This document shows, in pieces, positions 1 to 64,000 of a stretch of DNA of 64,000 bases; the stretch's first letter is position 1, and each line of letters begins with the position of its first letter. The stretch is taken from positions 931,063-995,062 of the forward strand of contig CAMXCT020004001.1 of NCBI GenBank assembly GCA_947184155.2, read 5' to 3'. Under the pieces are notes generated by a model that ran no database searches, had not been told where the DNA came from, and saw only the letters and a list, made by a program, of their open reading frames with translations. Source of the stretch: Cladocopium goreaui (lineage: Eukaryota > Sar > Dinophyceae > Suessiales > Symbiodiniaceae). The position numbers and the translations under genes were made by a program.

Positions 1-100
1 TTCCGGTTAAGATTTCCCCTTAAACCAATCCATTGAAACTGACTTTCACGAAAATCATATTTTGCAAGATGGGCACAGGTCTGCACCACCAACCAGGTTA

Positions 101-190
101 TTATTAACCATATAATAACCATATATTAACCATATAATAACCATATAACCATATATTTATATTAACCATATATTAACCATATAATATACT
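101..190. repeat. AT-rich tandem tract (AACCATAT-type units)
   Basis: Irregular tandem repetition of a short unit close to TTAACCATATA, seen directly in the sequence. No coding potential. Confidence 0.75.
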
Positions 191-492
191 AACCAACCAG
201 GTGTTTAGTTCCCCAAATGGGGATGATTCCCATGTCGTTTTAAAGATCTTCCCCCATTTTTCATTCATCACGGGAGAATCGACCCAGGCCAGTCAGGCAC
301 TGAAAGCATGTTTCCAGTGAGCCATTGGCACTTCCTTTTTACAAATCCATAGCGAAATGGAAAAATGAGCCATTTATAGATGATGTAGCTATTAAAATCC
401 CACGAAATAGCTGGTTGATGGCTGTTAATGATGGTTATATGATGGTTATATATGTTATATATATACTGGTTGTTGGGCCAACTCATTCCAGC

Positions 493-601
493 TACCATCT
501 GGTTATGACTAACATTGCGAACTGGAAAATGAGCCATTTATAGATGATGTACCTATTAAAAGTGATGATTTTCCATGGCTAGGTTAAATAACCAAAGGGT
601 A
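493..601. mobile_element. MITE family A, copy 1
   Basis: A short inverted-repeat element starting TACCATCTGGTTATG and ending TAAATAACCAAAGGGTA. The termini are diverged versions of the family ends TACCCTCTGG and CCAGAGGGTA. A fragment with the same internal sequence (AAATGAGCCATTTATAGATG) lies at about 355-400. Confidence 0.6.
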
Positions 602-1013
602 GATGTTTAATTAGATTTCTGGTTGGTGGTTTGGAACATGAATTTTTACGACTTTCCATATATTGGGAATGTCATCATCCCAACTGAGGAACTCATATTT
701 TTCAGAGGGATAGGTCAACCACCAATCAGATGTAAGGCCATGTGTCACATTCTTGACTGGTTAGTATGTTTCAACATGTTCATGTTCCATTCATGTTTGC
801 AATGACCCCCATGAACTATATAATTCTTGTCATATATTTGGTCAAAGCAAAACAGGCCAAACATTCACTCACAAACAAATAGACTTTTTTTTTCCTTGGA
901 TATGTAATTTTAAATTGTCGAATTTATCGATGTTTTTTTAAAGCCATTGATTTCCAGGTATATATCGGTGGGTTCCTTTCGAAACGGGATGCGTCCATTT
1001 GGATCCATGAGAG

Positions 1014-1099
1014 GTTTGGACATGTCAGCGTTCCATGAGCACATCGAGAGCATTCCATCTGTGGACTCGCCGTTGATCTTCGGCCTCCATCCGAATGCT
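1014..1099 (+). CDS. Dynein heavy chain exon A
   Basis: Encodes a segment ending SPLIFGLHPNA. Joined to the next exon it reads FGLHPNADITYR, a dynein heavy chain signature. The donor is GA (GCT|GACGCT). The start at AG|GTTTGG is the least certain boundary; an alternative acceptor lies at 957/958. Confidence 0.82.
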
Positions 1100-4000
1100 G
1101 ACGCTCGGCTCCAAAAAAAAATCGGCCATTTTTTTGACCAGAAAATCATAAGTCGATTTGGGTGTGTCTGAAAATAGTGTACCCCTAAACCCAATGGATA
1201 ATGATCATTATCCCTATTAAATGGCTATAATTGGGAATGTACCCTATTTTCAGACAAACCCATTTAACTCAATGACATAAATGATATCCACCATTAAAGA
1301 AAAATGAAACTAGTATGAGAGGTTGCTGTCAGTTGGTTTTTTTTTAATGGTTTCAAAGTTACTAAAACCATTCACGCATGTAGACACCCGCAATAGAATA
1401 TGTGTTTCTGTCATTTGGGGTGGGGTTGGGGTGGGGTGGGTGGGGCAATAACGTTCATGTCAACTCGAACACAAATGGAAGTGTAATCTGTGCATTGGGG
1501 TGTGGGCTCTCGCACTTGCACACGCACGTCATGGTACACCATGGGGATCTTCTCTGGTACTCTGTTTGCGGTAGGTCTTTCTGACGTTTTTTGTGTGTAA
1601 GAATTCCTTGCTTTCTCTTTGGTGTACCCGTTCTTTCTACATTGCCTTCCAGGAAAGGCAATTCTGAGTCATGAAGCTTTTCCTATAGATCTTGCCAATG
1701 CAACGTGATCAACTTATCTATCGATGCAACATCTCATAATTTGCAACCTAGATTGTTGGTTTTGCGGACCCTGAAACATACTTCAATTGAGTTCGAGTAA
1801 TGCATGAAAAAGAAGATGATTTCTCTCCTTCATGACTTATATCAATGTTTCAAACACATGGAAAAGCACAGGAAAAATGATCATGTAAATGGCTGCGGCA
1901 TATACACATGAGAAGACAAGACATCCACGTTCCAAATCACCTGATGCAGAAAACGACGCGGTTTTCTATGTACGCGAAGCCATGTTGAAGCCTAAAAAGC
2001 ATCTAAAAACCATCTAAAAACAATTTTCAGCATCATCTAAAAACCATCTAAAAGCCATTTAAACATCATTTGAACACCAAAAAATGCCAAAAAAAATCGG
2101 ATTTCTTTGGGCGTCCCAGTGGCCCAGTGGCCCAGGACATCACCTACCGACTGAAGGAGGCCTCAGAGATGCTCACGACCATCATCGAGACACAGCCCAA
2201 AGACTCCAACACCTCGGTGCCTTGAAAGATGGCCGGTGGTGGGTTTGATCTGGGAAAATCTGGGAAAACGGCCATCAGAAACCATCAGAAACCATCAGAA
2301 ACCATCAGAAACCATCCAAACATATGGAAAAATATGGAAAAAGTATGCAAAATACCTGGGGAAATCGGAATATGATGTGTAAATGGAGTTGTTTAACAGT
2401 TTTAACCATGACAGATAAGGGGAATGTGATGGAATATGAGTTCTTGGGCTGTGAAATGATAGTTTCAAAGATTCATAGTTTTGTCCATTTTGGAAGCTAA
2501 GATGGAAATGGGCGTCTTGTTTTCCGATACCAGGTTTGAGAGACTGGATTAAAAGTTTTTGCCGACCAGATGGATTACACCACACTAACGGGCATAGAAA
2601 CCGGCATTCCCTGAACAGATGACCCTGTGACTCGTTCAATATGGAAACATGTGAAAAAAGGAAGCTGTCGATGTGCCTTACTTGCGATATCTTGCGATTC
2701 TCAGGATCACGATATGATAGTATATATATATGTACATAATTGTACATATGATTGATATGCATATATATATATGGCATTCAACATATTCAATATCATGCGG
2801 CTCTTGGTATCAATATTAGTATCAGTCGGTCGATGATTTTGCTTTGCTCTGAGGTTGGCAAGTCCGTGGATGAACAGGTGGAAGCGCAAGCACAGGACCT
2901 TTTGGAAAAGGTGCCCAGTGAGGCTTTGCTGAAATGGAGCTGATGGTTGGACCTCAAAAATCTGGGATACAGTGTCACGCCTTAAATAGCAATGGCGTGA
3001 GGTATTTAAAGTCATGTCAAATGCCCAGCCTGATGCAATTTGCATGCAATTTGCTTGTATCATCTACATCATGGCCTTTACCCTCTGGTAAACTAACATA
3101 GCTATTGAAAATGGCAATTTATAGTGGATTTACCCATTAAAACCAGTGATTTTCCATAGCTATGTTAGTTTACCAGCGGGTATGTCAAATTGCCAACCCG
3201 TCTTTACGATGCAACTCAACAACTCCGAGATGCAAACCAAACCATTGGTCCCCAAAAAAGTGCCACCAACCATGATTCCGTGGATTTCTGTGTATAATGG
3301 ATATGAATATCACCATTTCATCTACAAAACCAAGACCTAGTGTAATTATCCCATACCATTCCCATACCCATATGCTCCATGTATGGAATATTTACCAACA
3401 TTTGCCCTAAAAATCGCCCAGTTTTGTAGGTAAATATACCAGCACCATGGAGCATATGGGATATAAACTCAGATTTTTTACCTCGAAAACCATAAATTAC
3501 ACATGTCATCCTCCAAAAACAAACGGGCGCCTTTTGTAGGCCATGGGCGCTGCTTGGTCCCATTGATCCAAGGAGCTGGTTGAGGAAGTTTTCCGCGCAC
3601 TGATCCATAGGAAAGATGGGCTGAAAGGCACCAATGAGCCTTGGATGAGGCCGATGTGGCCGATTCTCAGAAATCTTTCCCAAATGCCTGGTGAATGTCA
3701 CTTAAGGAAACATATATATATAAAATTAAATATATATATATATATATGTGAAACTATATGGTGTTAGGCGTTGTTGATTCTTGCGGTTTGATTCAGGTTG
3801 GAAACTGTCTTGAGTGTTGGCCAGAACTGTTTTCTTCAAACTGGCATTGTTGTTTTCACCTCAAACTGTGATAACTGAGGGCTACCGGGTTTTGACCCAT
3901 CCCCAAATGTGTGGGGCGCCGAGGAGCGTGGCTTCCGTGCGCCTTTGAACATCTTCCTGTTCCAAGAGCTACAGCGGCTTGCGAAGCTTCGGTGGAGCGG

Positions 4001-7000
4001 TTTTCATGATTTCGGTGGTAATTTCGGGATGTGATTTCCAGTGGTGTTTGCAAGTCGCGATAGCATTGAGGATGTCATGCGGATCGATTTGGATGTGTTT
4101 TTCTGAGAAAAAATATGAAAAACTTGACTTCAAAACCTGAAGATGACAATTGATTCCGAAACGCACCGCAAGGCGTTTCTTCATCATGTTCTGATACTAC
4201 CCATGACGGATCCATGGTGCTGGTATATATGCTAACATGACTGGGGTATATTGATGGGATCCATGTTACCATAAATAGCAGCACCATGGATCCTATGGGC
4301 TACAGGAAAATTCCTAATATACCGTGCGGCAGGACGTACGTTTTTCTTACTCCGTCAACTCGACGAATTGTGACATTTTTTAACCGTAGATTCCCACAGC
4401 TTGGAACGATGACGGCTTATGACCCCTCCTGAATGATATATCTTCAATATTCATTTAAAATTAGTTCTTACACAAAATCTTAGAGTCTTAGAGGTTGGAC
4501 CCCAGCATGTTTTTAACCAAAAAAACGATGCTTTTCTTATGCTGTTTATGTCTGTGTTCTCTTCATTTTCTTAGCATTTCAGCATATTTTTTTTCTGAGG
4601 AATATCATCTCCATCGTGCGCAGCAGCTTGGAAAATCTCATCATGGCCATTGAAGGGACGGTCGTGATGACTGTGGACTTACTCGAGGATTCCAACTGCG
4701 TTTTCGACGCTCAGAAAGCCTGGTTTCAGTAGGCGGGTTTTACCATCTAAAAATGAGAAGATCATGGGGATATTATATATATATATGTATACATGTACGT
4801 GTATCTATTTGTTTATTTGTCTATTTAATTAATAACCCTATATATATATTTATATTTAACCACCAACCATATATATATATATGGACGGCTTGGTGGTCTC
4901 AAAGATTTAGGCATTGGATTACCCTTCCACGTTTCAAACGTGGGAAATTCCTCGAACTGTTCATGGAAAACGATCGATGATTTTCATCATGTTTAGTTAC
5001 CAGATGGTAGGATAGATTACCCTCTGGTAAACTAACATAACTATGGAAAATCACCATGTTTAATGGGAAAATTCACAATTTCTATGGCCATTTTCAATAG
5101 CTATTTTGACATAACCAGAGGGTAACCACCAGTTTATACATTGATTGGGGGTTGCTATTAGAGTCTAATATTTTTTTGCCTGTGGCACCAGAGTCGAATT
5201 TAGGGATTTTCTACCAGACTTGAGGCACCGGTTCAACAAACATGGGTATATGACCAATTATGACCAAAAATAGTGTGATTATACCCTAAGTAGGGATTTG
5301 TCATGGTAAATTCTTGGCATTCTATGAGCTATGGGCTATTTTGAAGGGTGGATCAAGACTGAAGCCCCTCGGTGATACAGGGAGATGAATAGGTTGACCG
5401 GCTCCTCAAGGGCAAATGCCAAGCAGGGCCAAGCATTTATGTTTACCACTGTCCTAAATGTGCATGAATTGCTGATTCAATTTGGTTTGTCATATATGGT
5501 TGTTCCAAATTGAAACATGTTCTATTAGATTAATGTACACGTCATATATGCATACATGCTATTACATACCATTACATTACATTGCATTGCATTACATTTA
5601 CATTTACATTTACATTTACATGTACATTTACATTTACATTACATACATATGTATACATATGGGTATACGGTATGGGTCAAAAATGAGTCATAAGTCATGA
5701 CTTGACTCAGCTGCCGCTGCCGCTAAGGACCTTCGAGTACCAAAGAAGTGGACGCACGATGCATCGGGTGCCGAAATCTCATGGCTCTTGCCCACCATTG
5801 GGGGCTGGTGTACTGGCCTCACTGACAGGTGGGGAAGTTGATGGCCTGGATTAGTGTGGATTTCTGGGTAAAACAGTGGATTAGCATGTGGATGGCCTGG
5901 ATTAGTATGCCATGTGTACCACATTGTACCACCCAACTTCCTGGGAATGGTTTCTACATGTTTCTACATAGCACATATATATATATATATATAAAAATGG
6001 TGACTGGATGGTGCCAATGGCATTGGGAATTACTGTGTTACCCACAAGGGTTTGATTTTGACTCTGTTGACGGGGACTTGTGAGTTGCATATGTGGGGCC
6101 ATTGGGTCGTGGCCACATGCCAGGTATAATCAGTTGACTTGGTGGCTGGAACATAGCCGCAAGGACTGGTCATTTGGTCAATTTTTCTGGGCTGTTGGGA
6201 GGATCCGAATGGAACCAAAAATCATGGAAACCTCATTTTATGGCCAGCAAACAACAGGAAAATGGCGATGGGCAGCTTGGGCTGAATGGGGCCATCAACA
6301 TCCAATTGAACCCATGGTTGGGGTTTTGGCTATCCAAACCCCAAAACGGTCTCCTTAAACCCTCGTTTAACACACTTTTTTAAAAAGACTTGGTTGTGAT
6401 TTTCCGAATCAGTTATCAACCTTCATTGCATTCTATAGTAACCCCCCAGAAAAAGATAGGGGTGTATCTGAAAATGGGGTATGCCCTAAAATAGTTCTTT
6501 TAAGTTGGAAAATGATCATAGACCATTGGATTTAGAGCTAGCTTATTTTCAGACAAACCCAATTCATGTGGATTTTTTTACCCTGCCATTTAGGGATGGT
6601 TTATAGCCCACATTCATGATATTTATCTATCTACATATATATATATATATATACATATCTTTTATGGTGATTTAGTGGATTAGGTGATACTTTATGATTG
6701 GGCTTGCCCAAAAATTAGAAGTTGAATTGCTATCAAAAAAAAAAGTTTTTGGATTTCCTATGTGACATCGCCGGAGGACTGGAAATCCTTCTGGATCACT
6801 GGCTTCACCAATGCACAGGGCTTTCTGACAGCCATCCGTCAAGAGGTGATTCTGCGACATCCGTTTTTTTTTGTTTCGATGTTTCTGTTTGTCAAGTTTA
6901 AAAACCATGGTTTTGAATGGTTACTGTTACACTTATTAACACATACGTTTACACCTCTTTTTGTTGGTTTACTACTCTATATATATATATATATATATGT

Positions 7001-10000
7001 ATATTTGACGATATGACATGATCGTATCTTTGTAGGTTGCTTCTCAGCTATTTCTGTCGTGGCCAGGTGACACGGCAAAATAGCAAAAAGAACTGGGCGT
7101 TGGATGATATGGTGACCCACACAGAGGCGATGAGTCTCATGGGGCGGGTGGGCTGAAACATGCTGAAACTGTGACATCGCCATTCCATGATGGTTTGGTT
7201 GGAATCCCCAAAATGCTTGTATGGTGGTATGGTGACTCATGATATGATCATCATTGATCATATTTGATCATATTCCCCATTTATATATTCACTTAAAAGG
7301 TATATGATACATATATATATATATACATATAATTACATATATATATATTCCCCAATGATACCCAAATATGGTGGGATTATATTCCCCAAATTTTCACCTT
7401 TTTCACGAAAAAGTCACGTTTTGGATTTTCAGCTGACATCAGCCTGTGGAATCTCGGTGAACCTCCCAAGGCCTGAAAATTTTGTGCGACATGTTCCAAT
7501 GAAAAAGATCGCCGAGAGATGATTTTTGATGATTTTTGGGTGGTAAAATCATGTAAAATCCACCAAAACCATATCCTTATTCCATATATTCCATATATTC
7601 CAACTTCATGTAACTTGTCTGAGATTTTTTGGTAAAGATCCATACCCCAGCTATCCCCAGCTGGCTGTTCCACAGAAATGATGCAGGTCTTAACCTTGGA
7701 ATTCCCGGATCGTGCGCACGTGCCCGAAGAAGGTGCCATGTGACACGTTGCTTTCTCGGACTTGGAGTAGCCCAAAGCCTGGTTTTTACCATCAAAATTG
7801 GGAGAAAACCATGGGTTGCACCATGAAATGGCAGGCTTCTTGTGATTTTACCGTTTCAAAGTCTGAAATTTCGACGGTCGAAATTGAACATTTATGGTTG
7901 CTGCTTCCTCCCCTTGCCAACCTACAGCCCCAAGATACCTCATGTTGACCCCAACCCTGCTGTTCATAGCCTACATTGTTGCCTATAAGTGCTCTAGGTT
8001 GCCAACCTACAGCCCCAAGATACCTACCTCATGTTGACCCCAACCCTGCTGTTCATAGCCCGCATTGTTGCCAACAAGTGCTGTAGGTTGCCAACCTACA
8101 GCCCCAAGATACCTCATGTTGACCCCAACCCTGCTGTTCATAGCCCGCATTGTTGCCAATAAGTGCTGTAGGTCAACCTACAGCCCCAAGATACCTCACG
8201 TTGACCCCAACCCTGCTGTTCATAGCCTGCATTGTTGCCTATAAGTGCTCTAGGTTGCCAACCTACAGCCCCAAGATACCTACCTCATGTTGACCCCAAC
8301 CCTGCTGTTCATAGCCCGCATTGTTGCCAACAAGTGCTGTAGGTTGCCAACCTACAGCCCCAAGATACCTCATGTTGACCCCAACCCAGCTGTTCATAGC
8401 CCGCATTGTTGCCAGTAAGTGCTGTAGGTTGCCAACCTACAGCCCCAAGATACCTCATGTTGGCCCCAACCCTGCTGTTCATAGCCTGCATTGTTGCCAA
8501 TAAGTGCTGTAGGTTGCCAACCTACAGCCCCAAGATACCTCACGTTGACCCCAACCCTGCTGTTCATAGCCCGCATTGTTGCCTATAAGTGCTGTAGGTT
8601 GCCAACTTACAGCGCCAAGATACCTCACGTTCACCCCAACCCTGCTGTTCATAGCCCGCATTGTTGCCAATAAGTGCTGTAGGTTGCCAACCTACAGCCC
8701 CAAGATACTTCATGTTGACCCCAACCCTGCTGTTCATAGCCTGCATTGTTGCCAATAAGTGCTGTAGGTTGCCAACCTACAGCCCCAAGATACCTCACGT
8801 TGACTCCAACCCTCCTGCATTGTTGCCAATCAATGCTGTAGGTTGCCAAGCTACAGCACCAAGATACCTCATGTTGACCCCAACCCTGCTGTTCATAGCC
8901 CGCATTGTTGCCTATAAGTGCTGTAGGTTGCCAACCTACAGCCCCAAGATACCTCATGTTGACCCCCAGTCCTGCTGTTCATGGCCCGCATTGTTGCCAA
9001 TAAGTGCTGTAGGTTGCCAACCTACAGCCCCAAGATACCTCACGTTGACCCAACCCTGCTGTTCATAGCCTGCATTGTTGCCTATAAGTGCTCTAGGTTG
9101 CCAACCTACAGCCCCAAGATACCTACCTCATGTTGACCCCAACCCTGCTGTTCATAGCCTGCATTGTTGCCAATAAGTGCTGTAGGTTGCCAACCTAGAG
9201 CCCCAAGATACCTCACGTTGACTCCAACCCTCCTGCATTGTTGCCAATAAGTGCTGTAGGTTGGCAACCTACAGCCCCAAGATACCTCATGTTGACCCCA
9301 ACCCTGCTGTTCATAGCCTGCATTGTTGCCAATAAGTGCTGTAGGTTGCCAACCTACAGCACCAAGATACCTCATGTTGGCCCCAACCCTGCTGTTCATA
9401 GCCTGCATTGTTGCCAATAAGTGCTGTAGGTTGCCAACCTACAGCCCCAAGATACCTCACGTTGACCCCAACCCTGCTGTTCATAGCCCGCATTGTTGCC
9501 AATAAGTGCTGTAGGTCAACCTACAGCCCCAAGATACTTCATGTTGACCCCAACCCTGCTGTTCATAGCCTACATTGTTGCCATAAGTGCTGTAGGTTGC
9601 AACCTACAGCCCCAAGATACCTCATGTTGACCCCAACCCTGCTGTTCATAGCCCGCATTGTTGCCAATAAGTGCTGTAGGTTGCCAACCTACAGCCCCAA
9701 GATACCTCATGTTGACCCCAACCCTGCTGTTCATAGCCTGCATTGTTGCCAATAAGTGCTGTAGGTTGCCAACCTACAGCCCCAAGATACCTCATGTTGA
9801 CCCCAACCCTGCTGTTCATAGCCTGCATTGTTGCCAATAAGTGCTGTAGGTTGCCAGCCTACAGCCCCAAGATACCTCACGTTGACTCCAACCCTCCTGC
9901 ATTGTTGCCAATAAGTGCTGTAGGTTGGCAACCTACAGCCCCAAGATACCTCATGTTGACCCCAACCCTGCTGTTCATAGCCTGCATTGTTGCCAATAAG

Positions 10001-13000
10001 TGCTGTAGGTTGCCAACCTACAGCCCCAAGATACCTCATGTTGACCCCAACCCTGCTGTTCATAGCCCGCATTGTTGCCTACCAGTAGTACCGCACAAGG
10101 CGGTGGCGGAAGTTTCAGAATAGGAAACCTATAGGAGACGTTGGTTGTTGTGAATCAGGGATGGCAGAGCGAAGCCACTGATTGACCGAAAGGTGGTTGG
10201 AGTTGTGTTTGCTGGAATGGTTGCAATGGTTGCAGTGGTCACCTCACCCACAACTGTTGGATGTAGTGTGATGTACTGCAACTGTAGTTGTAGTTGTAGC
10301 GTAGTGGAGTTGTAGTTGTGGTGTAATGTAATTAGTGTAGTGTAGTTGCAGTCATATAGTTGTAACTAGTTGTTTTGTAGTTGTAGTTGTAGTTGTAGTT
10401 GTTGTAGTTGTAGTTGTAGTTGTTGTAGTTGTAGTAGTAGTAGTAGTAGTTGTTGTTGTTGTTGTTGTAGCTGTAATTGTTGTGTGGTTGTAGTTGTTGT
10501 GTAGTGTAGTTGTAGTAGTAGTAGTAGTAGTTGTTGTTGTAGTAATTGTAGTTGTAGTTGTTGTTGTTCCTGTTGTAGTAGTAGTAGTTGTTGTTGTAGT
10601 TGTAGTTGTTTGTTGTTGTTGTTGTTGCTGTAGTTGTTGTAGTTGTAGTTGTTGTGTAGTTGTAGTTGTATTTGTAGTTGTAGTTGTAGTTGTAGTAGTT
10701 GTTGTTGCTGTTGTTGTTGTTGTTGCTGTTTTTGTTGTTGTTGTTGTTGTTGTTGTAGTTCTAGTTGTAGTTCTAGTTGTTGTGTAGTTGTTGTGTACGT
10801 TGTTGTAGTGTTGAGTTGTTGTAGTTGTAGTTGTTGTAGTTGTAGTTGTGTGGTTTGGTGAGTTGCTGCTGTTGCTGGTGCTGTTGTGTTGTCGTCGAAT
10901 TTAGGGTAGTTAAGTTAGTGAAGTTAGTTAAGTTAGTCAAAGTAGTTAAGTTAAGCAGTTGTTCTACTTTTCGAACATCCTCACGTCGAAAAAAAGGATC
11001 AAAAACCCCCTAGGTTTTTTACACTTTGACTTCGAAATGTGCTTCGCGCCACACCACGGCGTGCAATTTTCACTTTTTTTCGCACACTTTTTCGACATCT
11101 CAACTCCCAAAAGTGGTCCGGAGCTGGTGTTTTTAACATTTTGACTACGAAATGTGCTTCGCGCCACAACGGCGTGCACTTTTCGACATCTCAACTTCCA
11201 AAAGTGGTCCGAACGTGAGGTGTTTTTAGCTTTTTCACTTGCAAATGTGCTTCGCGCCACAACGGCGTGCAATTTTTACGACCCTCTTGTTTCTACTCTC
11301 AACTTCCAATAAAGTGGGGACCGAACGCTGGTGTTGTTTTGTACATTTTGATCTTGGAGGAACGTGCTTCGCGCCACAACGGCGGCACTTTTTTGCAGAA
11401 ACATCTCAACTTCAAAAAGTGGTTTTTTGTCCTCTGATGCTCCCGTTTATAACCTGGGCCGTAGTGGTTTTGTGGATGTTGGCGTATTGGTGATTATTTT
11501 TGGGTTGAAATGTGCTCGCGCCACCAACGGCGCGTGCAAATTTTATATCTCATCTGGCCAGCTGCCTCCGCCCCCGCCGCTTTAGCGAGCCTACTTTTCG
11601 ACCCTCCGGAGCCCCAAAATCATTGGAAAAACACAGTGTTTCGCGACTTTCCTACCTTTTCGCGCATCTGCATCTTCTTTCTTCTGATCTTTTCTCTTCT
11701 GACTCTTTTCACCTCTGCTTTTCAACTGTCCATATTGTCGGAAGTTTCACTTCTAAACTTCCTTCGATAAGTGCTGTAGGTTGCCAACTTACATCGCCAA
11801 AATACCTCACGTTGACCCCAACCCTGCTGTTCATAGCCCGCATTGTCGCCAATAAGCAGCACCAAGATACCTCATGTTGACCCCAACCCTGCTGTTCATA
11901 GCCCGCATTGTTGCCAATAAGTGCTGTAGGTTGCCAACCTACAGCCCCAAGATACTTGATGTTGACCCCAACCCTGCTGTTCATAGCCCGCATTGTTGCC
12001 GCTAAGTGCTACAGCCCCAAGATACCTCATGTTGACCCATAGCCCGCATTGGCGCCAATAAGCAGGCCCAAGATACCTCATGTTGGCCCCAACCCTGCTG
12101 TTCATAGCCTGCATTGTTGCCAATAAGTTCTGTAGGTTGCCAGCCTACAGCCCCAAAATAACTCATGTTGACCCCAACCCTGCTGTTCATAGCCCGCATT
12201 GTTGCCAATAAGTGCTGTAGGTTGCCAACCTACAGCTCCAGGATACCTCATGTTGGCCCCAACCCTGCTGTTCATAGCCCGCATTGTTGCCTATAGGTGC
12301 TGTAGGTTGCCAACATACAGCCCCAAGATACCTCATGTTGACCCCAACCCTGCTGTTCATAGTCCGCATTGTTCCCAACCCTGCCGTTTATAGCCCGCAT
12401 TGTTGCCAATAAGTGCTGTAGGTTGCCAGCCTACAGCCCCAAGATACCTCATGTTGACCCCAACTCTGCTGTTCATAGCCCGCTTTGTTGCCAATAAGTG
12501 CTGTAGGTTGCCAGCATACAGCCCCAAGATGCCTCATGTTGACCCCCAACCCTGCTGTTCATAGCCCGCATTGTTGCCAATAAGTGCTGTAGGTTGCCAA
12601 CCTACAGCCCAAAATGAATCATGTTGACCCCAACCCTGCTGTTCATAGCCCGCATTGTTGCCAATAAGTGCTGTAGGTTGCCAACCTACAGCCCCAAGAT
12701 ACTTCATGTTGACCCCAACCCTGCTGTTCATAGCCCGCATTGTTCCCAAACCTGCCGTTCATAGCCCACATTGTTGCCAATAAGTGCAGTAGGTTTCCAA
12801 CCTACAGCCCCAAGATACCTCATGTTGACCCCAACCTTGCTGTTCATAGCCTGCATTGTTGCTAATAAGTGCTGTAGGTTGCCAACCTAGAGCCCCAAGA
12901 TACCTCATGTTGACCCCAACTCTGCTGTCCATAGCCCGCATTGTTGCCAATAAGTGCTGTAGGTTGCCAACCTACAGCCCCAAGATACCTCATGTTGACC

Positions 13001-16000
13001 CCAACCCTGCTGTTCATAGCCCGCTTTGTTGAAAATAAGTGTTGTAGGTTGCCAAGATACATCCCCACGATACCTCATGTTGACCCCAACCCTGCTGTTC
13101 ATAGCCTGTATTGTTGCCAATAAGTGCTGTAGGTTGCCAACCCACAGCCCCAAGATACCTCATGTTGACCCCAACCCTGCTGTTCATAGCCCGCTTTGTT
13201 GAAAATAAGTGCTGTAGGTTGCCAACATACAGCCCCACGATACCTCATGTTGACCCCAACCCTGCTGTTCATAGCCTGTATTGTTGCCAATAAGTGCTGT
13301 AGGTTGCCAACCCACAGCCCCAAGATACCTCATGTTGACCCCAACCCTGCTGTTCATAGCCCGCTTTGTTGAAAATAAGTGCTGTAGGTTGCCAACCTAC
13401 AGCTCCAAGATACCTCATGTTGACCCCAACCCTGCTGTTCATAGCCCGCTTTGTTGAAAATAAGTGCTGTAGGTTGCCAACATACAGCCCCACGATACCT
13501 CATGTTTACCCCAACCCTGCTGTTCATAGCCTGCATTGCTGCCTATAAGTGCTGTAGGTTGCCAATCTACAGCCGCAAGATACCTCACGTTGACTCCAAC
13601 CCTGCTGTTCATAGCCCGCATTGTTACCAACCCTGCTGTTCATAGCCCGCTTTGTTGCCAATAAGTGCTGTAGGTTGCCAACATACAGTTGACCCCAACC
13701 CTGCTGTTCATAGCCCGCATTGTTGCCTTTAAGTGCTGTAGGGTGCCAACCTACAGCCCCAAGATACTTCATGTTGACCCCAACCCTGCTGTTCATAGCT
13801 CGCATTTAAATGCAATAGGTTTCCAACCTACAGCCCCAAGATACCTCATGTTGACCCCAACCTTGCTGTTCATAGCCTGCATTGTTGCCAATAAGTGCTG
13901 TAGGTTGCCAACCTAGAGCCCCAAGATACCTCATGTTGACCCCAACCCTGCTGTCCATAGCCCGCATTGTTGCCAATAAGTGCTGTAGGTTGCCAACCTA
14001 CAGCCCCAAGGTACCTCATGTTGACCCCAACCCTGCTGTTCATAGCCCGCATTGTTGCCAATAAGTGCTGTAGGTTGCCAACCTACAGCCGCAAGATACC
14101 TCATGTTGACCCCAACCCTGCTGTTCATAGCCTGTATTGTTGCCAATAAGTGCTGTAGGTTGCCAACCCACAAGCCCAAGATACCTCATGTTGACCCCAA
14201 CCCTGCTGTTCATAGCCCGCTTTGTTGAAAATAAGTGCTGTAGGTTGCCAACATACAGACCCCAGATACCTCATGTTGACCCCAACCCTGCTGTTCATAG
14301 CCTGTATTGTTGCCAATAAGTGCTGTAGGTTGCCAACCCACAGCCCCAAGATACCTCATGTCGACCCCAACCCTGCTGTTCATAGCCCGCTTTGTTGAAA
14401 ATAAGTGCTGTAGGTTGCCAACCTACAGCCCCAAGATACCTCATGTTGACCCCAACCCTGCTGTTCATAGCCCGCTTTGTTGAAAATAAGTGCTGTAGGT
14501 TGCCAACATACAGCCCCACGATACCTCATGTTGACCCCAACCCTGCTGTTCATAGCCCGCATTGTTGCCTATAGGTGCTGTAGGTTGCCAATCTACAGCC
14601 GCAAGATACCTCACGTTGACTCCAACCCTGCTGTTCATAGCCCGCATTGTTCCCAACCCTGCTGTTCATAGCCCGCTTTGTTGCCAATAAGTGCTGTAGG
14701 TTGCCAACATACAGTTGACCCCAACCCTGCTGTTCATAGCCCGCATTGTTGCCTTTAAGTGCTGTAGGGTGCCAACCTACAGCCCCAAGATACCTCATGT
14801 TGACCCCCAGTCCTGCTGTTCATAGCCCGCATTGTTGCCAATAAATGCAATAGGTTGCCAACCTACAGCTCCAAGATACCTCATGTTGACCCCAACCATG
14901 CTGTTCATAGCCCGCATTTTTGCCAAAAAATGCTTAGGTTGCCAACCTACAGCCCCAAGATACCTCATGTTGACCCCAACCCTGCTGTTCATAGCTCGCA
15001 TTTACATGCAATAGGTTGCCAACCTACAGCCCCAAGATACCTCATGTTGACCCCAACCCTGCTGTTCATAGCCTGTATTGTTGCCAATAAATGCAATAGG
15101 TTGCCAACCTACAGCTCCAAGATACCTCATGTTGACCCCAACCATGCTGTTCATAGCCCGCATTTTTGCCAATAAATGCTTAGGTTGCCAACCTACAGCC
15201 CCAAGATACCTCATGTTGACCCCAACCCTGCTGTTCATAGCCCGCTTTGTTGAAAATAAGTGCTGTAGGTTGCCAACATACAGCCCCACGATACCTCATG
15301 TTGACCCCAACCCTGCTGTTCATAGCCCGCATGGTTGCCAATAAGTGCTGTAGGTTGCCAACCCACAGCCCCAAGATACCTCATGTTGACCCCCAGTCCT
15401 GCTGTCATAGCCTGCATTGTTGCCAATAAGTGCTGTAGGTTGCCAACCTACAGCCGCAAGATACCTCATGCTGACCCCAACCCTGCTGTTCATAGCCCGC
15501 ATTGTTGCCAATAAGTGCTGTAGGTTGCCAACATACAGCCCCAAGATGCCTCATGTTGACCCCAACCCTGCTGTTCATAGCCTGCATTGTTGCAATCAGT
15601 TGCCAACCTACAGCCCCAAGATACCGCATGTTGACCCCAACCCTGCTGTTCATAGCCCGCATTGTTGCCAATAAGTGCTTTTGTTTCCAACCTACAGCCC
15701 GTAGATACCTCACGGTGACCCCAACCCTGCTGCTCTGTTGACCCCAACCCTGCTGCTCATAGCCCGCATTGTTGCCAATAAATGCTTAGGTTGCCAACCT
15801 ACAGCTCCGAGATGCTTCATTTTTTATTTGGAACCAATTCGGCTGTTTGTAGCCCAAATTCCTGCCTGTAAATGTTATGCGGTGCTTGCCTAGAGGGGAT
15901 TTATGAAGATATTTTGTTTGGCCAACGTAAATAGAAGATTCTCCCACTACTTTCTGGCAATTCAACATGACATTGGAAAACCTTTTTTTTGGGGTATGTT

Positions 16001-16360
16001 TTTTTAAACTATGAACATCCATCTAGTTCGCTGATTTCCATATCCTTTTTGTTCTGGATGAATAAACGGAAAATTCCTATGCCGTGCCCAAAAAACAACT
16101 AGTTTGCCACTGATGCGTGGTGCCCAGACGCTTGCAACTTGAATCGACCCATGACCCATTCTCCATGCGGGTTTGGCTCCAAAATGATTCGGTTTTGACA
16201 ATGTGAGAGTGAACAGGTGCATTGTTTTTTGAACCAAAAACATCAAGTCATACCCTTCTTATGTCTTTATAGAATAATATTTTCGTTGCGGTCCGTATCA
16301 TTGATCGGAGGTCAGAATATCCACGGCCTCTACATCGAGGGAGCAAAGTTTGGGGCCTCG
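1014..16360 (+). CDS. Axonemal dynein heavy chain, C-terminal part (ten exons, partial gene)
   Basis: Ten short + strand exons, read in order with matching phases, spell the conserved end of a dynein heavy chain, the ATPase motor of cilia and flagella. Landmarks are FGLHPNA+DITYR, IIETQPK, PLNIFLFQELQRL, VRSSLENL, VPKKW, WWLEHSR, FWITGF.NAQGFLTA, WALDDMV and HGLYIEGAKFG. Exons: 1014-1099, 2136-2216, 2854-2917, 3880-3982, 4600-4708, 5728-5828, 6124-6163, 6777-6845, 7067-7133 and 16311 to about 16360, roughly 255 residues of a protein usually over 4,000. The NAQGFLTA and WALDD spelling is closest to outer-arm types (DNAH5/DNAH8-like), which is inference. Every acceptor is AG|G; donors are GT, GA or GC. 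The 9.2-kb intron between the last two exons contains the 85-bp satellite. I did not find the final exons (the usual CPVY region). Confidence 0.88.
1159..1262. mobile_element. MITE family B, copy 1
   Basis: Terminal inverted repeats TGGGTGTGTCTGAAAATAG and CTATTTTCAGACAAACCCA flank about 65 bp. It lies about 60 bp inside the dynein intron that follows exon A. A related copy lies at 6457-6562. Confidence 0.75.
1263..2135. other. Dynein intron sequence
   Basis: No exon or family repeat recognised. There is a G-rich strand patch at about 1420-1445 and a run of near-repeats of CATCTAAAAACCATC at 2000-2065. Confidence 0.5.
2136..2216 (+). CDS. Dynein heavy chain exon B
   Basis: Encodes DITYRLKEASEMLTTIIETQ followed by PKDSNTS, matching the dynein segment that continues FGLHPNAD. 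Phase 0 at both ends; acceptor CCCAG|GAC, donor TCG|GTGCCT. Confidence 0.9.
2274..2320. repeat. 11-bp tandem repeat (ATCAGAAACC), about four copies
   Basis: Consecutive copies of ATCAGAAACC seen directly, inside a dynein intron. Confidence 0.8.
2854..2917 (+). CDS. Dynein heavy chain exon C
   Basis: Encodes VGKSVDEQVEAQAQDLLEKV plus P. It corresponds to the dynein stretch (G-x-S/T-R/V-E-E-x-V ... DLLEKLP) just before the PLN-FLFQE motif. Acceptor CTGAG|GTT; donor CCCA|GTGAGG (canonical), phase 1. Confidence 0.85.
3079..3182. mobile_element. MITE family A, copy 2
   Basis: Begins TACCCTCTGGTAAACTAACA and ends TGTTAGTTTACCAGCGGGTA, giving arms of over 20 bp with one or two mismatches. Flanking TA is consistent with TA target-site duplication. 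It lies in a dynein intron. Confidence 0.85.
3367..3460. mobile_element. MITE family C, copy 1
   Basis: Long inverted repeat: left arm CCCATATGCTCCATG, right arm CATGGAGCATATGGG, continuing inward through AATATTTACC and GGTAAATAT. The right arm shares CAGCACCATGGA with the element at 4199-4300. Confidence 0.65.
3880..3982 (+). CDS. Dynein heavy chain exon D
   Basis: Encodes LPGFDPSPNVWGAEERGFR then APLNIFLFQELQRL, the strongly conserved PLN-FLFQE dynein motif. Acceptor CTGAG|GGC, phase 2; donor CTTGC|GAAGCT is a GA donor. Confidence 0.92.
4199..4300. mobile_element. MITE family C, copy 2
   Basis: Arms GGATCCATGGTGCTG (from 4209) and CAGCACCATGGATCC are perfect reverse complements around about 55 bp. 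It lies in a dynein intron. Confidence 0.7.
4600..4708 (+). CDS. Dynein heavy chain exon E
   Basis: Encodes NIISIVRSSLENLIMAIEGT then VVMTVDLLEDSNCVFD, equivalent to the dynein helix after the FLFQE motif. Acceptor CTGAG|GAA; donor TTCGAC|GCTCAG is a GC donor. Confidence 0.9.
5018..5124. mobile_element. MITE family A, copy 3
   Basis: TACCCTCTGGTAAACTAACA at the left, ATAACCAGAGGGTA at the right. A separate terminal fragment (GTTTAGTTACCAGATGGTA, 4991-5009) sits immediately upstream. Confidence 0.85.
5560..5655. repeat. ACATTT/ACATT microsatellite
   Basis: About 15 consecutive 5-6 bp units, directly visible; it ends in an AT/CATA run. Confidence 0.9.
5728..5828 (+). CDS. Dynein heavy chain exon F
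   Basis: Encodes DLRVPKKWTHDASGAEISWL then LPTIGGWCTGLTD. It matches the dynein VP-x-x-W motif and following helix. Acceptor CTAAG|GAC; donor GACAG|GTGGGG, phase 2. Confidence 0.9.
6124..6163 (+). CDS. Dynein heavy chain microexon G
   Basis: Only 40 bp; encodes YNQLTWWLEHSRK after completing an Arg codon. It fits the dynein R-x-x-QL-x-x-WL motif preceding the FW-x-x-GF motif. Acceptor CCAG|GTA; donor AAG|GACTGG (GA). The same AGGACTGG occurs at the start of the next exon. Confidence 0.85.
6457..6562. mobile_element. MITE family B, copy 2
   Basis: Left end AGGGGTGTATCTGAAAAT, right end TATTTTCAGACAAACCCAA; diverged partner of the copy at 1159-1262. Lies in the dynein intron between exons G and H. 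Confidence 0.7.
6777..6845 (+). CDS. Dynein heavy chain exon H
   Basis: Encodes DWKSFWITGFTNAQGFLTAI then RQE, the diagnostic F-W-x-x-G-F-x-N-x-Q-G-F-L-T-A motif of the dynein C-terminal domain. Acceptor GGAG|GACTGG; donor GAG|GTGATT. Confidence 0.95.
7067..7133 (+). CDS. Dynein heavy chain exon I
   Basis: Encodes VTRQNSKKNWALDDMVTHTE then AM plus one base, directly continuing RQE to RQEVTR. Acceptor CCAG|GTGACA; donor ATGA|GTCTCA, phase 1, matching the phase of the exon at 16311. Confidence 0.9.
7134..7915. other. Start of the 9.2-kb dynein intron, no exon seen
   Basis: Contains AT dinucleotide runs (about 7308-7350). Open frames on both strands show no family resemblance. It leads into the 85-bp satellite. 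Confidence 0.55.
7916..10081. repeat. 85-bp satellite, array 1 (about 25 copies)
   Basis: Tandem monomers with an 85-bp period, e.g. successive starts 8321, 8406, 8491, 8576, 8661. Each carries CCCCAAGATACCTCATGTTG, CCCCAACCCTGCTGTTCATA and GCATTGTTGCCAATAAGTGC. The unit junction forms a 23-bp palindrome: arms GCTGTAGGTTG and CAACCTACAGC around one C. Some units are shortened (e.g. GACTCCAACCCTCCTGCATTG near 8805, 9223 and 9887). Some lack TTGCC yet keep the palindrome (near 8168). Since 85 is not a multiple of 3, the many short ORFs here are frame-cycling artefacts. Confidence 0.97.
10082..11767. mobile_element. R1 repeat element, copy 1, inserted in the satellite
   Basis: Begins CCAGTAGTACCGC and ends CTAAACTTCCTTCGA, the same ends as the copy at 20965-23325. 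It consists of a conserved head of about 190 bp, a long GT-rich TAGTTG/TTG tract, then 3-4 copies of a roughly 100-bp block containing TGTGCTTCGCGCCACAACGG, and a pyrimidine-rich tail. The tail ends in a hairpin (GGAAGTTT...AAACTTCC). The flanks GTTGCCTA and TAAGTGCTG rejoin to one intact satellite unit with no target duplication. It has no coding capacity. Class unknown; insertion between A and T without duplication resembles Helitrons, but TC/CTRR ends are not seen. Confidence 0.8.
10270..10870. repeat. GT-rich TAGTTG/TTG/TAG microsatellite tract
   Basis: About 600 bp almost lacking A/C-rich words on the + strand; mixtures of TAGTTG, TTG and TAG units. It is part of R1 copy 1. The poly-valine and poly-cysteine open frames here are repeat artefacts. 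Confidence 0.95.
11768..15880. repeat. 85-bp satellite, array 2 (about 47 copies)
   Basis: Same monomer as the upstream array; it continues directly from the right edge of R1. Variants include TTTGTTGAAAATAAGTG and CCTGTATTGTTGCC units alternating at a 170-bp (dimer) spacing, and ATTTACATGCAATAGG units. A block at about 12785-13775 recurs at about 13811-14801 with an offset of 1026 bp. The array decays after 15810 into a barely recognisable unit (CTGTTTGTAGCCCAAATTCC). Confidence 0.97.
16311..16360 (+). CDS. Dynein heavy chain exon J
   Basis: Completes a Ser codon with exon I, then encodes QNIHGLYIEGAKFGAS. This is the G-x-Y-x-H-G-L-x-x-E-G-A motif near the end of dynein heavy chains. Acceptor CGGAG|GTCAG. 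The 3' boundary is uncertain; a GA donor TCG|GAGAAA is plausible. Confidence 0.82.
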
Positions 16361-18496
16361 GAGAAAAAACACTAGGGATTGCCATTTTTTCGGGTACCAG
16401 CTTACCCCCCTTGAAAACCAAGATAAGGAGGAACCTCAAGAGGATTCAAAGCGATATGTTGGAAGATGATGTGCCGGATATGGAAAAGTATGTGCTTCAG
16501 GGTTTCATATTGGAATATTGGGTTTCATGTTCTAATCATTATTCTTGCTCGGAGAATCGTGGTTGACCGGCAGATCTTTGACCAGAAAAACCAGGCTAAG
16601 AGTACATCAACATCGGATATCTTGGCAAACGCTAGCCTTGGCGACACCAGGAATGATAGGATGGGATGCTCGTTTCAGGGATCATGGGAATCATGAGAAT
16701 CATGGGAATCATTCGCTCGTTGACTCGGGAAGTTTGATCTGCGCAGATCGATCAGAACGAACTGTGAAAACAACCAAACCATCCGGTCTATCAGTCTATC
16801 AAAATTTGGGAAGGTCAGAAATGGGTCGAGTTTCGAACGCGTTTGAATTTGATGCCCACCCCTAATTTTTTGTGGCAAAACCCTTGAATTTCTGTAGGTT
16901 TTCCTTGGCTGAAGTTCGGCTCAAGCCGCTGGATTTGCTGAAGGTTCGTTGTTTCACCGAGCGAAAAACTGCAGTTCAGCCTAGATCTTCACAAGGTCAG
17001 AGGCGGGCAAAGTTAGGAGCCAAATAAACTCCAAGTGACAGTTATTTCTGAATGATACTATAGCTAAACTAACATGTTCATCATGTTGTCCTGGTGGTTT
17101 TACTGTTTTGGAAGGCTAAAGATGTTCAGCTCCTGCACTTTTCAGTGATTTTTCCAGGGATCTTTTCAAGATATGCCGGTGCGTCCGTTGAAAGACAAAG
17201 ACCGCAGCCAGGATGCATTTGCTTCACATGTTTTGCCGCTGGTGGGTTTTCGAAACGAATTTTGGTCCAGGATGCATCCTGCAATTCCTGATTTCGATGG
17301 AGTTGTTGGGAGTTCAAATTTTTGCACGTCCAGTTGACCAACTTTTGATGTAGGGAGTCAAGTGCGGCATGGAAGCCTAAGTTGGCTACTACTCTAGCTT
17401 GGCAACCACTTATGCTGAAGCAAGATGTATCAAAACCTACACCCTATCATCGTTACTTGGGGAGCTAAAAGATGAATCCCAGCAGACTACAGAAACCTCC
17501 AGATGCGACAGTAAAATATGGCAAGAACCATGGTGCCTATGACATGGATCATCTATGATCATCTCATTTAGATCTACTGCACCAACCTGAAGCCCCAATC
17601 AGCGCCTAGGTTACTATCCTGGCTCTCCCTGGGGCGACAAACCTCCCGAAGAGATGCAGGTGCTGGATTTTTCATTAGCACCCAAAAAACCTTGGTTGAA
17701 AACTCATCAGTAGGGCTTCCATATTGCATGAGTTCACTGGAGATGGCATTTGCTCCAGGCCTTAGTAGTCTTAGTGCGTGAAACCTGGTGAATGATTGGC
17801 AACATATATTTCACGGAAATTTTGCCACAGACTACTGTTTGGACAGCCCAGAAACTGGGTTTGGTAAGAACATCCTTTCTGATAAAGTAAGAGAAGCAAT
17901 GGATCAAGAATGAACCAAGCATCGGTTTTCCCGGAGTTTCCCCATGACCACAGGATTCCCCAAGATGGATTGAAGATGTTGGTGGGAAATGTACAAGAAG
18001 GCTACACCCTATCTACAACTCATCCAGACCATTTTTCTGGACCTAATTCAATAGCATTTAATGATGTATGGTCTACAATACAATGACCCCAAACGGCAAG
18101 ATTGGGGCTGGCTTTGCGCTTGATTTACCGCGGCATTATTGATGAAAAAGAGATACAAAGAGCTCATTCTACTGAAAGTGAAACACGTGTGCTTCCACTT
18201 CAACTGAGGTGGGTAAGCCATTGACGCCAATGACACCCTATCTTCTTGACAAAAAATCAAAAACTGTCAAAACCATTGGACATTATTTAACATTTATTAA
18301 CTATCAGAAACTATTTGAGAAAATACGATGAAAACTGTGATTTCCCGCGTTCCCTCATTTTTTTGGTGCTAAGAAATCACCAGTTTTGCACAGGCCTTAG
18401 CTGCGCCGGGTACTGTCACTGTCATTGACGGCCTTCGAGGACCCATTGTGGAGCGAGAGGTGCCATGCAGGAGTTGAAGCCAACCGCCCCCCCGAG

Positions 18497-18550
18497 GTTA
18501 ATGATGGTTAATGATGGATTAATCATGGTTAATGATGGTTAATGATGGTT
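18497..18550. repeat. GGTTAATGAT tandem repeat, about five copies
   Basis: Consecutive GGTTAATGATGG-type units, directly visible; AT-rich. Confidence 0.85.
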
Positions 18551-18613
18551 TCATCACCGTGGTTTCCTGGTGCTCAAAATATCGAAAGGGATGGAAAGGT
18601 GGAAGCATTGCGA

Positions 18614-18726
18614 TACCCTGGCAAGTGATCTGTTACAGTTGGCAGACTGGAAATTGCCATTTGAAATAGTAAATCGTCGAACTAAATGGGCAATTTTCCA
18701 GAGGTATGTTAAGTTACTGGAGCGTA
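18614..18726. mobile_element. MITE family A, degenerate copy
   Basis: Starts TACCCTGGCAAGTGATCTGT and ends TATGTTAAGTTACTGGAGCGTA. It has internal complementarity (GGAAATTGCCATTT versus AAATGGGCAATTTTCC). The termini match family A only partly. Confidence 0.4.
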
Positions 18727-20055
18727 AAACAAGTTATGTTCTCTAACTTCTTGCTAGATTCTTGACGATGAAGAAAAAAGACATGCCTTTAAAAAGGAAT
18801 GTTATACCCTGGTTATACCAATCAAATGTCTAAGAAGAAATCATTTGATTTGTGTAAATGGTAAGATGTTTCCTGATCTGGCTTCGGTTCAACGTTGGGG
18901 GTTACCCTAAAATTTTGTGGTGCGGATAAAGATGTTCACTGTTCACCATCATGTCCTTGCATGGGTGGATCAAAAACGTCCATAAGGACGGAAAAAATTG
19001 ATCCCCTTTAGCTCGACCCCTTCTGGTGGGTGTCATGCTAAGCAATTGCCATTTGAAGCGGTGTTAGAACAACAACGACGTTGGATGATTGTTTTGTTTG
19101 GCTTGGCTTCTGCAAATTTCGTTGTTAAAAAAAGAATCCATGAATTCTTGTGGTTGCAGCGGTGAATCCTACAGGTGACCATGTTGAAGCAACCCGTATT
19201 GATTGGGGTTGGAGATGGTGGTATGGCATTTAGATGTTGAAGCATTGCTATGCGTTTCTTGCTTGAAAAATCCTTTCCATTATATAACATCAAACACCTC
19301 CTGAAATAGTATGACGTGGGTCTGGTCATTTCAGGTGCCAATTGAGGGCCAATTCCTATGGGGGAAAGGGCTGCATACCATATTTTTCCATAGGGATTAA
19401 AGCCGTACACAGTCAACACAATCTCAATAACTCGGTGGTGATATCATGATGTCAACGCAAAATGTGCCCCATTTGGGATGCTGATCCCTGGAAACAAAAT
19501 CGGCCAGGTACAAGCGGGAACCGCTTTGTCGCCAGGCAGAAGTCATGGCGCAGACGGCACCATACTATAAGAGTTGTGGGTTACACGAGGTGGGGTGAAA
19601 GCATGTTTTCTAGTGTTTTTTGAATAAGCGATGATTTTGAGCGCAACAGATAGTGACTTGAAACAGTGAATTTTTTAGAGGAAAACTTTGGAATCCAATA
19701 GCGATCTGGGAAGAATAATGAGTTGTAACAGTAAGTTGTAAAACACACTAGTGATCCGGCAAAAAAATAATGAGCGGAAATAGTGAGTTTAAAGAGCCAG
19801 TTGGCGATCCAGAGAACATAGCGAGCATTGGACTTGCAACCATCTCTCGTCACCGACTATTTGCTTGCGGAAACTCATGATTTCCGCTAACTAGTTTTCC
19901 CGCCCAGCGTTTCCACTCGCTATTTCAGATTCCTGACTCGGAGATGGAAAGAAATGTTTTTTCGAGAAACAACTTAAGAAAAGCATAGCTTTTTGGTTCC
20001 CTGGCAAAAAATTGAAATAGTGAAAATAATAAGCGGGCACAACAAAAGATACCGC

Positions 20056-20166
20056 TCGCTACTTGCCCGCAGAAATTCATTGTTTGCCCGCAGAAATTCA
20101 CGATTGGTCTGCAGAAATACACTTTTCGCACCCAGAAACCCACGATTTGTCCGCGGAAACTTTACC
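20056..20166. repeat. About 25-bp tandem repeat, four to five diverged copies
   Basis: Repeated motif GCCCGCAGAAATTCA with degenerate neighbours (GTCTGCAGAAATACA, GTCCGCGGAAACTTTA). No coding potential recognised. Confidence 0.6.
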
Positions 20167-21159
20167 ATGATGGGATATGATGCGTTTCAGGGAAGACGTG
20201 TTTTTGGAAGCTAGATTTTTACAATGAAATATGAGTGTTCCAAGTGATTTTCCCCGTTTCCCCTCAACCAATTCTAGACATGATGGCCCGCATTTCTGTG
20301 CCTTTTTTCATAGTGTTGTTTTGCGGCATTTAAGCGGTAGATCTTCCTAGTTGAGAAGTCATGGGATGACCATGGCATACAATGATAGGTGAATCATTGT
20401 ATCGTATAGTAGTGTCATTACTTACCACACTACGACATCATCACCAATGATGGTTAAGAATGGGTGGGTCACTAAAACGATCAGGTTGGTGAAATACTAC
20501 AATGCAGCCAAATCTAATGATGGACGCCGGTTACAACTGGGTTTTTTCATCCCATAATGTTCGCAAACTTCGAGCTGTGCCAACACTTTCTGGCCTCCTG
20601 CAGTCATGGGCCCCTACCAGATATAAAGGAGAGGCTTAACTATACTTGGCACTCATAAAGTCATGACGATGGCCAACATCAGGCTTGGAATTTCTTACAA
20701 GCATCTACATTTTTTTTAAACTCTACAGGCTCCAGGCATCCTTTTCTCACTAGACAACGGTTTCTCCAATGTTTTTGTGAAGGAAAAGGGTCAATAAGAG
20801 CCATGGAACAGATGTCACAGATGGCCCATCGACTGAGGTACTTGCCGCAAGATGCCATGAAGCATGTCGACGCGTTCCAGCATGCATTTCAGTGGGTTTG
20901 AACAAAACATGGGATGATGGGGTTTCAAAGATATAGGAAACCGATTGAAGTTGATCTTCTATTCCCAGTAGTACCGCGCAAGGTCGTGGTGGAAGTTTCA
21001 AAAATATGAAACCTATAGGAAGGGTTGGTTGCTGTGACTCACGGATGGTAGAGCGAATCCACTGATGGGCCGAAAGGTGGTTGGAGTTGTGTTTTCTGGA
21101 GTGGTTGCAATGGTTGTAGTGGTCATCTCACCACAACTGCTGGATGTAGTGTGGTGTAG

Positions 21160-22400
21160 TGCAGCCGTAGTTGTAGTTGTAGTGTAGTGGAGTTGTAGTT
21201 GTAAGTTGTAAGTTGTAGTTGTGATGTCGTGTAATTAGTGTAGTGTAGTTGCAGTTGAAGTTGCAGTTGCAGTTGCAGTTGTGGTGTGGTGTAATTAGTG
21301 TAGTGTACTGTAGTGTTGTGTACTGAGCGTGGTATAGTGTAGTGCAGCCTAGTGTATTGTAGCGTAAAGTAGTGTTGTTGTAGGTGTAGTGTAGTGTCGT
21401 GTAGTGCAATGTAGTGGCAGTTGCAGTTGTACTGTAATGTAATGTAGTTAGTGTAGCGTACTGTTGTGTCAACTAGTGTAGTTGCAGTTGCATTTGTATT
21501 TGTAGCTGTAATGTACTGCAGTTTAATTAGTGTCTTTTAGTGTAGCTGTAATTGTGGTTGTTGCTGTGGTAGTGGTAGTGGCAGTGGTAGTGGTAGTAGT
21601 GGTGGTAGTAGTAGTAGTACTAGGAGGAGGAGTAGTATAGGAGTAGTAGTAGGAGTAGTAGTAGTAGTAGCAGTAGTAGTAGTAGTAGTTAGTGCAATTA
21701 GTCTGATTAGTGTAGTGTAGTTAGATGTAATTAGATGTAATTAGATGTAATTAAATGTAATTAGATGTAATTAGATGTAATTAGATTTAATAAGATGTAA
21801 TTAGATGTAATTAGCTGTAATTAGTTTAGTGTAGTGTAGTGCAATGTTATTAGTGTTGCGTAAGGTAGCGTAGTACATTTGTACTTGTAGCTGTAGTGTA
21901 GTGAGTGGCATTTGTAGTTGCAGTTGTAGTTGTGGCGTAGTTTAGTGTAGTGCGCTGTAGTGTTGTATGCTGTAGTGTTGTATACTGTAGTGTAGTCTAG
22001 TATAGCGTTGTGTAGTTGTAGCTGTTGTTGGGGTTGTAGTTGTAGTTGTAGCTGTGGTGCAGCGTACTTAGTGTAGCGTAGTGTTGTGTAATGTAGGTAG
22101 TGTACTTGTAGTTGTAGTCTAGCGTGGTGTAGTGTAATGTAATTAGTGTAGTGTATTGTAATGTAGTGGAGTTGCAGTTGTATCTGTAGCTGTAGCTGTA
22201 GTAGCAACAGTAGTTTTAGTTGTAGTTGTAATTGTAGTGTAGTTAGTGCAGTGTGCAGTAAATGATGCGTAGTGTAGTGTAATTAGCGCAGTGTAGTGTA
22301 ATGAGTGTAGTGTAGTGTAATTAGTGTACTGTAGCATAGTATACTGCTTTTTGTGTTTGTAGTGGTAGTGTAGTGTGGTTGCAGTTGTAGTTGTCCATCT
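21160..22400. repeat. GT-rich TAGTGTAGTTG microsatellite complex
   Basis: Mixed TAGTG, TAGTTG, TAG and TTAGATGTAA units on the + strand, including ten-bp TTAGATGTAA repeats at about 21718-21830. Core of R1 copy 2. Confidence 0.95.
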
Positions 22401-22435
22401 ATCTATTTGTCTGTCTGTCTGTCTATCTGTCTTTC
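22395..22435. repeat. TCTG/TCTA microsatellite
   Basis: Run of ATCTATCTATTTGTCTGTCT-type tetranucleotides at the right edge of the GT-rich core. Confidence 0.85.
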
Positions 22436-23325
22436 TGCAAGTTTGAAAGCAACGAAGCTATTCTGCGAGACTTCCTCAATTTTTGAAGTTGGCAACATCA
22501 AAAATGAAGCAATTCTGCGAGTCTTCCTTCAATAATGGAAAGTTGAGTGCAGAGCTGACGGCTTCGTACCAATGCGTTTTGCATTATTTCCAGTCCATGT
22601 CTCTAAGTATTGCGCCTGCCACGCACGCAAAATCATCTCAGCAAACCTGAAGATCTGATGCTCCAAAATGCAACCCGTCTCAGGAAATCAGCGCCCGAAC
22701 CTCCTAACAGCTCTGATGAACATGTCTCTTGTACTGCGCCGGCCACGGAAAATGCATCTTTGCAGATCCTCTTCAAATGTCCCACGCCTGCCATAGTTTT
22801 TGGACATCCTACAAAACCCTCGCGTTTTGCTCACCTTTGACAAGGTGCACAATCCCTTGCGCCTGCCACGCGAAACGGCATCTGAACATCCAAAAATAAT
22901 CGTTTTCAACATCGCAACTTCCAAAAGTGCCCCCAACCCGTCAGTTTTTGCAATTTTGACTTGGAAATGTGCTTCGTGCCACAACGCCGTGCACTTTTTC
23001 ATCATCTCAACTTCCAAAAGTGGCCCGAACCTGGTGTGTTTTGTACATTTTGACTTGGAAATGTGCTTTGCGCCACAACGGCGTGCAATTCTTCATCTCT
23101 CATCTGGTCAGCTGAATCCGCGCCGCTTTAGCGAGCCTACTTTTCGACCCTCTGGAGCCACAAGTTTCGCGACTTTCCTACCTTTTCACGCACCTGGATT
23201 TTCTTTCTTCTGGAACTTTCTCTTTTTTGATCTTCTTTCTTCCTCTCTTCTCTTCTCTGACTCTTCCCATCTCTGCTTTTCATCTGTCCATATTGTCGGA
23301 AGTTTGACTTCTAAACTTCCTTCGA

Positions 23326-26300
23326 CAAATATCTGATGATGATCCTATTTGTTTGTCATGTTCTTTGGGCTTGAAACCACCAACCAGTCCTTGAGAAAGG
23401 TGGGAAACGACATGAACTGACAACGTGGCTGATGGGTGTGCGCTACCATTCATCTTTGCGATGCCAGTGAGTTTGACATTCCAGCAAATTCGCTTTGTTG
23501 TTTTGACTTGCCACGCTTCATGACCGGATGGGTGGTGACCCCCGCCTGACGTTCATGTTTTCTGTGAGGCCTACTTTGAGTTCCTTAGCTGGAATGGGTG
23601 TGTTCCAAGTATCCCCAAGTCCCCCCAAATCCATCCATAAACCACATCGCCCAAGAAGTGTTTATGTTTACGTCGCATTCCTTTTGGAATAATCTTGGGA
23701 TCATTGTTTGGGATACTTGGCAGTGAAGATGCTCGCATATCGCAGAGTTGTCAAAATCAGAGGCAAGGATTGCTCATGTGAGGCTGCGCATAGGGGTCCT
23801 CAGAAAGATCATTTGTGTCCAGGCTGTTAATGATGATGTCGCACCATAATTTCTAGGAAAGTCCTACTTTTCTATCTTTTCGGGGCTTGCTGATTTATCT
23901 CTATATATACATATAATATATATATATATATATGTGTGTGTTTGCACACATATGCATGTGAGTGTGTGTGTGTGTGACATGAGGTATTTTGTTTCAAAAT
24001 TATGGCAATAGTGAACCGAATTATTAATCAGTGGATTTTGCGTAAAGGCAATGGAAATCGCTGTGTGGTATGTGTGTTTTGCTTCACCTGTCACTTGTTC
24101 TGCTTATTTTTTTTAAATGGTGCCATTTGGGTTAAACACATTGCCTTGGGAGTTTCGTAGTACGAATTCTGCAAGAGATCTGACGATATCTGAAGTTTTG
24201 TAGCTTTCTGTTTCTGCCTTTCGGGTTCAGCTACCTTTTGATGATAAATATTTCAGGTGCTGCTGGTGAGACTTCATGTGCCCGAGACATGCCAGATGCA
24301 TGTGGCAATGAGTTTTTGGATATTTTTCTGAATTCATCCAAACAGACATTTCAATTTTCCCTGAGGATTCCCAATCTTTTAAGCCCTAGCTGTGCTAGAG
24401 AATGACACTTTTCATTGGTTGATGCTTTTCGTTCCTCGACTCTCGGCTAGAAAGATTTCTCGTGGGACACTACTTAGTGAATAGCCAAACACCGCAGAAC
24501 AGGGAATCTGAAATCGCGCTTTTGCATCATCAAAAGCGAGGGGGCTACCATCAATGTTTGTGCTTTAAGCTTCCAAATTCAACTTCATGTGGATCAACAG
24601 GTTTGATATTGGGCTCCGACAGATCTTTTGCTGGCAAGCGCGCATGCACGGAGATAAAAAATCCGAGATGATTTTGAAAGCATTAGAGCCACAGTTGATG
24701 TCCTACATGTTTTTTCCTTATTTTTTTCAAAAAAGCCCGTGTTTCAGTACTTGGCCTTCGCCCATATGGCTAATTAGTATTCCTGGGTTGTTTCTATGCT
24801 CGGTTCAGAGGAGCCCTTGGAAGAAACTGGTGAACCTTCAAGATAGCTGACAAATGGAAGTTCATCCCTCCAAAATATTGCATAATAGGTATTGATCCAT
24901 AGCCAACTATAGTATAAACAAGAAAGTGCCCGCCAAGAGTTTCCATGCTTGTGGCTGGTGTTCATGTAGGCATAATGAATCAGGGAAGTGCCAAAACATT
25001 GATGTACCCAGTCGCAGAGGATACCCCAGGATTTGCGAATCCACCTGAACTGAAAATTAATCATCAAGTCTGTCCATTTTGTACAGGCCAACTTGAGGAA
25101 AGATTGAGCGGTTTGGACTTCAGTTTGGCTCATTTTCGATCCTGCTGTGGGCGCAGATGCGGCGTCAGGTAACCAACATGTCAGATTTGAGTACCCGTTG
25201 CCGCTTCCATGCAACACGTCCATGAGTAAACTTCGATTTGATTTGCATTGCCATCAATAAAGATCTAAATGCCGTACAGGGACGTGCGTTTCCATTTCCA
25301 AACTTAAAGCCTTACATGTCTAGTTTCAGCGCCGGCCGCTTCACCACGGAGTGAAGGCATGTATGTGACAGAGCGGTGGTTGGCTAGTCTTTCTGTTGAT
25401 GGGCGGCGGAATTTGTGCTTGCGTCAGCGGTAAAAATAGTTTGGCCTGGCTTCTGGCGTCGCTTTTTCCATGCACACATTGGCATAAAGTTTCTGTGCTT
25501 TCCGGACGTGGCTGAAAATAGACGATAATAGACGCAACTACGATGGTTGAACTTGGACAGCAATATCCCTGTCTGGGCGACTCCTTTTTATTTTCTCCAC
25601 AGCCACATGGAAGGATATTAAAACCAATGAAAAAAATAAACGTTACCCAACGAAGGCCGTGCCCCTGCCTTTAGCTTGCCAGCACCTTGCTGCAGGTATC
25701 GTCAACTGGTGGGTGATTCCGATGGTGGACGTTTGCTGGATGAACGTGCCCCAACGCAATGGAAATCGACAAATGGTTGGGCACAGTTCGGCTCTAATCA
25801 TCAAGAAAGGGGCATGTGTTGGTTGTTTTTCTGGCCGCCCACACATTGCTGATTGCAGATTGCATTGGGTTTTTGTCTGGCCTTGGTACGTTTGTTTGAA
25901 ACCATTCGGTGGTTGATGGGTATGAGCATGGTTGCCCCAATAAATATGGTAAAATGAGATGTAACCTTCTAAATTAATGGCCATATACCAAACAAATGAG
26001 GGAGATATGCATCACGTGCCAGGCTGTTGCCTTGGACCATACCTTGAACCATATTATGGCTGGCCCCAGCCACATCCCCAATAATATGGAACGAGGGCCA
26101 AGGCAGCCGTGCAAACTCAAAACCTTCAACACAACATAAGTGGATTGGGAAATTCTTTCCATTGCGCACTGTATTTTGCTTTTCGGAAGATGATGATTGA
26201 CTGTAGGATTCTGAAATCACCAGCCAGCTGTATTCCCTTAAAACTGCAACTGATTGCTCAAGCATTTGTTCTTTCATTGAAAGTAGAGACTTTGGCAGGG

Positions 26301-26355
26301 GATCCAACCTTGTTTCCGGGCCATCGCGTGCCATTGTTAGTTGTTTCATGGTAAG
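23326..26355. other. Non-coding or unassigned sequence
   Basis: Contains AT and TG dinucleotide runs (23905-23975). A Cys-containing open frame at 25018-25170 (CPFCTGQLEERLSGLDFSLA) follows an AG|G acceptor but has no family match I recognise. No other exon supported. Confidence 0.4.
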
Positions 26356-26459
26356 GCGAATACGAAGCCTTGAGGGAAAAAGCCACTGATCCGGAACGAC
26401 GTTTATGGGTCTATTGGGTGGAGGCAGGGACCAAGCAGAGCCGAACCTATTTTCATCAT
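26356..26459 (+). CDS. Candidate exon of an unrecognised protein
   Basis: Between AG|GCGAATA and CATCAT|GTAGAT, one frame reads EYEALREKATDPERRLWVYW then VEAGTKQSRTYFHH. The composition is protein-like and both splice sites fit the pattern used by the recognised genes here. The spaced W, W and Y-F-H residues recall a WW-type module, but I cannot confirm that. Function unknown. Confidence 0.35.
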
Positions 26460-29400
26460 GTAGATTGTGGATGTTGTGATCAAAAAAACTGCCATTTGCT
26501 TTAAAATTGATTTTTTATTTCAAGGAACTTGTTTATCTTCACCTAAGGGGGTTTGTTCCAATTTTCGTCCGTTTTGCGGGATGCTTTTTGTCAAGAAATG
26601 TTGTTCGGCACATCATGGGCAGGCTGGATGGGCGGGGTTTGAACGTTCATCAGATGCAATGTGATCCACTCACTGCTATGTTGACGTTCCTGCGAAGTGT
26701 GAACTGCCACACACAGGGACACAGACAGAAACATTCGATGTTTTCATCCTAACATGCGAACCCCGGATTTTGCATAACCCCTATAGCTAGAGTGGCATTA
26801 AATGTCGCAATATTTTTTCGTTATTTCGCGGTCAACCTCCCCAATTAATAGTCCAAAAGAAAATCCGGCGCAGACATTGGGTGGGAGATGGTTGAACCAG
26901 CTTCCAGGCAGACAGCGGTTTGGAATGTAAGGCCATTGGCCCTGCGTCCACGTGTTTCTGTGGCCACAGGCGTGCGGTGTTTGTCCGGAAGCAGGGGTTA
27001 GTGGTACCTCAAAAAAACAGGTTAGCACTTATCGTGCAAGCCACCCGTCAGAGCCAAGCGGAGCTGCATTGTTTCCAATTCAAAATCAATTCATACGGTA
27101 ACTTGTTGCCTTGTACGTGGATGGGGTGCCACGGATACCTCGCCACGGTGGTGGAAGTGTCCAACACTTTTGGGGCCCCGGAAGATCGAAAGCCACAACC
27201 ATCCACCAGAGCATATTGATTTGGTGAAATCTACGGGTTGGGCCTCTGGATGTCCACAATAGCTCCATGATTTCCATGTTTTTCCACCGTGTGGTAACAT
27301 GTTGACACCATGGTTCATATGAATACCATATTAACATCATGTTTTGTACCATATTAACATCATGTTTTGTACCATATTAACATCATGTTTTGCAACCGTG
27401 TCCTTCAAAGTGGCAGATTTTGGCATGGCAGATGTCCTGCATCCTTCAGGTATCGAGAACACACCTGGGCAGATTATCCGGAGACCAGGACAGGGGAAAA
27501 TGCCAGAGTGAACGATATAGAACAGATGAACCAAACAATAGAACAGATGAACCAAACTATAAAGCAGGTGATGCAACCAACAAAACACTTATTTGAATAT
27601 GTTTTAAGCCAAGCATTGCGATTTATTCAGCAAAATCAGAGATTGAGAGAGAGAGAGAGAGATAGATCTTAATGAAATGATGGCGATTTACTCCACATAA
27701 TGATCAATCGAATCATGCAGAAACATTCATGGAATGGAGAAAAGTGTGGGGTTAACATGTTCCACCCACTGTTGGTACTTGGTTGTCCACTACTGCTGCC
27801 ATTTTTGATGTTTTTATGGCCAGAGCCCCAAGCCAAGTGCTGGATCAAGAACTAACTAGCGTCGGAATGGTGGAAGCTACCAGCCGATGATCGTTACATG
27901 GGGTAAACGGTAAACACAAGAAAAAATGTGGCCGATTATCAACCCCATAGTCCCATAATCCCATAATCCCAAAAACTCGATCCTTGTGGCGCGAAGGAAG
28001 CTAAAATGCAAGATGGCTGGTTGCAATTGTCAAGCTTTCAGCTATGTTCCTGTGAAAGGATCTGGTGATTTGCTTCTCGACAACGATGATTCAGCAGTTT
28101 TCAAGCTGATGAAGGTTTACAAGCCATCGGAGTAGTGATTTTTTACAGGGAAAATGTGGATGGGGGGAAGGGTATAGATTCTTTAGCTAAAACATACCCA
28201 TCTTGCTGACAGGCGCGAACCGTGATGACTATTCCCGGCCCTTTACTACTGAATACCCCATCAAGAAACGGAACGTAGCATTTAACCGAGGGTCAATTCA
28301 AGAGTTTTATGTCATCGGGACTACCCTCTCATACTCAAACATGCCGGCCATGGAAAATCCACATGCACAAATTATGTTGCCAATAACCTTCCAATTTATC
28401 TGTGATTTTCGGTGGATTAGTGTCTAACGTTTGATCAAACTCACCGAAAAGCACCGAAAATGAGGAAATGTTCCAGCTGTCGCCAATCCTTCTTGGACCA
28501 CGATAAGAGGACCAGAAAATGCCAGCGCGGCAAGGGTGGCTGGTTTTATCGCTGGTTGTTTGACGGTTTCTTCATATTTGAGGATGCATCACTAATGACT
28601 CGTTGGTGGTTTCAAACATTTTTTATTGTCCATAATATATGAGATGATCCTTCCCATTGACTAATATTTTTCAAGATGGTTAAAACAACCAACCAGTTTT
28701 TGAGGATGCATCGTTACTGAGTTAACCACGACATAACCAACCGTGAAATTAGCTGCGGATTCAATAAGGTAACTATGTTTGGGTTTGTCTCATGCCATTT
28801 GCGAAAGTTGATTTTACGGCTGAAAGATATTAAAAATATATGGCATATTATATCACACTGAATTGCAACGCGAATAGGGGAATGGGACTCAAATTTTGAG
28901 AGAATGTCCCATTTGTTGATTGCTTGTCATCCGGCACCATGTTGAACCACCTCGGGACAAATCCTCCAATGTAAAAAATTCCAGACATCAACGGCTGGAT
29001 GAGGCATGATGAGGCTATGTTTAAAAACAGTATACAAGAAGGTCTCATAATTGATAGTGGTGTTATGTCCTAGAACTGCTTTATCCCCGCATAGCCTCCC
29101 GTATTTTTCCGGGACAAGCGCACGATATCCAGGTGCATTACAGCTGCTTAGGCGTGCGTCCCAAGTAGCAACTGATTCACAACCTTGGCCAAAGGCCCCC
29201 AACTGTTGCTAATCGTGTTGTAACCAGCGCTAATTATTCCCAAGTGTCCAACCCCATCAAACATGGCATTGGAAATGCCTCATGAATGGGAATTCTCAAT
29301 AGGAAAATCATCAAAGAAATCATCGAACTTAATAGAATTTGTCCAGCTAGCTATGTTCTATTGCCATTGTGCGATGGTTACCCTGGTTAGGCTAAACCAG

Positions 29401-29469
29401 CATTTTGCTGGTAAAACCTCTATGTTTGCCAATTTGCTAGTTTTCTTATCCTTTTGACATCCAGCTGAG
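26460..29469. other. Mostly non-coding, with weak exon candidates
   Basis: Three tandem 25-bp copies of ACCATATTAACATCATGTTT occur at 27329-27393. Next to them a frame reads FKVADFGMADVLHPSG (27404-27451), which looks like a protein kinase DFG segment but lacks a good acceptor. Another frame from AG|GCGCGAACC at 28213 reads ANRDDYSRPFTTEYPIKKRN. Neither is assigned. Confidence 0.35.
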
Positions 29470-29605
29470 GTAGTTTCACATCCTCTTATAGCTGCTCCTG
29501 CAACTCCAGCTATGATCGACACTGCACGGTGGTACAGACGCAACAGGAACGAGAAGCCAGCGGCAAAGCGACAGGAACGCCATGGATGCAAGCAGCTGAT
29601 GCTCG
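29470..29605 (+). CDS. Candidate gene X, exon 1 of 3 recognised
   Basis: Follows CTGAG|GTAGTT and ends CTCG|GACATG (GA donor), phase 1. It encodes VVSHPLIAAPATPAMIDTAR then a basic stretch WYRRNRNEKPAAKRQERHG. It joins in phase with the exon at 29826. No family recognised; the basic run could be a nuclear-targeting or nucleic-acid-binding segment (inference). Confidence 0.42.
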
Positions 29606-29825
29606 GACATGTGCCCCAAAAAGATCGTAGAATCAATAGAATCCCACTGCAAAAGTATTGATGAATTACTACTGTATGTTTCGTATTTTCATTTATTCAC
29701 TGACATTCAACGTATTTTTATTTGTAGTATGGCAAAAGATCATAAACCATCCATAGATCAATGATGTATGTGAAGCTCTGCCAGTTTGATGTTGCTCTAT
29801 TTTGCTCTATTTTGCGCTAAGGCAG

Positions 29826-29923
29826 GTGCTGGGCTGCCAACTGCTCATATGGGTGGTGTGGGCGGCTTTACATCTTTGGCAGATGGCATCGATCGTGCTT
29901 TGGCAGGCGCGCTGAAACCTAGT
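29826..29923 (+). CDS. Candidate gene X, exon 2
   Basis: Acceptor GGCAG|GTGCTG. Encodes AGLPTAHMGGVGGFTSLADG then IDRALAGALKPS. The end at AGT|GATGGT uses a GA donor and leaves phase 0, matching the next exon. Gly/Ala-rich; unrecognised. Confidence 0.42.
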
Positions 29924-30210
29924 GATGGTGAGATTTAGACTCAGTGAGTGGCAGTTAGTTCACTACATTTGTGGCTGGAAACGGGTAAACCTTAAAATTT
30001 AACATTATTAACATGTTTGATTTGAGACTGTTAATTCTCCCCAACAGCAATACTAACACCAGCTTCAGCATGCTACGCGTTCTTCTTCGTCATGATTTGT
30101 ATGCCCCAAGCACTTTCAAGAATACACTTGTCACTGCTCTACTGATAATTTTCATATTTGTCATTACATTCTTTCAGTTCTTTTCTTCATCTTCAACATG
30201 ATTTCCCCAG

Positions 30211-30417
30211 GAAAAGACTTCTTACCAGAGCCAGCTGCCACGAGGTTTGGAGCCAGGTTTCGAACCTCAACGGGTCTACAGCTCCCTGGAAGAAGCGCAT
30301 AACCTCAGCGGTGTGAAACCACCGGCGCTGCCGCCGCCCCGACCACCACGTGCCAGTGCGGCCTCACGAGCAGGGGAAGATATCGTGGCGGGGCGAAAGA
30401 GAAGCTTGGCATGGTGA
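30211..30417 (+). CDS. Candidate gene X, terminal exon with stop
   Basis: Follows CCCCAG|GAAAAG. Encodes 68 residues beginning EKTSYQSQLPRGLEPGFEPQ, then a Pro/Arg-rich stretch (KPPALPPPRPPRASAASRAG) and a basic end GRKRSLAW before TGA. High GC and a long open frame in an AT-rich neighbourhood support coding. The protein is not recognised. Confidence 0.45.
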   Translation, partial: EKTSYQSQLPRGLEPGFEPQRVYSSLEEAHNLSGVKPPALPPPRPPRASAASRAGEDIVAGRKRSLAW

Positions 30418-31428
30418 AATGAAACTTAGAAACATATGGGTTTTGATCACTAGAGTTTTGGCATTCAAGGGCGTTCATCCATGGATTATTGGATTCAATT
30501 GCATTTTTATCAACAGCAATGGGGCTGCAAGCCTGATAGATTTCTCCAAAAAAGTGATGGATTGATCTTCAATCTTATCACGAAAGCTAGATTCTGCTAG
30601 CTGAAGTCCCCCTTGCTTTAGCAAGGTATTGGGGGGGCTGGAATCTCCAAATGCGAGAAACTTCTCATTTAACTCCCCCCGCCCCCGCCCCCCCCCGCTG
30701 GTTCACAAGCAGTTTGGCCATGGGCTCAACCCCCCGCCAGGGACACCATCTTCTCTTTACACTTTACACTTTACACCCCACACTCTACACTTTACACTTT
30801 CAAATCACTACTGTAGTCATTCTGTTGGCTATGCTGAATTTCTTCATCCTCTTCGTGCAAGTGCACATAATAATCATATGTTCTCATTGAAACTTTGCGC
30901 ATCCCCCCAGCAGGTACAGGTAGGGTGGAGAGCTTTCGCCAGTAGCAGTTGTTGCTTGAGTGAAGTATAGTGCTTCATTTCTCCTAACGATCCTCACTAC
31001 CCCAAGATCCTAGAGTAATGTAAAGTCATCATATGAGTCCCTAAAAATTGCGTGTGTGTGTGTCTAAAATGTTGTACACTCCCAAATGTCTATTTTATAA
31101 GGACGTTGATGCTTAACCAAATAGTTCAACGGAAGATAAACAGGAAGCCCGGATATTGCGGTGTAAAGCACTGGTGTTTGGCTGGAATCTATCTTCAAAT
31201 CAATCCATTGAGCAAGTTTTTTTGTATAGTTCACCCTCTGGCAAAATCGAACATTGCAATGGAAAATCCACCATGTATAGTTGGGTTTCCAATTGAAACT
31301 TTCATTTAGTTCCCCAGGCCTGCCGATGAGCTCTAAGAGCGGACCAGGACTGGGACAAATTTTGGGGGCGTTTGGGTGATTTAGATGGGCAAATTGATAT
31401 TTTTAACATCTTTTAGCAGCAGAAAAGA
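30418..31428. other. Non-coding, C-rich and CTTTACA repeats
   Basis: Contains a C-rich patch (30668-30700) and 7-bp CTTTACA-type repeats (30754-30801). No exon supported. Confidence 0.5.
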
Positions 31429-31540
31429 TAGCTTCTGGTAAACTAACAGTTTGCGACATAGAAAATGGCCCAGTCGAAATAGTGGATTTACTCATGAAAA
31501 ATGGTGGATCTTTCCATAGTTTTTTGTATACCAGAGGGTA
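31429..31540. mobile_element. MITE family A, copy 4
   Basis: Left end TAGCTTCTGGTAAACTAACA, right end TTTTTTGTATACCAGAGGGTA; the internal sequence resembles other family A copies (AATAGTGGATTTAC). Confidence 0.7.
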
Positions 31541-31673
31541 GAAATCATGAAATCAGAACAATAACAGATTACGAGGGTGAAATCCCAGGACGGCCAGGCT
31601 CGACCGGCTCCACTGGCAGTCGGACTCGACCTGCGAAGTGACCCAAAAAATGGCCGATGTCGGAACCGCTGGA

Positions 31674-31795
31674 TGTTATTTAACGGTTTGCCATGGAAAA
31701 TCACAATTTTTAAAAGGTAAACCCAGGTAAGCCATCTATTTCTATGGGCCATCTATACCATGGATACCATGGCTATGTTAAATAACCAGAGGGTA
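31674..31795. mobile_element. MITE family A, copy 5 (diverged)
   Basis: Left part TTATTTAACGGTTTGCCATGG pairs with right end CCATGGCTATGTTAAATAA; the right terminus CCAGAGGGTA is intact. The left terminus is degraded. Confidence 0.55.
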
Positions 31796-32287
31796 AGTAG
31801 CCCCAAATAGGCGATTTTTCAGGTGAGTGAATGAATGATAGTAGATATTCGTATGACGAACCACAACTATAGTAACTGATTTGTGCTATATTACCTGCGC
31901 GTCCAGATGTTTGAAATATGATGCAGAAACCATCCCGATTAAGGTATATGTTTGAAATTAGGATAATCGGGTGACACCATACCCTTAGTAATGAATTGAT
32001 GGTTATTATTATCACCATACCCAGGAAATGAACTTTTCTGCAACTATCTCAACGCCAAGTGCTGGCTGATCTTTTTCATTTTTGGACATTCAAATTTGAG
32101 TAATTTCAGACCCCCGGTATTTGTTGATGATAGAGGTTTATACTATCCAATCTGTTGATGTACTGGGATGATCATAGTCCATGATCTGGGAATTTTCAGG
32201 GATACCATTCATTAATAGCGTGATTTCCGCCACTCCCATTATATCCCATTGAACCTATTGCCTCTTGAATTCTATGATATTACATGA

Positions 32288-32393
32288 TACCCTCTGGTAA
32301 ACATACAAAAACTATGGAAAATCACAATTTTCAATGGGAAAATCCACTATAAATCACAATTTTCAATAGCTATGTAGACATAACCAGAGGGTA
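32288..32393. mobile_element. MITE family A, copy 6
   Basis: TACCCTCTGGTAAACATACA at the left and ACATAACCAGAGGGTA at the right; TA at both ends. Confidence 0.85.
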
Positions 32394-32939
32394 ACCCCCT
32401 CTTAAGTCCCATGATATCCCATTCATTTTCCCATTGCTAAGGTGGAATCGACAGGAGGGCCGATTAGAGGACAGTGAGCCAAAGAAGTGACTGGGTTTCC
32501 GTCAGTTGAAAAACGGATTGGAGGGATTGGTTTTATTCGATGGGTCCCAAGAAAGATAAGAAAAATCCAGGACTTTTCTCAAATATCCATAGGTATCCAA
32601 GACATTTATCGATTTATTTTTTGGTCCCGACCCCTAAAAAAGATATCCATGTGTTGCTCTACCGAATTTTCAGGCTACAATTCTAGGTGTGCTTACGGAA
32701 ACATTTACCGGACACCGGGAAACCTAGAAAACCCATGGTTTATACTACCATGCACTCTGGTTGAATTGCAGCGACCTCGCCGCCTCACCATACATGATAG
32801 AGAGAACCATCCACAAATTTGTTTATCATTGAAAAAGGTGTCCAGTCTCCCCTCAGCTAACATTTCTTAAATTGTTCCCAACTCTGCAGTTGGTGTTGAT
32901 TCCCCACCTGCCAGGTGAGGGTTGTTAGATTTTATGTCA
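32394..32939. other. Non-coding
   Basis: A 127-codon open frame (32487-32870, +) is present but its sequence shows no domain or splice context I recognise. Confidence 0.45.
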
Positions 32940-33085
32940 GTTGCCTCCTCCTGCCTCCTGCCTCGTCCTCCTCCTCCTCCTCCTCCTCGTCCTCCTCCTC
33001 CTCCTCCTCTCCTCCTCGTCCTCCTCGTCCTCCTTGTCATCCTTGTCGTCCTTGTCGTCCTCGTCGTCCTCGTCGTCCTCGTCGT
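32940..33085. repeat. CTC/CTT/GTC trinucleotide tract
   Basis: CCTCCTCCT then TCGTCC triplets on the + strand. The poly-Ser/Pro/Leu open frames across it are repeat artefacts. Confidence 0.9.
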
Positions 33086-33119
33086 CCAACTGCGACCCGC
33101 GATCCACAGTGTTCTCTGT

Positions 33120-33366
33120 CGGACCTCAACCACGACCATCCACGCCCAGTGTGCCCTGCCGGACCTCAACCACGACCATCCACGCCCAGTGTTCCCTGCC
33201 GGACCTCAACCACGACCATCCACGCCCAGTGTTCCCTGCCGGACCTCAACCACGACCATCCCGCCCAGTGTTCCCTGCCGGACCTCAACCACGACCATCC
33301 ACGCCCAGTGTTCCCTGCCGGACCTCAACCGCGAGTATCCACGCCAAGTGTTCCCTGCCGGACCTC
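33120..33366. repeat. 40-bp tandem repeat, seven copies
   Basis: Units start at 33120, 33160, 33200, 33240, 33279, 33319 and 33359 (partial), each beginning CGGACCTCAACCACGACCAT; the rest of the unit reads CCACGCCCAGTGTTCCCTGC. The fourth unit is 1 bp short. Confidence 0.93.
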
Positions 33367-33430
33367 ATGTAGGAAGATATGGGACAAAGAATGCAGAAGA
33401 AGTGCAGAAGAAAGTTAGACCAGAAAGAAG

Positions 33431-33905
33431 TATGCCAGAAGATATGCCAGAAGATATGCCAGAAGATATGCCAGATAGAATGCCAAATAGAATGCCAGAT
33501 AGAATGCCAGAAGATATGTCAGAATATATGCCAGAAGATATGCCAGATAGAATGCCAGATAATATGCCAGAAGATATGCCAGATAGAATGCCAGATAGAA
33601 TGCCAGAAGATATGCCAGATAGAATGCCAGAAAATATGCCAGAAGATATGCCAGATAGATATGCCAGAAGATATGCTAGAAGATATGCCAGAAGATATAT
33701 CAGAATATATGCCAGATAGAATGCCAGATTGAATGCCAGAAGATATGTCAGATAGAATGCCAGAAGATATGCCAGATAGAATGCCAGAAGATTCGCCAGA
33801 TAGAATGCCAGAAGATATGCCAGAAGATATGTCAGAATAAATGCCAGAAGATATGTCAGATAGAATGCCAGAAGATATGTCAGATAGAATGCCAGAAGAT
33901 TTGCC
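33431..33905. repeat. 12-bp tandem repeat, about 40 units of two types
   Basis: Built from two interchangeable 12-mers, ATGCCAGAAGAT (reads MPED) and ATGCCAGATAGA (reads MPDR), with occasional ATGTCAGAATAT. The 12-bp period keeps one frame open up to about 33719. Since stops then appear, I treat it as a minisatellite rather than a gene. Confidence 0.92.
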
Positions 33906-34720
33906 AGTAAGAAAATGTATAAATGTCATGGTTGGGATCACACGAAGTAAAGTAATTGAAGTTTTTTTCACCGGAACGAGGTGCTTCATTGAATCCTCCC
34001 TGATATGTGTCCCAAGATAGGGAGCACCCTCAACATGGAATTTGTGTGGGCAAAACAACCGTCAAGACCAGGGCGCGCTATTCTTCAATCAAATACAGCA
34101 AAGCTGTGTACCAAGCAATCTCTGCGGTCGATGTAGATACTTTTTGCCATCCATTAAATTTAAGATGGAGTCGTTACCAAAACCCAGTTTGCAAGATCAC
34201 ATCCTGTTTGCAGAGATGATATTCTGTATGTTCCATGTTCAACTCGGTAGTCGGTAACTCTTATTTAGCAAGGTCTTGATAGGTGATTTTCGATGGACCC
34301 ATGCCCCTTGGATGGTGAACTCAATTGAAACAATCCATTGATACATTCATTGCATACAGTGGGTCAAACGAGGCTTCAAATCTGTGAGTTTCCATATGTT
34401 TCAGTGGTTCATCCAATTACAAGCTAGCACCACCGCAGCTATAAGTTGGTTTCTTTTATACCCACTTAAGTACTTAGACATAGAGTACCTACCATAAACC
34501 CATATAAATCACAGTTATGTACAGTTATGTGACTTTTCAAACCAACTTGGCAACCAGGCGCACAACCAGTCCCGCAGAAACTTTGAGGCTCCAGCTCCTC
34601 ATGCCGGTGATCTACGTGACGGCCGTGGAAATCAAAGTCTTGAAACAGAACAACCCGTTGGGAACTCGGGGAATGGGAAACCGCTAGGAGTTAGAGTAGC
34701 ACTGTATATTATATATATAT
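33906..34720. other. Non-coding flank of the retrotransposon
   Basis: No exon recognised. It ends in the run ATATATATATAT that forms the insertion site of the copia element. Confidence 0.55.
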
Positions 34721-34752
34721 TGCGAAAGGGAACCAGGTAATACAGCAACTGC

Positions 34753-34767
34753 ACATGCTGAGCATGT
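34753..34767. repeat. 15-bp palindrome in 5' LTR
   Basis: ACATGCT-G-AGCATGT: perfect 7-bp arms around one base. Preserved in the 3' LTR at 53679-53693 although the surrounding bases have changed. Confidence 0.9.
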
Positions 34768-34786
34768 AAACAATTATGCATGGACT

Positions 34787-34805
34787 GCCAATCACTTGGC
34801 TCAAG
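34787..34805 (+). other. Spliced-leader-like motif in 5' LTR
   Basis: GCCAATCACTTGGCTCAAG. The dinoflagellate spliced leader ends GCCATTTTGGCTCAAG (known). This LTR copy shares GCCA and TTGGCTCAAG; the 3' LTR copy (53713-53731) is closer, with TTTGGCTCAAG. The resemblance may be a relic or chance. Confidence 0.4.
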
Positions 34806-34926
34806 TCATGCGCGAGGAAAAAGACCGTTCTCCGAACGCCATGCAGTGACGTTGCCCTGCACTACCAGCACAACCGGTACTACAATCAAAAGGGATAATC
34901 CAGAACAAGGATCAAATTTGTTCACA

Positions 34927-34944
34927 GGTTATCAGCCGTAGGGC
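34927..34944 (+). promoter_or_regulatory. Putative primer-binding site
   Basis: GGTTATCAGCCGTAGGGC follows the LTR directly. It lacks the TGG expected for pairing with a tRNA 3' CCA end. Its complement GGCUGAUAACC looks like a tRNA anticodon arm (loop CUGAUAA between GG and CC). Drosophila copia uses such an internal (half-tRNA) primer, with a site beginning GGTTATG (known). The tRNA identity is inference. Confidence 0.5.
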
Positions 34945-34949
34945 TCACT

Positions 34950-34964
34950 TCTCCCGCCGGGAGA
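34950..34964. repeat. 15-bp palindrome in 5' leader
   Basis: TCTCCCG-C-CGGGAGA, perfect arms, between the primer site and the start codon. The same arms recur at 41388-41402 and, with one mismatch, at 53378-53392. Confidence 0.9.
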
Positions 34965-35045
34965 GTGGTACCTGCGTGCTGGTAGCCGGGCCGTCTGAGC
35001 AATTGATTGAGGACGCAAAGGACCAATCGGCTCATCATCGCAAAG

Positions 35046-38000
35046 ATGCAAGGCGGCAGCGGAGATTCGCGCACCACGCAGTTTACCTTCAATGAGAACG
35101 CTGCTATGCCGGTCGAGGAGGTCAATCAATCTTCCCCTGGCGACACGGCAGACAGTGGCGGGATACGCTCTACCCGAACTACACAGTCCGGATGGCAAGT
35201 CACATCAAACAGACGAAGAATATCCACCCAAAGTACACCTAGATCTTCTCGAAACAGTGCTCGGAGTGATGTTGTCCGCCAAGGGCATCGACCATCTCGA
35301 GGACGTACTACTCCAAGGGACAGATCCACCAGGGCCGTGACCGACCGAATTGGTGAGAGGACCGGGGATAGTCGTGTTAAGAGGAGATCAACGGATACTT
35401 CTGTGGCTAGTGAACCTATTGCCATGATAGAAGAACTACGGGCACAATGTCAATCCCTACGTAATCAGCTGAACAACATGGAAGCATACGCTGCATCCAG
35501 GGATCAACTGATTCATGACATCGAGATCAGGTTCACTGAGTATCTTCGGGAACACAATCAGAATGTATTTGATGAGGTCAATGCACTCAATCATAGATTG
35601 TCATGTTCCGCAAATGAGGTTGCAGAATATCAAGCAGAACTAATGGTAGCATCTCAGGAAGATGAAGGTGCAACAATCCGCATCCAAGACCTTGAACGCC
35701 GAGGTGCCCTAATGGAACATGGTGCACGACGGATCCATCAACGTGGTATGGAGATCCAGGAGGAGTACAAGGATGAAGTACATCACCTTCAAGGACTACT
35801 GGGTAATACGGAGGCAAGACTACAACAACTTCATCAAACCAATGTCTTAACCACCGATATTGCCAATCGACTATACAATGAAGGTCAAGAAATGCAAAAT
35901 GATTTCCAGAACTCAATCATGGAATATCGTAATCGATCTGAAATGGCATCCTCCTCTAGTAATCAACTTGAAGTGATTAGCCAGCAACAATCAATTGCAG
36001 TTCATGAATTATCTGAGCGAAATCAGCTATTGAGTGAAGCCTTGGTTCAGTCTCGTAAACAGGCCGAGCTGTATGAGAGCAGTATTGATGAGATCACTAG
36101 AGAGTCTAGGAAGAAGGTGTTCGAGGCAAATCAGGCCAAATTGGAAAGTGATCTGAAGCATCGAAACACTGAACATGATACCGTCAAAAGAATTGCATCA
36201 TACAGGAACCAAGAGGCCGAAGCAATATCTCACCTGAGGCTTGAATCACAGGCTAGTGCAAACTCGATCGCAAGGGCAGAGCACTATGAAGAGCTCTATG
36301 CCAACGAGCAGAAGATGAACTGCGAATTGAAGGATGAGATCAAGTTGCAGAACACGAAGTTACGAAGATCATTGACTCAGGGTTCTACGACCGACGGTCG
36401 TGGCCCCGAAGAGATGCTTGTTGAAGATCTACGTAATCAAGCTAAGATCGCTCAAATCAGGGTTCAGGATCTAGATCATGAAGTTCATGAATGCTTACAA
36501 GAGAACTTGTTGTTAAAAGAAAGGTTGGCTGAAGTTGCGGATGTAGGGGCGTCGTCCCTCACCAATGCTGAGGTCCGAACTCTAAGATCTGAACTAGAGA
36601 GTGAGCGAAAATTAAAATTGGCGAGTGGTGTTCAACAATATGAGAGATCATGCATGTTCATGGGGGAAATCCAGGATAGGGATGAAAAGATTGGCATCAA
36701 GAATTCTGAGATTGTTGACATGAAACGTCACTTAGATGAACTGAGAAAGAGTCTCAAGGATTCTGAAACATCTATGGCTAGGATCAGTCCTGACACACTT
36801 CCCTATTCGGCAGGCATTCCCAACTCCGATCTCGCATCCAGACTGGTCATCGACAAACTGGAGAATGACGTGAGTGAGGCTAACTGTGAAAACGCTATTC
36901 TGAAATCTTGGGTTTCGCAGATCGACAAGGAGTTGACTTATGAGACAAATGTGGCTCATTCCTATCGTGGGCATGCTTTACCTCCTCAACAACCACAGCA
37001 TTCTCAATCAAGCAAAAGAATCGCTGATCTACTGAAAGAGGTTGACAACAAGATCGCTGGCGGAACTGAGAGGGAATACTACAAGCCACCGAGTGGATGG
37101 GGCGGTCCGCCTGACCCTGATGGACCTCCGGACCCTTTCGGGCCTAACGGTCCAGGACCACCTCCTGAACCTCCTGGTTTGCCATCGGTTCGAGGATCAC
37201 AACGCGATTCAGCAGATGATGTCTCCACAGCGGCTTACACTGCGGAAGAAGTACCAAGAATGTCAAGACGAGAGGCTGACAAAGTCTATGTTAGCCCATG
37301 GCCAAAGCAACAGAATCTTGGGGTTTGGCAATCAGATCTCATCAAGAGTGTTGTCCTTTCGGCAAACGACGGGGATAAAGCCGCATGGGAGGCATGGCTA
37401 CAGCCGGCTATTCGACCTAATCCTGACATCGAGCTGTTGAATGACAGTGGGGGGCAACGGTATCAGTCCATCGACGCCAAGTTGTCAATCGCATTGTCAA
37501 ACGTGATAGCCCAAGCCGGTGATGTTGCCCGTCATGTAGCGATCAAATTGAGATTGAGAACACAAAGTCATAGCCGAAGAGGAACCTATGTCATGGGACG
37601 GGAAATCTTGGCTTTGATTCTGGAGCACTTCAGAACCCCAGGTCAACGAGAAACATCCTTCACCATGGAGCACATCGTATCGATGAAGTATCTCGGTGAC
37701 TCGAACCTAGAAGTGTTCTACGAGAAATGGATGGAGATGGTATCAAACATGATGCCGGATGACGTACCTCCTGATGATTGGCTTCGTGACGCTCTATACA
37801 AGAAGATTCGAAATTCGAGTCTTATGATGTTTGACATCAAGCAGTACGAGTCATGGATGGAAGGAGACCAAAGACGAAATTATCGCTACCTGTTGGATGT
37901 CATCGAAAGGCACATCTCCAGAATCAGAGAGGACAAGCATGTGGCAGCCAGAGAGAAGTATGCGAGAGACTTTGCAGGCGGCGGCAAACCTTCAGCTCCT

Positions 38001-41000
38001 GCTCCGAACCCAACTGCTGCTGCACCGGATGCAAATCCAAAAGCAAAGCCTAAAGCTACTCCCAAGGAGAAGGCAGCGCCCAAGGCGAAGGCCAAGGCCG
38101 ATGCAGCTCCAGTTCTACCATCACCTCAACCTAAACAGCATGCAAAAGGAAAAGGAAAAGGTCAAGGGAAAGGGAAGGATCGATCAAACGGCCGAAGTAC
38201 CAGCCCCAGATCCAAGAAGAAGATCCCATGCCATTTCCATTTCATCAAGAAAGCATGCAGAAAAGGCAAGGATTGTGAATACAGTCACGACCAAAAGGTA
38301 TTTGATGCGAACAAGAATGCAAAAGGCAACGGTCGGAAGCCAGGAACTCCAAGAAGTCAGTCTCCGGCAAACAAGACCAAGAAGATTGATGAACCATGCT
38401 GGCATTGGGCTAAGGGCAAGTGTCGGTATGGAGACAAATGCAACAAACGCCACGATCCTCATCTATTCAACACTGCTCCAAACACTGAAGCACCAAGCTC
38501 AAAGGCTACTCCTGCACTTATCCATGATTGGAGTGATGATGAAGGGACGTTCCATAAGGTTGCATCGAACGTGATCAAGAAGAAGATCAGATTTGATGAG
38601 TCTAAAACTCAAGTTCAAACTTACGTGAAGAAGGACTTCGTGAAGTGCAGCCGGAAATCCCAAACCATCCCCAAAGGTCATGGTAAAGTTGGCAAGCCCA
38701 CTGATCAGATAAGGAAAGATGAGCAATGGTCTTATTCATGCAGGTTAGCTTCGAGCCGAGGGAAAGCAATGGCTATTCTGATCGATGAGAAGGGTGAACA
38801 CAGTGACATTGATGAAGTCCTGGTCATAGTCGGCCCTAGCATGGACATCCTGATCAGACTCGACGTCGAGGACGGTGAGGTGTCCAGGGAAGTATTTGTG
38901 GAAAACTATGTTCAGCATATTGAAGGTCGATATGGTAAAAGGGGCAACACAATGTGTATCACTGTTCCTGTTGAAGAGAGAGATAAGAGATTCATATTGG
39001 ATTCTGGAAGTGGCCATGATCTCATTTCATCCACACGGATAAGTAGAATGGATCTCCCAACATACGATGACAAGGTCGTCAACTTCCATACAGCAAATGG
39101 GGTAACGTGTTCGACCAAACGTTCAAGCATCAAGTTCGAGGCATTTAGCGAACCAGCAGAAGCTCACATCTTGGAGGACACACCCTCTGTGCTCTCCATG
39201 GGAAAGCGATGCGTTGATCTTGGTTACTCTTTTGTATGGCCGACCGGAAGAACTCCATTCATGTTGGATCCAAATGGCAACTTCATCGAGATGACTGTTA
39301 AAGACTATATTCCCTATGTGAGCGTCGATCAAGAAAAGATCAAGTTGAAATCATCTTGTGTGGAGAAGATCATGGCAATTCTTGATGATGGATGCTCAAC
39401 ATCGGAAGGTGAAGGTCTTTTGGTCATAGATGGAGAAAGTGGGGATGAACTTGAAGATCTTTCCGACTCCGTTGGACGATCCAATGTTAAATCACCCAAG
39501 AGATCGATGAAGAAACGTAAGAAAGCTAAGGTAAGAGATGATCAACATGAAGTGGCTGTTGGAAGTGATGCAGACGATGCTGAGGAAATGTCATGCTATG
39601 CTGACGAGTATGCCGAGTTTGAGGACGACGGATACGATCCCAGCATCGCACCTGATGACATCCATGAAGATCATCCAATTGAAGTTGAAGAAATTCCTGA
39701 AGATGGAGGAGGTGAAGACGACGATGATGTCATTGATGTTGATGAGGAAGATGGAGGAGTCCGATTGAGTAAGAGGGGAACTTTGAAGAATGAAGCGCGA
39801 TCGAAGGTTCACCTTCTAACTCATCGCTATAAGAACCCTTACTGTGAGTCTTGCGTGCGTGCCAAGATGAAGCACAGGAAAACGTTCAGAGGTGCATTTC
39901 AACGTAAGCTCACGAAGTTTGGGGACCTGATCACATTCGACTACGTTGACAACCGTCGTATTGCTGAACAGGACTATGGCGACGACAAGACCATCTTTGT
40001 CATCAGGGATAGATATACAGGAATGCTTCAGTCTTATCCTTCTGCCAGAAAGGACACAGACGCCGTTATACGGGCGGTAAAACAGTTCATGGGCCGTCGT
40101 AAGATTCGAGAAGCATATTCCGATGACGCCCCACAGTTCGACAAGGCAATGAAGATCCTAAAGATCCCAATGGATACTTCCTTGGCCGGAAAGACCAAGC
40201 ACAACTCGCTTGCAGAGAGAACTAACCAATTCGTGCTCGTGGCAACAACAACCTGTCTACTTGAGGCGGGAATTCCACCATGCTTTTGGATGTATGCCAT
40301 CAGATGCGTGAGCCATTTGCTCAACATCGAGCCCAACGACGATGAGGTAAGTTCTTGGTGCAAACTTCATGGAGAAGAATTCAAAGGGAAGATGATACCC
40401 TTTGGTGCCCTCGTGTACTTCAAGCCCAGTGGTTCACGTGAACGAGAACAACAACACAAGTTTGACCCTATGGGAATCCCTGGAGTGTTCGCTGGATACT
40501 CCATTGGCCCCGGGCTGCATTGGTCGAGGAAGTACAGGGTATGGGCACTATGTGATTGGAGCAAGCAGAACTTGGCTTATGATGCGGAGAAGCCCATCGC
40601 AAAGCTGAGGACTCCACACTATACCGAAAGGGTCGAGCTAAAGGAACCCCTTGAATTCCCATGCAAGTTAGAGTATGAAAGGGTCAATGTTTCCATTGAA
40701 GGATTGAAAGTGAAAGATCGTCTTGAAGGAAATCCAGAAATTCTACCGCCACCTCCACCGGATGATGATGATGATGGTGGGGATGATGACGATGGTCATG
40801 GTGGTGGTGGTGTACCTTCGTCGAAGGTCCCACGGGAACCAACTGATGGAGAGTTGGAAGCTGAAAGGCACTTTGATGCAATATCGGAAAGATTGGGACC
40901 ACCAGGTATCGATAAGCCAGCACATCCAGATCTTCATATTCCAGAAGGAGGACCTGAACATTACTCCGTTGGAAAGGGTGGAGATGGGGTCGTATACCTG

Positions 41001-44000
41001 AATGACGATGGTGAATGGGTGAAACTCAATGCTCGCGGCCATCCATATCGTATTGATGAACGTGGTTTTCGCAGAATATCAACTACTCCAAGGCCTTCAA
41101 AGTATACCCCTGACGAGTGGAGAAAGATGTCACCGACTGTCAGAAAAGGGATTGCCAAGGCCGAAGAGAAGAAGGTCGAAGCTGAGAAGGAGAAGAAGAA
41201 AAGTGATGCGAAAATCAAGGAAAGTGAGGAGCGAGCAAAGAGAAAAGAAGAAAAGAAGAAAGAGAAAGAAGTAAAGAAAGCCAAATCCTCCAAGAAAGAC
41301 GACAAAGACGATCACGTTTCAGGAGTGGCCATGTCCCAAGACTACATCCGAAGAGGCAAAGTTTTTCAATATGGAAAAGGGTCCGTTTCTCCCGTCGGGA
41401 GAGGGGTCTCTGCCTCTGCTCCATGTTATTCAGACCTGTCGGACACTGACGTACCGGATGATGATGACTTCTTGATGGAGTGGGATGAATGGTCTGAGAT
41501 CGAGAAGGGCAAGGGACCGAGAGCCACTTGGAACAACGACAAAGTGTATGACTTCAACCAGGGGAAGGTGGTGGCTGCTGCGACATTCCACAACACCAAC
41601 GAAGTACCCCAAGACGCTCGTGGCCTCAGTGATGTTTTCCTTCCATTTCCATGCATGCCATGCATTAATCATTGTGATGATCATCGAGAAAAGCTGATTT
41701 CAAATGGTGATGGAATCAATATCAATAAGATGTTCAACACTGCAGTGGCAAGACCTGTTGGTCGGAAGGAAATGATGGAAAACGACGATGCACGTAAAGC
41801 TATGAGGAAGGAATGGTTGGGTCAACATGCTGCTGGAGTCTACGATTTCAGTGTCGTTAGAGAATATGATGACGTTGTTCGTGAAGCAAAGGCAAACAAG
41901 ACAGAGGTTCACATGGCCAGAGTACATGGTATCTGTGTTGAGAAAAACTATCAGTTGCCTGCAGGAAGTCCCAGTAGAAAATTCAAAGGCCGAGGTGTCT
42001 TGCTTGGTAACCAGGTGAAGAACCAATTCTGGGAGGCTGCCTTCTTCCAGGACTTGGGCAATTCTCCAGCTACTTTTGAGGCATCGAGATGGGCTGATTT
42101 CTATGGGTGTCTTCCAGGCCATAATGTAAAACTTGCCGACGCCATTCAGGCATACATTCAAGCAAAACTAACCGGACCACCATGTTGGGTTGAGCTACCT
42201 GAAGATGCATGGCCAGACGATGTCGATATTCGAAAGTTCCGTAGACCAGTTGTAAGATTGGTTAAAGCTTTGTATGGTCACCCCGATTCGGGAACAATGT
42301 GGGAACAACACTGTGATCAGAAAGTTCGTGAACTCGACTTCGTTCCTGTTGGAGAAGAATGGCCCTCAATGTATTTTCACAAGAAACTGAAGTTACTTCT
42401 TGTCATCTATGTAGACGACTTAAAGCTGGCAGGACCGGAAGAGAACCTGACTAAGGGTTGGGAGATGCTTCGATCAAAACTCAACATCGAGCCCGAGACT
42501 GACTTAGGACTCTACCTCGGTTGTATTTTGAGAAAGGGATCTACCAAACTTCATGATGGAACCCCGGTTTCAACTATGACCTACGACATGGAAGGATTGT
42601 TGAAGCTGTCAGTTGAGAAGTACTTGGACATTGTTGGTAAAGATACGAAGTTGAAACAAGTATCTACTCCAAGGCTACCTGAAGAAACAAAGAAACACAA
42701 GTCTAGAGCACCATGTCCCGGGAACCCCAAGAACAAGAAGGTATGTCCATGGTGTACTCATGAATTTGATCCGGACGCTCCATTGTTTTATGAACAAGGA
42801 ACCCAAGGGGAAGACGTCTCGCCTGGGGAGTCTGAGAGAGGTGCATTAGCGCCACACGCTGCTAGCGTGTTGATGAAGCTGCTGTACGCGGCGAGGATTG
42901 CTCGTTTTGATCTGCTTCGTTCCATTAATTCCCTGGCCAGGAATGTAACAAAGTGGACCATTGATGACGATGCAAAGTTGTATCACTTAATGTGCTACGT
43001 GAATTCCAGCCTATCTAAAAGAATGACCGGATGGGTTGGGGACAACTTCAATGAATTGACATTGTCTTTATTTGCTGATGCTGATTTTGCAGGGTGTGCC
43101 CAGTCTTTGAAATCAACTTCAGGGTCTCATATGCATATCCAGGGTAACCACACTCGGTTTCCTTTGTCCGGGGGCAGCAAACGGCAAGGATGCGTAAGCC
43201 ATTCGACGCCTGAGGCCGAAATCGTTGCAGCCGATGTCACCCTCCGTACTATGGGCTTGCCCGCAATGAGCATCTGGGAAACGCTGACGGGAAAGTCGCC
43301 CAAATTATTGTTTCATGATGACAATCAGGGCATGATCGGTGTAGTCAGGTCGGGTCGTAACCCCACTATGCGGCATCTTGAGAGGACCCATGGCATAGCC
43401 ATCACTTCCCTCCATGAACATTTTACTCGGGAAAACTACGTACTCATGTATGAGGTGACCTCGAAAATGGCCGCTGACATTCACACCAAAGGTTTCAAGA
43501 ATCCGTTAGCATGGAAAAGAGCATGTATGCTCATCAACCTGTTGGACCCTGGTGACATCGGTACGAAAGATCTGCTCGATATGGTCTCACCTACCACGGA
43601 TGTTGATACCACTGTCCGACAAGTGTTTCAAACCAAAACTCAAGATGTTCCAAATTTTCCGTATACCGAAATACCTATTCTACCACCTGAGGTGTATCAG
43701 AAGGGTCTTTCTGGTAAAGAACAAGTACAACAACTACCTGGTATGGATCCCATATTGGTTGTTAAGACGCCAACTTTCTTTAGAAAGCGACCACCTGGTG
43801 TATCATTGCCTCATGATTGTTTGAGAAGTACCTGGGTACTATCTCATGGCAAATGGATCAAGGTTGAGGATCGAGTTCCACCCGTTCAACAACAAGACCG
43901 TTTTGATCAATGGGTAGAACGAGCTTGTTTCCAATACCATCCGTGTCAATTTAGTATATCACCGTCGGTGATTACTAGGCAATCAGCTGGTGTTGTCTCA

Positions 44001-47000
44001 CCGGGACACCTGGCGTCAACAGCACGACAAGGGCTCCATGCTGCTGCGGTGCCGACTCGTCAGACTCACGTCCTGAAGTATCCTCAGTTAACTGTGGGAG
44101 TAGGTCAACTATTTTGTCATCAATCCCATGGAAATGAACCCACAACCATTCATGCAGCTCCGTGTGGTACTGCTCGGGTGATCAACACGCTCCTTCGAGT
44201 TGTTCATGGGGGGAGTTCTGGATGGGGTAGTCTTCCAATGGGATTTCCTCCGACGGGGGACCCCGATGATGATCCATATCCCACAGAAAACAAAGATCCC
44301 AATCGACAACGAATTGTATTCGCTGGTGGTGATGTGATTGCTGGTAGGGTGTCAAAAGACAAAGCCTATAACCCATCAACGTCATCAAGAAAGGGAAAGA
44401 AAATATCCAAAAATGAACGTGATCAAGATGAATGGATATGGAAGGATGAAACAACATTGATGAGAGTGCACAAAATACCAAGAAGAAAGATGTTTACCCC
44501 CAAAGAGGCTGACTTTCTGCCATGTAAGCTGAGACGGTTTAGAGATGAACGGGAAACCAACCAAGTGTTTCAGTCAAGTGGAAGATTGATCCACGACTCA
44601 TGGAGATTGGTGGGGAATAACATCGAGAAGACCAATAAGAGAAATGAATTTTGGACAGGGACCACTACCTTCAAGATCATATCCAATGCAGACATCAAAG
44701 ATGTGATGGACAGCGGGTCTGACGTGGAGGACAGGGCATCGTGCCAGGACACTGTGGTCACCTGTATCCTTGATGGGAACATGAAAATCATTCCGTTGGA
44801 TGACATGTTTATAGCCCATCATTACAAGTTGAAGCATGAGACCAGAAAACAAAATGATTGGGATATTCAGATGAATCTACATCGAAAGAATGGGAAGATT
44901 CTGACGTATCACTTCAAGCAGTCCTATGCTGATTTTCTCGGGAAAATACTCAATGACGTTACCATATCTCTCAACGTCTATGAGATGAAGGATGATACCC
45001 CATGCTTGCTCCTCATGTGTGCCGAAACGCAAAGCATCATTACAAAGATTCACAAACAGAGTCGGTTTAAGATGATGCATGTGGTCACGATTACCGAAGA
45101 TGACAACCTCATGTCCAACTACGGAAGGGCAAAATGGAGACGTTGCATCAGGGGTCCTAGTGACTGCGTGTTCTTTGCGGGACCTTGCACCGGTGGTTCA
45201 CCGTGGAATCGGTTAAACAAAAATGTGAGTGAGGTCACAGCGCACAACATCAGAATGAAAGCACTTCTATATTGGGAGCTATGGGAAGAGTTCACATTGT
45301 GTCTGCAACGTGTACATGTTTTGCATGCAATGGCATTGTTGGAACTACCTCGGGGATGCGACTATTGGAATGATGAGAGAATGAAGTTTCTGATCAATGG
45401 GACCCAATCGACTGTGCATGACTTTGATGGATGCATGTATGGTTTGAAGTCACAATTCAAAGACGTTGGGACCGCAATCAAGAAACCGTGGAGGATCGTA
45501 TCATGGGGGGTTGAGTTCTTTGACTTGCATGTGAAATGTGATGGCTCACACACTCACGGTCAATGTGCGGGCAGAGAAACACGTGCAACACAATTATATA
45601 CCGAGAAGATTGTCAGAGCTATCCTTCGAGGTGTCACCAATCAAATGTTGATTAACAACGTTTATGGGAAGAGATTTCGACCAAAGGTTATGGAAGAGGA
45701 AGATTACTATAAGTCGAAGTCGTGTGCATGTGTCATCATAAATGACTATGAATGCAACACCAACGTGAAGACCATCAATGAACAACTATTCATTAACTTC
45801 ATCACCCAACGAGGCGGTGTGAAGGTGAAGCTGAGGTTGTATCCACGTCGTGGATCAATATTAGCGGATCCGGATCCCGTTAGAGGTGGATTGAAGGTGA
45901 AGTCGGGCTGTTACCTGCGTCGTTGGTGCGCCTTGACGGATCCGGATTCCGCATACCTCTCTTCGGTCTTCGCAATGGCTGGTACTGACCTTGTGATCCC
46001 TTCAGCGGCCAAAGGCATTAGTTTGCTGAAATCAACTTTGTCCCTCATCCAGGAGAAGAAACAAGAGCACAACCTTCCTGCTCCATTCTCAACCTATGAG
46101 GAGGCAAACTTCAGGGGTTACAAGGACAAGGACCTCGACGAATGGTTGGATCGAGTGAAGATTTCTCCTCCTGTCGTTGTGGCCTTAGCTTTTGTCATGG
46201 ATAGAAGTGGCAGGGCGTTCGTGACTCATGCAATCAGGTTGCTCATGAAAATGTTATCAAAAGTGACCAATGAGAATGAGTTGAAGATGTCTGCCATCAG
46301 CTTCATTGACAAAGGGGCCCGACTATCGAAATTGGTGGAAGGAGCCGCTAGAAATCCAGATGAGAAAAGCATCATGCAGATGTTGTGCACCTTCGAGTGT
46401 GCAATCAGAATAGATGAACTATGGGATACCCTCAAAGACCACTATACTGGGCAAAACAGTATGATCAACAAGGAGATCACAGTCAGAGATTTGCGCGACA
46501 AGATCGCAAATACTAGCCCAGCAAACCTCGGATCATTGAACCAGACGTATCCTCCGTATGGGAGTCCTTGCTACCAAATCCGAAAGAGGACAAACTTCGA
46601 GGAAATTGCACGTCGAAAATGGGAGAAGTGGTCGTTTGAAGTTATGCGGAGAGAAGAACCTGAACCATATGAAGTTGAAAACCGCATCCAATATCTGGTC
46701 AACATCATGTACGAGGAGAGCTACAGCCTCGGCTATGCACTCCGACGTCACAATGCCAGAGCGACCAGCAGCCAGGGTAAAACCATCATCGTCCAGAATG
46801 TCCTGGAAGACTGGATGTCAATGAGTTATGATCTCAGCTTGGAACGGACGGCAGCTGTCGTCCATTTGCAAACCATTCTCATGATCTCCAAAATGCTACA
46901 TGAGTGGATGACAAAGTTGGAAAACTTCAAATCAATGTCATACCTGAGCGGGATCATCAAGACTGATCTGGTCAGAATGAAACAGGCCATTGACCTCCGC

Positions 47001-50000
47001 GACGACCTATGGGAGTTGGGGGGCTACAACATTGAGAGGGCCGACCAGGGCATGTTTGAAGAGGTGGAGAAACGGAACAGGACATTTTCCTGTATCCGCG
47101 ACTATGTGACGACCACTGCCACCACACAGATGGGCCAAGGAGCCACAGAGGTCTCCCACATTGATGGCTGGGACATCCCGCTGATGCCGAGAGACGGCAG
47201 AAACCCTCCAAGTCAACCGGATCATCCAGGTTGGGATCCTTCACCTATCAGAATGATGAATGACAAGCAACAGAGGGAAGCCGATGCACAGCGGGCACAA
47301 CAGCAACAACAACAGACTGGGCCTAGTAGTTCCACCGCCGGTGGACACGATGGTTACAGCTCTGCAGCTGGGAGTGCACCACCACCAAAAGCTCCACCAT
47401 CGAAGGCAAGGCCATCTACTCCTCCTGCAAGAAAGGACTGGGTGATTCCTCGGGTACCGAATGGATATCTTTTCAGAACTTCATCAATGCCCGATCAAAG
47501 GAACTCCGAGTTCATCACCTCAGCATGGATGGACGAGCATAATCACTTTCTTCTATCAATCGTCCAAGGCCCAGCAGCTCAAGCTGCCAGCACTTCAGGT
47601 TCAGCACCTTGGGCACAATACTTGAGGAGAGTGACCGCATATGCTTGCATGGTCTTCGGAATCTGCAACCCGGCAGTCGTGACGGAGGACACCGCGTCTA
47701 CCATCTCCGAGAAAGACTGGTTGAGGTGCTACAGCCACGTTGTTCGCAAGTACATGCTGACGCGGACAGGGTGCTATCTGTCGACTGCAGGAATGCTCAT
47801 GATGCTAGGGCATCACGACGTGAACGTTGCCAACCAATCTGACCTTGGCCGCATCAAGAAGATGATTACCAACCCACTTGCTTGCAGGATCATCGATGCA
47901 CCAAGCGGTCCAAGAGATCATGACATGTTGGCAGGTGATTTCAGGGCTGGAACAACCATCCTCATCACCGACCTGATGTTCCGCGTGGGGACCCAAAGTG
48001 GGACGCATGGCATCCAAATGGGATTAGCTGACATGGGATGGGAAAGTGTCGAGGTGTTTAAGATCCATGATTCTGAAGCAGAACGACCCCTTCAGCAATT
48101 CCTCGATACCCTTGACAAAGTCAAGCAGTACCTCAGCACGGATACCGTCGACGATGGTTTGATAACTGTGCACCTTTGGTTGTCATTGCAGTTCCTACAC
48201 GCACAAAAACCACCTCATTGTGTCATGCTTGAAAACGACTTCAAGAATCAGTTTGTCAAAGGGGTTCTCGATCTTGATCAAGTTACATCCAGACCTCTGA
48301 TGGTCGCCATCAACAATGACTCCATGTTCAACGGAGTGGACTCTGTTACGTCCAGGATCGCAGAGGAGCTGATTGAGAAGATGAGGCTCCAAGGGATCTT
48401 GGTAACATCGGATCAGAGGATGTGGCGGTCAATGTACTCGCAATTCGGAAAACAGTATTCGATTTTGAGTACAACCAAGAAGGGGACTTTGGGAAAGACG
48501 GCAATTTGGTCTGTCATCGAGAAGAATCTATTTCGCCAAAGGGTCTTCCTCATGTGTGCCACGAATAGGGAACATGTATCAGTTCTCAATGAGGGAGCGC
48601 TCAAACCTGACGAATCGGGCATCATCGCCAAAGTTCTGGAGGATATGACCGGACCAACTGAGGCGTTCAAGATCGCAGGTGGCGAAATGACCCCTGGTGA
48701 CTATGCAAATGACGACACCACAATCTTCCAGCGAGGCCCTGGAACCGCCGTGAACAGATTCACCAAAGACAAAAGGTTCAAGACCAGTTGGGTCGAACCG
48801 GTGGTCGGCACCCATGAGCTGGAACCAGTGGTTTCCGATCGGTGCATGTGGTTCACCATTGACAAGGAGAACGAAGACATCCTGTGCGGAAGCTGTAGAG
48901 GCGCAGAGACGATGGATGAGGTCGAGACGTGCCAGTCGAGACCAACCCATTGCATTAATTGCTCCGCCAACACCCAGGACCATTACAAGCGTTCATCCCC
49001 AACATTGGAGGCCAGGAAGTCCGTACTACTCCTTGCAGCTAGGTTGAAGGTCGCATTCGAGGATCTTGGTGTTGACATTGTTGACATCAATCAAGGATTC
49101 CAAACATGGCTCACATTTACTGCGTCTTCGTTGATTTCAAATGCATCGTTGGCGTATGGGGAGCACTTGATGAAATCTCTATCTCACATGGGAGGAGTCA
49201 GAATTTCGAAGAGGCAAGCTCTGGAAATTTTCCGGAACGGACGCGGCAAGCAATTCAGCATATATCGAGAAAGAGTTTTCGATGATGTTGCAAAGAAGTG
49301 GCTTTTGATCTATAGAGTCACAAAGGATTGCGGAAATGTCGCATACAAAGACTTCTTCGAGAAGGTTGCCGTTCCCGAGGTGAAGGAGAGGAACGAGATT
49401 TTTGGATTCTCCCGTGCATCTGCCGAGAAAACTGGAGATATCATCGAGTTCTGGCTTGGTGTCTTGGACGTGGCCAATATGGCCAAGGGAGTCGTAGATG
49501 TTTTCAATGCTAGTGTTGATCCAGCTGAGTATCTCAATGGATTGGAAAAGGCACTGGCTCAATTTACATCGACCTCCCGAACCTCGAGCACCATCAATGA
49601 CAAGAGACGGGGATCCTTCGACTGCACACTGCAAACTGCAGAAGCCGAAAGGGTCATGAAGCTCATCCACGCAATCCCCGGATATGATTCGCTGGCCAAT
49701 TTCTGCTGTCTCACGGACTGGGAGAAGGATCAGGTATTCTCTCATTATCGCAGGAAGAACAACATCACAGGGGGTGACGCCAGCATGGGCACTGATGCCG
49801 ATGCCAAGCCAGGTGACGAGTCGTCGGCTCACCCTGGGGAGGAGGAAGCTGATGAGCCAGCGAACGACCCCACCGATGTGGTCAGGGACTCAGAGAATTC
49901 CGGGAAACAACAACTTTTGGATGCGTTGGGAAAACTCTTCACCGTCTCTGAGGATGTCAACGTGTGCTTGTATTGTGGTAGCACCCAACATGGCCATCTT

Positions 50001-52847
50001 GAATGTGAACATGAGAAGAGAGATGAAGTCAGAAAAGTGCTAAAGGCCGTCCGAGCGTCGCTCGAGGCTGATAGTCCAACATCTGATGACGTCGATATGG
50101 AGCCTCCTGAGCACAAGAAGGACGGTTCAGGTGCTACTGATGGGTCGGGGCAAACGGATGAACCCACAAAATCGAGGTTTGGTGAACACCAATGGTACGA
50201 CAGCATCAGAACTATGTCTGAAGTTGGTGACCTCGATGAGTATGGCAGATTCTGCATAGAAGGACGTGATGTTACAAAGCTAGGACCACAGAACATTGTT
50301 GACCTCAACGAGGTGGTCAGAGACGCTATTGTCAGAGGAGGAGGTGACTCTTGGTCAGTGCCAGACTTTATGGCAAGCTACTCTGATAACAACATCAGGA
50401 AGCCCTTCTACAAGAGAGTCGAGGCGCCGCAAGATGGTTTCTTGAAAATCATCCCGACCACGGGGGCCCATTTCTTCAACTGCTCTTACTTTGGCGGTGT
50501 AGAATATGCGGCCAACTACCGATTCGAGACTGGCAACCGACTCAATACCTACGAGGACAAGGTGGGTACATCACTAAACAGAATCCTGCGGCACAACGTG
50601 GGGAAGGTATCAGAACAACAGAGTCTGTCATGTGATGACGCCGGCTGGGTGCCCATCGAGGAGGTGCTCAAATGTGAGTCCATCTGGAGGCACGAGTACG
50701 CACGCTGGCCACATGTATTCCTTGCCCCAAAAGGAAGAGCAAATGATCAGAGTGCATGGAATGTCGATGAGGCAAACTACCGCATGACGTTGCTCTTCAA
50801 GATCATGTTCCACTGTGCCCGGTATGGACGTCGTGTTCGTGAACAAGTCTTGGCATTTGGTATCAACAAGGACATCGAGCGCACCAGCCTGACGTGCATT
50901 GACAACAAAATCGATGCGAACACGAACATTCCTGATGAAGGTCTACTGCTCTACCCTGTGGCGGTCCGTGCTCCTACGGGGCACAAGGAAGGATCTTCAA
51001 GGGACGACGTCTCATTGCTGTCCTCATTACTTTCACATCCAATCGCGCCCAACACCATTTTGTCATTACCGGTTTGTTTCCACATCACCAAGAAGACCAA
51101 CCTCCGAAGCATTTGGAGGCAGGGATTAATTCCAGGAGGTCTTGGAGAAGGTCATCGGATGTTCACGTTCTTCAACCCGTATGTGCCATGGGATCACAGA
51201 TCATGGACTATCACGAAGAGCGTTGATACGCGAAAGGGGGACTACATTTGCTTGTTCATCCCGACCGAGACCTTGATGGTGGAATATGGCGGTCGACTGA
51301 CCGACTCGGGACAGATCGTCTCACCAAAGATCATCCCGTTCTCGGCAATCAAAGGAGGATGGATTCAGGACCCAAAAGACCAAAACAATAAGACATGGCT
51401 CCGGTTGTTCGTCCCGTCGGGCGACGACCAGGTAGTTCGGTCTGGAACTGTCAAATCAAGAACGGTAGCCACCAAGGAGTCCATCTTGAGGGTTGCAAGT
51501 CAATGCATCGACGCCGAAGATCAACCGTTTGACGAAACCGCCATGGATGCCATGAACATCGTCAACCAATTCAAGAACGACCTCATCAAGCCTGGCGGAC
51601 AAGAACAATACCTGGCCCGCATCAAGCTGATTGACTACATAGTCGAACGCAAAAGGGTGCAAACATCAGGTTGCCGCCATTGTCCTCACTGTCTCAATGA
51701 GACGCCGACAAAACTAGCAGTGTGTCTAGTTTGCTGGACGGAACTTGAAAGTTGTGGAATCCGTCCCTATCGGCTACAAGCTCCTGAAGACGATGAAGAT
51801 GAGGCCACGAAGAAAGAGATCGATGAAGAGGTTCGACGACAAGAAGAATCGTTGTTCAAGGATACGGTCCATCAAGCACAAGAAAACGTATCCGAATCAA
51901 ACGACTATGGCTTCAATCCCGACGAGGTCGATTACAACGAAGGCGATGATGAAGAAATGGATCAGGAGGAGGAAGCCCAACAGGAAGACGACGAAATCGT
52001 TGAAGAAGACGAAGATGAAATGGAAGTCGAACCTGAAGATGAATCCTCTTCCAAACTTCCAGCATGGACCAAGAACCTCGAGAGCGGCAGCAAGGGTATG
52101 CCAGAAGACGGACTTATCAACAATGATGTCTCCGAGGCCGCGGCTCACTTGTATGACAATGCTGTCATGTCAAAGGTCATCACAATGTTCAGGCTCTACT
52201 ACAAACAGAGAGTCACTCTGACCCCAGAGGAGTACTATGAGATGATGACGGAAACCAAGCGAGTCCGGCTGGACCTGGACGACTTCTGTCCTTATACAGG
52301 AGAAGACCAGGATGGCAACCTCAAGCGACCGACGGAGCTGGAATTGGATGAACTCTTTCAGCAGAAAGGGAAGAGGAATTCATGGTCAGAAGGAGAGAAG
52401 TTATACTCAGGGCGACCCAGAAACATGATGATGCCTGTCATCAAGACTTTGGAAATCTATGAGAAGATGATGGAATTTCTGGTACGTGCTGGGTACACTC
52501 CTGAGTCATTAGGCTTTCTCATGCCAATGAACCGAATGCAGGCTGATGCCCAAGGGAAACATGAGATGCGAGTAACCATCAGCAATTTCCTTCGACGACT
52601 GCTCAAAGGAACCTTTCCGGAGCACGAGTCATACACCTTCTTTCGCTCCGGGAGCCACGGCTTCCCCAACTGCATCGAACTCCCAGCTTTCTCGGTATAT
52701 CTGAGCCTGAGGGAGAAAGAACAGAGAGTAGAACTGCTCTTGCAGCCCAACAATGTGGCATTCCTTTACCTCAAAACTTTGTCAGCAAGATGGCTTATGC
52801 TATTCAGCTGGCCGAGGCCGAGGCGCAGAGGGGAAAGACCGAGATGA
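35046..52847 (+). CDS. Copia Gag-Pol polyprotein with about 3,100-residue C-terminal extension (5,933 aa)
   Basis: One uninterrupted frame. I take the ATG at 35046; the frame is open back to a TTG at 35007. Order: coiled coil (about 125-635), Pro-rich linker (680-715), Gag-like helical domain (750-975), two CCCH zinc fingers (from C1062 and C1118), protease (D1319-SGSG), compact HHCC finger (H1589, H1593, C1600, C1603), integrase (D1632, D1693, E1724), RT (D2365; YVDD 2455-2458), RNase H (D2678, E2723, D2759; ends near 2830). The extension holds a 24-residue tandem duplication (3589-3636), a helical region from M3644, a Gln-rich linker (near 4086), a Cys cluster (4614-4639), a CX2CX4HX4C knuckle (4974-4987), a KptA/Tpt1-like domain (about 5180-5445; LRH 5181-5183, H5346), CX2CX2C (from 5543) and an acidic tract near 5630. 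The last 20 residues look like out-of-frame reading of the next ORF. Confidence 0.93.
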   Translation: MQGGSGDSRTTQFTFNENAAMPVEEVNQSSPGDTADSGGIRSTRTTQSGWQVTSNRRRISTQSTPRSSRNSARSDVVRQGHRPSRGRTTPRDRSTRAVTDRIGERTGDSRVKRRSTDTSVASEPIAMIEELRAQCQSLRNQLNNMEAYAASRDQLIHDIEIRFTEYLREHNQNVFDEVNALNHRLSCSANEVAEYQAELMVASQEDEGATIRIQDLERRGALMEHGARRIHQRGMEIQEEYKDEVHHLQGLLGNTEARLQQLHQTNVLTTDIANRLYNEGQEMQNDFQNSIMEYRNRSEMASSSSNQLEVISQQQSIAVHELSERNQLLSEALVQSRKQAELYESSIDEITRESRKKVFEANQAKLESDLKHRNTEHDTVKRIASYRNQEAEAISHLRLESQASANSIARAEHYEELYANEQKMNCELKDEIKLQNTKLRRSLTQGSTTDGRGPEEMLVEDLRNQAKIAQIRVQDLDHEVHECLQENLLLKERLAEVADVGASSLTNAEVRTLRSELESERKLKLASGVQQYERSCMFMGEIQDRDEKIGIKNSEIVDMKRHLDELRKSLKDSETSMARISPDTLPYSAGIPNSDLASRLVIDKLENDVSEANCENAILKSWVSQIDKELTYETNVAHSYRGHALPPQQPQHSQSSKRIADLLKEVDNKIAGGTEREYYKPPSGWGGPPDPDGPPDPFGPNGPGPPPEPPGLPSVRGSQRDSADDVSTAAYTAEEVPRMSRREADKVYVSPWPKQQNLGVWQSDLIKSVVLSANDGDKAAWEAWLQPAIRPNPDIELLNDSGGQRYQSIDAKLSIALSNVIAQAGDVARHVAIKLRLRTQSHSRRGTYVMGREILALILEHFRTPGQRETSFTMEHIVSMKYLGDSNLEVFYEKWMEMVSNMMPDDVPPDDWLRDALYKKIRNSSLMMFDIKQYESWMEGDQRRNYRYLLDVIERHISRIREDKHVAAREKYARDFAGGGKPSAPAPNPTAAAPDANPKAKPKATPKEKAAPKAKAKADAAPVLPSPQPKQHAKGKGKGQGKGKDRSNGRSTSPRSKKKIPCHFHFIKKACRKGKDCEYSHDQKVFDANKNAKGNGRKPGTPRSQSPANKTKKIDEPCWHWAKGKCRYGDKCNKRHDPHLFNTAPNTEAPSSKATPALIHDWSDDEGTFHKVASNVIKKKIRFDESKTQVQTYVKKDFVKCSRKSQTIPKGHGKVGKPTDQIRKDEQWSYSCRLASSRGKAMAILIDEKGEHSDIDEVLVIVGPSMDILIRLDVEDGEVSREVFVENYVQHIEGRYGKRGNTMCITVPVEERDKRFILDSGSGHDLISSTRISRMDLPTYDDKVVNFHTANGVTCSTKRSSIKFEAFSEPAEAHILEDTPSVLSMGKRCVDLGYSFVWPTGRTPFMLDPNGNFIEMTVKDYIPYVSVDQEKIKLKSSCVEKIMAILDDGCSTSEGEGLLVIDGESGDELEDLSDSVGRSNVKSPKRSMKKRKKAKVRDDQHEVAVGSDADDAEEMSCYADEYAEFEDDGYDPSIAPDDIHEDHPIEVEEIPEDGGGEDDDDVIDVDEEDGGVRLSKRGTLKNEARSKVHLLTHRYKNPYCESCVRAKMKHRKTFRGAFQRKLTKFGDLITFDYVDNRRIAEQDYGDDKTIFVIRDRYTGMLQSYPSARKDTDAVIRAVKQFMGRRKIREAYSDDAPQFDKAMKILKIPMDTSLAGKTKHNSLAERTNQFVLVATTTCLLEAGIPPCFWMYAIRCVSHLLNIEPNDDEVSSWCKLHGEEFKGKMIPFGALVYFKPSGSREREQQHKFDPMGIPGVFAGYSIGPGLHWSRKYRVWALCDWSKQNLAYDAEKPIAKLRTPHYTERVELKEPLEFPCKLEYERVNVSIEGLKVKDRLEGNPEILPPPPPDDDDDGGDDDDGHGGGGVPSSKVPREPTDGELEAERHFDAISERLGPPGIDKPAHPDLHIPEGGPEHYSVGKGGDGVVYLNDDGEWVKLNARGHPYRIDERGFRRISTTPRPSKYTPDEWRKMSPTVRKGIAKAEEKKVEAEKEKKKSDAKIKESEERAKRKEEKKKEKEVKKAKSSKKDDKDDHVSGVAMSQDYIRRGKVFQYGKGSVSPVGRGVSASAPCYSDLSDTDVPDDDDFLMEWDEWSEIEKGKGPRATWNNDKVYDFNQGKVVAAATFHNTNEVPQDARGLSDVFLPFPCMPCINHCDDHREKLISNGDGININKMFNTAVARPVGRKEMMENDDARKAMRKEWLGQHAAGVYDFSVVREYDDVVREAKANKTEVHMARVHGICVEKNYQLPAGSPSRKFKGRGVLLGNQVKNQFWEAAFFQDLGNSPATFEASRWADFYGCLPGHNVKLADAIQAYIQAKLTGPPCWVELPEDAWPDDVDIRKFRRPVVRLVKALYGHPDSGTMWEQHCDQKVRELDFVPVGEEWPSMYFHKKLKLLLVIYVDDLKLAGPEENLTKGWEMLRSKLNIEPETDLGLYLGCILRKGSTKLHDGTPVSTMTYDMEGLLKLSVEKYLDIVGKDTKLKQVSTPRLPEETKKHKSRAPCPGNPKNKKVCPWCTHEFDPDAPLFYEQGTQGEDVSPGESERGALAPHAASVLMKLLYAARIARFDLLRSINSLARNVTKWTIDDDAKLYHLMCYVNSSLSKRMTGWVGDNFNELTLSLFADADFAGCAQSLKSTSGSHMHIQGNHTRFPLSGGSKRQGCVSHSTPEAEIVAADVTLRTMGLPAMSIWETLTGKSPKLLFHDDNQGMIGVVRSGRNPTMRHLERTHGIAITSLHEHFTRENYVLMYEVTSKMAADIHTKGFKNPLAWKRACMLINLLDPGDIGTKDLLDMVSPTTDVDTTVRQVFQTKTQDVPNFPYTEIPILPPEVYQKGLSGKEQVQQLPGMDPILVVKTPTFFRKRPPGVSLPHDCLRSTWVLSHGKWIKVEDRVPPVQQQDRFDQWVERACFQYHPCQFSISPSVITRQSAGVVSPGHLASTARQGLHAAAVPTRQTHVLKYPQLTVGVGQLFCHQSHGNEPTTIHAAPCGTARVINTLLRVVHGGSSGWGSLPMGFPPTGDPDDDPYPTENKDPNRQRIVFAGGDVIAGRVSKDKAYNPSTSSRKGKKISKNERDQDEWIWKDETTLMRVHKIPRRKMFTPKEADFLPCKLRRFRDERETNQVFQSSGRLIHDSWRLVGNNIEKTNKRNEFWTGTTTFKIISNADIKDVMDSGSDVEDRASCQDTVVTCILDGNMKIIPLDDMFIAHHYKLKHETRKQNDWDIQMNLHRKNGKILTYHFKQSYADFLGKILNDVTISLNVYEMKDDTPCLLLMCAETQSIITKIHKQSRFKMMHVVTITEDDNLMSNYGRAKWRRCIRGPSDCVFFAGPCTGGSPWNRLNKNVSEVTAHNIRMKALLYWELWEEFTLCLQRVHVLHAMALLELPRGCDYWNDERMKFLINGTQSTVHDFDGCMYGLKSQFKDVGTAIKKPWRIVSWGVEFFDLHVKCDGSHTHGQCAGRETRATQLYTEKIVRAILRGVTNQMLINNVYGKRFRPKVMEEEDYYKSKSCACVIINDYECNTNVKTINEQLFINFITQRGGVKVKLRLYPRRGSILADPDPVRGGLKVKSGCYLRRWCALTDPDSAYLSSVFAMAGTDLVIPSAAKGISLLKSTLSLIQEKKQEHNLPAPFSTYEEANFRGYKDKDLDEWLDRVKISPPVVVALAFVMDRSGRAFVTHAIRLLMKMLSKVTNENELKMSAISFIDKGARLSKLVEGAARNPDEKSIMQMLCTFECAIRIDELWDTLKDHYTGQNSMINKEITVRDLRDKIANTSPANLGSLNQTYPPYGSPCYQIRKRTNFEEIARRKWEKWSFEVMRREEPEPYEVENRIQYLVNIMYEESYSLGYALRRHNARATSSQGKTIIVQNVLEDWMSMSYDLSLERTAAVVHLQTILMISKMLHEWMTKLENFKSMSYLSGIIKTDLVRMKQAIDLRDDLWELGGYNIERADQGMFEEVEKRNRTFSCIRDYVTTTATTQMGQGATEVSHIDGWDIPLMPRDGRNPPSQPDHPGWDPSPIRMMNDKQQREADAQRAQQQQQQTGPSSSTAGGHDGYSSAAGSAPPPKAPPSKARPSTPPARKDWVIPRVPNGYLFRTSSMPDQRNSEFITSAWMDEHNHFLLSIVQGPAAQAASTSGSAPWAQYLRRVTAYACMVFGICNPAVVTEDTASTISEKDWLRCYSHVVRKYMLTRTGCYLSTAGMLMMLGHHDVNVANQSDLGRIKKMITNPLACRIIDAPSGPRDHDMLAGDFRAGTTILITDLMFRVGTQSGTHGIQMGLADMGWESVEVFKIHDSEAERPLQQFLDTLDKVKQYLSTDTVDDGLITVHLWLSLQFLHAQKPPHCVMLENDFKNQFVKGVLDLDQVTSRPLMVAINNDSMFNGVDSVTSRIAEELIEKMRLQGILVTSDQRMWRSMYSQFGKQYSILSTTKKGTLGKTAIWSVIEKNLFRQRVFLMCATNREHVSVLNEGALKPDESGIIAKVLEDMTGPTEAFKIAGGEMTPGDYANDDTTIFQRGPGTAVNRFTKDKRFKTSWVEPVVGTHELEPVVSDRCMWFTIDKENEDILCGSCRGAETMDEVETCQSRPTHCINCSANTQDHYKRSSPTLEARKSVLLLAARLKVAFEDLGVDIVDINQGFQTWLTFTASSLISNASLAYGEHLMKSLSHMGGVRISKRQALEIFRNGRGKQFSIYRERVFDDVAKKWLLIYRVTKDCGNVAYKDFFEKVAVPEVKERNEIFGFSRASAEKTGDIIEFWLGVLDVANMAKGVVDVFNASVDPAEYLNGLEKALAQFTSTSRTSSTINDKRRGSFDCTLQTAEAERVMKLIHAIPGYDSLANFCCLTDWEKDQVFSHYRRKNNITGGDASMGTDADAKPGDESSAHPGEEEADEPANDPTDVVRDSENSGKQQLLDALGKLFTVSEDVNVCLYCGSTQHGHLECEHEKRDEVRKVLKAVRASLEADSPTSDDVDMEPPEHKKDGSGATDGSGQTDEPTKSRFGEHQWYDSIRTMSEVGDLDEYGRFCIEGRDVTKLGPQNIVDLNEVVRDAIVRGGGDSWSVPDFMASYSDNNIRKPFYKRVEAPQDGFLKIIPTTGAHFFNCSYFGGVEYAANYRFETGNRLNTYEDKVGTSLNRILRHNVGKVSEQQSLSCDDAGWVPIEEVLKCESIWRHEYARWPHVFLAPKGRANDQSAWNVDEANYRMTLLFKIMFHCARYGRRVREQVLAFGINKDIERTSLTCIDNKIDANTNIPDEGLLLYPVAVRAPTGHKEGSSRDDVSLLSSLLSHPIAPNTILSLPVCFHITKKTNLRSIWRQGLIPGGLGEGHRMFTFFNPYVPWDHRSWTITKSVDTRKGDYICLFIPTETLMVEYGGRLTDSGQIVSPKIIPFSAIKGGWIQDPKDQNNKTWLRLFVPSGDDQVVRSGTVKSRTVATKESILRVASQCIDAEDQPFDETAMDAMNIVNQFKNDLIKPGGQEQYLARIKLIDYIVERKRVQTSGCRHCPHCLNETPTKLAVCLVCWTELESCGIRPYRLQAPEDDEDEATKKEIDEEVRRQEESLFKDTVHQAQENVSESNDYGFNPDEVDYNEGDDEEMDQEEEAQQEDDEIVEEDEDEMEVEPEDESSSKLPAWTKNLESGSKGMPEDGLINNDVSEAAAHLYDNAVMSKVITMFRLYYKQRVTLTPEEYYEMMTETKRVRLDLDDFCPYTGEDQDGNLKRPTELELDELFQQKGKRNSWSEGEKLYSGRPRNMMMPVIKTLEIYEKMMEFLVRAGYTPESLGFLMPMNRMQADAQGKHEMRVTISNFLRRLLKGTFPEHESYTFFRSGSHGFPNCIELPAFSVYLSLREKEQRVELLLQPNNVAFLYLKTLSARWLMLFSWPRPRRRGERPR
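41388..41402. repeat. 15-bp palindrome inside pol coding sequence
   Basis: TCTCCCG-T-CGGGAGA, identical arms to the leader copy at 34950, encoding SPVGR in the linker between integrase and RT. Confidence 0.85.
43958..43972. repeat. 15-bp palindrome after RNase H
   Basis: ATCACCG-T-CGGTGAT, perfect arms with the shared CCG-N-CGG core. A weaker relative, TGTCTC-ACC-GGGACA, follows at 43994-44008. Confidence 0.8.
45810..45953 (+). repeat. 72-bp in-frame tandem duplication in the polyprotein
   Basis: Two adjacent 24-codon units, RGGVKVKLRLYPRRGSILAD+PDPV and RGGLKVKSGCYLRRWCALTD+PDSA. They are diverged but share RGG-KVK, RR and DPD. The next in-frame ATG (45975, M3644) follows within 25 bp. Confidence 0.85.
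50574..51371 (+). other. KptA/Tpt1-like RNA 2'-phosphotransferase domain within polyprotein
   Basis: The N-part LNRILRHNVG...DDAGWVPIEEVLK matches the winged-helix half of Tpt1/KptA (L-x-x-x-L-R-H ... G-W-V-x-x-x-x-L-L), including the Arg-His pair. The C-part VCFHITKKTNLRSIWRQGLI matches the H-x-T...I...G-L motif of the ADP-ribosyltransferase-like half. Known Tpt1 enzymes remove the splice-junction 2'-phosphate from ligated tRNA using NAD+. The segment after GLI is diverged, so activity is uncertain. Confidence 0.72.
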
Positions 52848-53152
52848 AAGCGAAGATGGCTCCAACTCTTGGCGACGAAGTGGTAAGTGAAGTATTCAAA
52901 GCGGTTGGACATACTGCAGCTTCCAAGTTTGCTAAACCAACTGCGCAACCTTCACAGACACCTGAAGGCACTGGTTCAGCATCATCCTCATCGGCTAGTG
53001 CACCAAAGGGCAAGGCTATGCCGAAATCCCATGAACCATCAAAGGCACCGCCTGCAAAGCCTTCATCGCCGAAAGCTGCTCCGAAACGTGCGGCAGGATG
53101 GGAGAGAACTCCAACAGCACCTCAATGGAAGAAAGTCCGCCGTGAGCAGTAA
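52790..53152 (+). CDS. Small overlapping ORF in -1 frame (120 aa)
   Basis: Overlaps the end of the polyprotein frame by 58 bp in the -1 frame. It starts MAYAIQLAEAEAQRGKTEMK and continues with an Ala/Ser/Pro/Lys-rich tail ending KKVRREQ. Its first residues look like a normal helix, whereas the polyprotein frame over the same bases is Arg/Trp/Pro-rich. It is therefore probably the true C-terminus of the polyprotein, reached by frameshifting or lost through a one-base indel. I see no classical slippery heptamer. No family recognised. Confidence 0.55.
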   Translation: MAYAIQLAEAEAQRGKTEMKAKMAPTLGDEVVSEVFKAVGHTAASKFAKPTAQPSQTPEGTGSASSSSASAPKGKAMPKSHEPSKAPPAKPSSPKAAPKRAAGWERTPTAPQWKKVRREQ

Positions 53153-53377
53153 ACCAATTACTTCGATCCGTCAAAATGATCACTGGGCTACAAGATGTTT
53201 ACCGTCTTTGTGAACAGATGATCAGGAAAAGACCAACTGAGTGGACACTGAGCGAGGCATTAGACTAATTCGCTTAGGTTCAAGAATTTTGATATTCCCA
53301 ATCTGCACGAGATTCTGCATTGTGCACGTGAATTCGTTAGTTAGCATTGTAAATCTTTGGTAGCGAGGCGATCCATT

Positions 53378-53392
53378 TCTCCCGACGGGTGA
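53378..53392. repeat. 15-bp palindrome in 3' UTR (one mismatch)
   Basis: TCTCCCG-A-CGGGTGA; same left arm as the copies at 34950 and 41388. The right neighbour GTGGCATG resembles the GTGGTACC that follows the leader copy. Confidence 0.75.
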
Positions 53393-53508
53393 GTGGCATG
53401 CTTAGCCAACGTAGAAAAGTAGATGTTAGCTAGCAATAATTCGCGTTGTATAGCTTGAGGATGCGCCGATGCATCGACAGCCAAAGAGTAGGTGAACCCT
53501 GAACCATT

Positions 53509-53523
53509 ATACCCGACGGGTAT
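53509..53523. repeat. 15-bp palindrome in 3' UTR
   Basis: ATACCCG-A-CGGGTAT, perfect 7-bp arms, again followed by GTGGGG. Confidence 0.85.
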
Positions 53524-53611
53524 GTGGGGAAGGGGGATCCGAATGGCACGTTTTATGTACATAGGCGTAATTCGAGCAGCAGAAGGATTTAATTCAAAGT
53601 TCCCACTCTCG

Positions 53612-53639
53612 TGCCTACGGTTCGAAGATGCCGTAGGCA
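53612..53639. promoter_or_regulatory. Stem-loop next to the polypurine tract
   Basis: TGCCTACGG and CCGTAGGCA form a perfect 9-bp stem with a 10-nt loop. It ends one base before the purine tract. Likely a structural element for plus-strand priming or RNA 3' processing (inference). Confidence 0.7.
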
Positions 53640-53646
53640 TGGGGGG
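53640..53646 (+). promoter_or_regulatory. Polypurine tract
   Basis: GGGGGG directly before the TG of the 3' LTR, the expected position for plus-strand priming. Confidence 0.8.
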
Positions 53647-53851
53647 TGCGAAAGGGAACTAGGTAATACAATCATTTCACATGCTGAGCATGTAGTCAGT
53701 GATGCATGGACTGCCAATCATTTGGCTCAAGTCATGCGCGAGGAAAAAGACCGTTCTCCGAACGCCATGCAGTGACGTTGCCCTGCACTACCAGCACAAC
53801 CGGTACTACAATCAAAAGGGATAATCCAGAACAAGGATCAATTTGTTCACA
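53647..53851 (+). repeat. 3' LTR of the copia element
   Basis: 205 bp; TGCGAAAGGG to TTGTTCACA. Identical to the 5' LTR over its last 128 bp apart from a one-base indel. Includes the palindrome at 53679-53693 and the motif ATTTGGCTCAAG (53720-53731). Confidence 0.95.
53679..53693. repeat. 15-bp palindrome in 3' LTR
   Basis: ACATGCT-G-AGCATGT, same as in the 5' LTR. Confidence 0.9.
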
Positions 53852-53852
53852 T

Positions 53853-54003
53853 ATGTATGTATGTATGTATGTATGTATACGTGTGCGTGTGTGCGTACCG
53901 TAAAAAATCAAGTGAGGCTATAAATAAACCAAGCATGTGCATATATATATATATACATATTATATTATATTATATTATATTATATTATATTATATTATAT
54001 ATA
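53853..54003. repeat. ATGT, TG and TATAT microsatellites flanking the element
   Basis: ATGT run (53853-53878), a short TG run, then TATAT pentamers (53940-54003). The retrotransposon abuts these repeats. Confidence 0.9.
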
Positions 54004-54132
54004 TGCATTTATTTGAATTTATATAGATACCCAAATAGCCATTATAAAAGGATGTCAATTATTCCTTGGTTTCTTATGGGAGTATGGCAATGGGCAATGG
54101 GGCTATCGGGGGTCCCATCAACGCCTGCCGAG

Positions 54133-54255
54133 GAGTTGTTGCAGCTCAGCCGCGACTTCTGCCAGGCAGGTGTCACCGTGGGCGAGCTCTACACGGCGCT
54201 GATGACGGAGCCAAAGCCCCGGGAAGGGGCGGAGATCTTCTACTTGTTGATGCTT
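54133..54255 (+). CDS. Candidate exon of an unrecognised protein
   Basis: GC-rich stretch after CCGAG|GAG. It encodes ELLQLSRDFCQAGVTVGELY then TALMTEPKPREGAEIFYLLML. Strongly helical and protein-like in an AT-rich setting; a GA donor (CTTG|GAGTTG) is nearby, at the next base. Function unknown; it could belong to a gene upstream of RPN13. Confidence 0.4.
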
Positions 54256-56371
54256 GGAGTTGTTTTTACTAGGTCGATCTTAGATGGGTACTTTAATCCT
54301 TTAGTCTTTTGGTATCAATGGGAATATCCACTAACCAGCAAAGAATTTAATTTGTTGCAGGGTATCTAAGATTGGCAATGTTTAGGGGGAATGGATGGGG
54401 ATGGATGGGGGGTTGGGGGTTTTGGCCAACTGGTGAAAGATTGGATGTCGGAAGTTGATGGGTCATGTTTTTCGGACCATAGATGTTTGCTGGGAAAAAC
54501 CACTCGGTGAAGGGGATGGATAGTACCCTGAGCTTATGCTATAAATGGGAACCTAAAGGGGATATATAACCAACACTTGATTAAATATGAGGTTATCCAA
54601 GATATTCTAAGATTGACCCATGTGGTTGAGATTTAGGTCCTGTGCACTTCATCAGCCACCTTGTACATTGCACCGCTGGAGAGTCAACAGCCAAGGAGAA
54701 CAAAGCTCTTGCGATGAGATGTCAATGATCCAACAGATTGGAGTTTTAAACTTTGAACTCCATGCCATTTGAGGTCCCAAGAAAAATAAGCGTTCGCGCA
54801 CACATCAGGCAATGGAACTCAAATCAGATTTAGTAAACCCCTAATAGATTACTCATAGGTTTGGGTGCAGATTTTGGCTAATCCGTGATACCTTTGGTCC
54901 GTGGCACTTGGTTCTTCGCCACCTTTTGCGTCATAAAATCTGGGACCTTAAGATCCCAGCTGCTGATGTCCATATTTTCACCTTGCTCAACAGCCCAGCC
55001 CAGCCCAGCCGCTCGCAGTGTACAGCCTTCGCTCGCTTGGAGAGAAAATTTGTTGGTTGAATCACGGCGAAGTTGGGGCATCCTGACAGTACAAGTTTTG
55101 AGTTGTCAAACCCGCAGAAAAAATGTGGTCATGTGGTGGTAAAGCCATGTAAACCCACTAAAGCAGCCCCATTTTACCCGAAATTGGCGGTAGAAACATG
55201 TAGAAACCATCCTGAAATGGTCCATAATTGGGTTTACCACATTGGACAGCTTTGGATTGAGCCAGATCCAAGCCCTTCAGGCTGGGATGCTTCCCGGTGC
55301 GTGGGGAACTTGGCCCTGACCGGTGAGCATGTCGCGATGGGAGATACCCGGTTGACGTTGGGCCCGAAAAGGGGTATGAGTTCCCAAAACCTCTTTGTTT
55401 GGGAGGTTAGTGATGTTCAACAAATACAAATTCGTTCCATCAGCACCCCCATTTATATATACTTTAATCTCTTTTACGTGTTTTTTTTGATGTTGAATTT
55501 GTTTGGTTTGATCCCATCTATTGTTAACATCTTGTCCCAAGATCCCCCGTTCCCTGGCCAACTCTCGGCCCAGGTCTACACCCATTGATGGCTTGTTACA
55601 TTGCCGGTCGCCCCAGTGGCATGGAACGACTAGGTGAAGCCAAGAGTCGGGCCGTTGATGCCAAGATTCCCTCCTGAAATGTGCATAAGTCATCAGCCGT
55701 CCATATGCTTCGTGTGTAATGTATGATATATGATATATATAATATATATATATATCCAGTGTATCCAATATATCCAATATATCCAATATATCCAATATAT
55801 ATATATACCTAATTACATGTGGGTGATTTTTAAAGCGCTAAGCCATGGTGAATATTCCATACTCGTACATTGAGCATCTGGGATTCTTTCGTTGTCACCA
55901 GTTGCGATCAGTTGCGTAGCTTTGTGATGTTTGCACCGCCGATGGTGAGGTGGTGATAGCACATTTCCCGGCATTGGTGTGCCAGAGGGGCCCTCAGAGA
56001 AACTGTTTCTCAGAGGTTTGTTTGGTATTGGCGAAAGGATTGCTTTACCGGGACATATGGGGGTTTCCATCAATGAGGCTACCCCAATAGCTGAATGGTC
56101 TATTTCATGGAAAATCCATGAAAATCCAATCAAAATGGATGATAACTGGGGGTACCCCCATGACTTAGGACACCTCCATATGCGGTAATCCATCAATGGT
56201 GGGAAACAGAAAATATGGATGTCGAAGCATTCCACCAAACATGGGCCGGTAACGAGATTCCACCATCCTCTCGGCGGGTGACGCGCCAACCGGGGGTACT
56301 GGGGTATCAGCTTGGGATGGTTGGGTGACTAACGTGACTTCACATAGCGACGTTACAACGTTGATTATGAT
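54256..56371. other. Mostly non-coding
   Basis: Contains a 10-bp CCAATATATC repeat (55755-55800). A frame near 55965 reads FPGIGVPEGPSEKLFLRG but lacks a suitable acceptor. No gene supported. Confidence 0.45.
55730..55808. repeat. ATATATCC tandem repeat
   Basis: Four to five copies of ATATATCCAAT after an AT run. Confidence 0.85.
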
Positions 56372-56463
56372 TACCCTCTGCTAATTTGTTACATAGCTAT
56401 TGAACATGGCCCATTAAACATGGTGGATCTTTCCACAGCTAACTGTTAGTTTACCAGAGGGTA
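56372..56463. mobile_element. MITE family A, copy 7
   Basis: TACCCTCTGCTAATTTGTTA at the left; TGTTAGTTTACCAGAGGGTA at the right. Confidence 0.8.
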
Positions 56464-56512
56464 GTAGGGTTACTTGTCCCAAGAGACCTTCAGCTGGATC
56501 AACTATTATGAC

Positions 56513-56651
56513 TACCCTCAAGTAATCTGTTACAGTTTGCTATATGGAAGCGGTCCATGTGCGGATGATCAACCTATATTATCCTATATTTACCTATCAC
56601 TACCTATCAAGAATGGTGATTACCCATAGCGACGTTAAACAACCAGAGAAT
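56513..56651. mobile_element. MITE family A, copy 8 (degenerate)
   Basis: Left end TACCCTCAAGTAATCTGTTA; right end GACGTTAAACAACCAGAGAATA. It lies 50 bp from copy 7, so the two may have arisen by local duplication. Confidence 0.5.
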
Positions 56652-59600
56652 ACCGTATATATATATATGTGTGTATGTATATTATATTTGGGTTGGTGAA
56701 AATCCCATTCTCCAGAACTTTGGGTTGGATATTTTGTTTTTTAGTTCATTAAACTCAATCCCATGAAATCCGGAACTTTGTTGGACACAGCCAGCCACTT
56801 CCAAGGCCGCAGTGGCCAGACGGAGCCCCAGTGCGGCATTTTCGGCCAACGCTATCCCCAAAATAAGATATGGGGATGGGTTCAAAAAATAAACAAAAAT
56901 AAAGACCTGGGGGACCACAGGTTTAGTCGTCTACTTTCAGTATTAAAAAAACCTCAATTTTGACCCATAGCCATGTGTTCACATAGTATTTGGGGGATGC
57001 AATGGGGCTGCAATTGGGTTTATTGATGGCATAAACATGGTGATAACCTCCATAAGTTGGGATATGACCCTGGCAAAATGGGATTTACTCTTTCTCACTC
57101 AAACATGGCTGGCTGGGGAATCAACGCATTAAATGGAGGTGTCTAGCTGGGAAAATCATTGAATTAAATGGGGTATTTTTCAGCGCGCCATGTTTGATTG
57201 CTGGAAGATATAGACATGTGATTCAAAACCATATGTTTTTTTTCTATATGTTCAATGATGGTGAGTTTTCCAATGCTTTCGATTTTTCTTAAGGATCAAT
57301 ATAGAATCCAGTATGCCTTTGTTGAGTCTGTGGATCGCTGGCGTCATTGCCCGTGTCGCCTCCGCATCCTCCTTATCATGCAGCATTTTCTCATCACCAG
57401 AGATGAGAAGTCATCAATCATCATGAATCATCGATCATCAAATCATCATCACTCATCATTGTCCACCAGCACCACAAGTCATTCTCCGTTCGCATTGAGG
57501 CGGCTTTTCAGCGGCCAATGTGCTGCTATCGGCCGGCACCTCAAGCTTTTTTCAAGCCCAGCTCCAGGTCATTGGTGAAAGGATGCCATGGCAGTGGTTC
57601 GAATACGACAGTGGACGTTCTTTCGGTGCCAATGCGAACCAATTGAACTAGAAATTTGTTTGGAGACTGCTGTTTTCGATATCGGCATATTCGAAACGGT
57701 TTGTTGTTTGGTCGCAATTAGGGGGTAGTGAGTGCGTGCCCAAACTGTCAAGGTTGAGGAGCATCTTGAGGCAGACTTGGGTCCAGTTGAGGGTGTTGGG
57801 TGGGGCTACCGAGGGTGATTTTTGGAGATGGAGATGACTCGAGCCCGGAAAAAGAAGCGTGTACGACTACATTCACTGGATACAGTTGGTCACATACATA
57901 CTATCATCCATAGTCACTTTTGTGAATTTGATCAGCAACTTTGGAATCTGACTGAACTACTGAAACAACTGAAACAACAATGAGGGATAGAAACGCCAAG
58001 TCATGTGTTTTTTTCGAAGTGGCTTGGCGATCTTACTGGAACGCCCGACCCTCTTAGGTTTGGCATGTTTAGCGGCGCCCCAACAACAAGCTGGAAGAGA
58101 AAATATCCGTCGAACAAAGCGGGAAAATGACGGTTAACTAGCTTTTTGGGGCTTGCTAAGCAGGTGTTTGATCTGTCAAATCCAATAGTTCCAATGGTCT
58201 CAATCATCCCAATAGTTCAACTAATCCCACTAATCCCACCGTTGGCATTTTTCACCATAGATGTTTTGAGGGTTTCATGCCACGTGGCACGTGAATCGGC
58301 CGCCAGACCCTGGATGCCATGAAGATCCCCTGACAGTGTTGGGAAAAAGGGAGTGGCAGGGAAGGGAAGGGTGCCCAGCTGGCCATTTTTGGAATTTTTG
58401 AATGGCATATGCGGATATATGTGGCATATATGCGGCATATATGCTCCATTTTCCATGGAAAAATCATGGAAAAAAAACATTAAAAACATGAGGACGATCA
58501 TGTGATTATTTTTGATGTCCATGGTATATCGTAAATTTTGCCAGGTTGCATTGCCAGATGTGTTTTTTTTCCTAGGCCAAGAATGGCCATGAGTGGATTG
58601 TTTCCGCCTTTGACTAAAATGTGCTGCGTGACAGCGGTAGAGACAACCAGCTACGCGTGAAATCCCCACCAATGACACAAACAAAAAAAACAACAAATTC
58701 AGGGGTGACAACGAGACACACCAGGGGACAGTCGAATGCACGGATGCAAAATGACAAATGCCGGACCGAATGCATATGAATGCATCCTCTCAGTGTGGAT
58801 GTGTGTCCACTAAGGACGGAATGGCATACTCACCGGTGGTTAAAGATGCAGTCAGTTTAACAGCAGGGACCCAAAAACTATTTCCAAGATCCTTCAGGGC
58901 TCCTGATTGCGAGACCCACTCACCAGGAAAGATTGGACACTGGTGGTGGCGGGTCCAATTAACAATACAGTTCCATGTAAAACTCTGCTGTGAAAGTTTA
59001 AACTCAGTTTCAACGTATTCCAAATTCTGATCAACAAGGTAAATATTGGCATTTGGCTGATTTTTCCCCTTAGGTTTGACTGGAAGGGGCACTATGGTTT
59101 TTGTATTTAATGCAAAGTCTATATATAGTTCCAACATGGCTGCTGGCCTGGATTCCACATTCGACCAGAGACTTCAATATAAAATCCTCCCAACACAAGA
59201 ATCTCAGAGCAGTCAACCGACATGGGCGGATTTTTTTTATGTTCATCCCTTCTTCCAGGAAATCATGGAAATCCATCAGAAAGCCGGGAATGGCTACCCT
59301 TTCCCAGAACTGCTGAGCACTATTCCACCGTTGCTTTCCATATTTTTCCATCCTGTTTGCTGCTCAAAACCGTTGAGATGTGTCGAAATCTGCCGTGTTG
59401 AACCTTCAGAGACTTAGCCGCAATTGGTCAATGGGGCTGCCACCAGGCAATTTTTACATTGGTTTCTCTGATTCTTAAAAAATATGAGTTGAAACAGGCA
59501 TGGAATCCATGGAAGTCGAGTTTCCTCATGTCCAATAGGAAGATCATTCTTCACGGAAAGGGTCATTTTCCACTTCAAGGCTTTTCAGGTGGACTCATGG

Positions 59601-59787
59601 CTTCGCTGGAAGAGTCTTTCAACTTCAATTCTTTACTGGCCATCTGAACTATGTATATACTTATATAACTTATATAATCTTATATACTGTTTTTTCCCCA
59701 TAAAAGTGGTATATTTACTGGACATGGTGTTGGGATTCTCTGTGAAGTGGTTCCTTCTCCGCATCCAGCCGTGCCTCGTTCCAGGTG
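56652..59787. other. Non-coding, no gene supported
   Basis: Open frames on both strands (e.g. - strand 58790-59158 and 58217-58741) show no recognisable family or consistent splice context. AT runs occur at 56656-56680. Confidence 0.45.
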
Positions 59788-59874
59788 ATGGCGATGTTCC
59801 AAGTGCCCACACGGCCTGCCGGCCACGTTCATGTCGAATTCAAAGCCGGACGCATGGATTGGGATGGCAGGATG
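59788..59874 (+). CDS. RPN13: RPN13 exon 1 (start codon)
   Basis: Encodes MAMFQVPTRPAGHVHVEFKA then GRMDWDGRM, the first strand of the Pru domain. GC donor (GGATG|GCTCCT). Confidence 0.88.
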
Positions 59875-62800
59875 GCTCCTCAGCAGAACTGGGGGATGTG
59901 AATCCACGTGAATCCCCAAAAAATCGTGGCTTTAAAAGAACGGATGCCCAGATCATTGCCAGCTAGATCACTTAGATCAAAGGACTCTATATTTATTAGG
60001 ATTGTTATACATCGCAGTTACCAACTTTGATCGCTCCAAGATGGCCCATCTCTGGCGTCATCCCTCAGGTGACTCCTGACAAGCGCAAGGGCAAGATCCT
60101 CCTCTATACCTCTGAGGAAGATCAGCTCACCCACTTCCAGTGGATGGATCGTGACAAGAACGAGGTGCCCCTTCGGGTGCTGCGGTGGTACCTCTTATGG
60201 AGCCCATGTAGCAGATAAGGGGCCTGTGATTGTAGGGCCTGGTAGTGGGGATGACTTTACAAAACAGCTCCAAGGTTGCTGGTGGCTTGCCACAAAACAC
60301 CGCGATCAGATTGGAGTGGTTTTGTCAAACGGGAGGGAGAGGAGTGAAGGCCAATTGAAAGACGACGGAGCGTTAAATTGGACAAGTATTCAACACTTTT
60401 TATATAGGCCAATTGCAGCTCCTTGGCTGATCTTCTAGCATTCAACCTCGAGAGAGGGAGAATATGTAGCAGTTCCCAACACTTTTTGGATTTTTGGGCC
60501 CTTAGCATCCCTGCTTGGCCCATTTGCAAAACTTGTCCTGGGAATGTGCGGGTGTGAATCCTGTGGTTACCTGGTTAGCAAGTGGCTAAGAACATGTACG
60601 CTCTGGTAAACCAACATACCGTACCTATTGAAAATGGTGATTTATAGTGGATATTTACCGATTAAGAATGGTGATTTTTCATAATGCCAACATCGGATTA
60701 ATCACCCCCCCCCCCGGTAGGTCAGTCGGACCTTCTGGCTAGTTTTCTTGACCGCCCCTTAATAATAAGCAACTCTGAACCAAAAAACTTTGGATATGGC
60801 TTACGTCAATTAGATCTTAATAGAATTCCATTGGATTTGTTAAAATCTCATGGATCAGAAAGGTGGTTGATTAATCAGGGGCAAACCGTGGTTATTATTA
60901 ATGGGGGACATGGGCTCATGGGGGGTACCCTTTGGGAGCTATCCAAACTGATGATTTTTATAAAGATTTTAATTAGAAATCGATCATTTGGGGAATAGTA
61001 GTTTTTTGAAATTTTCAATGATCAACTTAAACCTTAAGTATAACAATGATGATAAAAAAAAAGAGGTAAAAAGCAATTGGAAATAAATAGAATTGGAAAT
61101 AAAATTGTTGAATAAAAAAATGGATTTCAGCACAGGGGGTTGATTAATCATGTCCCAGCCAAACGGTTTATTAATCCTGGGGGACCACCTTTTTTTAAAT
61201 TACAAAAAAAAAATGGGCAGAGGGGGTTGATTAATACCGCGGGGATTATTAATCCTAACTTGGCATTAGTTATGTTAGTTTACCAGAGGGTAAGAAGCTT
61301 ATGATACCCCAGCTCTATTAATCGATATTAATCGATATTAATCTATATTATTGTTAAGGGTCCTAAGCCACAAGAGCAGTGCCTGGGTTGCACTGCTCCA
61401 AGTGGGCAGGTGGTCACCGACTTGATTGTCATCAATGATGCATACCTCGAAAGGACGGTCCGCTGATGGTCGAAAGAACATGGCATACTTCAACATGGCA
61501 AGTCTACTGGGGAACATATGGGAAAATAATGATTAATTATGATTAACTTTGATTAAGCATTATTTTTTGGCTACCCTATTCTGTGAGACAACTTGTATGC
61601 AAACATCCCACCGGAGTTCTTCAGATGGCGCTTCTAAAGTCGAAAAAAAAGCTCAAGTTGAGAAATGATTTTGTCACTAATATCACTGTATAGTGGCCTA
61701 TGGCTTTGTCGACATGCTCGACTGCTCGACCATACCATGTTCAAATAATAGCATTTTGGGATGACTATACCTCACCTTCACCAATTGGCCATATAGCGGC
61801 GCCTGTTCACCTCCTCTGCAATAGCCTATTGTGACTATTGTGGTTTTTCAGGATAGCAAACTTGGAGTGACACCCATGCAGGAACTTGAAGGGGCAGACC
61901 ACAGCTCACCGACTGTTAAGCCTTGGAGAGGCTTAGACCAAGATAGAAATGAGGACTCAAAGTTGTGTAGATGATTTACTTCTTAGACATTTGGATTTCA
62001 CACACTTTCACCCATGTCCGATTTAAGTTCATCAAAAGGACATCTTGGGCCCACCTCCCTGTGAGGATCCAGAAGTGCACTTCAGGCCGTGCTTACATCC
62101 TACGCTTCACATCCTCAGATAAGAAGGTGTTCTTTTGGATGCAGGAACCCTCCACCGACAAGGACCGCTGCCACTGCCAGTTGCTGCCATCTTTAATCTC
62201 AAAAAACAGTGCTGAAGTCCGTGATGTGTGAAACCAGCAAGCGTGGGCATTTGTGGTTTTTTGTGGTGAAGTTGGGGAATTGCGGGGTTCTAGATTATTA
62301 AATCGGAGATCTTCGGCACTGCCCCCTTTTTACACGAGGTGGTGCCCCTTAGAGTTATAAGTCAGTTTATGAGCCAATCTGACTATACGTTAGTTTTCTC
62401 ATCACCATGAATCATATAAACCCTATATATATATATGATGTTAAATGTTCAGAAACCAACTTAGACAACTATAGGGGGCACCACAGGACGACGAGAACAT
62501 TAAGAAGTTCAACGAAGCCGTGGGCGCCACCATTCCCGAGAAGCCAACGGCAGCGACCCCGGCCGCAGCCCCCGCGGCCGCCGCGACACCAGCGGCTGCA
62601 GCACCCGCAGCGGCGACGCAGGAGATCGATCCACAGCTGCGGGCCGTGCTGACTCAGTGACTTGGAGAACTCTGATCATCGGGCTGAAAATGGCGTTTTT
62701 TTTTGGTCAATGTATTTCAAAGACGAGAAAGGGTATATAAGATTGTATAAACATCTAATTATTAGATCACTATTCAATATCTACAGATCTATTGAATTGG

Positions 62801-63374
62801 CTGGAATCAGCTGTACACATTTTGATCGTTTGATCAAATTATGATAATTCCGTCCAAATCTTTGTTCCTGATTGCTAGTATCCATTTAGATAATTTAGAT
62901 TTGTTTAGTAAATAATAATGCCATCATGAAAAATCAACCACTATCAACCTATAACCTCCATGGTTTATCTACACAAGAAATGATGATCTTCGTTTCTGGT
63001 CTCCCAGGTTCCTAACTTCACAGGGCGGCGCTGGCGCCGGCATGGCTCAACGGGCGCCGTTGCCCATGACCACCGTGCTGACCACCGAAGTGCTGCAGAG
63101 CCTGCTGACGGACGAGGCCGCATGCAGCGCCTTGACAAAAAAGAAAGGAGCTGGAGGGAAAATTGGAGCTTCCCATATGGTGGTATATCTAATATGGGAT
63201 ATATATGAGGATATATTTTGATGGGATATCATGATTCTCATATATTCTCATGGTGGTTTTGGCTGGTTCGAATTGTGTTTACAGCTCTGGTTTTGTGGGA
63301 CTACTGATGGGATCATCATGAGCCATCCCCAAGGTGAGATGATCGGATTGCTGCCTGAGAGCCACAAGAACCAG
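59788..63374 (+). CDS. RPN13: Proteasomal ubiquitin receptor RPN13/ADRM1 (seven exons, 3' end beyond window)
   Basis: RPN13 sits on the 26S proteasome regulatory particle, binds ubiquitin through its Pru domain and recruits UCH37 through its DEUBAD domain (known). Spliced exons give VEFKAGRM, VTPDKRKGKILLY, HFQWMDR, DLIVINDAYLE+RIQKCTSGRAYILRF and VFFWMQEPSTDK+DDENIKKFNEAVG. These match the Pru domain in order with almost no gaps. An Ala/Pro-rich linker follows, then LTTEVLQSLLTDEAAC+EMIGLLPE, the start of DEUBAD. Exons: 59788-59874, 60069-60164, 61410-61453, 62066-62162, 62487-62650, 63008-63123, 63334 to about 63374. Donors are GC, GT, GA, GA, GA, GC; every acceptor is AG|G. The ATG at 59788 opens directly into the Pru domain, as in animal and yeast orthologues. 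Confidence 0.92.
60069..60164 (+). CDS. RPN13: RPN13 exon 2
   Basis: Encodes VTPDKRKGKILLYTSEEDQL then THFQWMDRDKNE; phase 0 at both ends. Acceptor CTCAG|GTG, donor GAG|GTGCCC. Confidence 0.92.
60597..61292. mobile_element. MITE family A, copy 9, split by a nested element
   Basis: Left end TACGCTCTGGTAAACCAACA, right end TATGTTAGTTTACCAGAGGGTA. The halves are separated by the insertion at 60684-61266. Removing the insertion and one TA restores TTTTTCATAGTTATGTTAG, the normal family A interior. Located in RPN13 intron 2. Confidence 0.85.
60684..61266. mobile_element. 583-bp TIR element nested in MITE A
   Basis: Ends ATGCCAA...TTGGCAT flanked by TA on both sides (60682-60683 and 61267-61268). 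The inverted repeats extend imperfectly (GGATTAAT on both arms). No coding frame; several GGTTGATTAATC-type repeats inside. A non-autonomous TA-targeting DNA transposon is the likely class. Confidence 0.8.
61410..61453 (+). CDS. RPN13: RPN13 microexon 3
   Basis: 44 bp encoding VVTDLIVINDAYLE, equivalent to the DLI(I/V)FPDDCEF part of the Pru domain. Acceptor GGCAG|GTG; GA donor AAAG|GACGGT, phase 2. Confidence 0.85.
62066..62162 (+). CDS. RPN13: RPN13 exon 4
   Basis: Encodes IQKCTSGRAYILRFTSSDKK then VFFWMQEPSTDK, the most conserved Pru segment. Acceptor GTGAG|GATC; GA donor ACAAG|GACCGC. Confidence 0.95.
62487..62650 (+). CDS. RPN13: RPN13 exon 5
   Basis: Encodes DDENIKKFNEAVGATIPEKP then an Ala/Pro-rich linker and EIDPQLRAV. 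Acceptor CACAG|GAC. The GA donor (GTGCT|GACTCA) is chosen because it keeps phase with the next exon; reading on would stop at TGA after CAG. Confidence 0.85.
63008..63123 (+). CDS. RPN13: RPN13 exon 6
   Basis: Encodes a Gly/Ala-rich segment then PMTTVLTTEVLQSLLTDEAA, the first DEUBAD helix. Acceptor CCCAG|GTTCC; GC donor GCAT|GCAGCG. Confidence 0.82.
63334..63374 (+). CDS. RPN13: RPN13 exon 7
   Basis: Completes Cys then encodes EMIGLLPESHKNQ, matching the LLP-x-LP step of DEUBAD. Acceptor CCAAG|GTGAG. The 3' end is uncertain; GA donor CAG|GACGCA is plausible. Confidence 0.7.
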
Positions 63375-64000
63375 GACGCATCCGTGGCAAACAAAAACCC
63401 TTGGACATGTGAAAATCCATCGGAGATTCCAGGGAAAATCCTGCGAAAAATCAGAGGAAATCTGTCCATGGAGGTTTATAGATGGGAAAATCAGTAAATG
63501 AGCCGTTTTCCATAGCTCCGTGGCTCCGTTAGTCTGGAAAGTATAGATTGAAATTTATGGACACTGATTGCTGGTTATAGGCTCGTGTGTTTATTGCCGG
63601 GTTGCGGATCAAGCGCACGATCCACGGGATGGTTCTCCCAATGGATGACTAAAGAAACCAATAGCAGGTATGTTCAGGTGAGTTATGTTTTACCCTTTGG
63701 TAAACTGTGACATAACTTACATAACTATGGAACATCACCATTTTTAGTAGGTAAATCAACAATTTCTATGGCCATTTTCAATAGCTATGTTAAATTACCA
63801 GAGGGTACATGGTAATCATTGTAATCATCATCGTTACTGTCACTCAAATGATGTTCCTTCTTCTTTTCGTCTCCTTCTGGTTCTTTGTTCTCTTAAGTTG
63901 TTTATGATCATTACATATCACTATCAGTATATATATATATTATAGATTATAATTACATATATATAATTATATATAATTATATATATTAGGTTTATCGGTT
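63375..64000. other. RPN13 intron, later exons not found
   Basis: A frame after ATAG|GCTCGT (63582) does not resemble DEUBAD. Contains one family A element and an AT-rich end. The remaining RPN13 exons are presumably outside the window. Confidence 0.5.
63691..63807. mobile_element. MITE family A, copy 10
   Basis: TACCCTTTGGTAAACTGTGA at the left; TAGCTATGTTAAATTACCAGAGGGTA at the right (last 14 bases ATTACCAGAGGGTA). Interior matches the copy at 5018-5124. Confidence 0.85.

Follow-up and report, generated by a model that had tools for sequence, protein, structure and literature searches.

A recently active giant Ty1/Copia retrotransposon family in a dinoflagellate with a polyprotein extension under purifying selection

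Introduction

A Copia retrotransposon usually encodes a polyprotein of about 1,400 residues. From the dinoflagellate Symbiodinium, heat-activated Ty1/Copia elements are known (as cited in PMC11453091). Giant single polyproteins with extra domains occur in Burro, a group of planarian Gypsy-like giants whose polyproteins are reported at 4,873 and 5,140 aa (PMC6431247). Cytosine methyltransferases are described in the retrotransposons SymbioLINE-Dnmt, SymbioDIRS-Dnmt3 and KnitGypsy-Dnmt3, of which two come from a dinoflagellate, and the same source states that Symbiodinium Copia is devoid of any DNMT domain (PMC5890265). The RNA 2'-phosphotransferase Tpt1/KptA is known in a few RNA-virus polyproteins (PMC9503650); in the open-access literature, we found no earlier account of this domain in retrotransposons.

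Here, we analysed a stretch of 64,000 nucleotides from Cladocopium goreaui (the window), which harbours one copy of a giant Ty1/Copia element that is multicopy, sits at independent insertion sites and has been recently active.

Results

Layout and state of the window copy

Both LTRs included, the whole element spans about 19 kb (34721..53851) and is organised as follows:

34721..34926, + strand, 5' LTR with TG...CA ends
34927..34948, + strand, primer-binding-site-like sequence adjoining the 5' LTR, common to the copies in which the LTR end was inspected
35046..52847, + strand, open frame of the window copy, 5,933 codons counted from the first ATG
52688..53149, + strand, C-terminal coding sequence, shifted to another frame in the window copy (match to the C-termini of other copies)
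53636..53646, + strand, polypurine tract ggcatgggggg directly 5' of the 3' LTR
53647..53851, + strand, 3' LTR (comparison of the LTR pair)

A preliminary description of this locus had reported LTRs of about 205 bp and a polyprotein of 5,933 residues. Both figures hold: the LTRs lie at 34721-34926 and 53647-53851 and are 94.2% identical over 206 columns, and 5,933 codons follow the first ATG, which is codon 14 (35046) of a stop-to-stop frame of 5,946 aa (35007-52847, + strand). The length of this frame is real, but its final ~34-52 residues are out of the coding register: when three other copies served as queries, each with its last 320 residues, the coding sequence changed frame at 52688-52742. 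The window copy is a slightly damaged member of a giant Copia family. At gathering scores, Rfam detected no RNA family within the 64-kb window. As a candidate primer we considered a half-tRNA from the anticodon arm of tRNA-Ile(GAU), deduced from the putative primer site, and rejected it: the exact predicted pattern had no match in the genome, and a looser arm pattern gave 18 matches versus 6 in the reversed control, none of which was judged by eye to be a tRNA.

Gag-Pol core and assignment to Copia

The N-terminal half of the frame contains the Gag-Pol core:

38229..38453, + strand, pair of CCCH zinc fingers at the border of gag and pol (profile match and motif reading)
39000..39026, + strand, aspartic protease motif DSGSGHDLI (E 0.0033, under the Pfam cut-off)
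39774..40706, + strand, integrase region, HHCC and D-D-E read by eye (SH3_retrovirus E 0.12)
41727..43511, + strand, reverse transcriptase (RT; YVDD at 42408-42419) and RNase H (RVT_2; borders by eye)

RVT_2 is the best family at residues 2412-2507 (E 4.5e-7), where its 30.1 bits stay below the cut-off of 31.6, and all relatives P0002-P0006 have a precomputed RVT_2 assignment. The integrase lies upstream of the RT in one polyprotein, which corresponds to the Copia order as read by eye. With an RVT_2 score below its cut-off and a domain order read by eye, the element is still filed as Ty1/Copia. With the RNase H border set by eye at about residue 2835, roughly 3,100 residues lie beyond it, in agreement with the preliminary description.

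Copy number and recent spread

Elsewhere in this genome, 14 loci contain open frames of 6,048-6,068 codons, and nine of them measure exactly 6,048 codons. Ten further copies, selected for an open frame, were fetched from ten other contigs; both fetched pieces were uninterrupted in all ten, and their flanks share no similarity with one another. In five of the ten, the two LTRs are 100% identical, therefore the family has moved recently. The window copy and seven of the fetched copies have a TG...CA LTR pair, and no full pair was found in the other three. Among the eight readable pairs, a 5-bp target duplication is exact in five (three of these in repetitive flanks); four of five bases agree in the window copy, and the sites are unreadable in 3 of the 11 copies.

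Conservation of the extension

Downstream of RNase H, the following modules were recognised:

45003..45665, + strand, C5-methyltransferase-like module, residues 3333-3553, motifs PCTGGS / ELP / KKPW (fold and motif comparison)
46077..47336, + strand, mostly helical module (residues 3691-4110), for which no named relative was found
47931..48557, + strand, SGNH-hydrolase-like alpha/beta fold, residues 4309-4517 (fold comparison)
48927..49886, + strand, module C (residues ~4641-4960), likewise with no match to a named relative
49965..50006, + strand, putative CCHC zinc knuckle CLYCGSTQHGHLEC (motif reading)
50559..51416, + strand, predicted Tpt1/KptA RNA 2'-phosphotransferase domain, residues ~5185-5470 (Pfam 5185-5377; far end from the alignment of relatives)
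51672..51734, + strand, CxxC...CxxC zinc-ribbon-like motif (motif reading)

Pooled NG86 estimates of dN/dS (55 non-independent pairs from the window copy and the ten copies chosen for open frames) amount to 0.04-0.13 in the extension modules and 0.02 in RT-RNase H; constraint is weaker just after RNase H (0.18) and in the linker 3561-3690 (0.46). Moreover, 99% of the extension can be aligned with relatives, at identities of 74% and 27%. Because of this low dN/dS and the alignment with divergent relatives, we conclude that most of the extension, with its ~3,100 residues, is under purifying selection. The preliminary description had inferred such selection from the open frame, which by itself indicates recent insertion only; its conclusion is nevertheless supported by the data given here.

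The extension belongs to the family and is not the cargo of a single copy. A near-fixed distance between RT and extension was found in 90 of 150 RT matches, based on the best 150 of 2,549 and the best 150 of 841 candidates, and the other 60 are not to be counted as extension-free. Many related Copia proteins also contain the methyltransferase-like module, and some of them stop just after it, although these are contig predictions that frameshifts may have shortened in part. Copies lacking the extension had been named as evidence against its maintenance; such shorter proteins do exist, but they represent other, more divergent families. The view of the tail as a peculiarity of this element holds for the long region beyond the module, which distinguishes the giant relatives, but not for the module of ~220 residues itself, which is shared with shorter Copia proteins.

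Enzyme-like modules

The Tpt1/KptA assignment is based on PF01885, which reached 28.8 bits on the segment alone (cut-off 26) and 21.9 bits, under the cut-off, within a long query. NCBIfam equivalog cut-offs were not reached by the window segment (14.6 versus 231 bits) nor by L029 and L030, and a search of the window segment against the PDB returned no chain at E <= 10. The Arg-His pair, presumably the catalytic pair, is found in the window copy and in five of six aligned Tpt1 sequences; L030 lacks the His, and the related giant protein P0006 lacks the whole domain. Two other retroelement families of the same genome, one of them apparently not Copia, also contain the domain. At the level of sequence, these data show that the extension carries a predicted Tpt1/KptA-family domain.

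For residues 3333-3553, our data support a small candidate C5-methyltransferase-like fold that has a Cys and a Glu of the catalytic type. These residues, Cys3394 and Glu3446, do not vary among the 50 related segments, and the comparison with HhaI, made at the level of the whole fold, aligned 185 of its 327 residues. In Foldseek searches against the PDB, no C5 enzyme was among the top 50 matches, and nothing usable was obtained for residues 3140-4110. Sequence comparisons with C5 enzymes were negative in nearly all approaches: the module found no relevant Pfam or PDB entry, PF00145 matched none of 12 module members, and hhalign against C5 enzymes was not significant. Of 120 shuffles, 20 reached the score obtained against 84 C5 enzymes, as did the reversed profile, and hhalign with the single P087 sequence was out of register at Prob 0.3%. 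A score above the shuffles was obtained only with six small phage enzymes, which were picked after the fold match. Within its ~220 residues no target-recognition domain was recognised, and viral contigs scanned with the Copia module pattern gave no match. As judged from its sequence, the module is not counted as a PF00145 family member. The SGNH-like fold, in which no GDS-type catalytic serine was recognised, is a weaker candidate than the methyltransferase-like one.

Discussion

As the best explanation of the whole, we propose with moderate confidence a giant Copia element whose selected extension would process nucleic acids of the element itself. The extension would be cut out of the polyprotein and travel inside the virus-like particle, where its parts could act on these nucleic acids. 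The Tpt1-like part may remove 2'-phosphates at RNA ends or nicks in an NAD+-using reaction, with genomic RNA or a cleaved tRNA primer as possible substrates, and thereby restore a usable template or primer. Its link to primer processing is speculation, since no tRNA-Ile(GAU) arm was found. The methyltransferase-like part may mark new cDNA or RNA, which could then mimic the methylated DNA of the host or escape attack.

Several other readings have to be weighed against this proposal. An assembly join or a chance open frame has a negligible probability: nothing was found in its favour, and it is contradicted by the ten additional copies, each on a different contig, as well as by database proteins of 4,868, 5,163 and 5,944 aa in which the order is the same. 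Consequently, the earlier argument that a frame of this length cannot be chance is borne out, and the join suspected within 43.5-46 kb is excluded by these copies with their unrelated flanks. The extension might also be a host passenger that was captured once, spread by hitchhiking and is dispensable to the element. Capture of host sequences is known for LTR elements (PMC6431247), but low dN/dS in every extension module and the conservation of the extension over 99% of its length in a relative with 27% identity make this very improbable, and we strongly disfavour it.

More weight, although still a minor share, is given to an env-like or structural/regulatory region that shapes the particle or counters host silencing, with enzyme folds retained as binding-only relics. 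This would fit the long helical stretches and zinc motifs, the unrecognised SGNH serine, the loss of the Tpt1 His in L030 and the absence of the domain from P0006. However, Cys3394 and Glu3446 vary in none of the 50 segments, and five of six aligned Tpt1 sequences keep the Arg-His pair, which exceeds the needs of binding alone. Similarly, it is rather unlikely that module 3333-3553 is a different Rossmann-fold enzyme with convergent Pro-Cys and Glu-Pro motifs; the missing significant sequence match to C5 enzymes speaks for this, whereas the fold and six-phage-enzyme comparisons point to C5 enzymes and to small phage C5 methylases, whose motifs stand in the same order.

Comparison with known systems

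With dinoflagellate Ty1/Copia elements, the giant element shares LTRs, an RVT_2-type RT and, by eye, an integrase before the RT; it differs in its frame, which with 6,048 codons is roughly fourfold longer than usual, and in the added Tpt1-like, methyltransferase-like and further modules. This shows that selection can maintain a polyprotein of ~6,000 residues in a Copia element, which has recently spread it in many copies. Burro resembles it in the giant single polyprotein with extra domains, but is a Gypsy element, is longer (>30 kb with LTRs) and has, as its own features, domains of apoptosis and ubiquitin type and, between gag and pol, a region resembling env (PMC6431247).

The small phage C5 methylases (116 phage records in all; 212 residues in Lactococcus phage P087) agree with the Copia module in length, for the P087 type ~212 aa, in fold and in the motif order PPC / ENP / KKP, which is suggestive of homology; the phage enzymes are free-standing, whereas the Copia module lies within a polyprotein. 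The DNMTs of SymbioLINE-Dnmt, SymbioDIRS-Dnmt3 and KnitGypsy-Dnmt3 were detected by PF00145 (PMC5890265), which does not match the giant Copia module. Since a module of C5-like fold was found in 50 related segments, the statement in that source on Symbiodinium Copia may hold only within the reach of PF00145.

The RNA-virus Tpt1/KptA domains belong to the same domain family and are likewise embedded in polyproteins (PMC9503650). Here the domain occurs in retrotransposons, and in the main text of PMC9503650 the terms 'retrotranspos', 'retroelement' and 'dinoflagellate' have no occurrence. Our data add Tpt1/KptA, as a predicted domain, to the repertoire of retrotransposons. It is a tentative and rather doubtful extension of our data that at least two unrelated retrotransposon orders have their own NAD+-dependent RNA 2'-phosphotransferase, next to a widespread cryptic small C5-type methyltransferase in Copia, and that retrotransposition here would routinely include the repair of RNA ends and the self-methylation of cDNA or RNA. 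The giant Copia family offers two directly testable candidate enzymes, its Tpt1-like and its methyltransferase-like module.

Organisation of the element in the window

The giant Copia element (34721-53851, forward strand) carries an open frame that spans 5,946 codons (35007-52847), or 5,933 codons counted from the first ATG, and is bounded by LTRs of 206 and 205 bp with an identity of 94.2%. In the encoded polyprotein, domains were recognised either by a Pfam search or by eye:

Near residue 1130: CCCH zinc fingers (Pfam)
Near residue 1319: aspartic protease, weak match (Pfam)
Upstream of the reverse transcriptase (RT): integrase (by eye)
Residues 2412-2507: RVT_2 (Pfam)
RNase H (by eye)
About 2,700 residues beyond RVT_2: Tpt1/KptA family (Pfam)

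We infer a dinoflagellate host, because two named relatives are Symbiodinium proteins and the genome comprises 1.17 Gb. Using three other copies as queries, the coding sequence of the window copy was found to switch frame at 52688-52742 and to continue to 53149; this copy is slightly broken and the family is intact.

Besides, tandem arrays with periods of 40 bp and 12 bp lie a short distance upstream of the element (33063-33984), and a 266-codon open frame at 32919-33719 passes through them. An antisense open frame of 236 codons is located within the element (49179-49889, reverse strand).

Copies in the genome and linkage of the extension to the reverse transcriptase

Searching the same genome with two parts of the polyprotein revealed a large set of closely similar copies. 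Residues 4132-4331, which belong to the roughly 3,100-residue extension past RNase H, are matched at 96% identity or more and free of stops at all 150 scored places (the best 150 of 841 candidates), and an RT segment is matched at 100% identity at 128 and at 99% at 22 of its 150 scored places (the best 150 of 2,549 candidates). Taken together, the two match lists contain open frames of 6,048-6,068 codons at no fewer than 14 distinct loci, and at nine of 14 such loci the frame measures exactly 6,048 codons. At least 90 of the best 150 RT matches are followed, in the same orientation and within 3-12 kb, by a match to the SGNH-like module B (residues 4309-4517); among the matches listed, the spacing is exactly 5,466 bp in 50 of these 90.

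Ten copies on ten contigs, drawn from those with open frames, were fetched for closer comparison, and both fetched pieces are open in all ten. A comparison of their flanks found no similarity among them. The LTR pairs are identical in five of these copies and reach 97.6 and 98.5% identity in two more, while a full pair was not found in the remaining three. Of eight readable pairs of flanks, five show an exact 5-bp target duplication, three of these five being situated within repetitive sequence.

The extension has matches in five clusters of the protein database: P0002 with 74% identity and P0004 with 27%, each at a coverage of 99%, and P0003, P0005 and P0006 with partial alignments. A further Ty1/Copia polyprotein, P0104, is labelled in the database as uncultured Marinobacter and is probably a mislabelled eukaryotic sequence.

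Selection on the polyprotein

We calculated dN/dS by the NG86 method, pooled over 55 pairs from 11 copies, for the segments of the Copia core and of the extension.

dN/dS by polyprotein segment (NG86, 55 pairs, 11 copies)
Core, gag: 0.08
Core, CCCH-protease: 0.11
Core, integrase region: 0.05
Core, RT-RNase H: 0.02
Extension, post-RNase H: 0.18
Extension, methyltransferase-like module (3333-3553): 0.10
Extension, linker 3561-3690: 0.46
Extension, module A (mainly helical, 3691-4110): 0.08
Extension, 4111-4225: 0.08
Extension, module B (SGNH-like): 0.07
Extension, module C (about 4641-4960): 0.06
Extension, 5061-5180: 0.05
Extension, Tpt1: 0.13
Extension, 5526-5745: 0.11
Extension, C-terminus: 0.04

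The Tpt1/KptA domain

Searched alone, the Tpt1/KptA segment of the window scores 28.8 bits against a cut-off of 26; it reached none of the NCBIfam equivalog cut-offs, and a search of PDB chains gave no match. In the genome, all 150 scored places for PF01885 (out of 1,496 candidates) lie above the cut-off, a set from which the window's own Tpt1 place is absent. Among the matches listed, three short frames have the highest scores (174-180 bits). A second group scores 92-101 bits and includes several frames of 2,327-2,760 codons. Most matches score about 45-55 bits, and 14 of them lie in frames of 4,020-4,039 codons.

From each of the two long-frame groups one place was fetched. L030 is a Copia polyprotein in which Tpt1, scoring 46.5 bits, is combined with CCCH fingers and the methyltransferase-like module; its match to RVT_2 is weak (E 0.0091). 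The other place, L029, has Tpt1 at 89.1 bits (L029 7405-7926) together with a reverse transcriptase that is non-Copia by eye; its Pfam search named no RT. A comparable combination of RVT_2, methyltransferase-like module and Tpt1 occurs in the database protein P0081, the latter two as Pfam matches just under the cut-off. The Arg-His pair is conserved in five of six aligned Tpt1 sequences and missing from L030. In this genome a great number of long open frames carry Tpt1/KptA, and one of the retroelement families among them is non-Copia by eye.

A Tpt1 domain was not detected in the related giant Copia protein P0006 (5,163 aa), in which the zinc-ribbon-like and C-terminal parts are present by eye; Tpt1 may therefore be gained or lost as one unit. 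Among the papers listed in an open-access library, none is, by title or abstract, on this element or on retrotransposon-borne Tpt1/KptA.

Proposed mechanism and comparison with known systems

The core of the element would run through an ordinary Copia cycle, and the added modules, which their position places within Gag-Pol, would be packaged. KptA removes 2'-phosphates at RNA ends and is contained in a few RNA-virus polyproteins, where its suggested role is the processing of their own RNA ends (PMC9503650). A particle-borne methyltransferase could place marks on cDNA, a role put forward for SymbioDIRS-Dnmt3 (PMC5890265).

Elsewhere in the genome, C5 DNA methylases gave 125 matches in frames of 133-558 codons, many of them in sets of equal score. 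Such equal-score sets would fit the DNMT retroelements described in PMC5890265.
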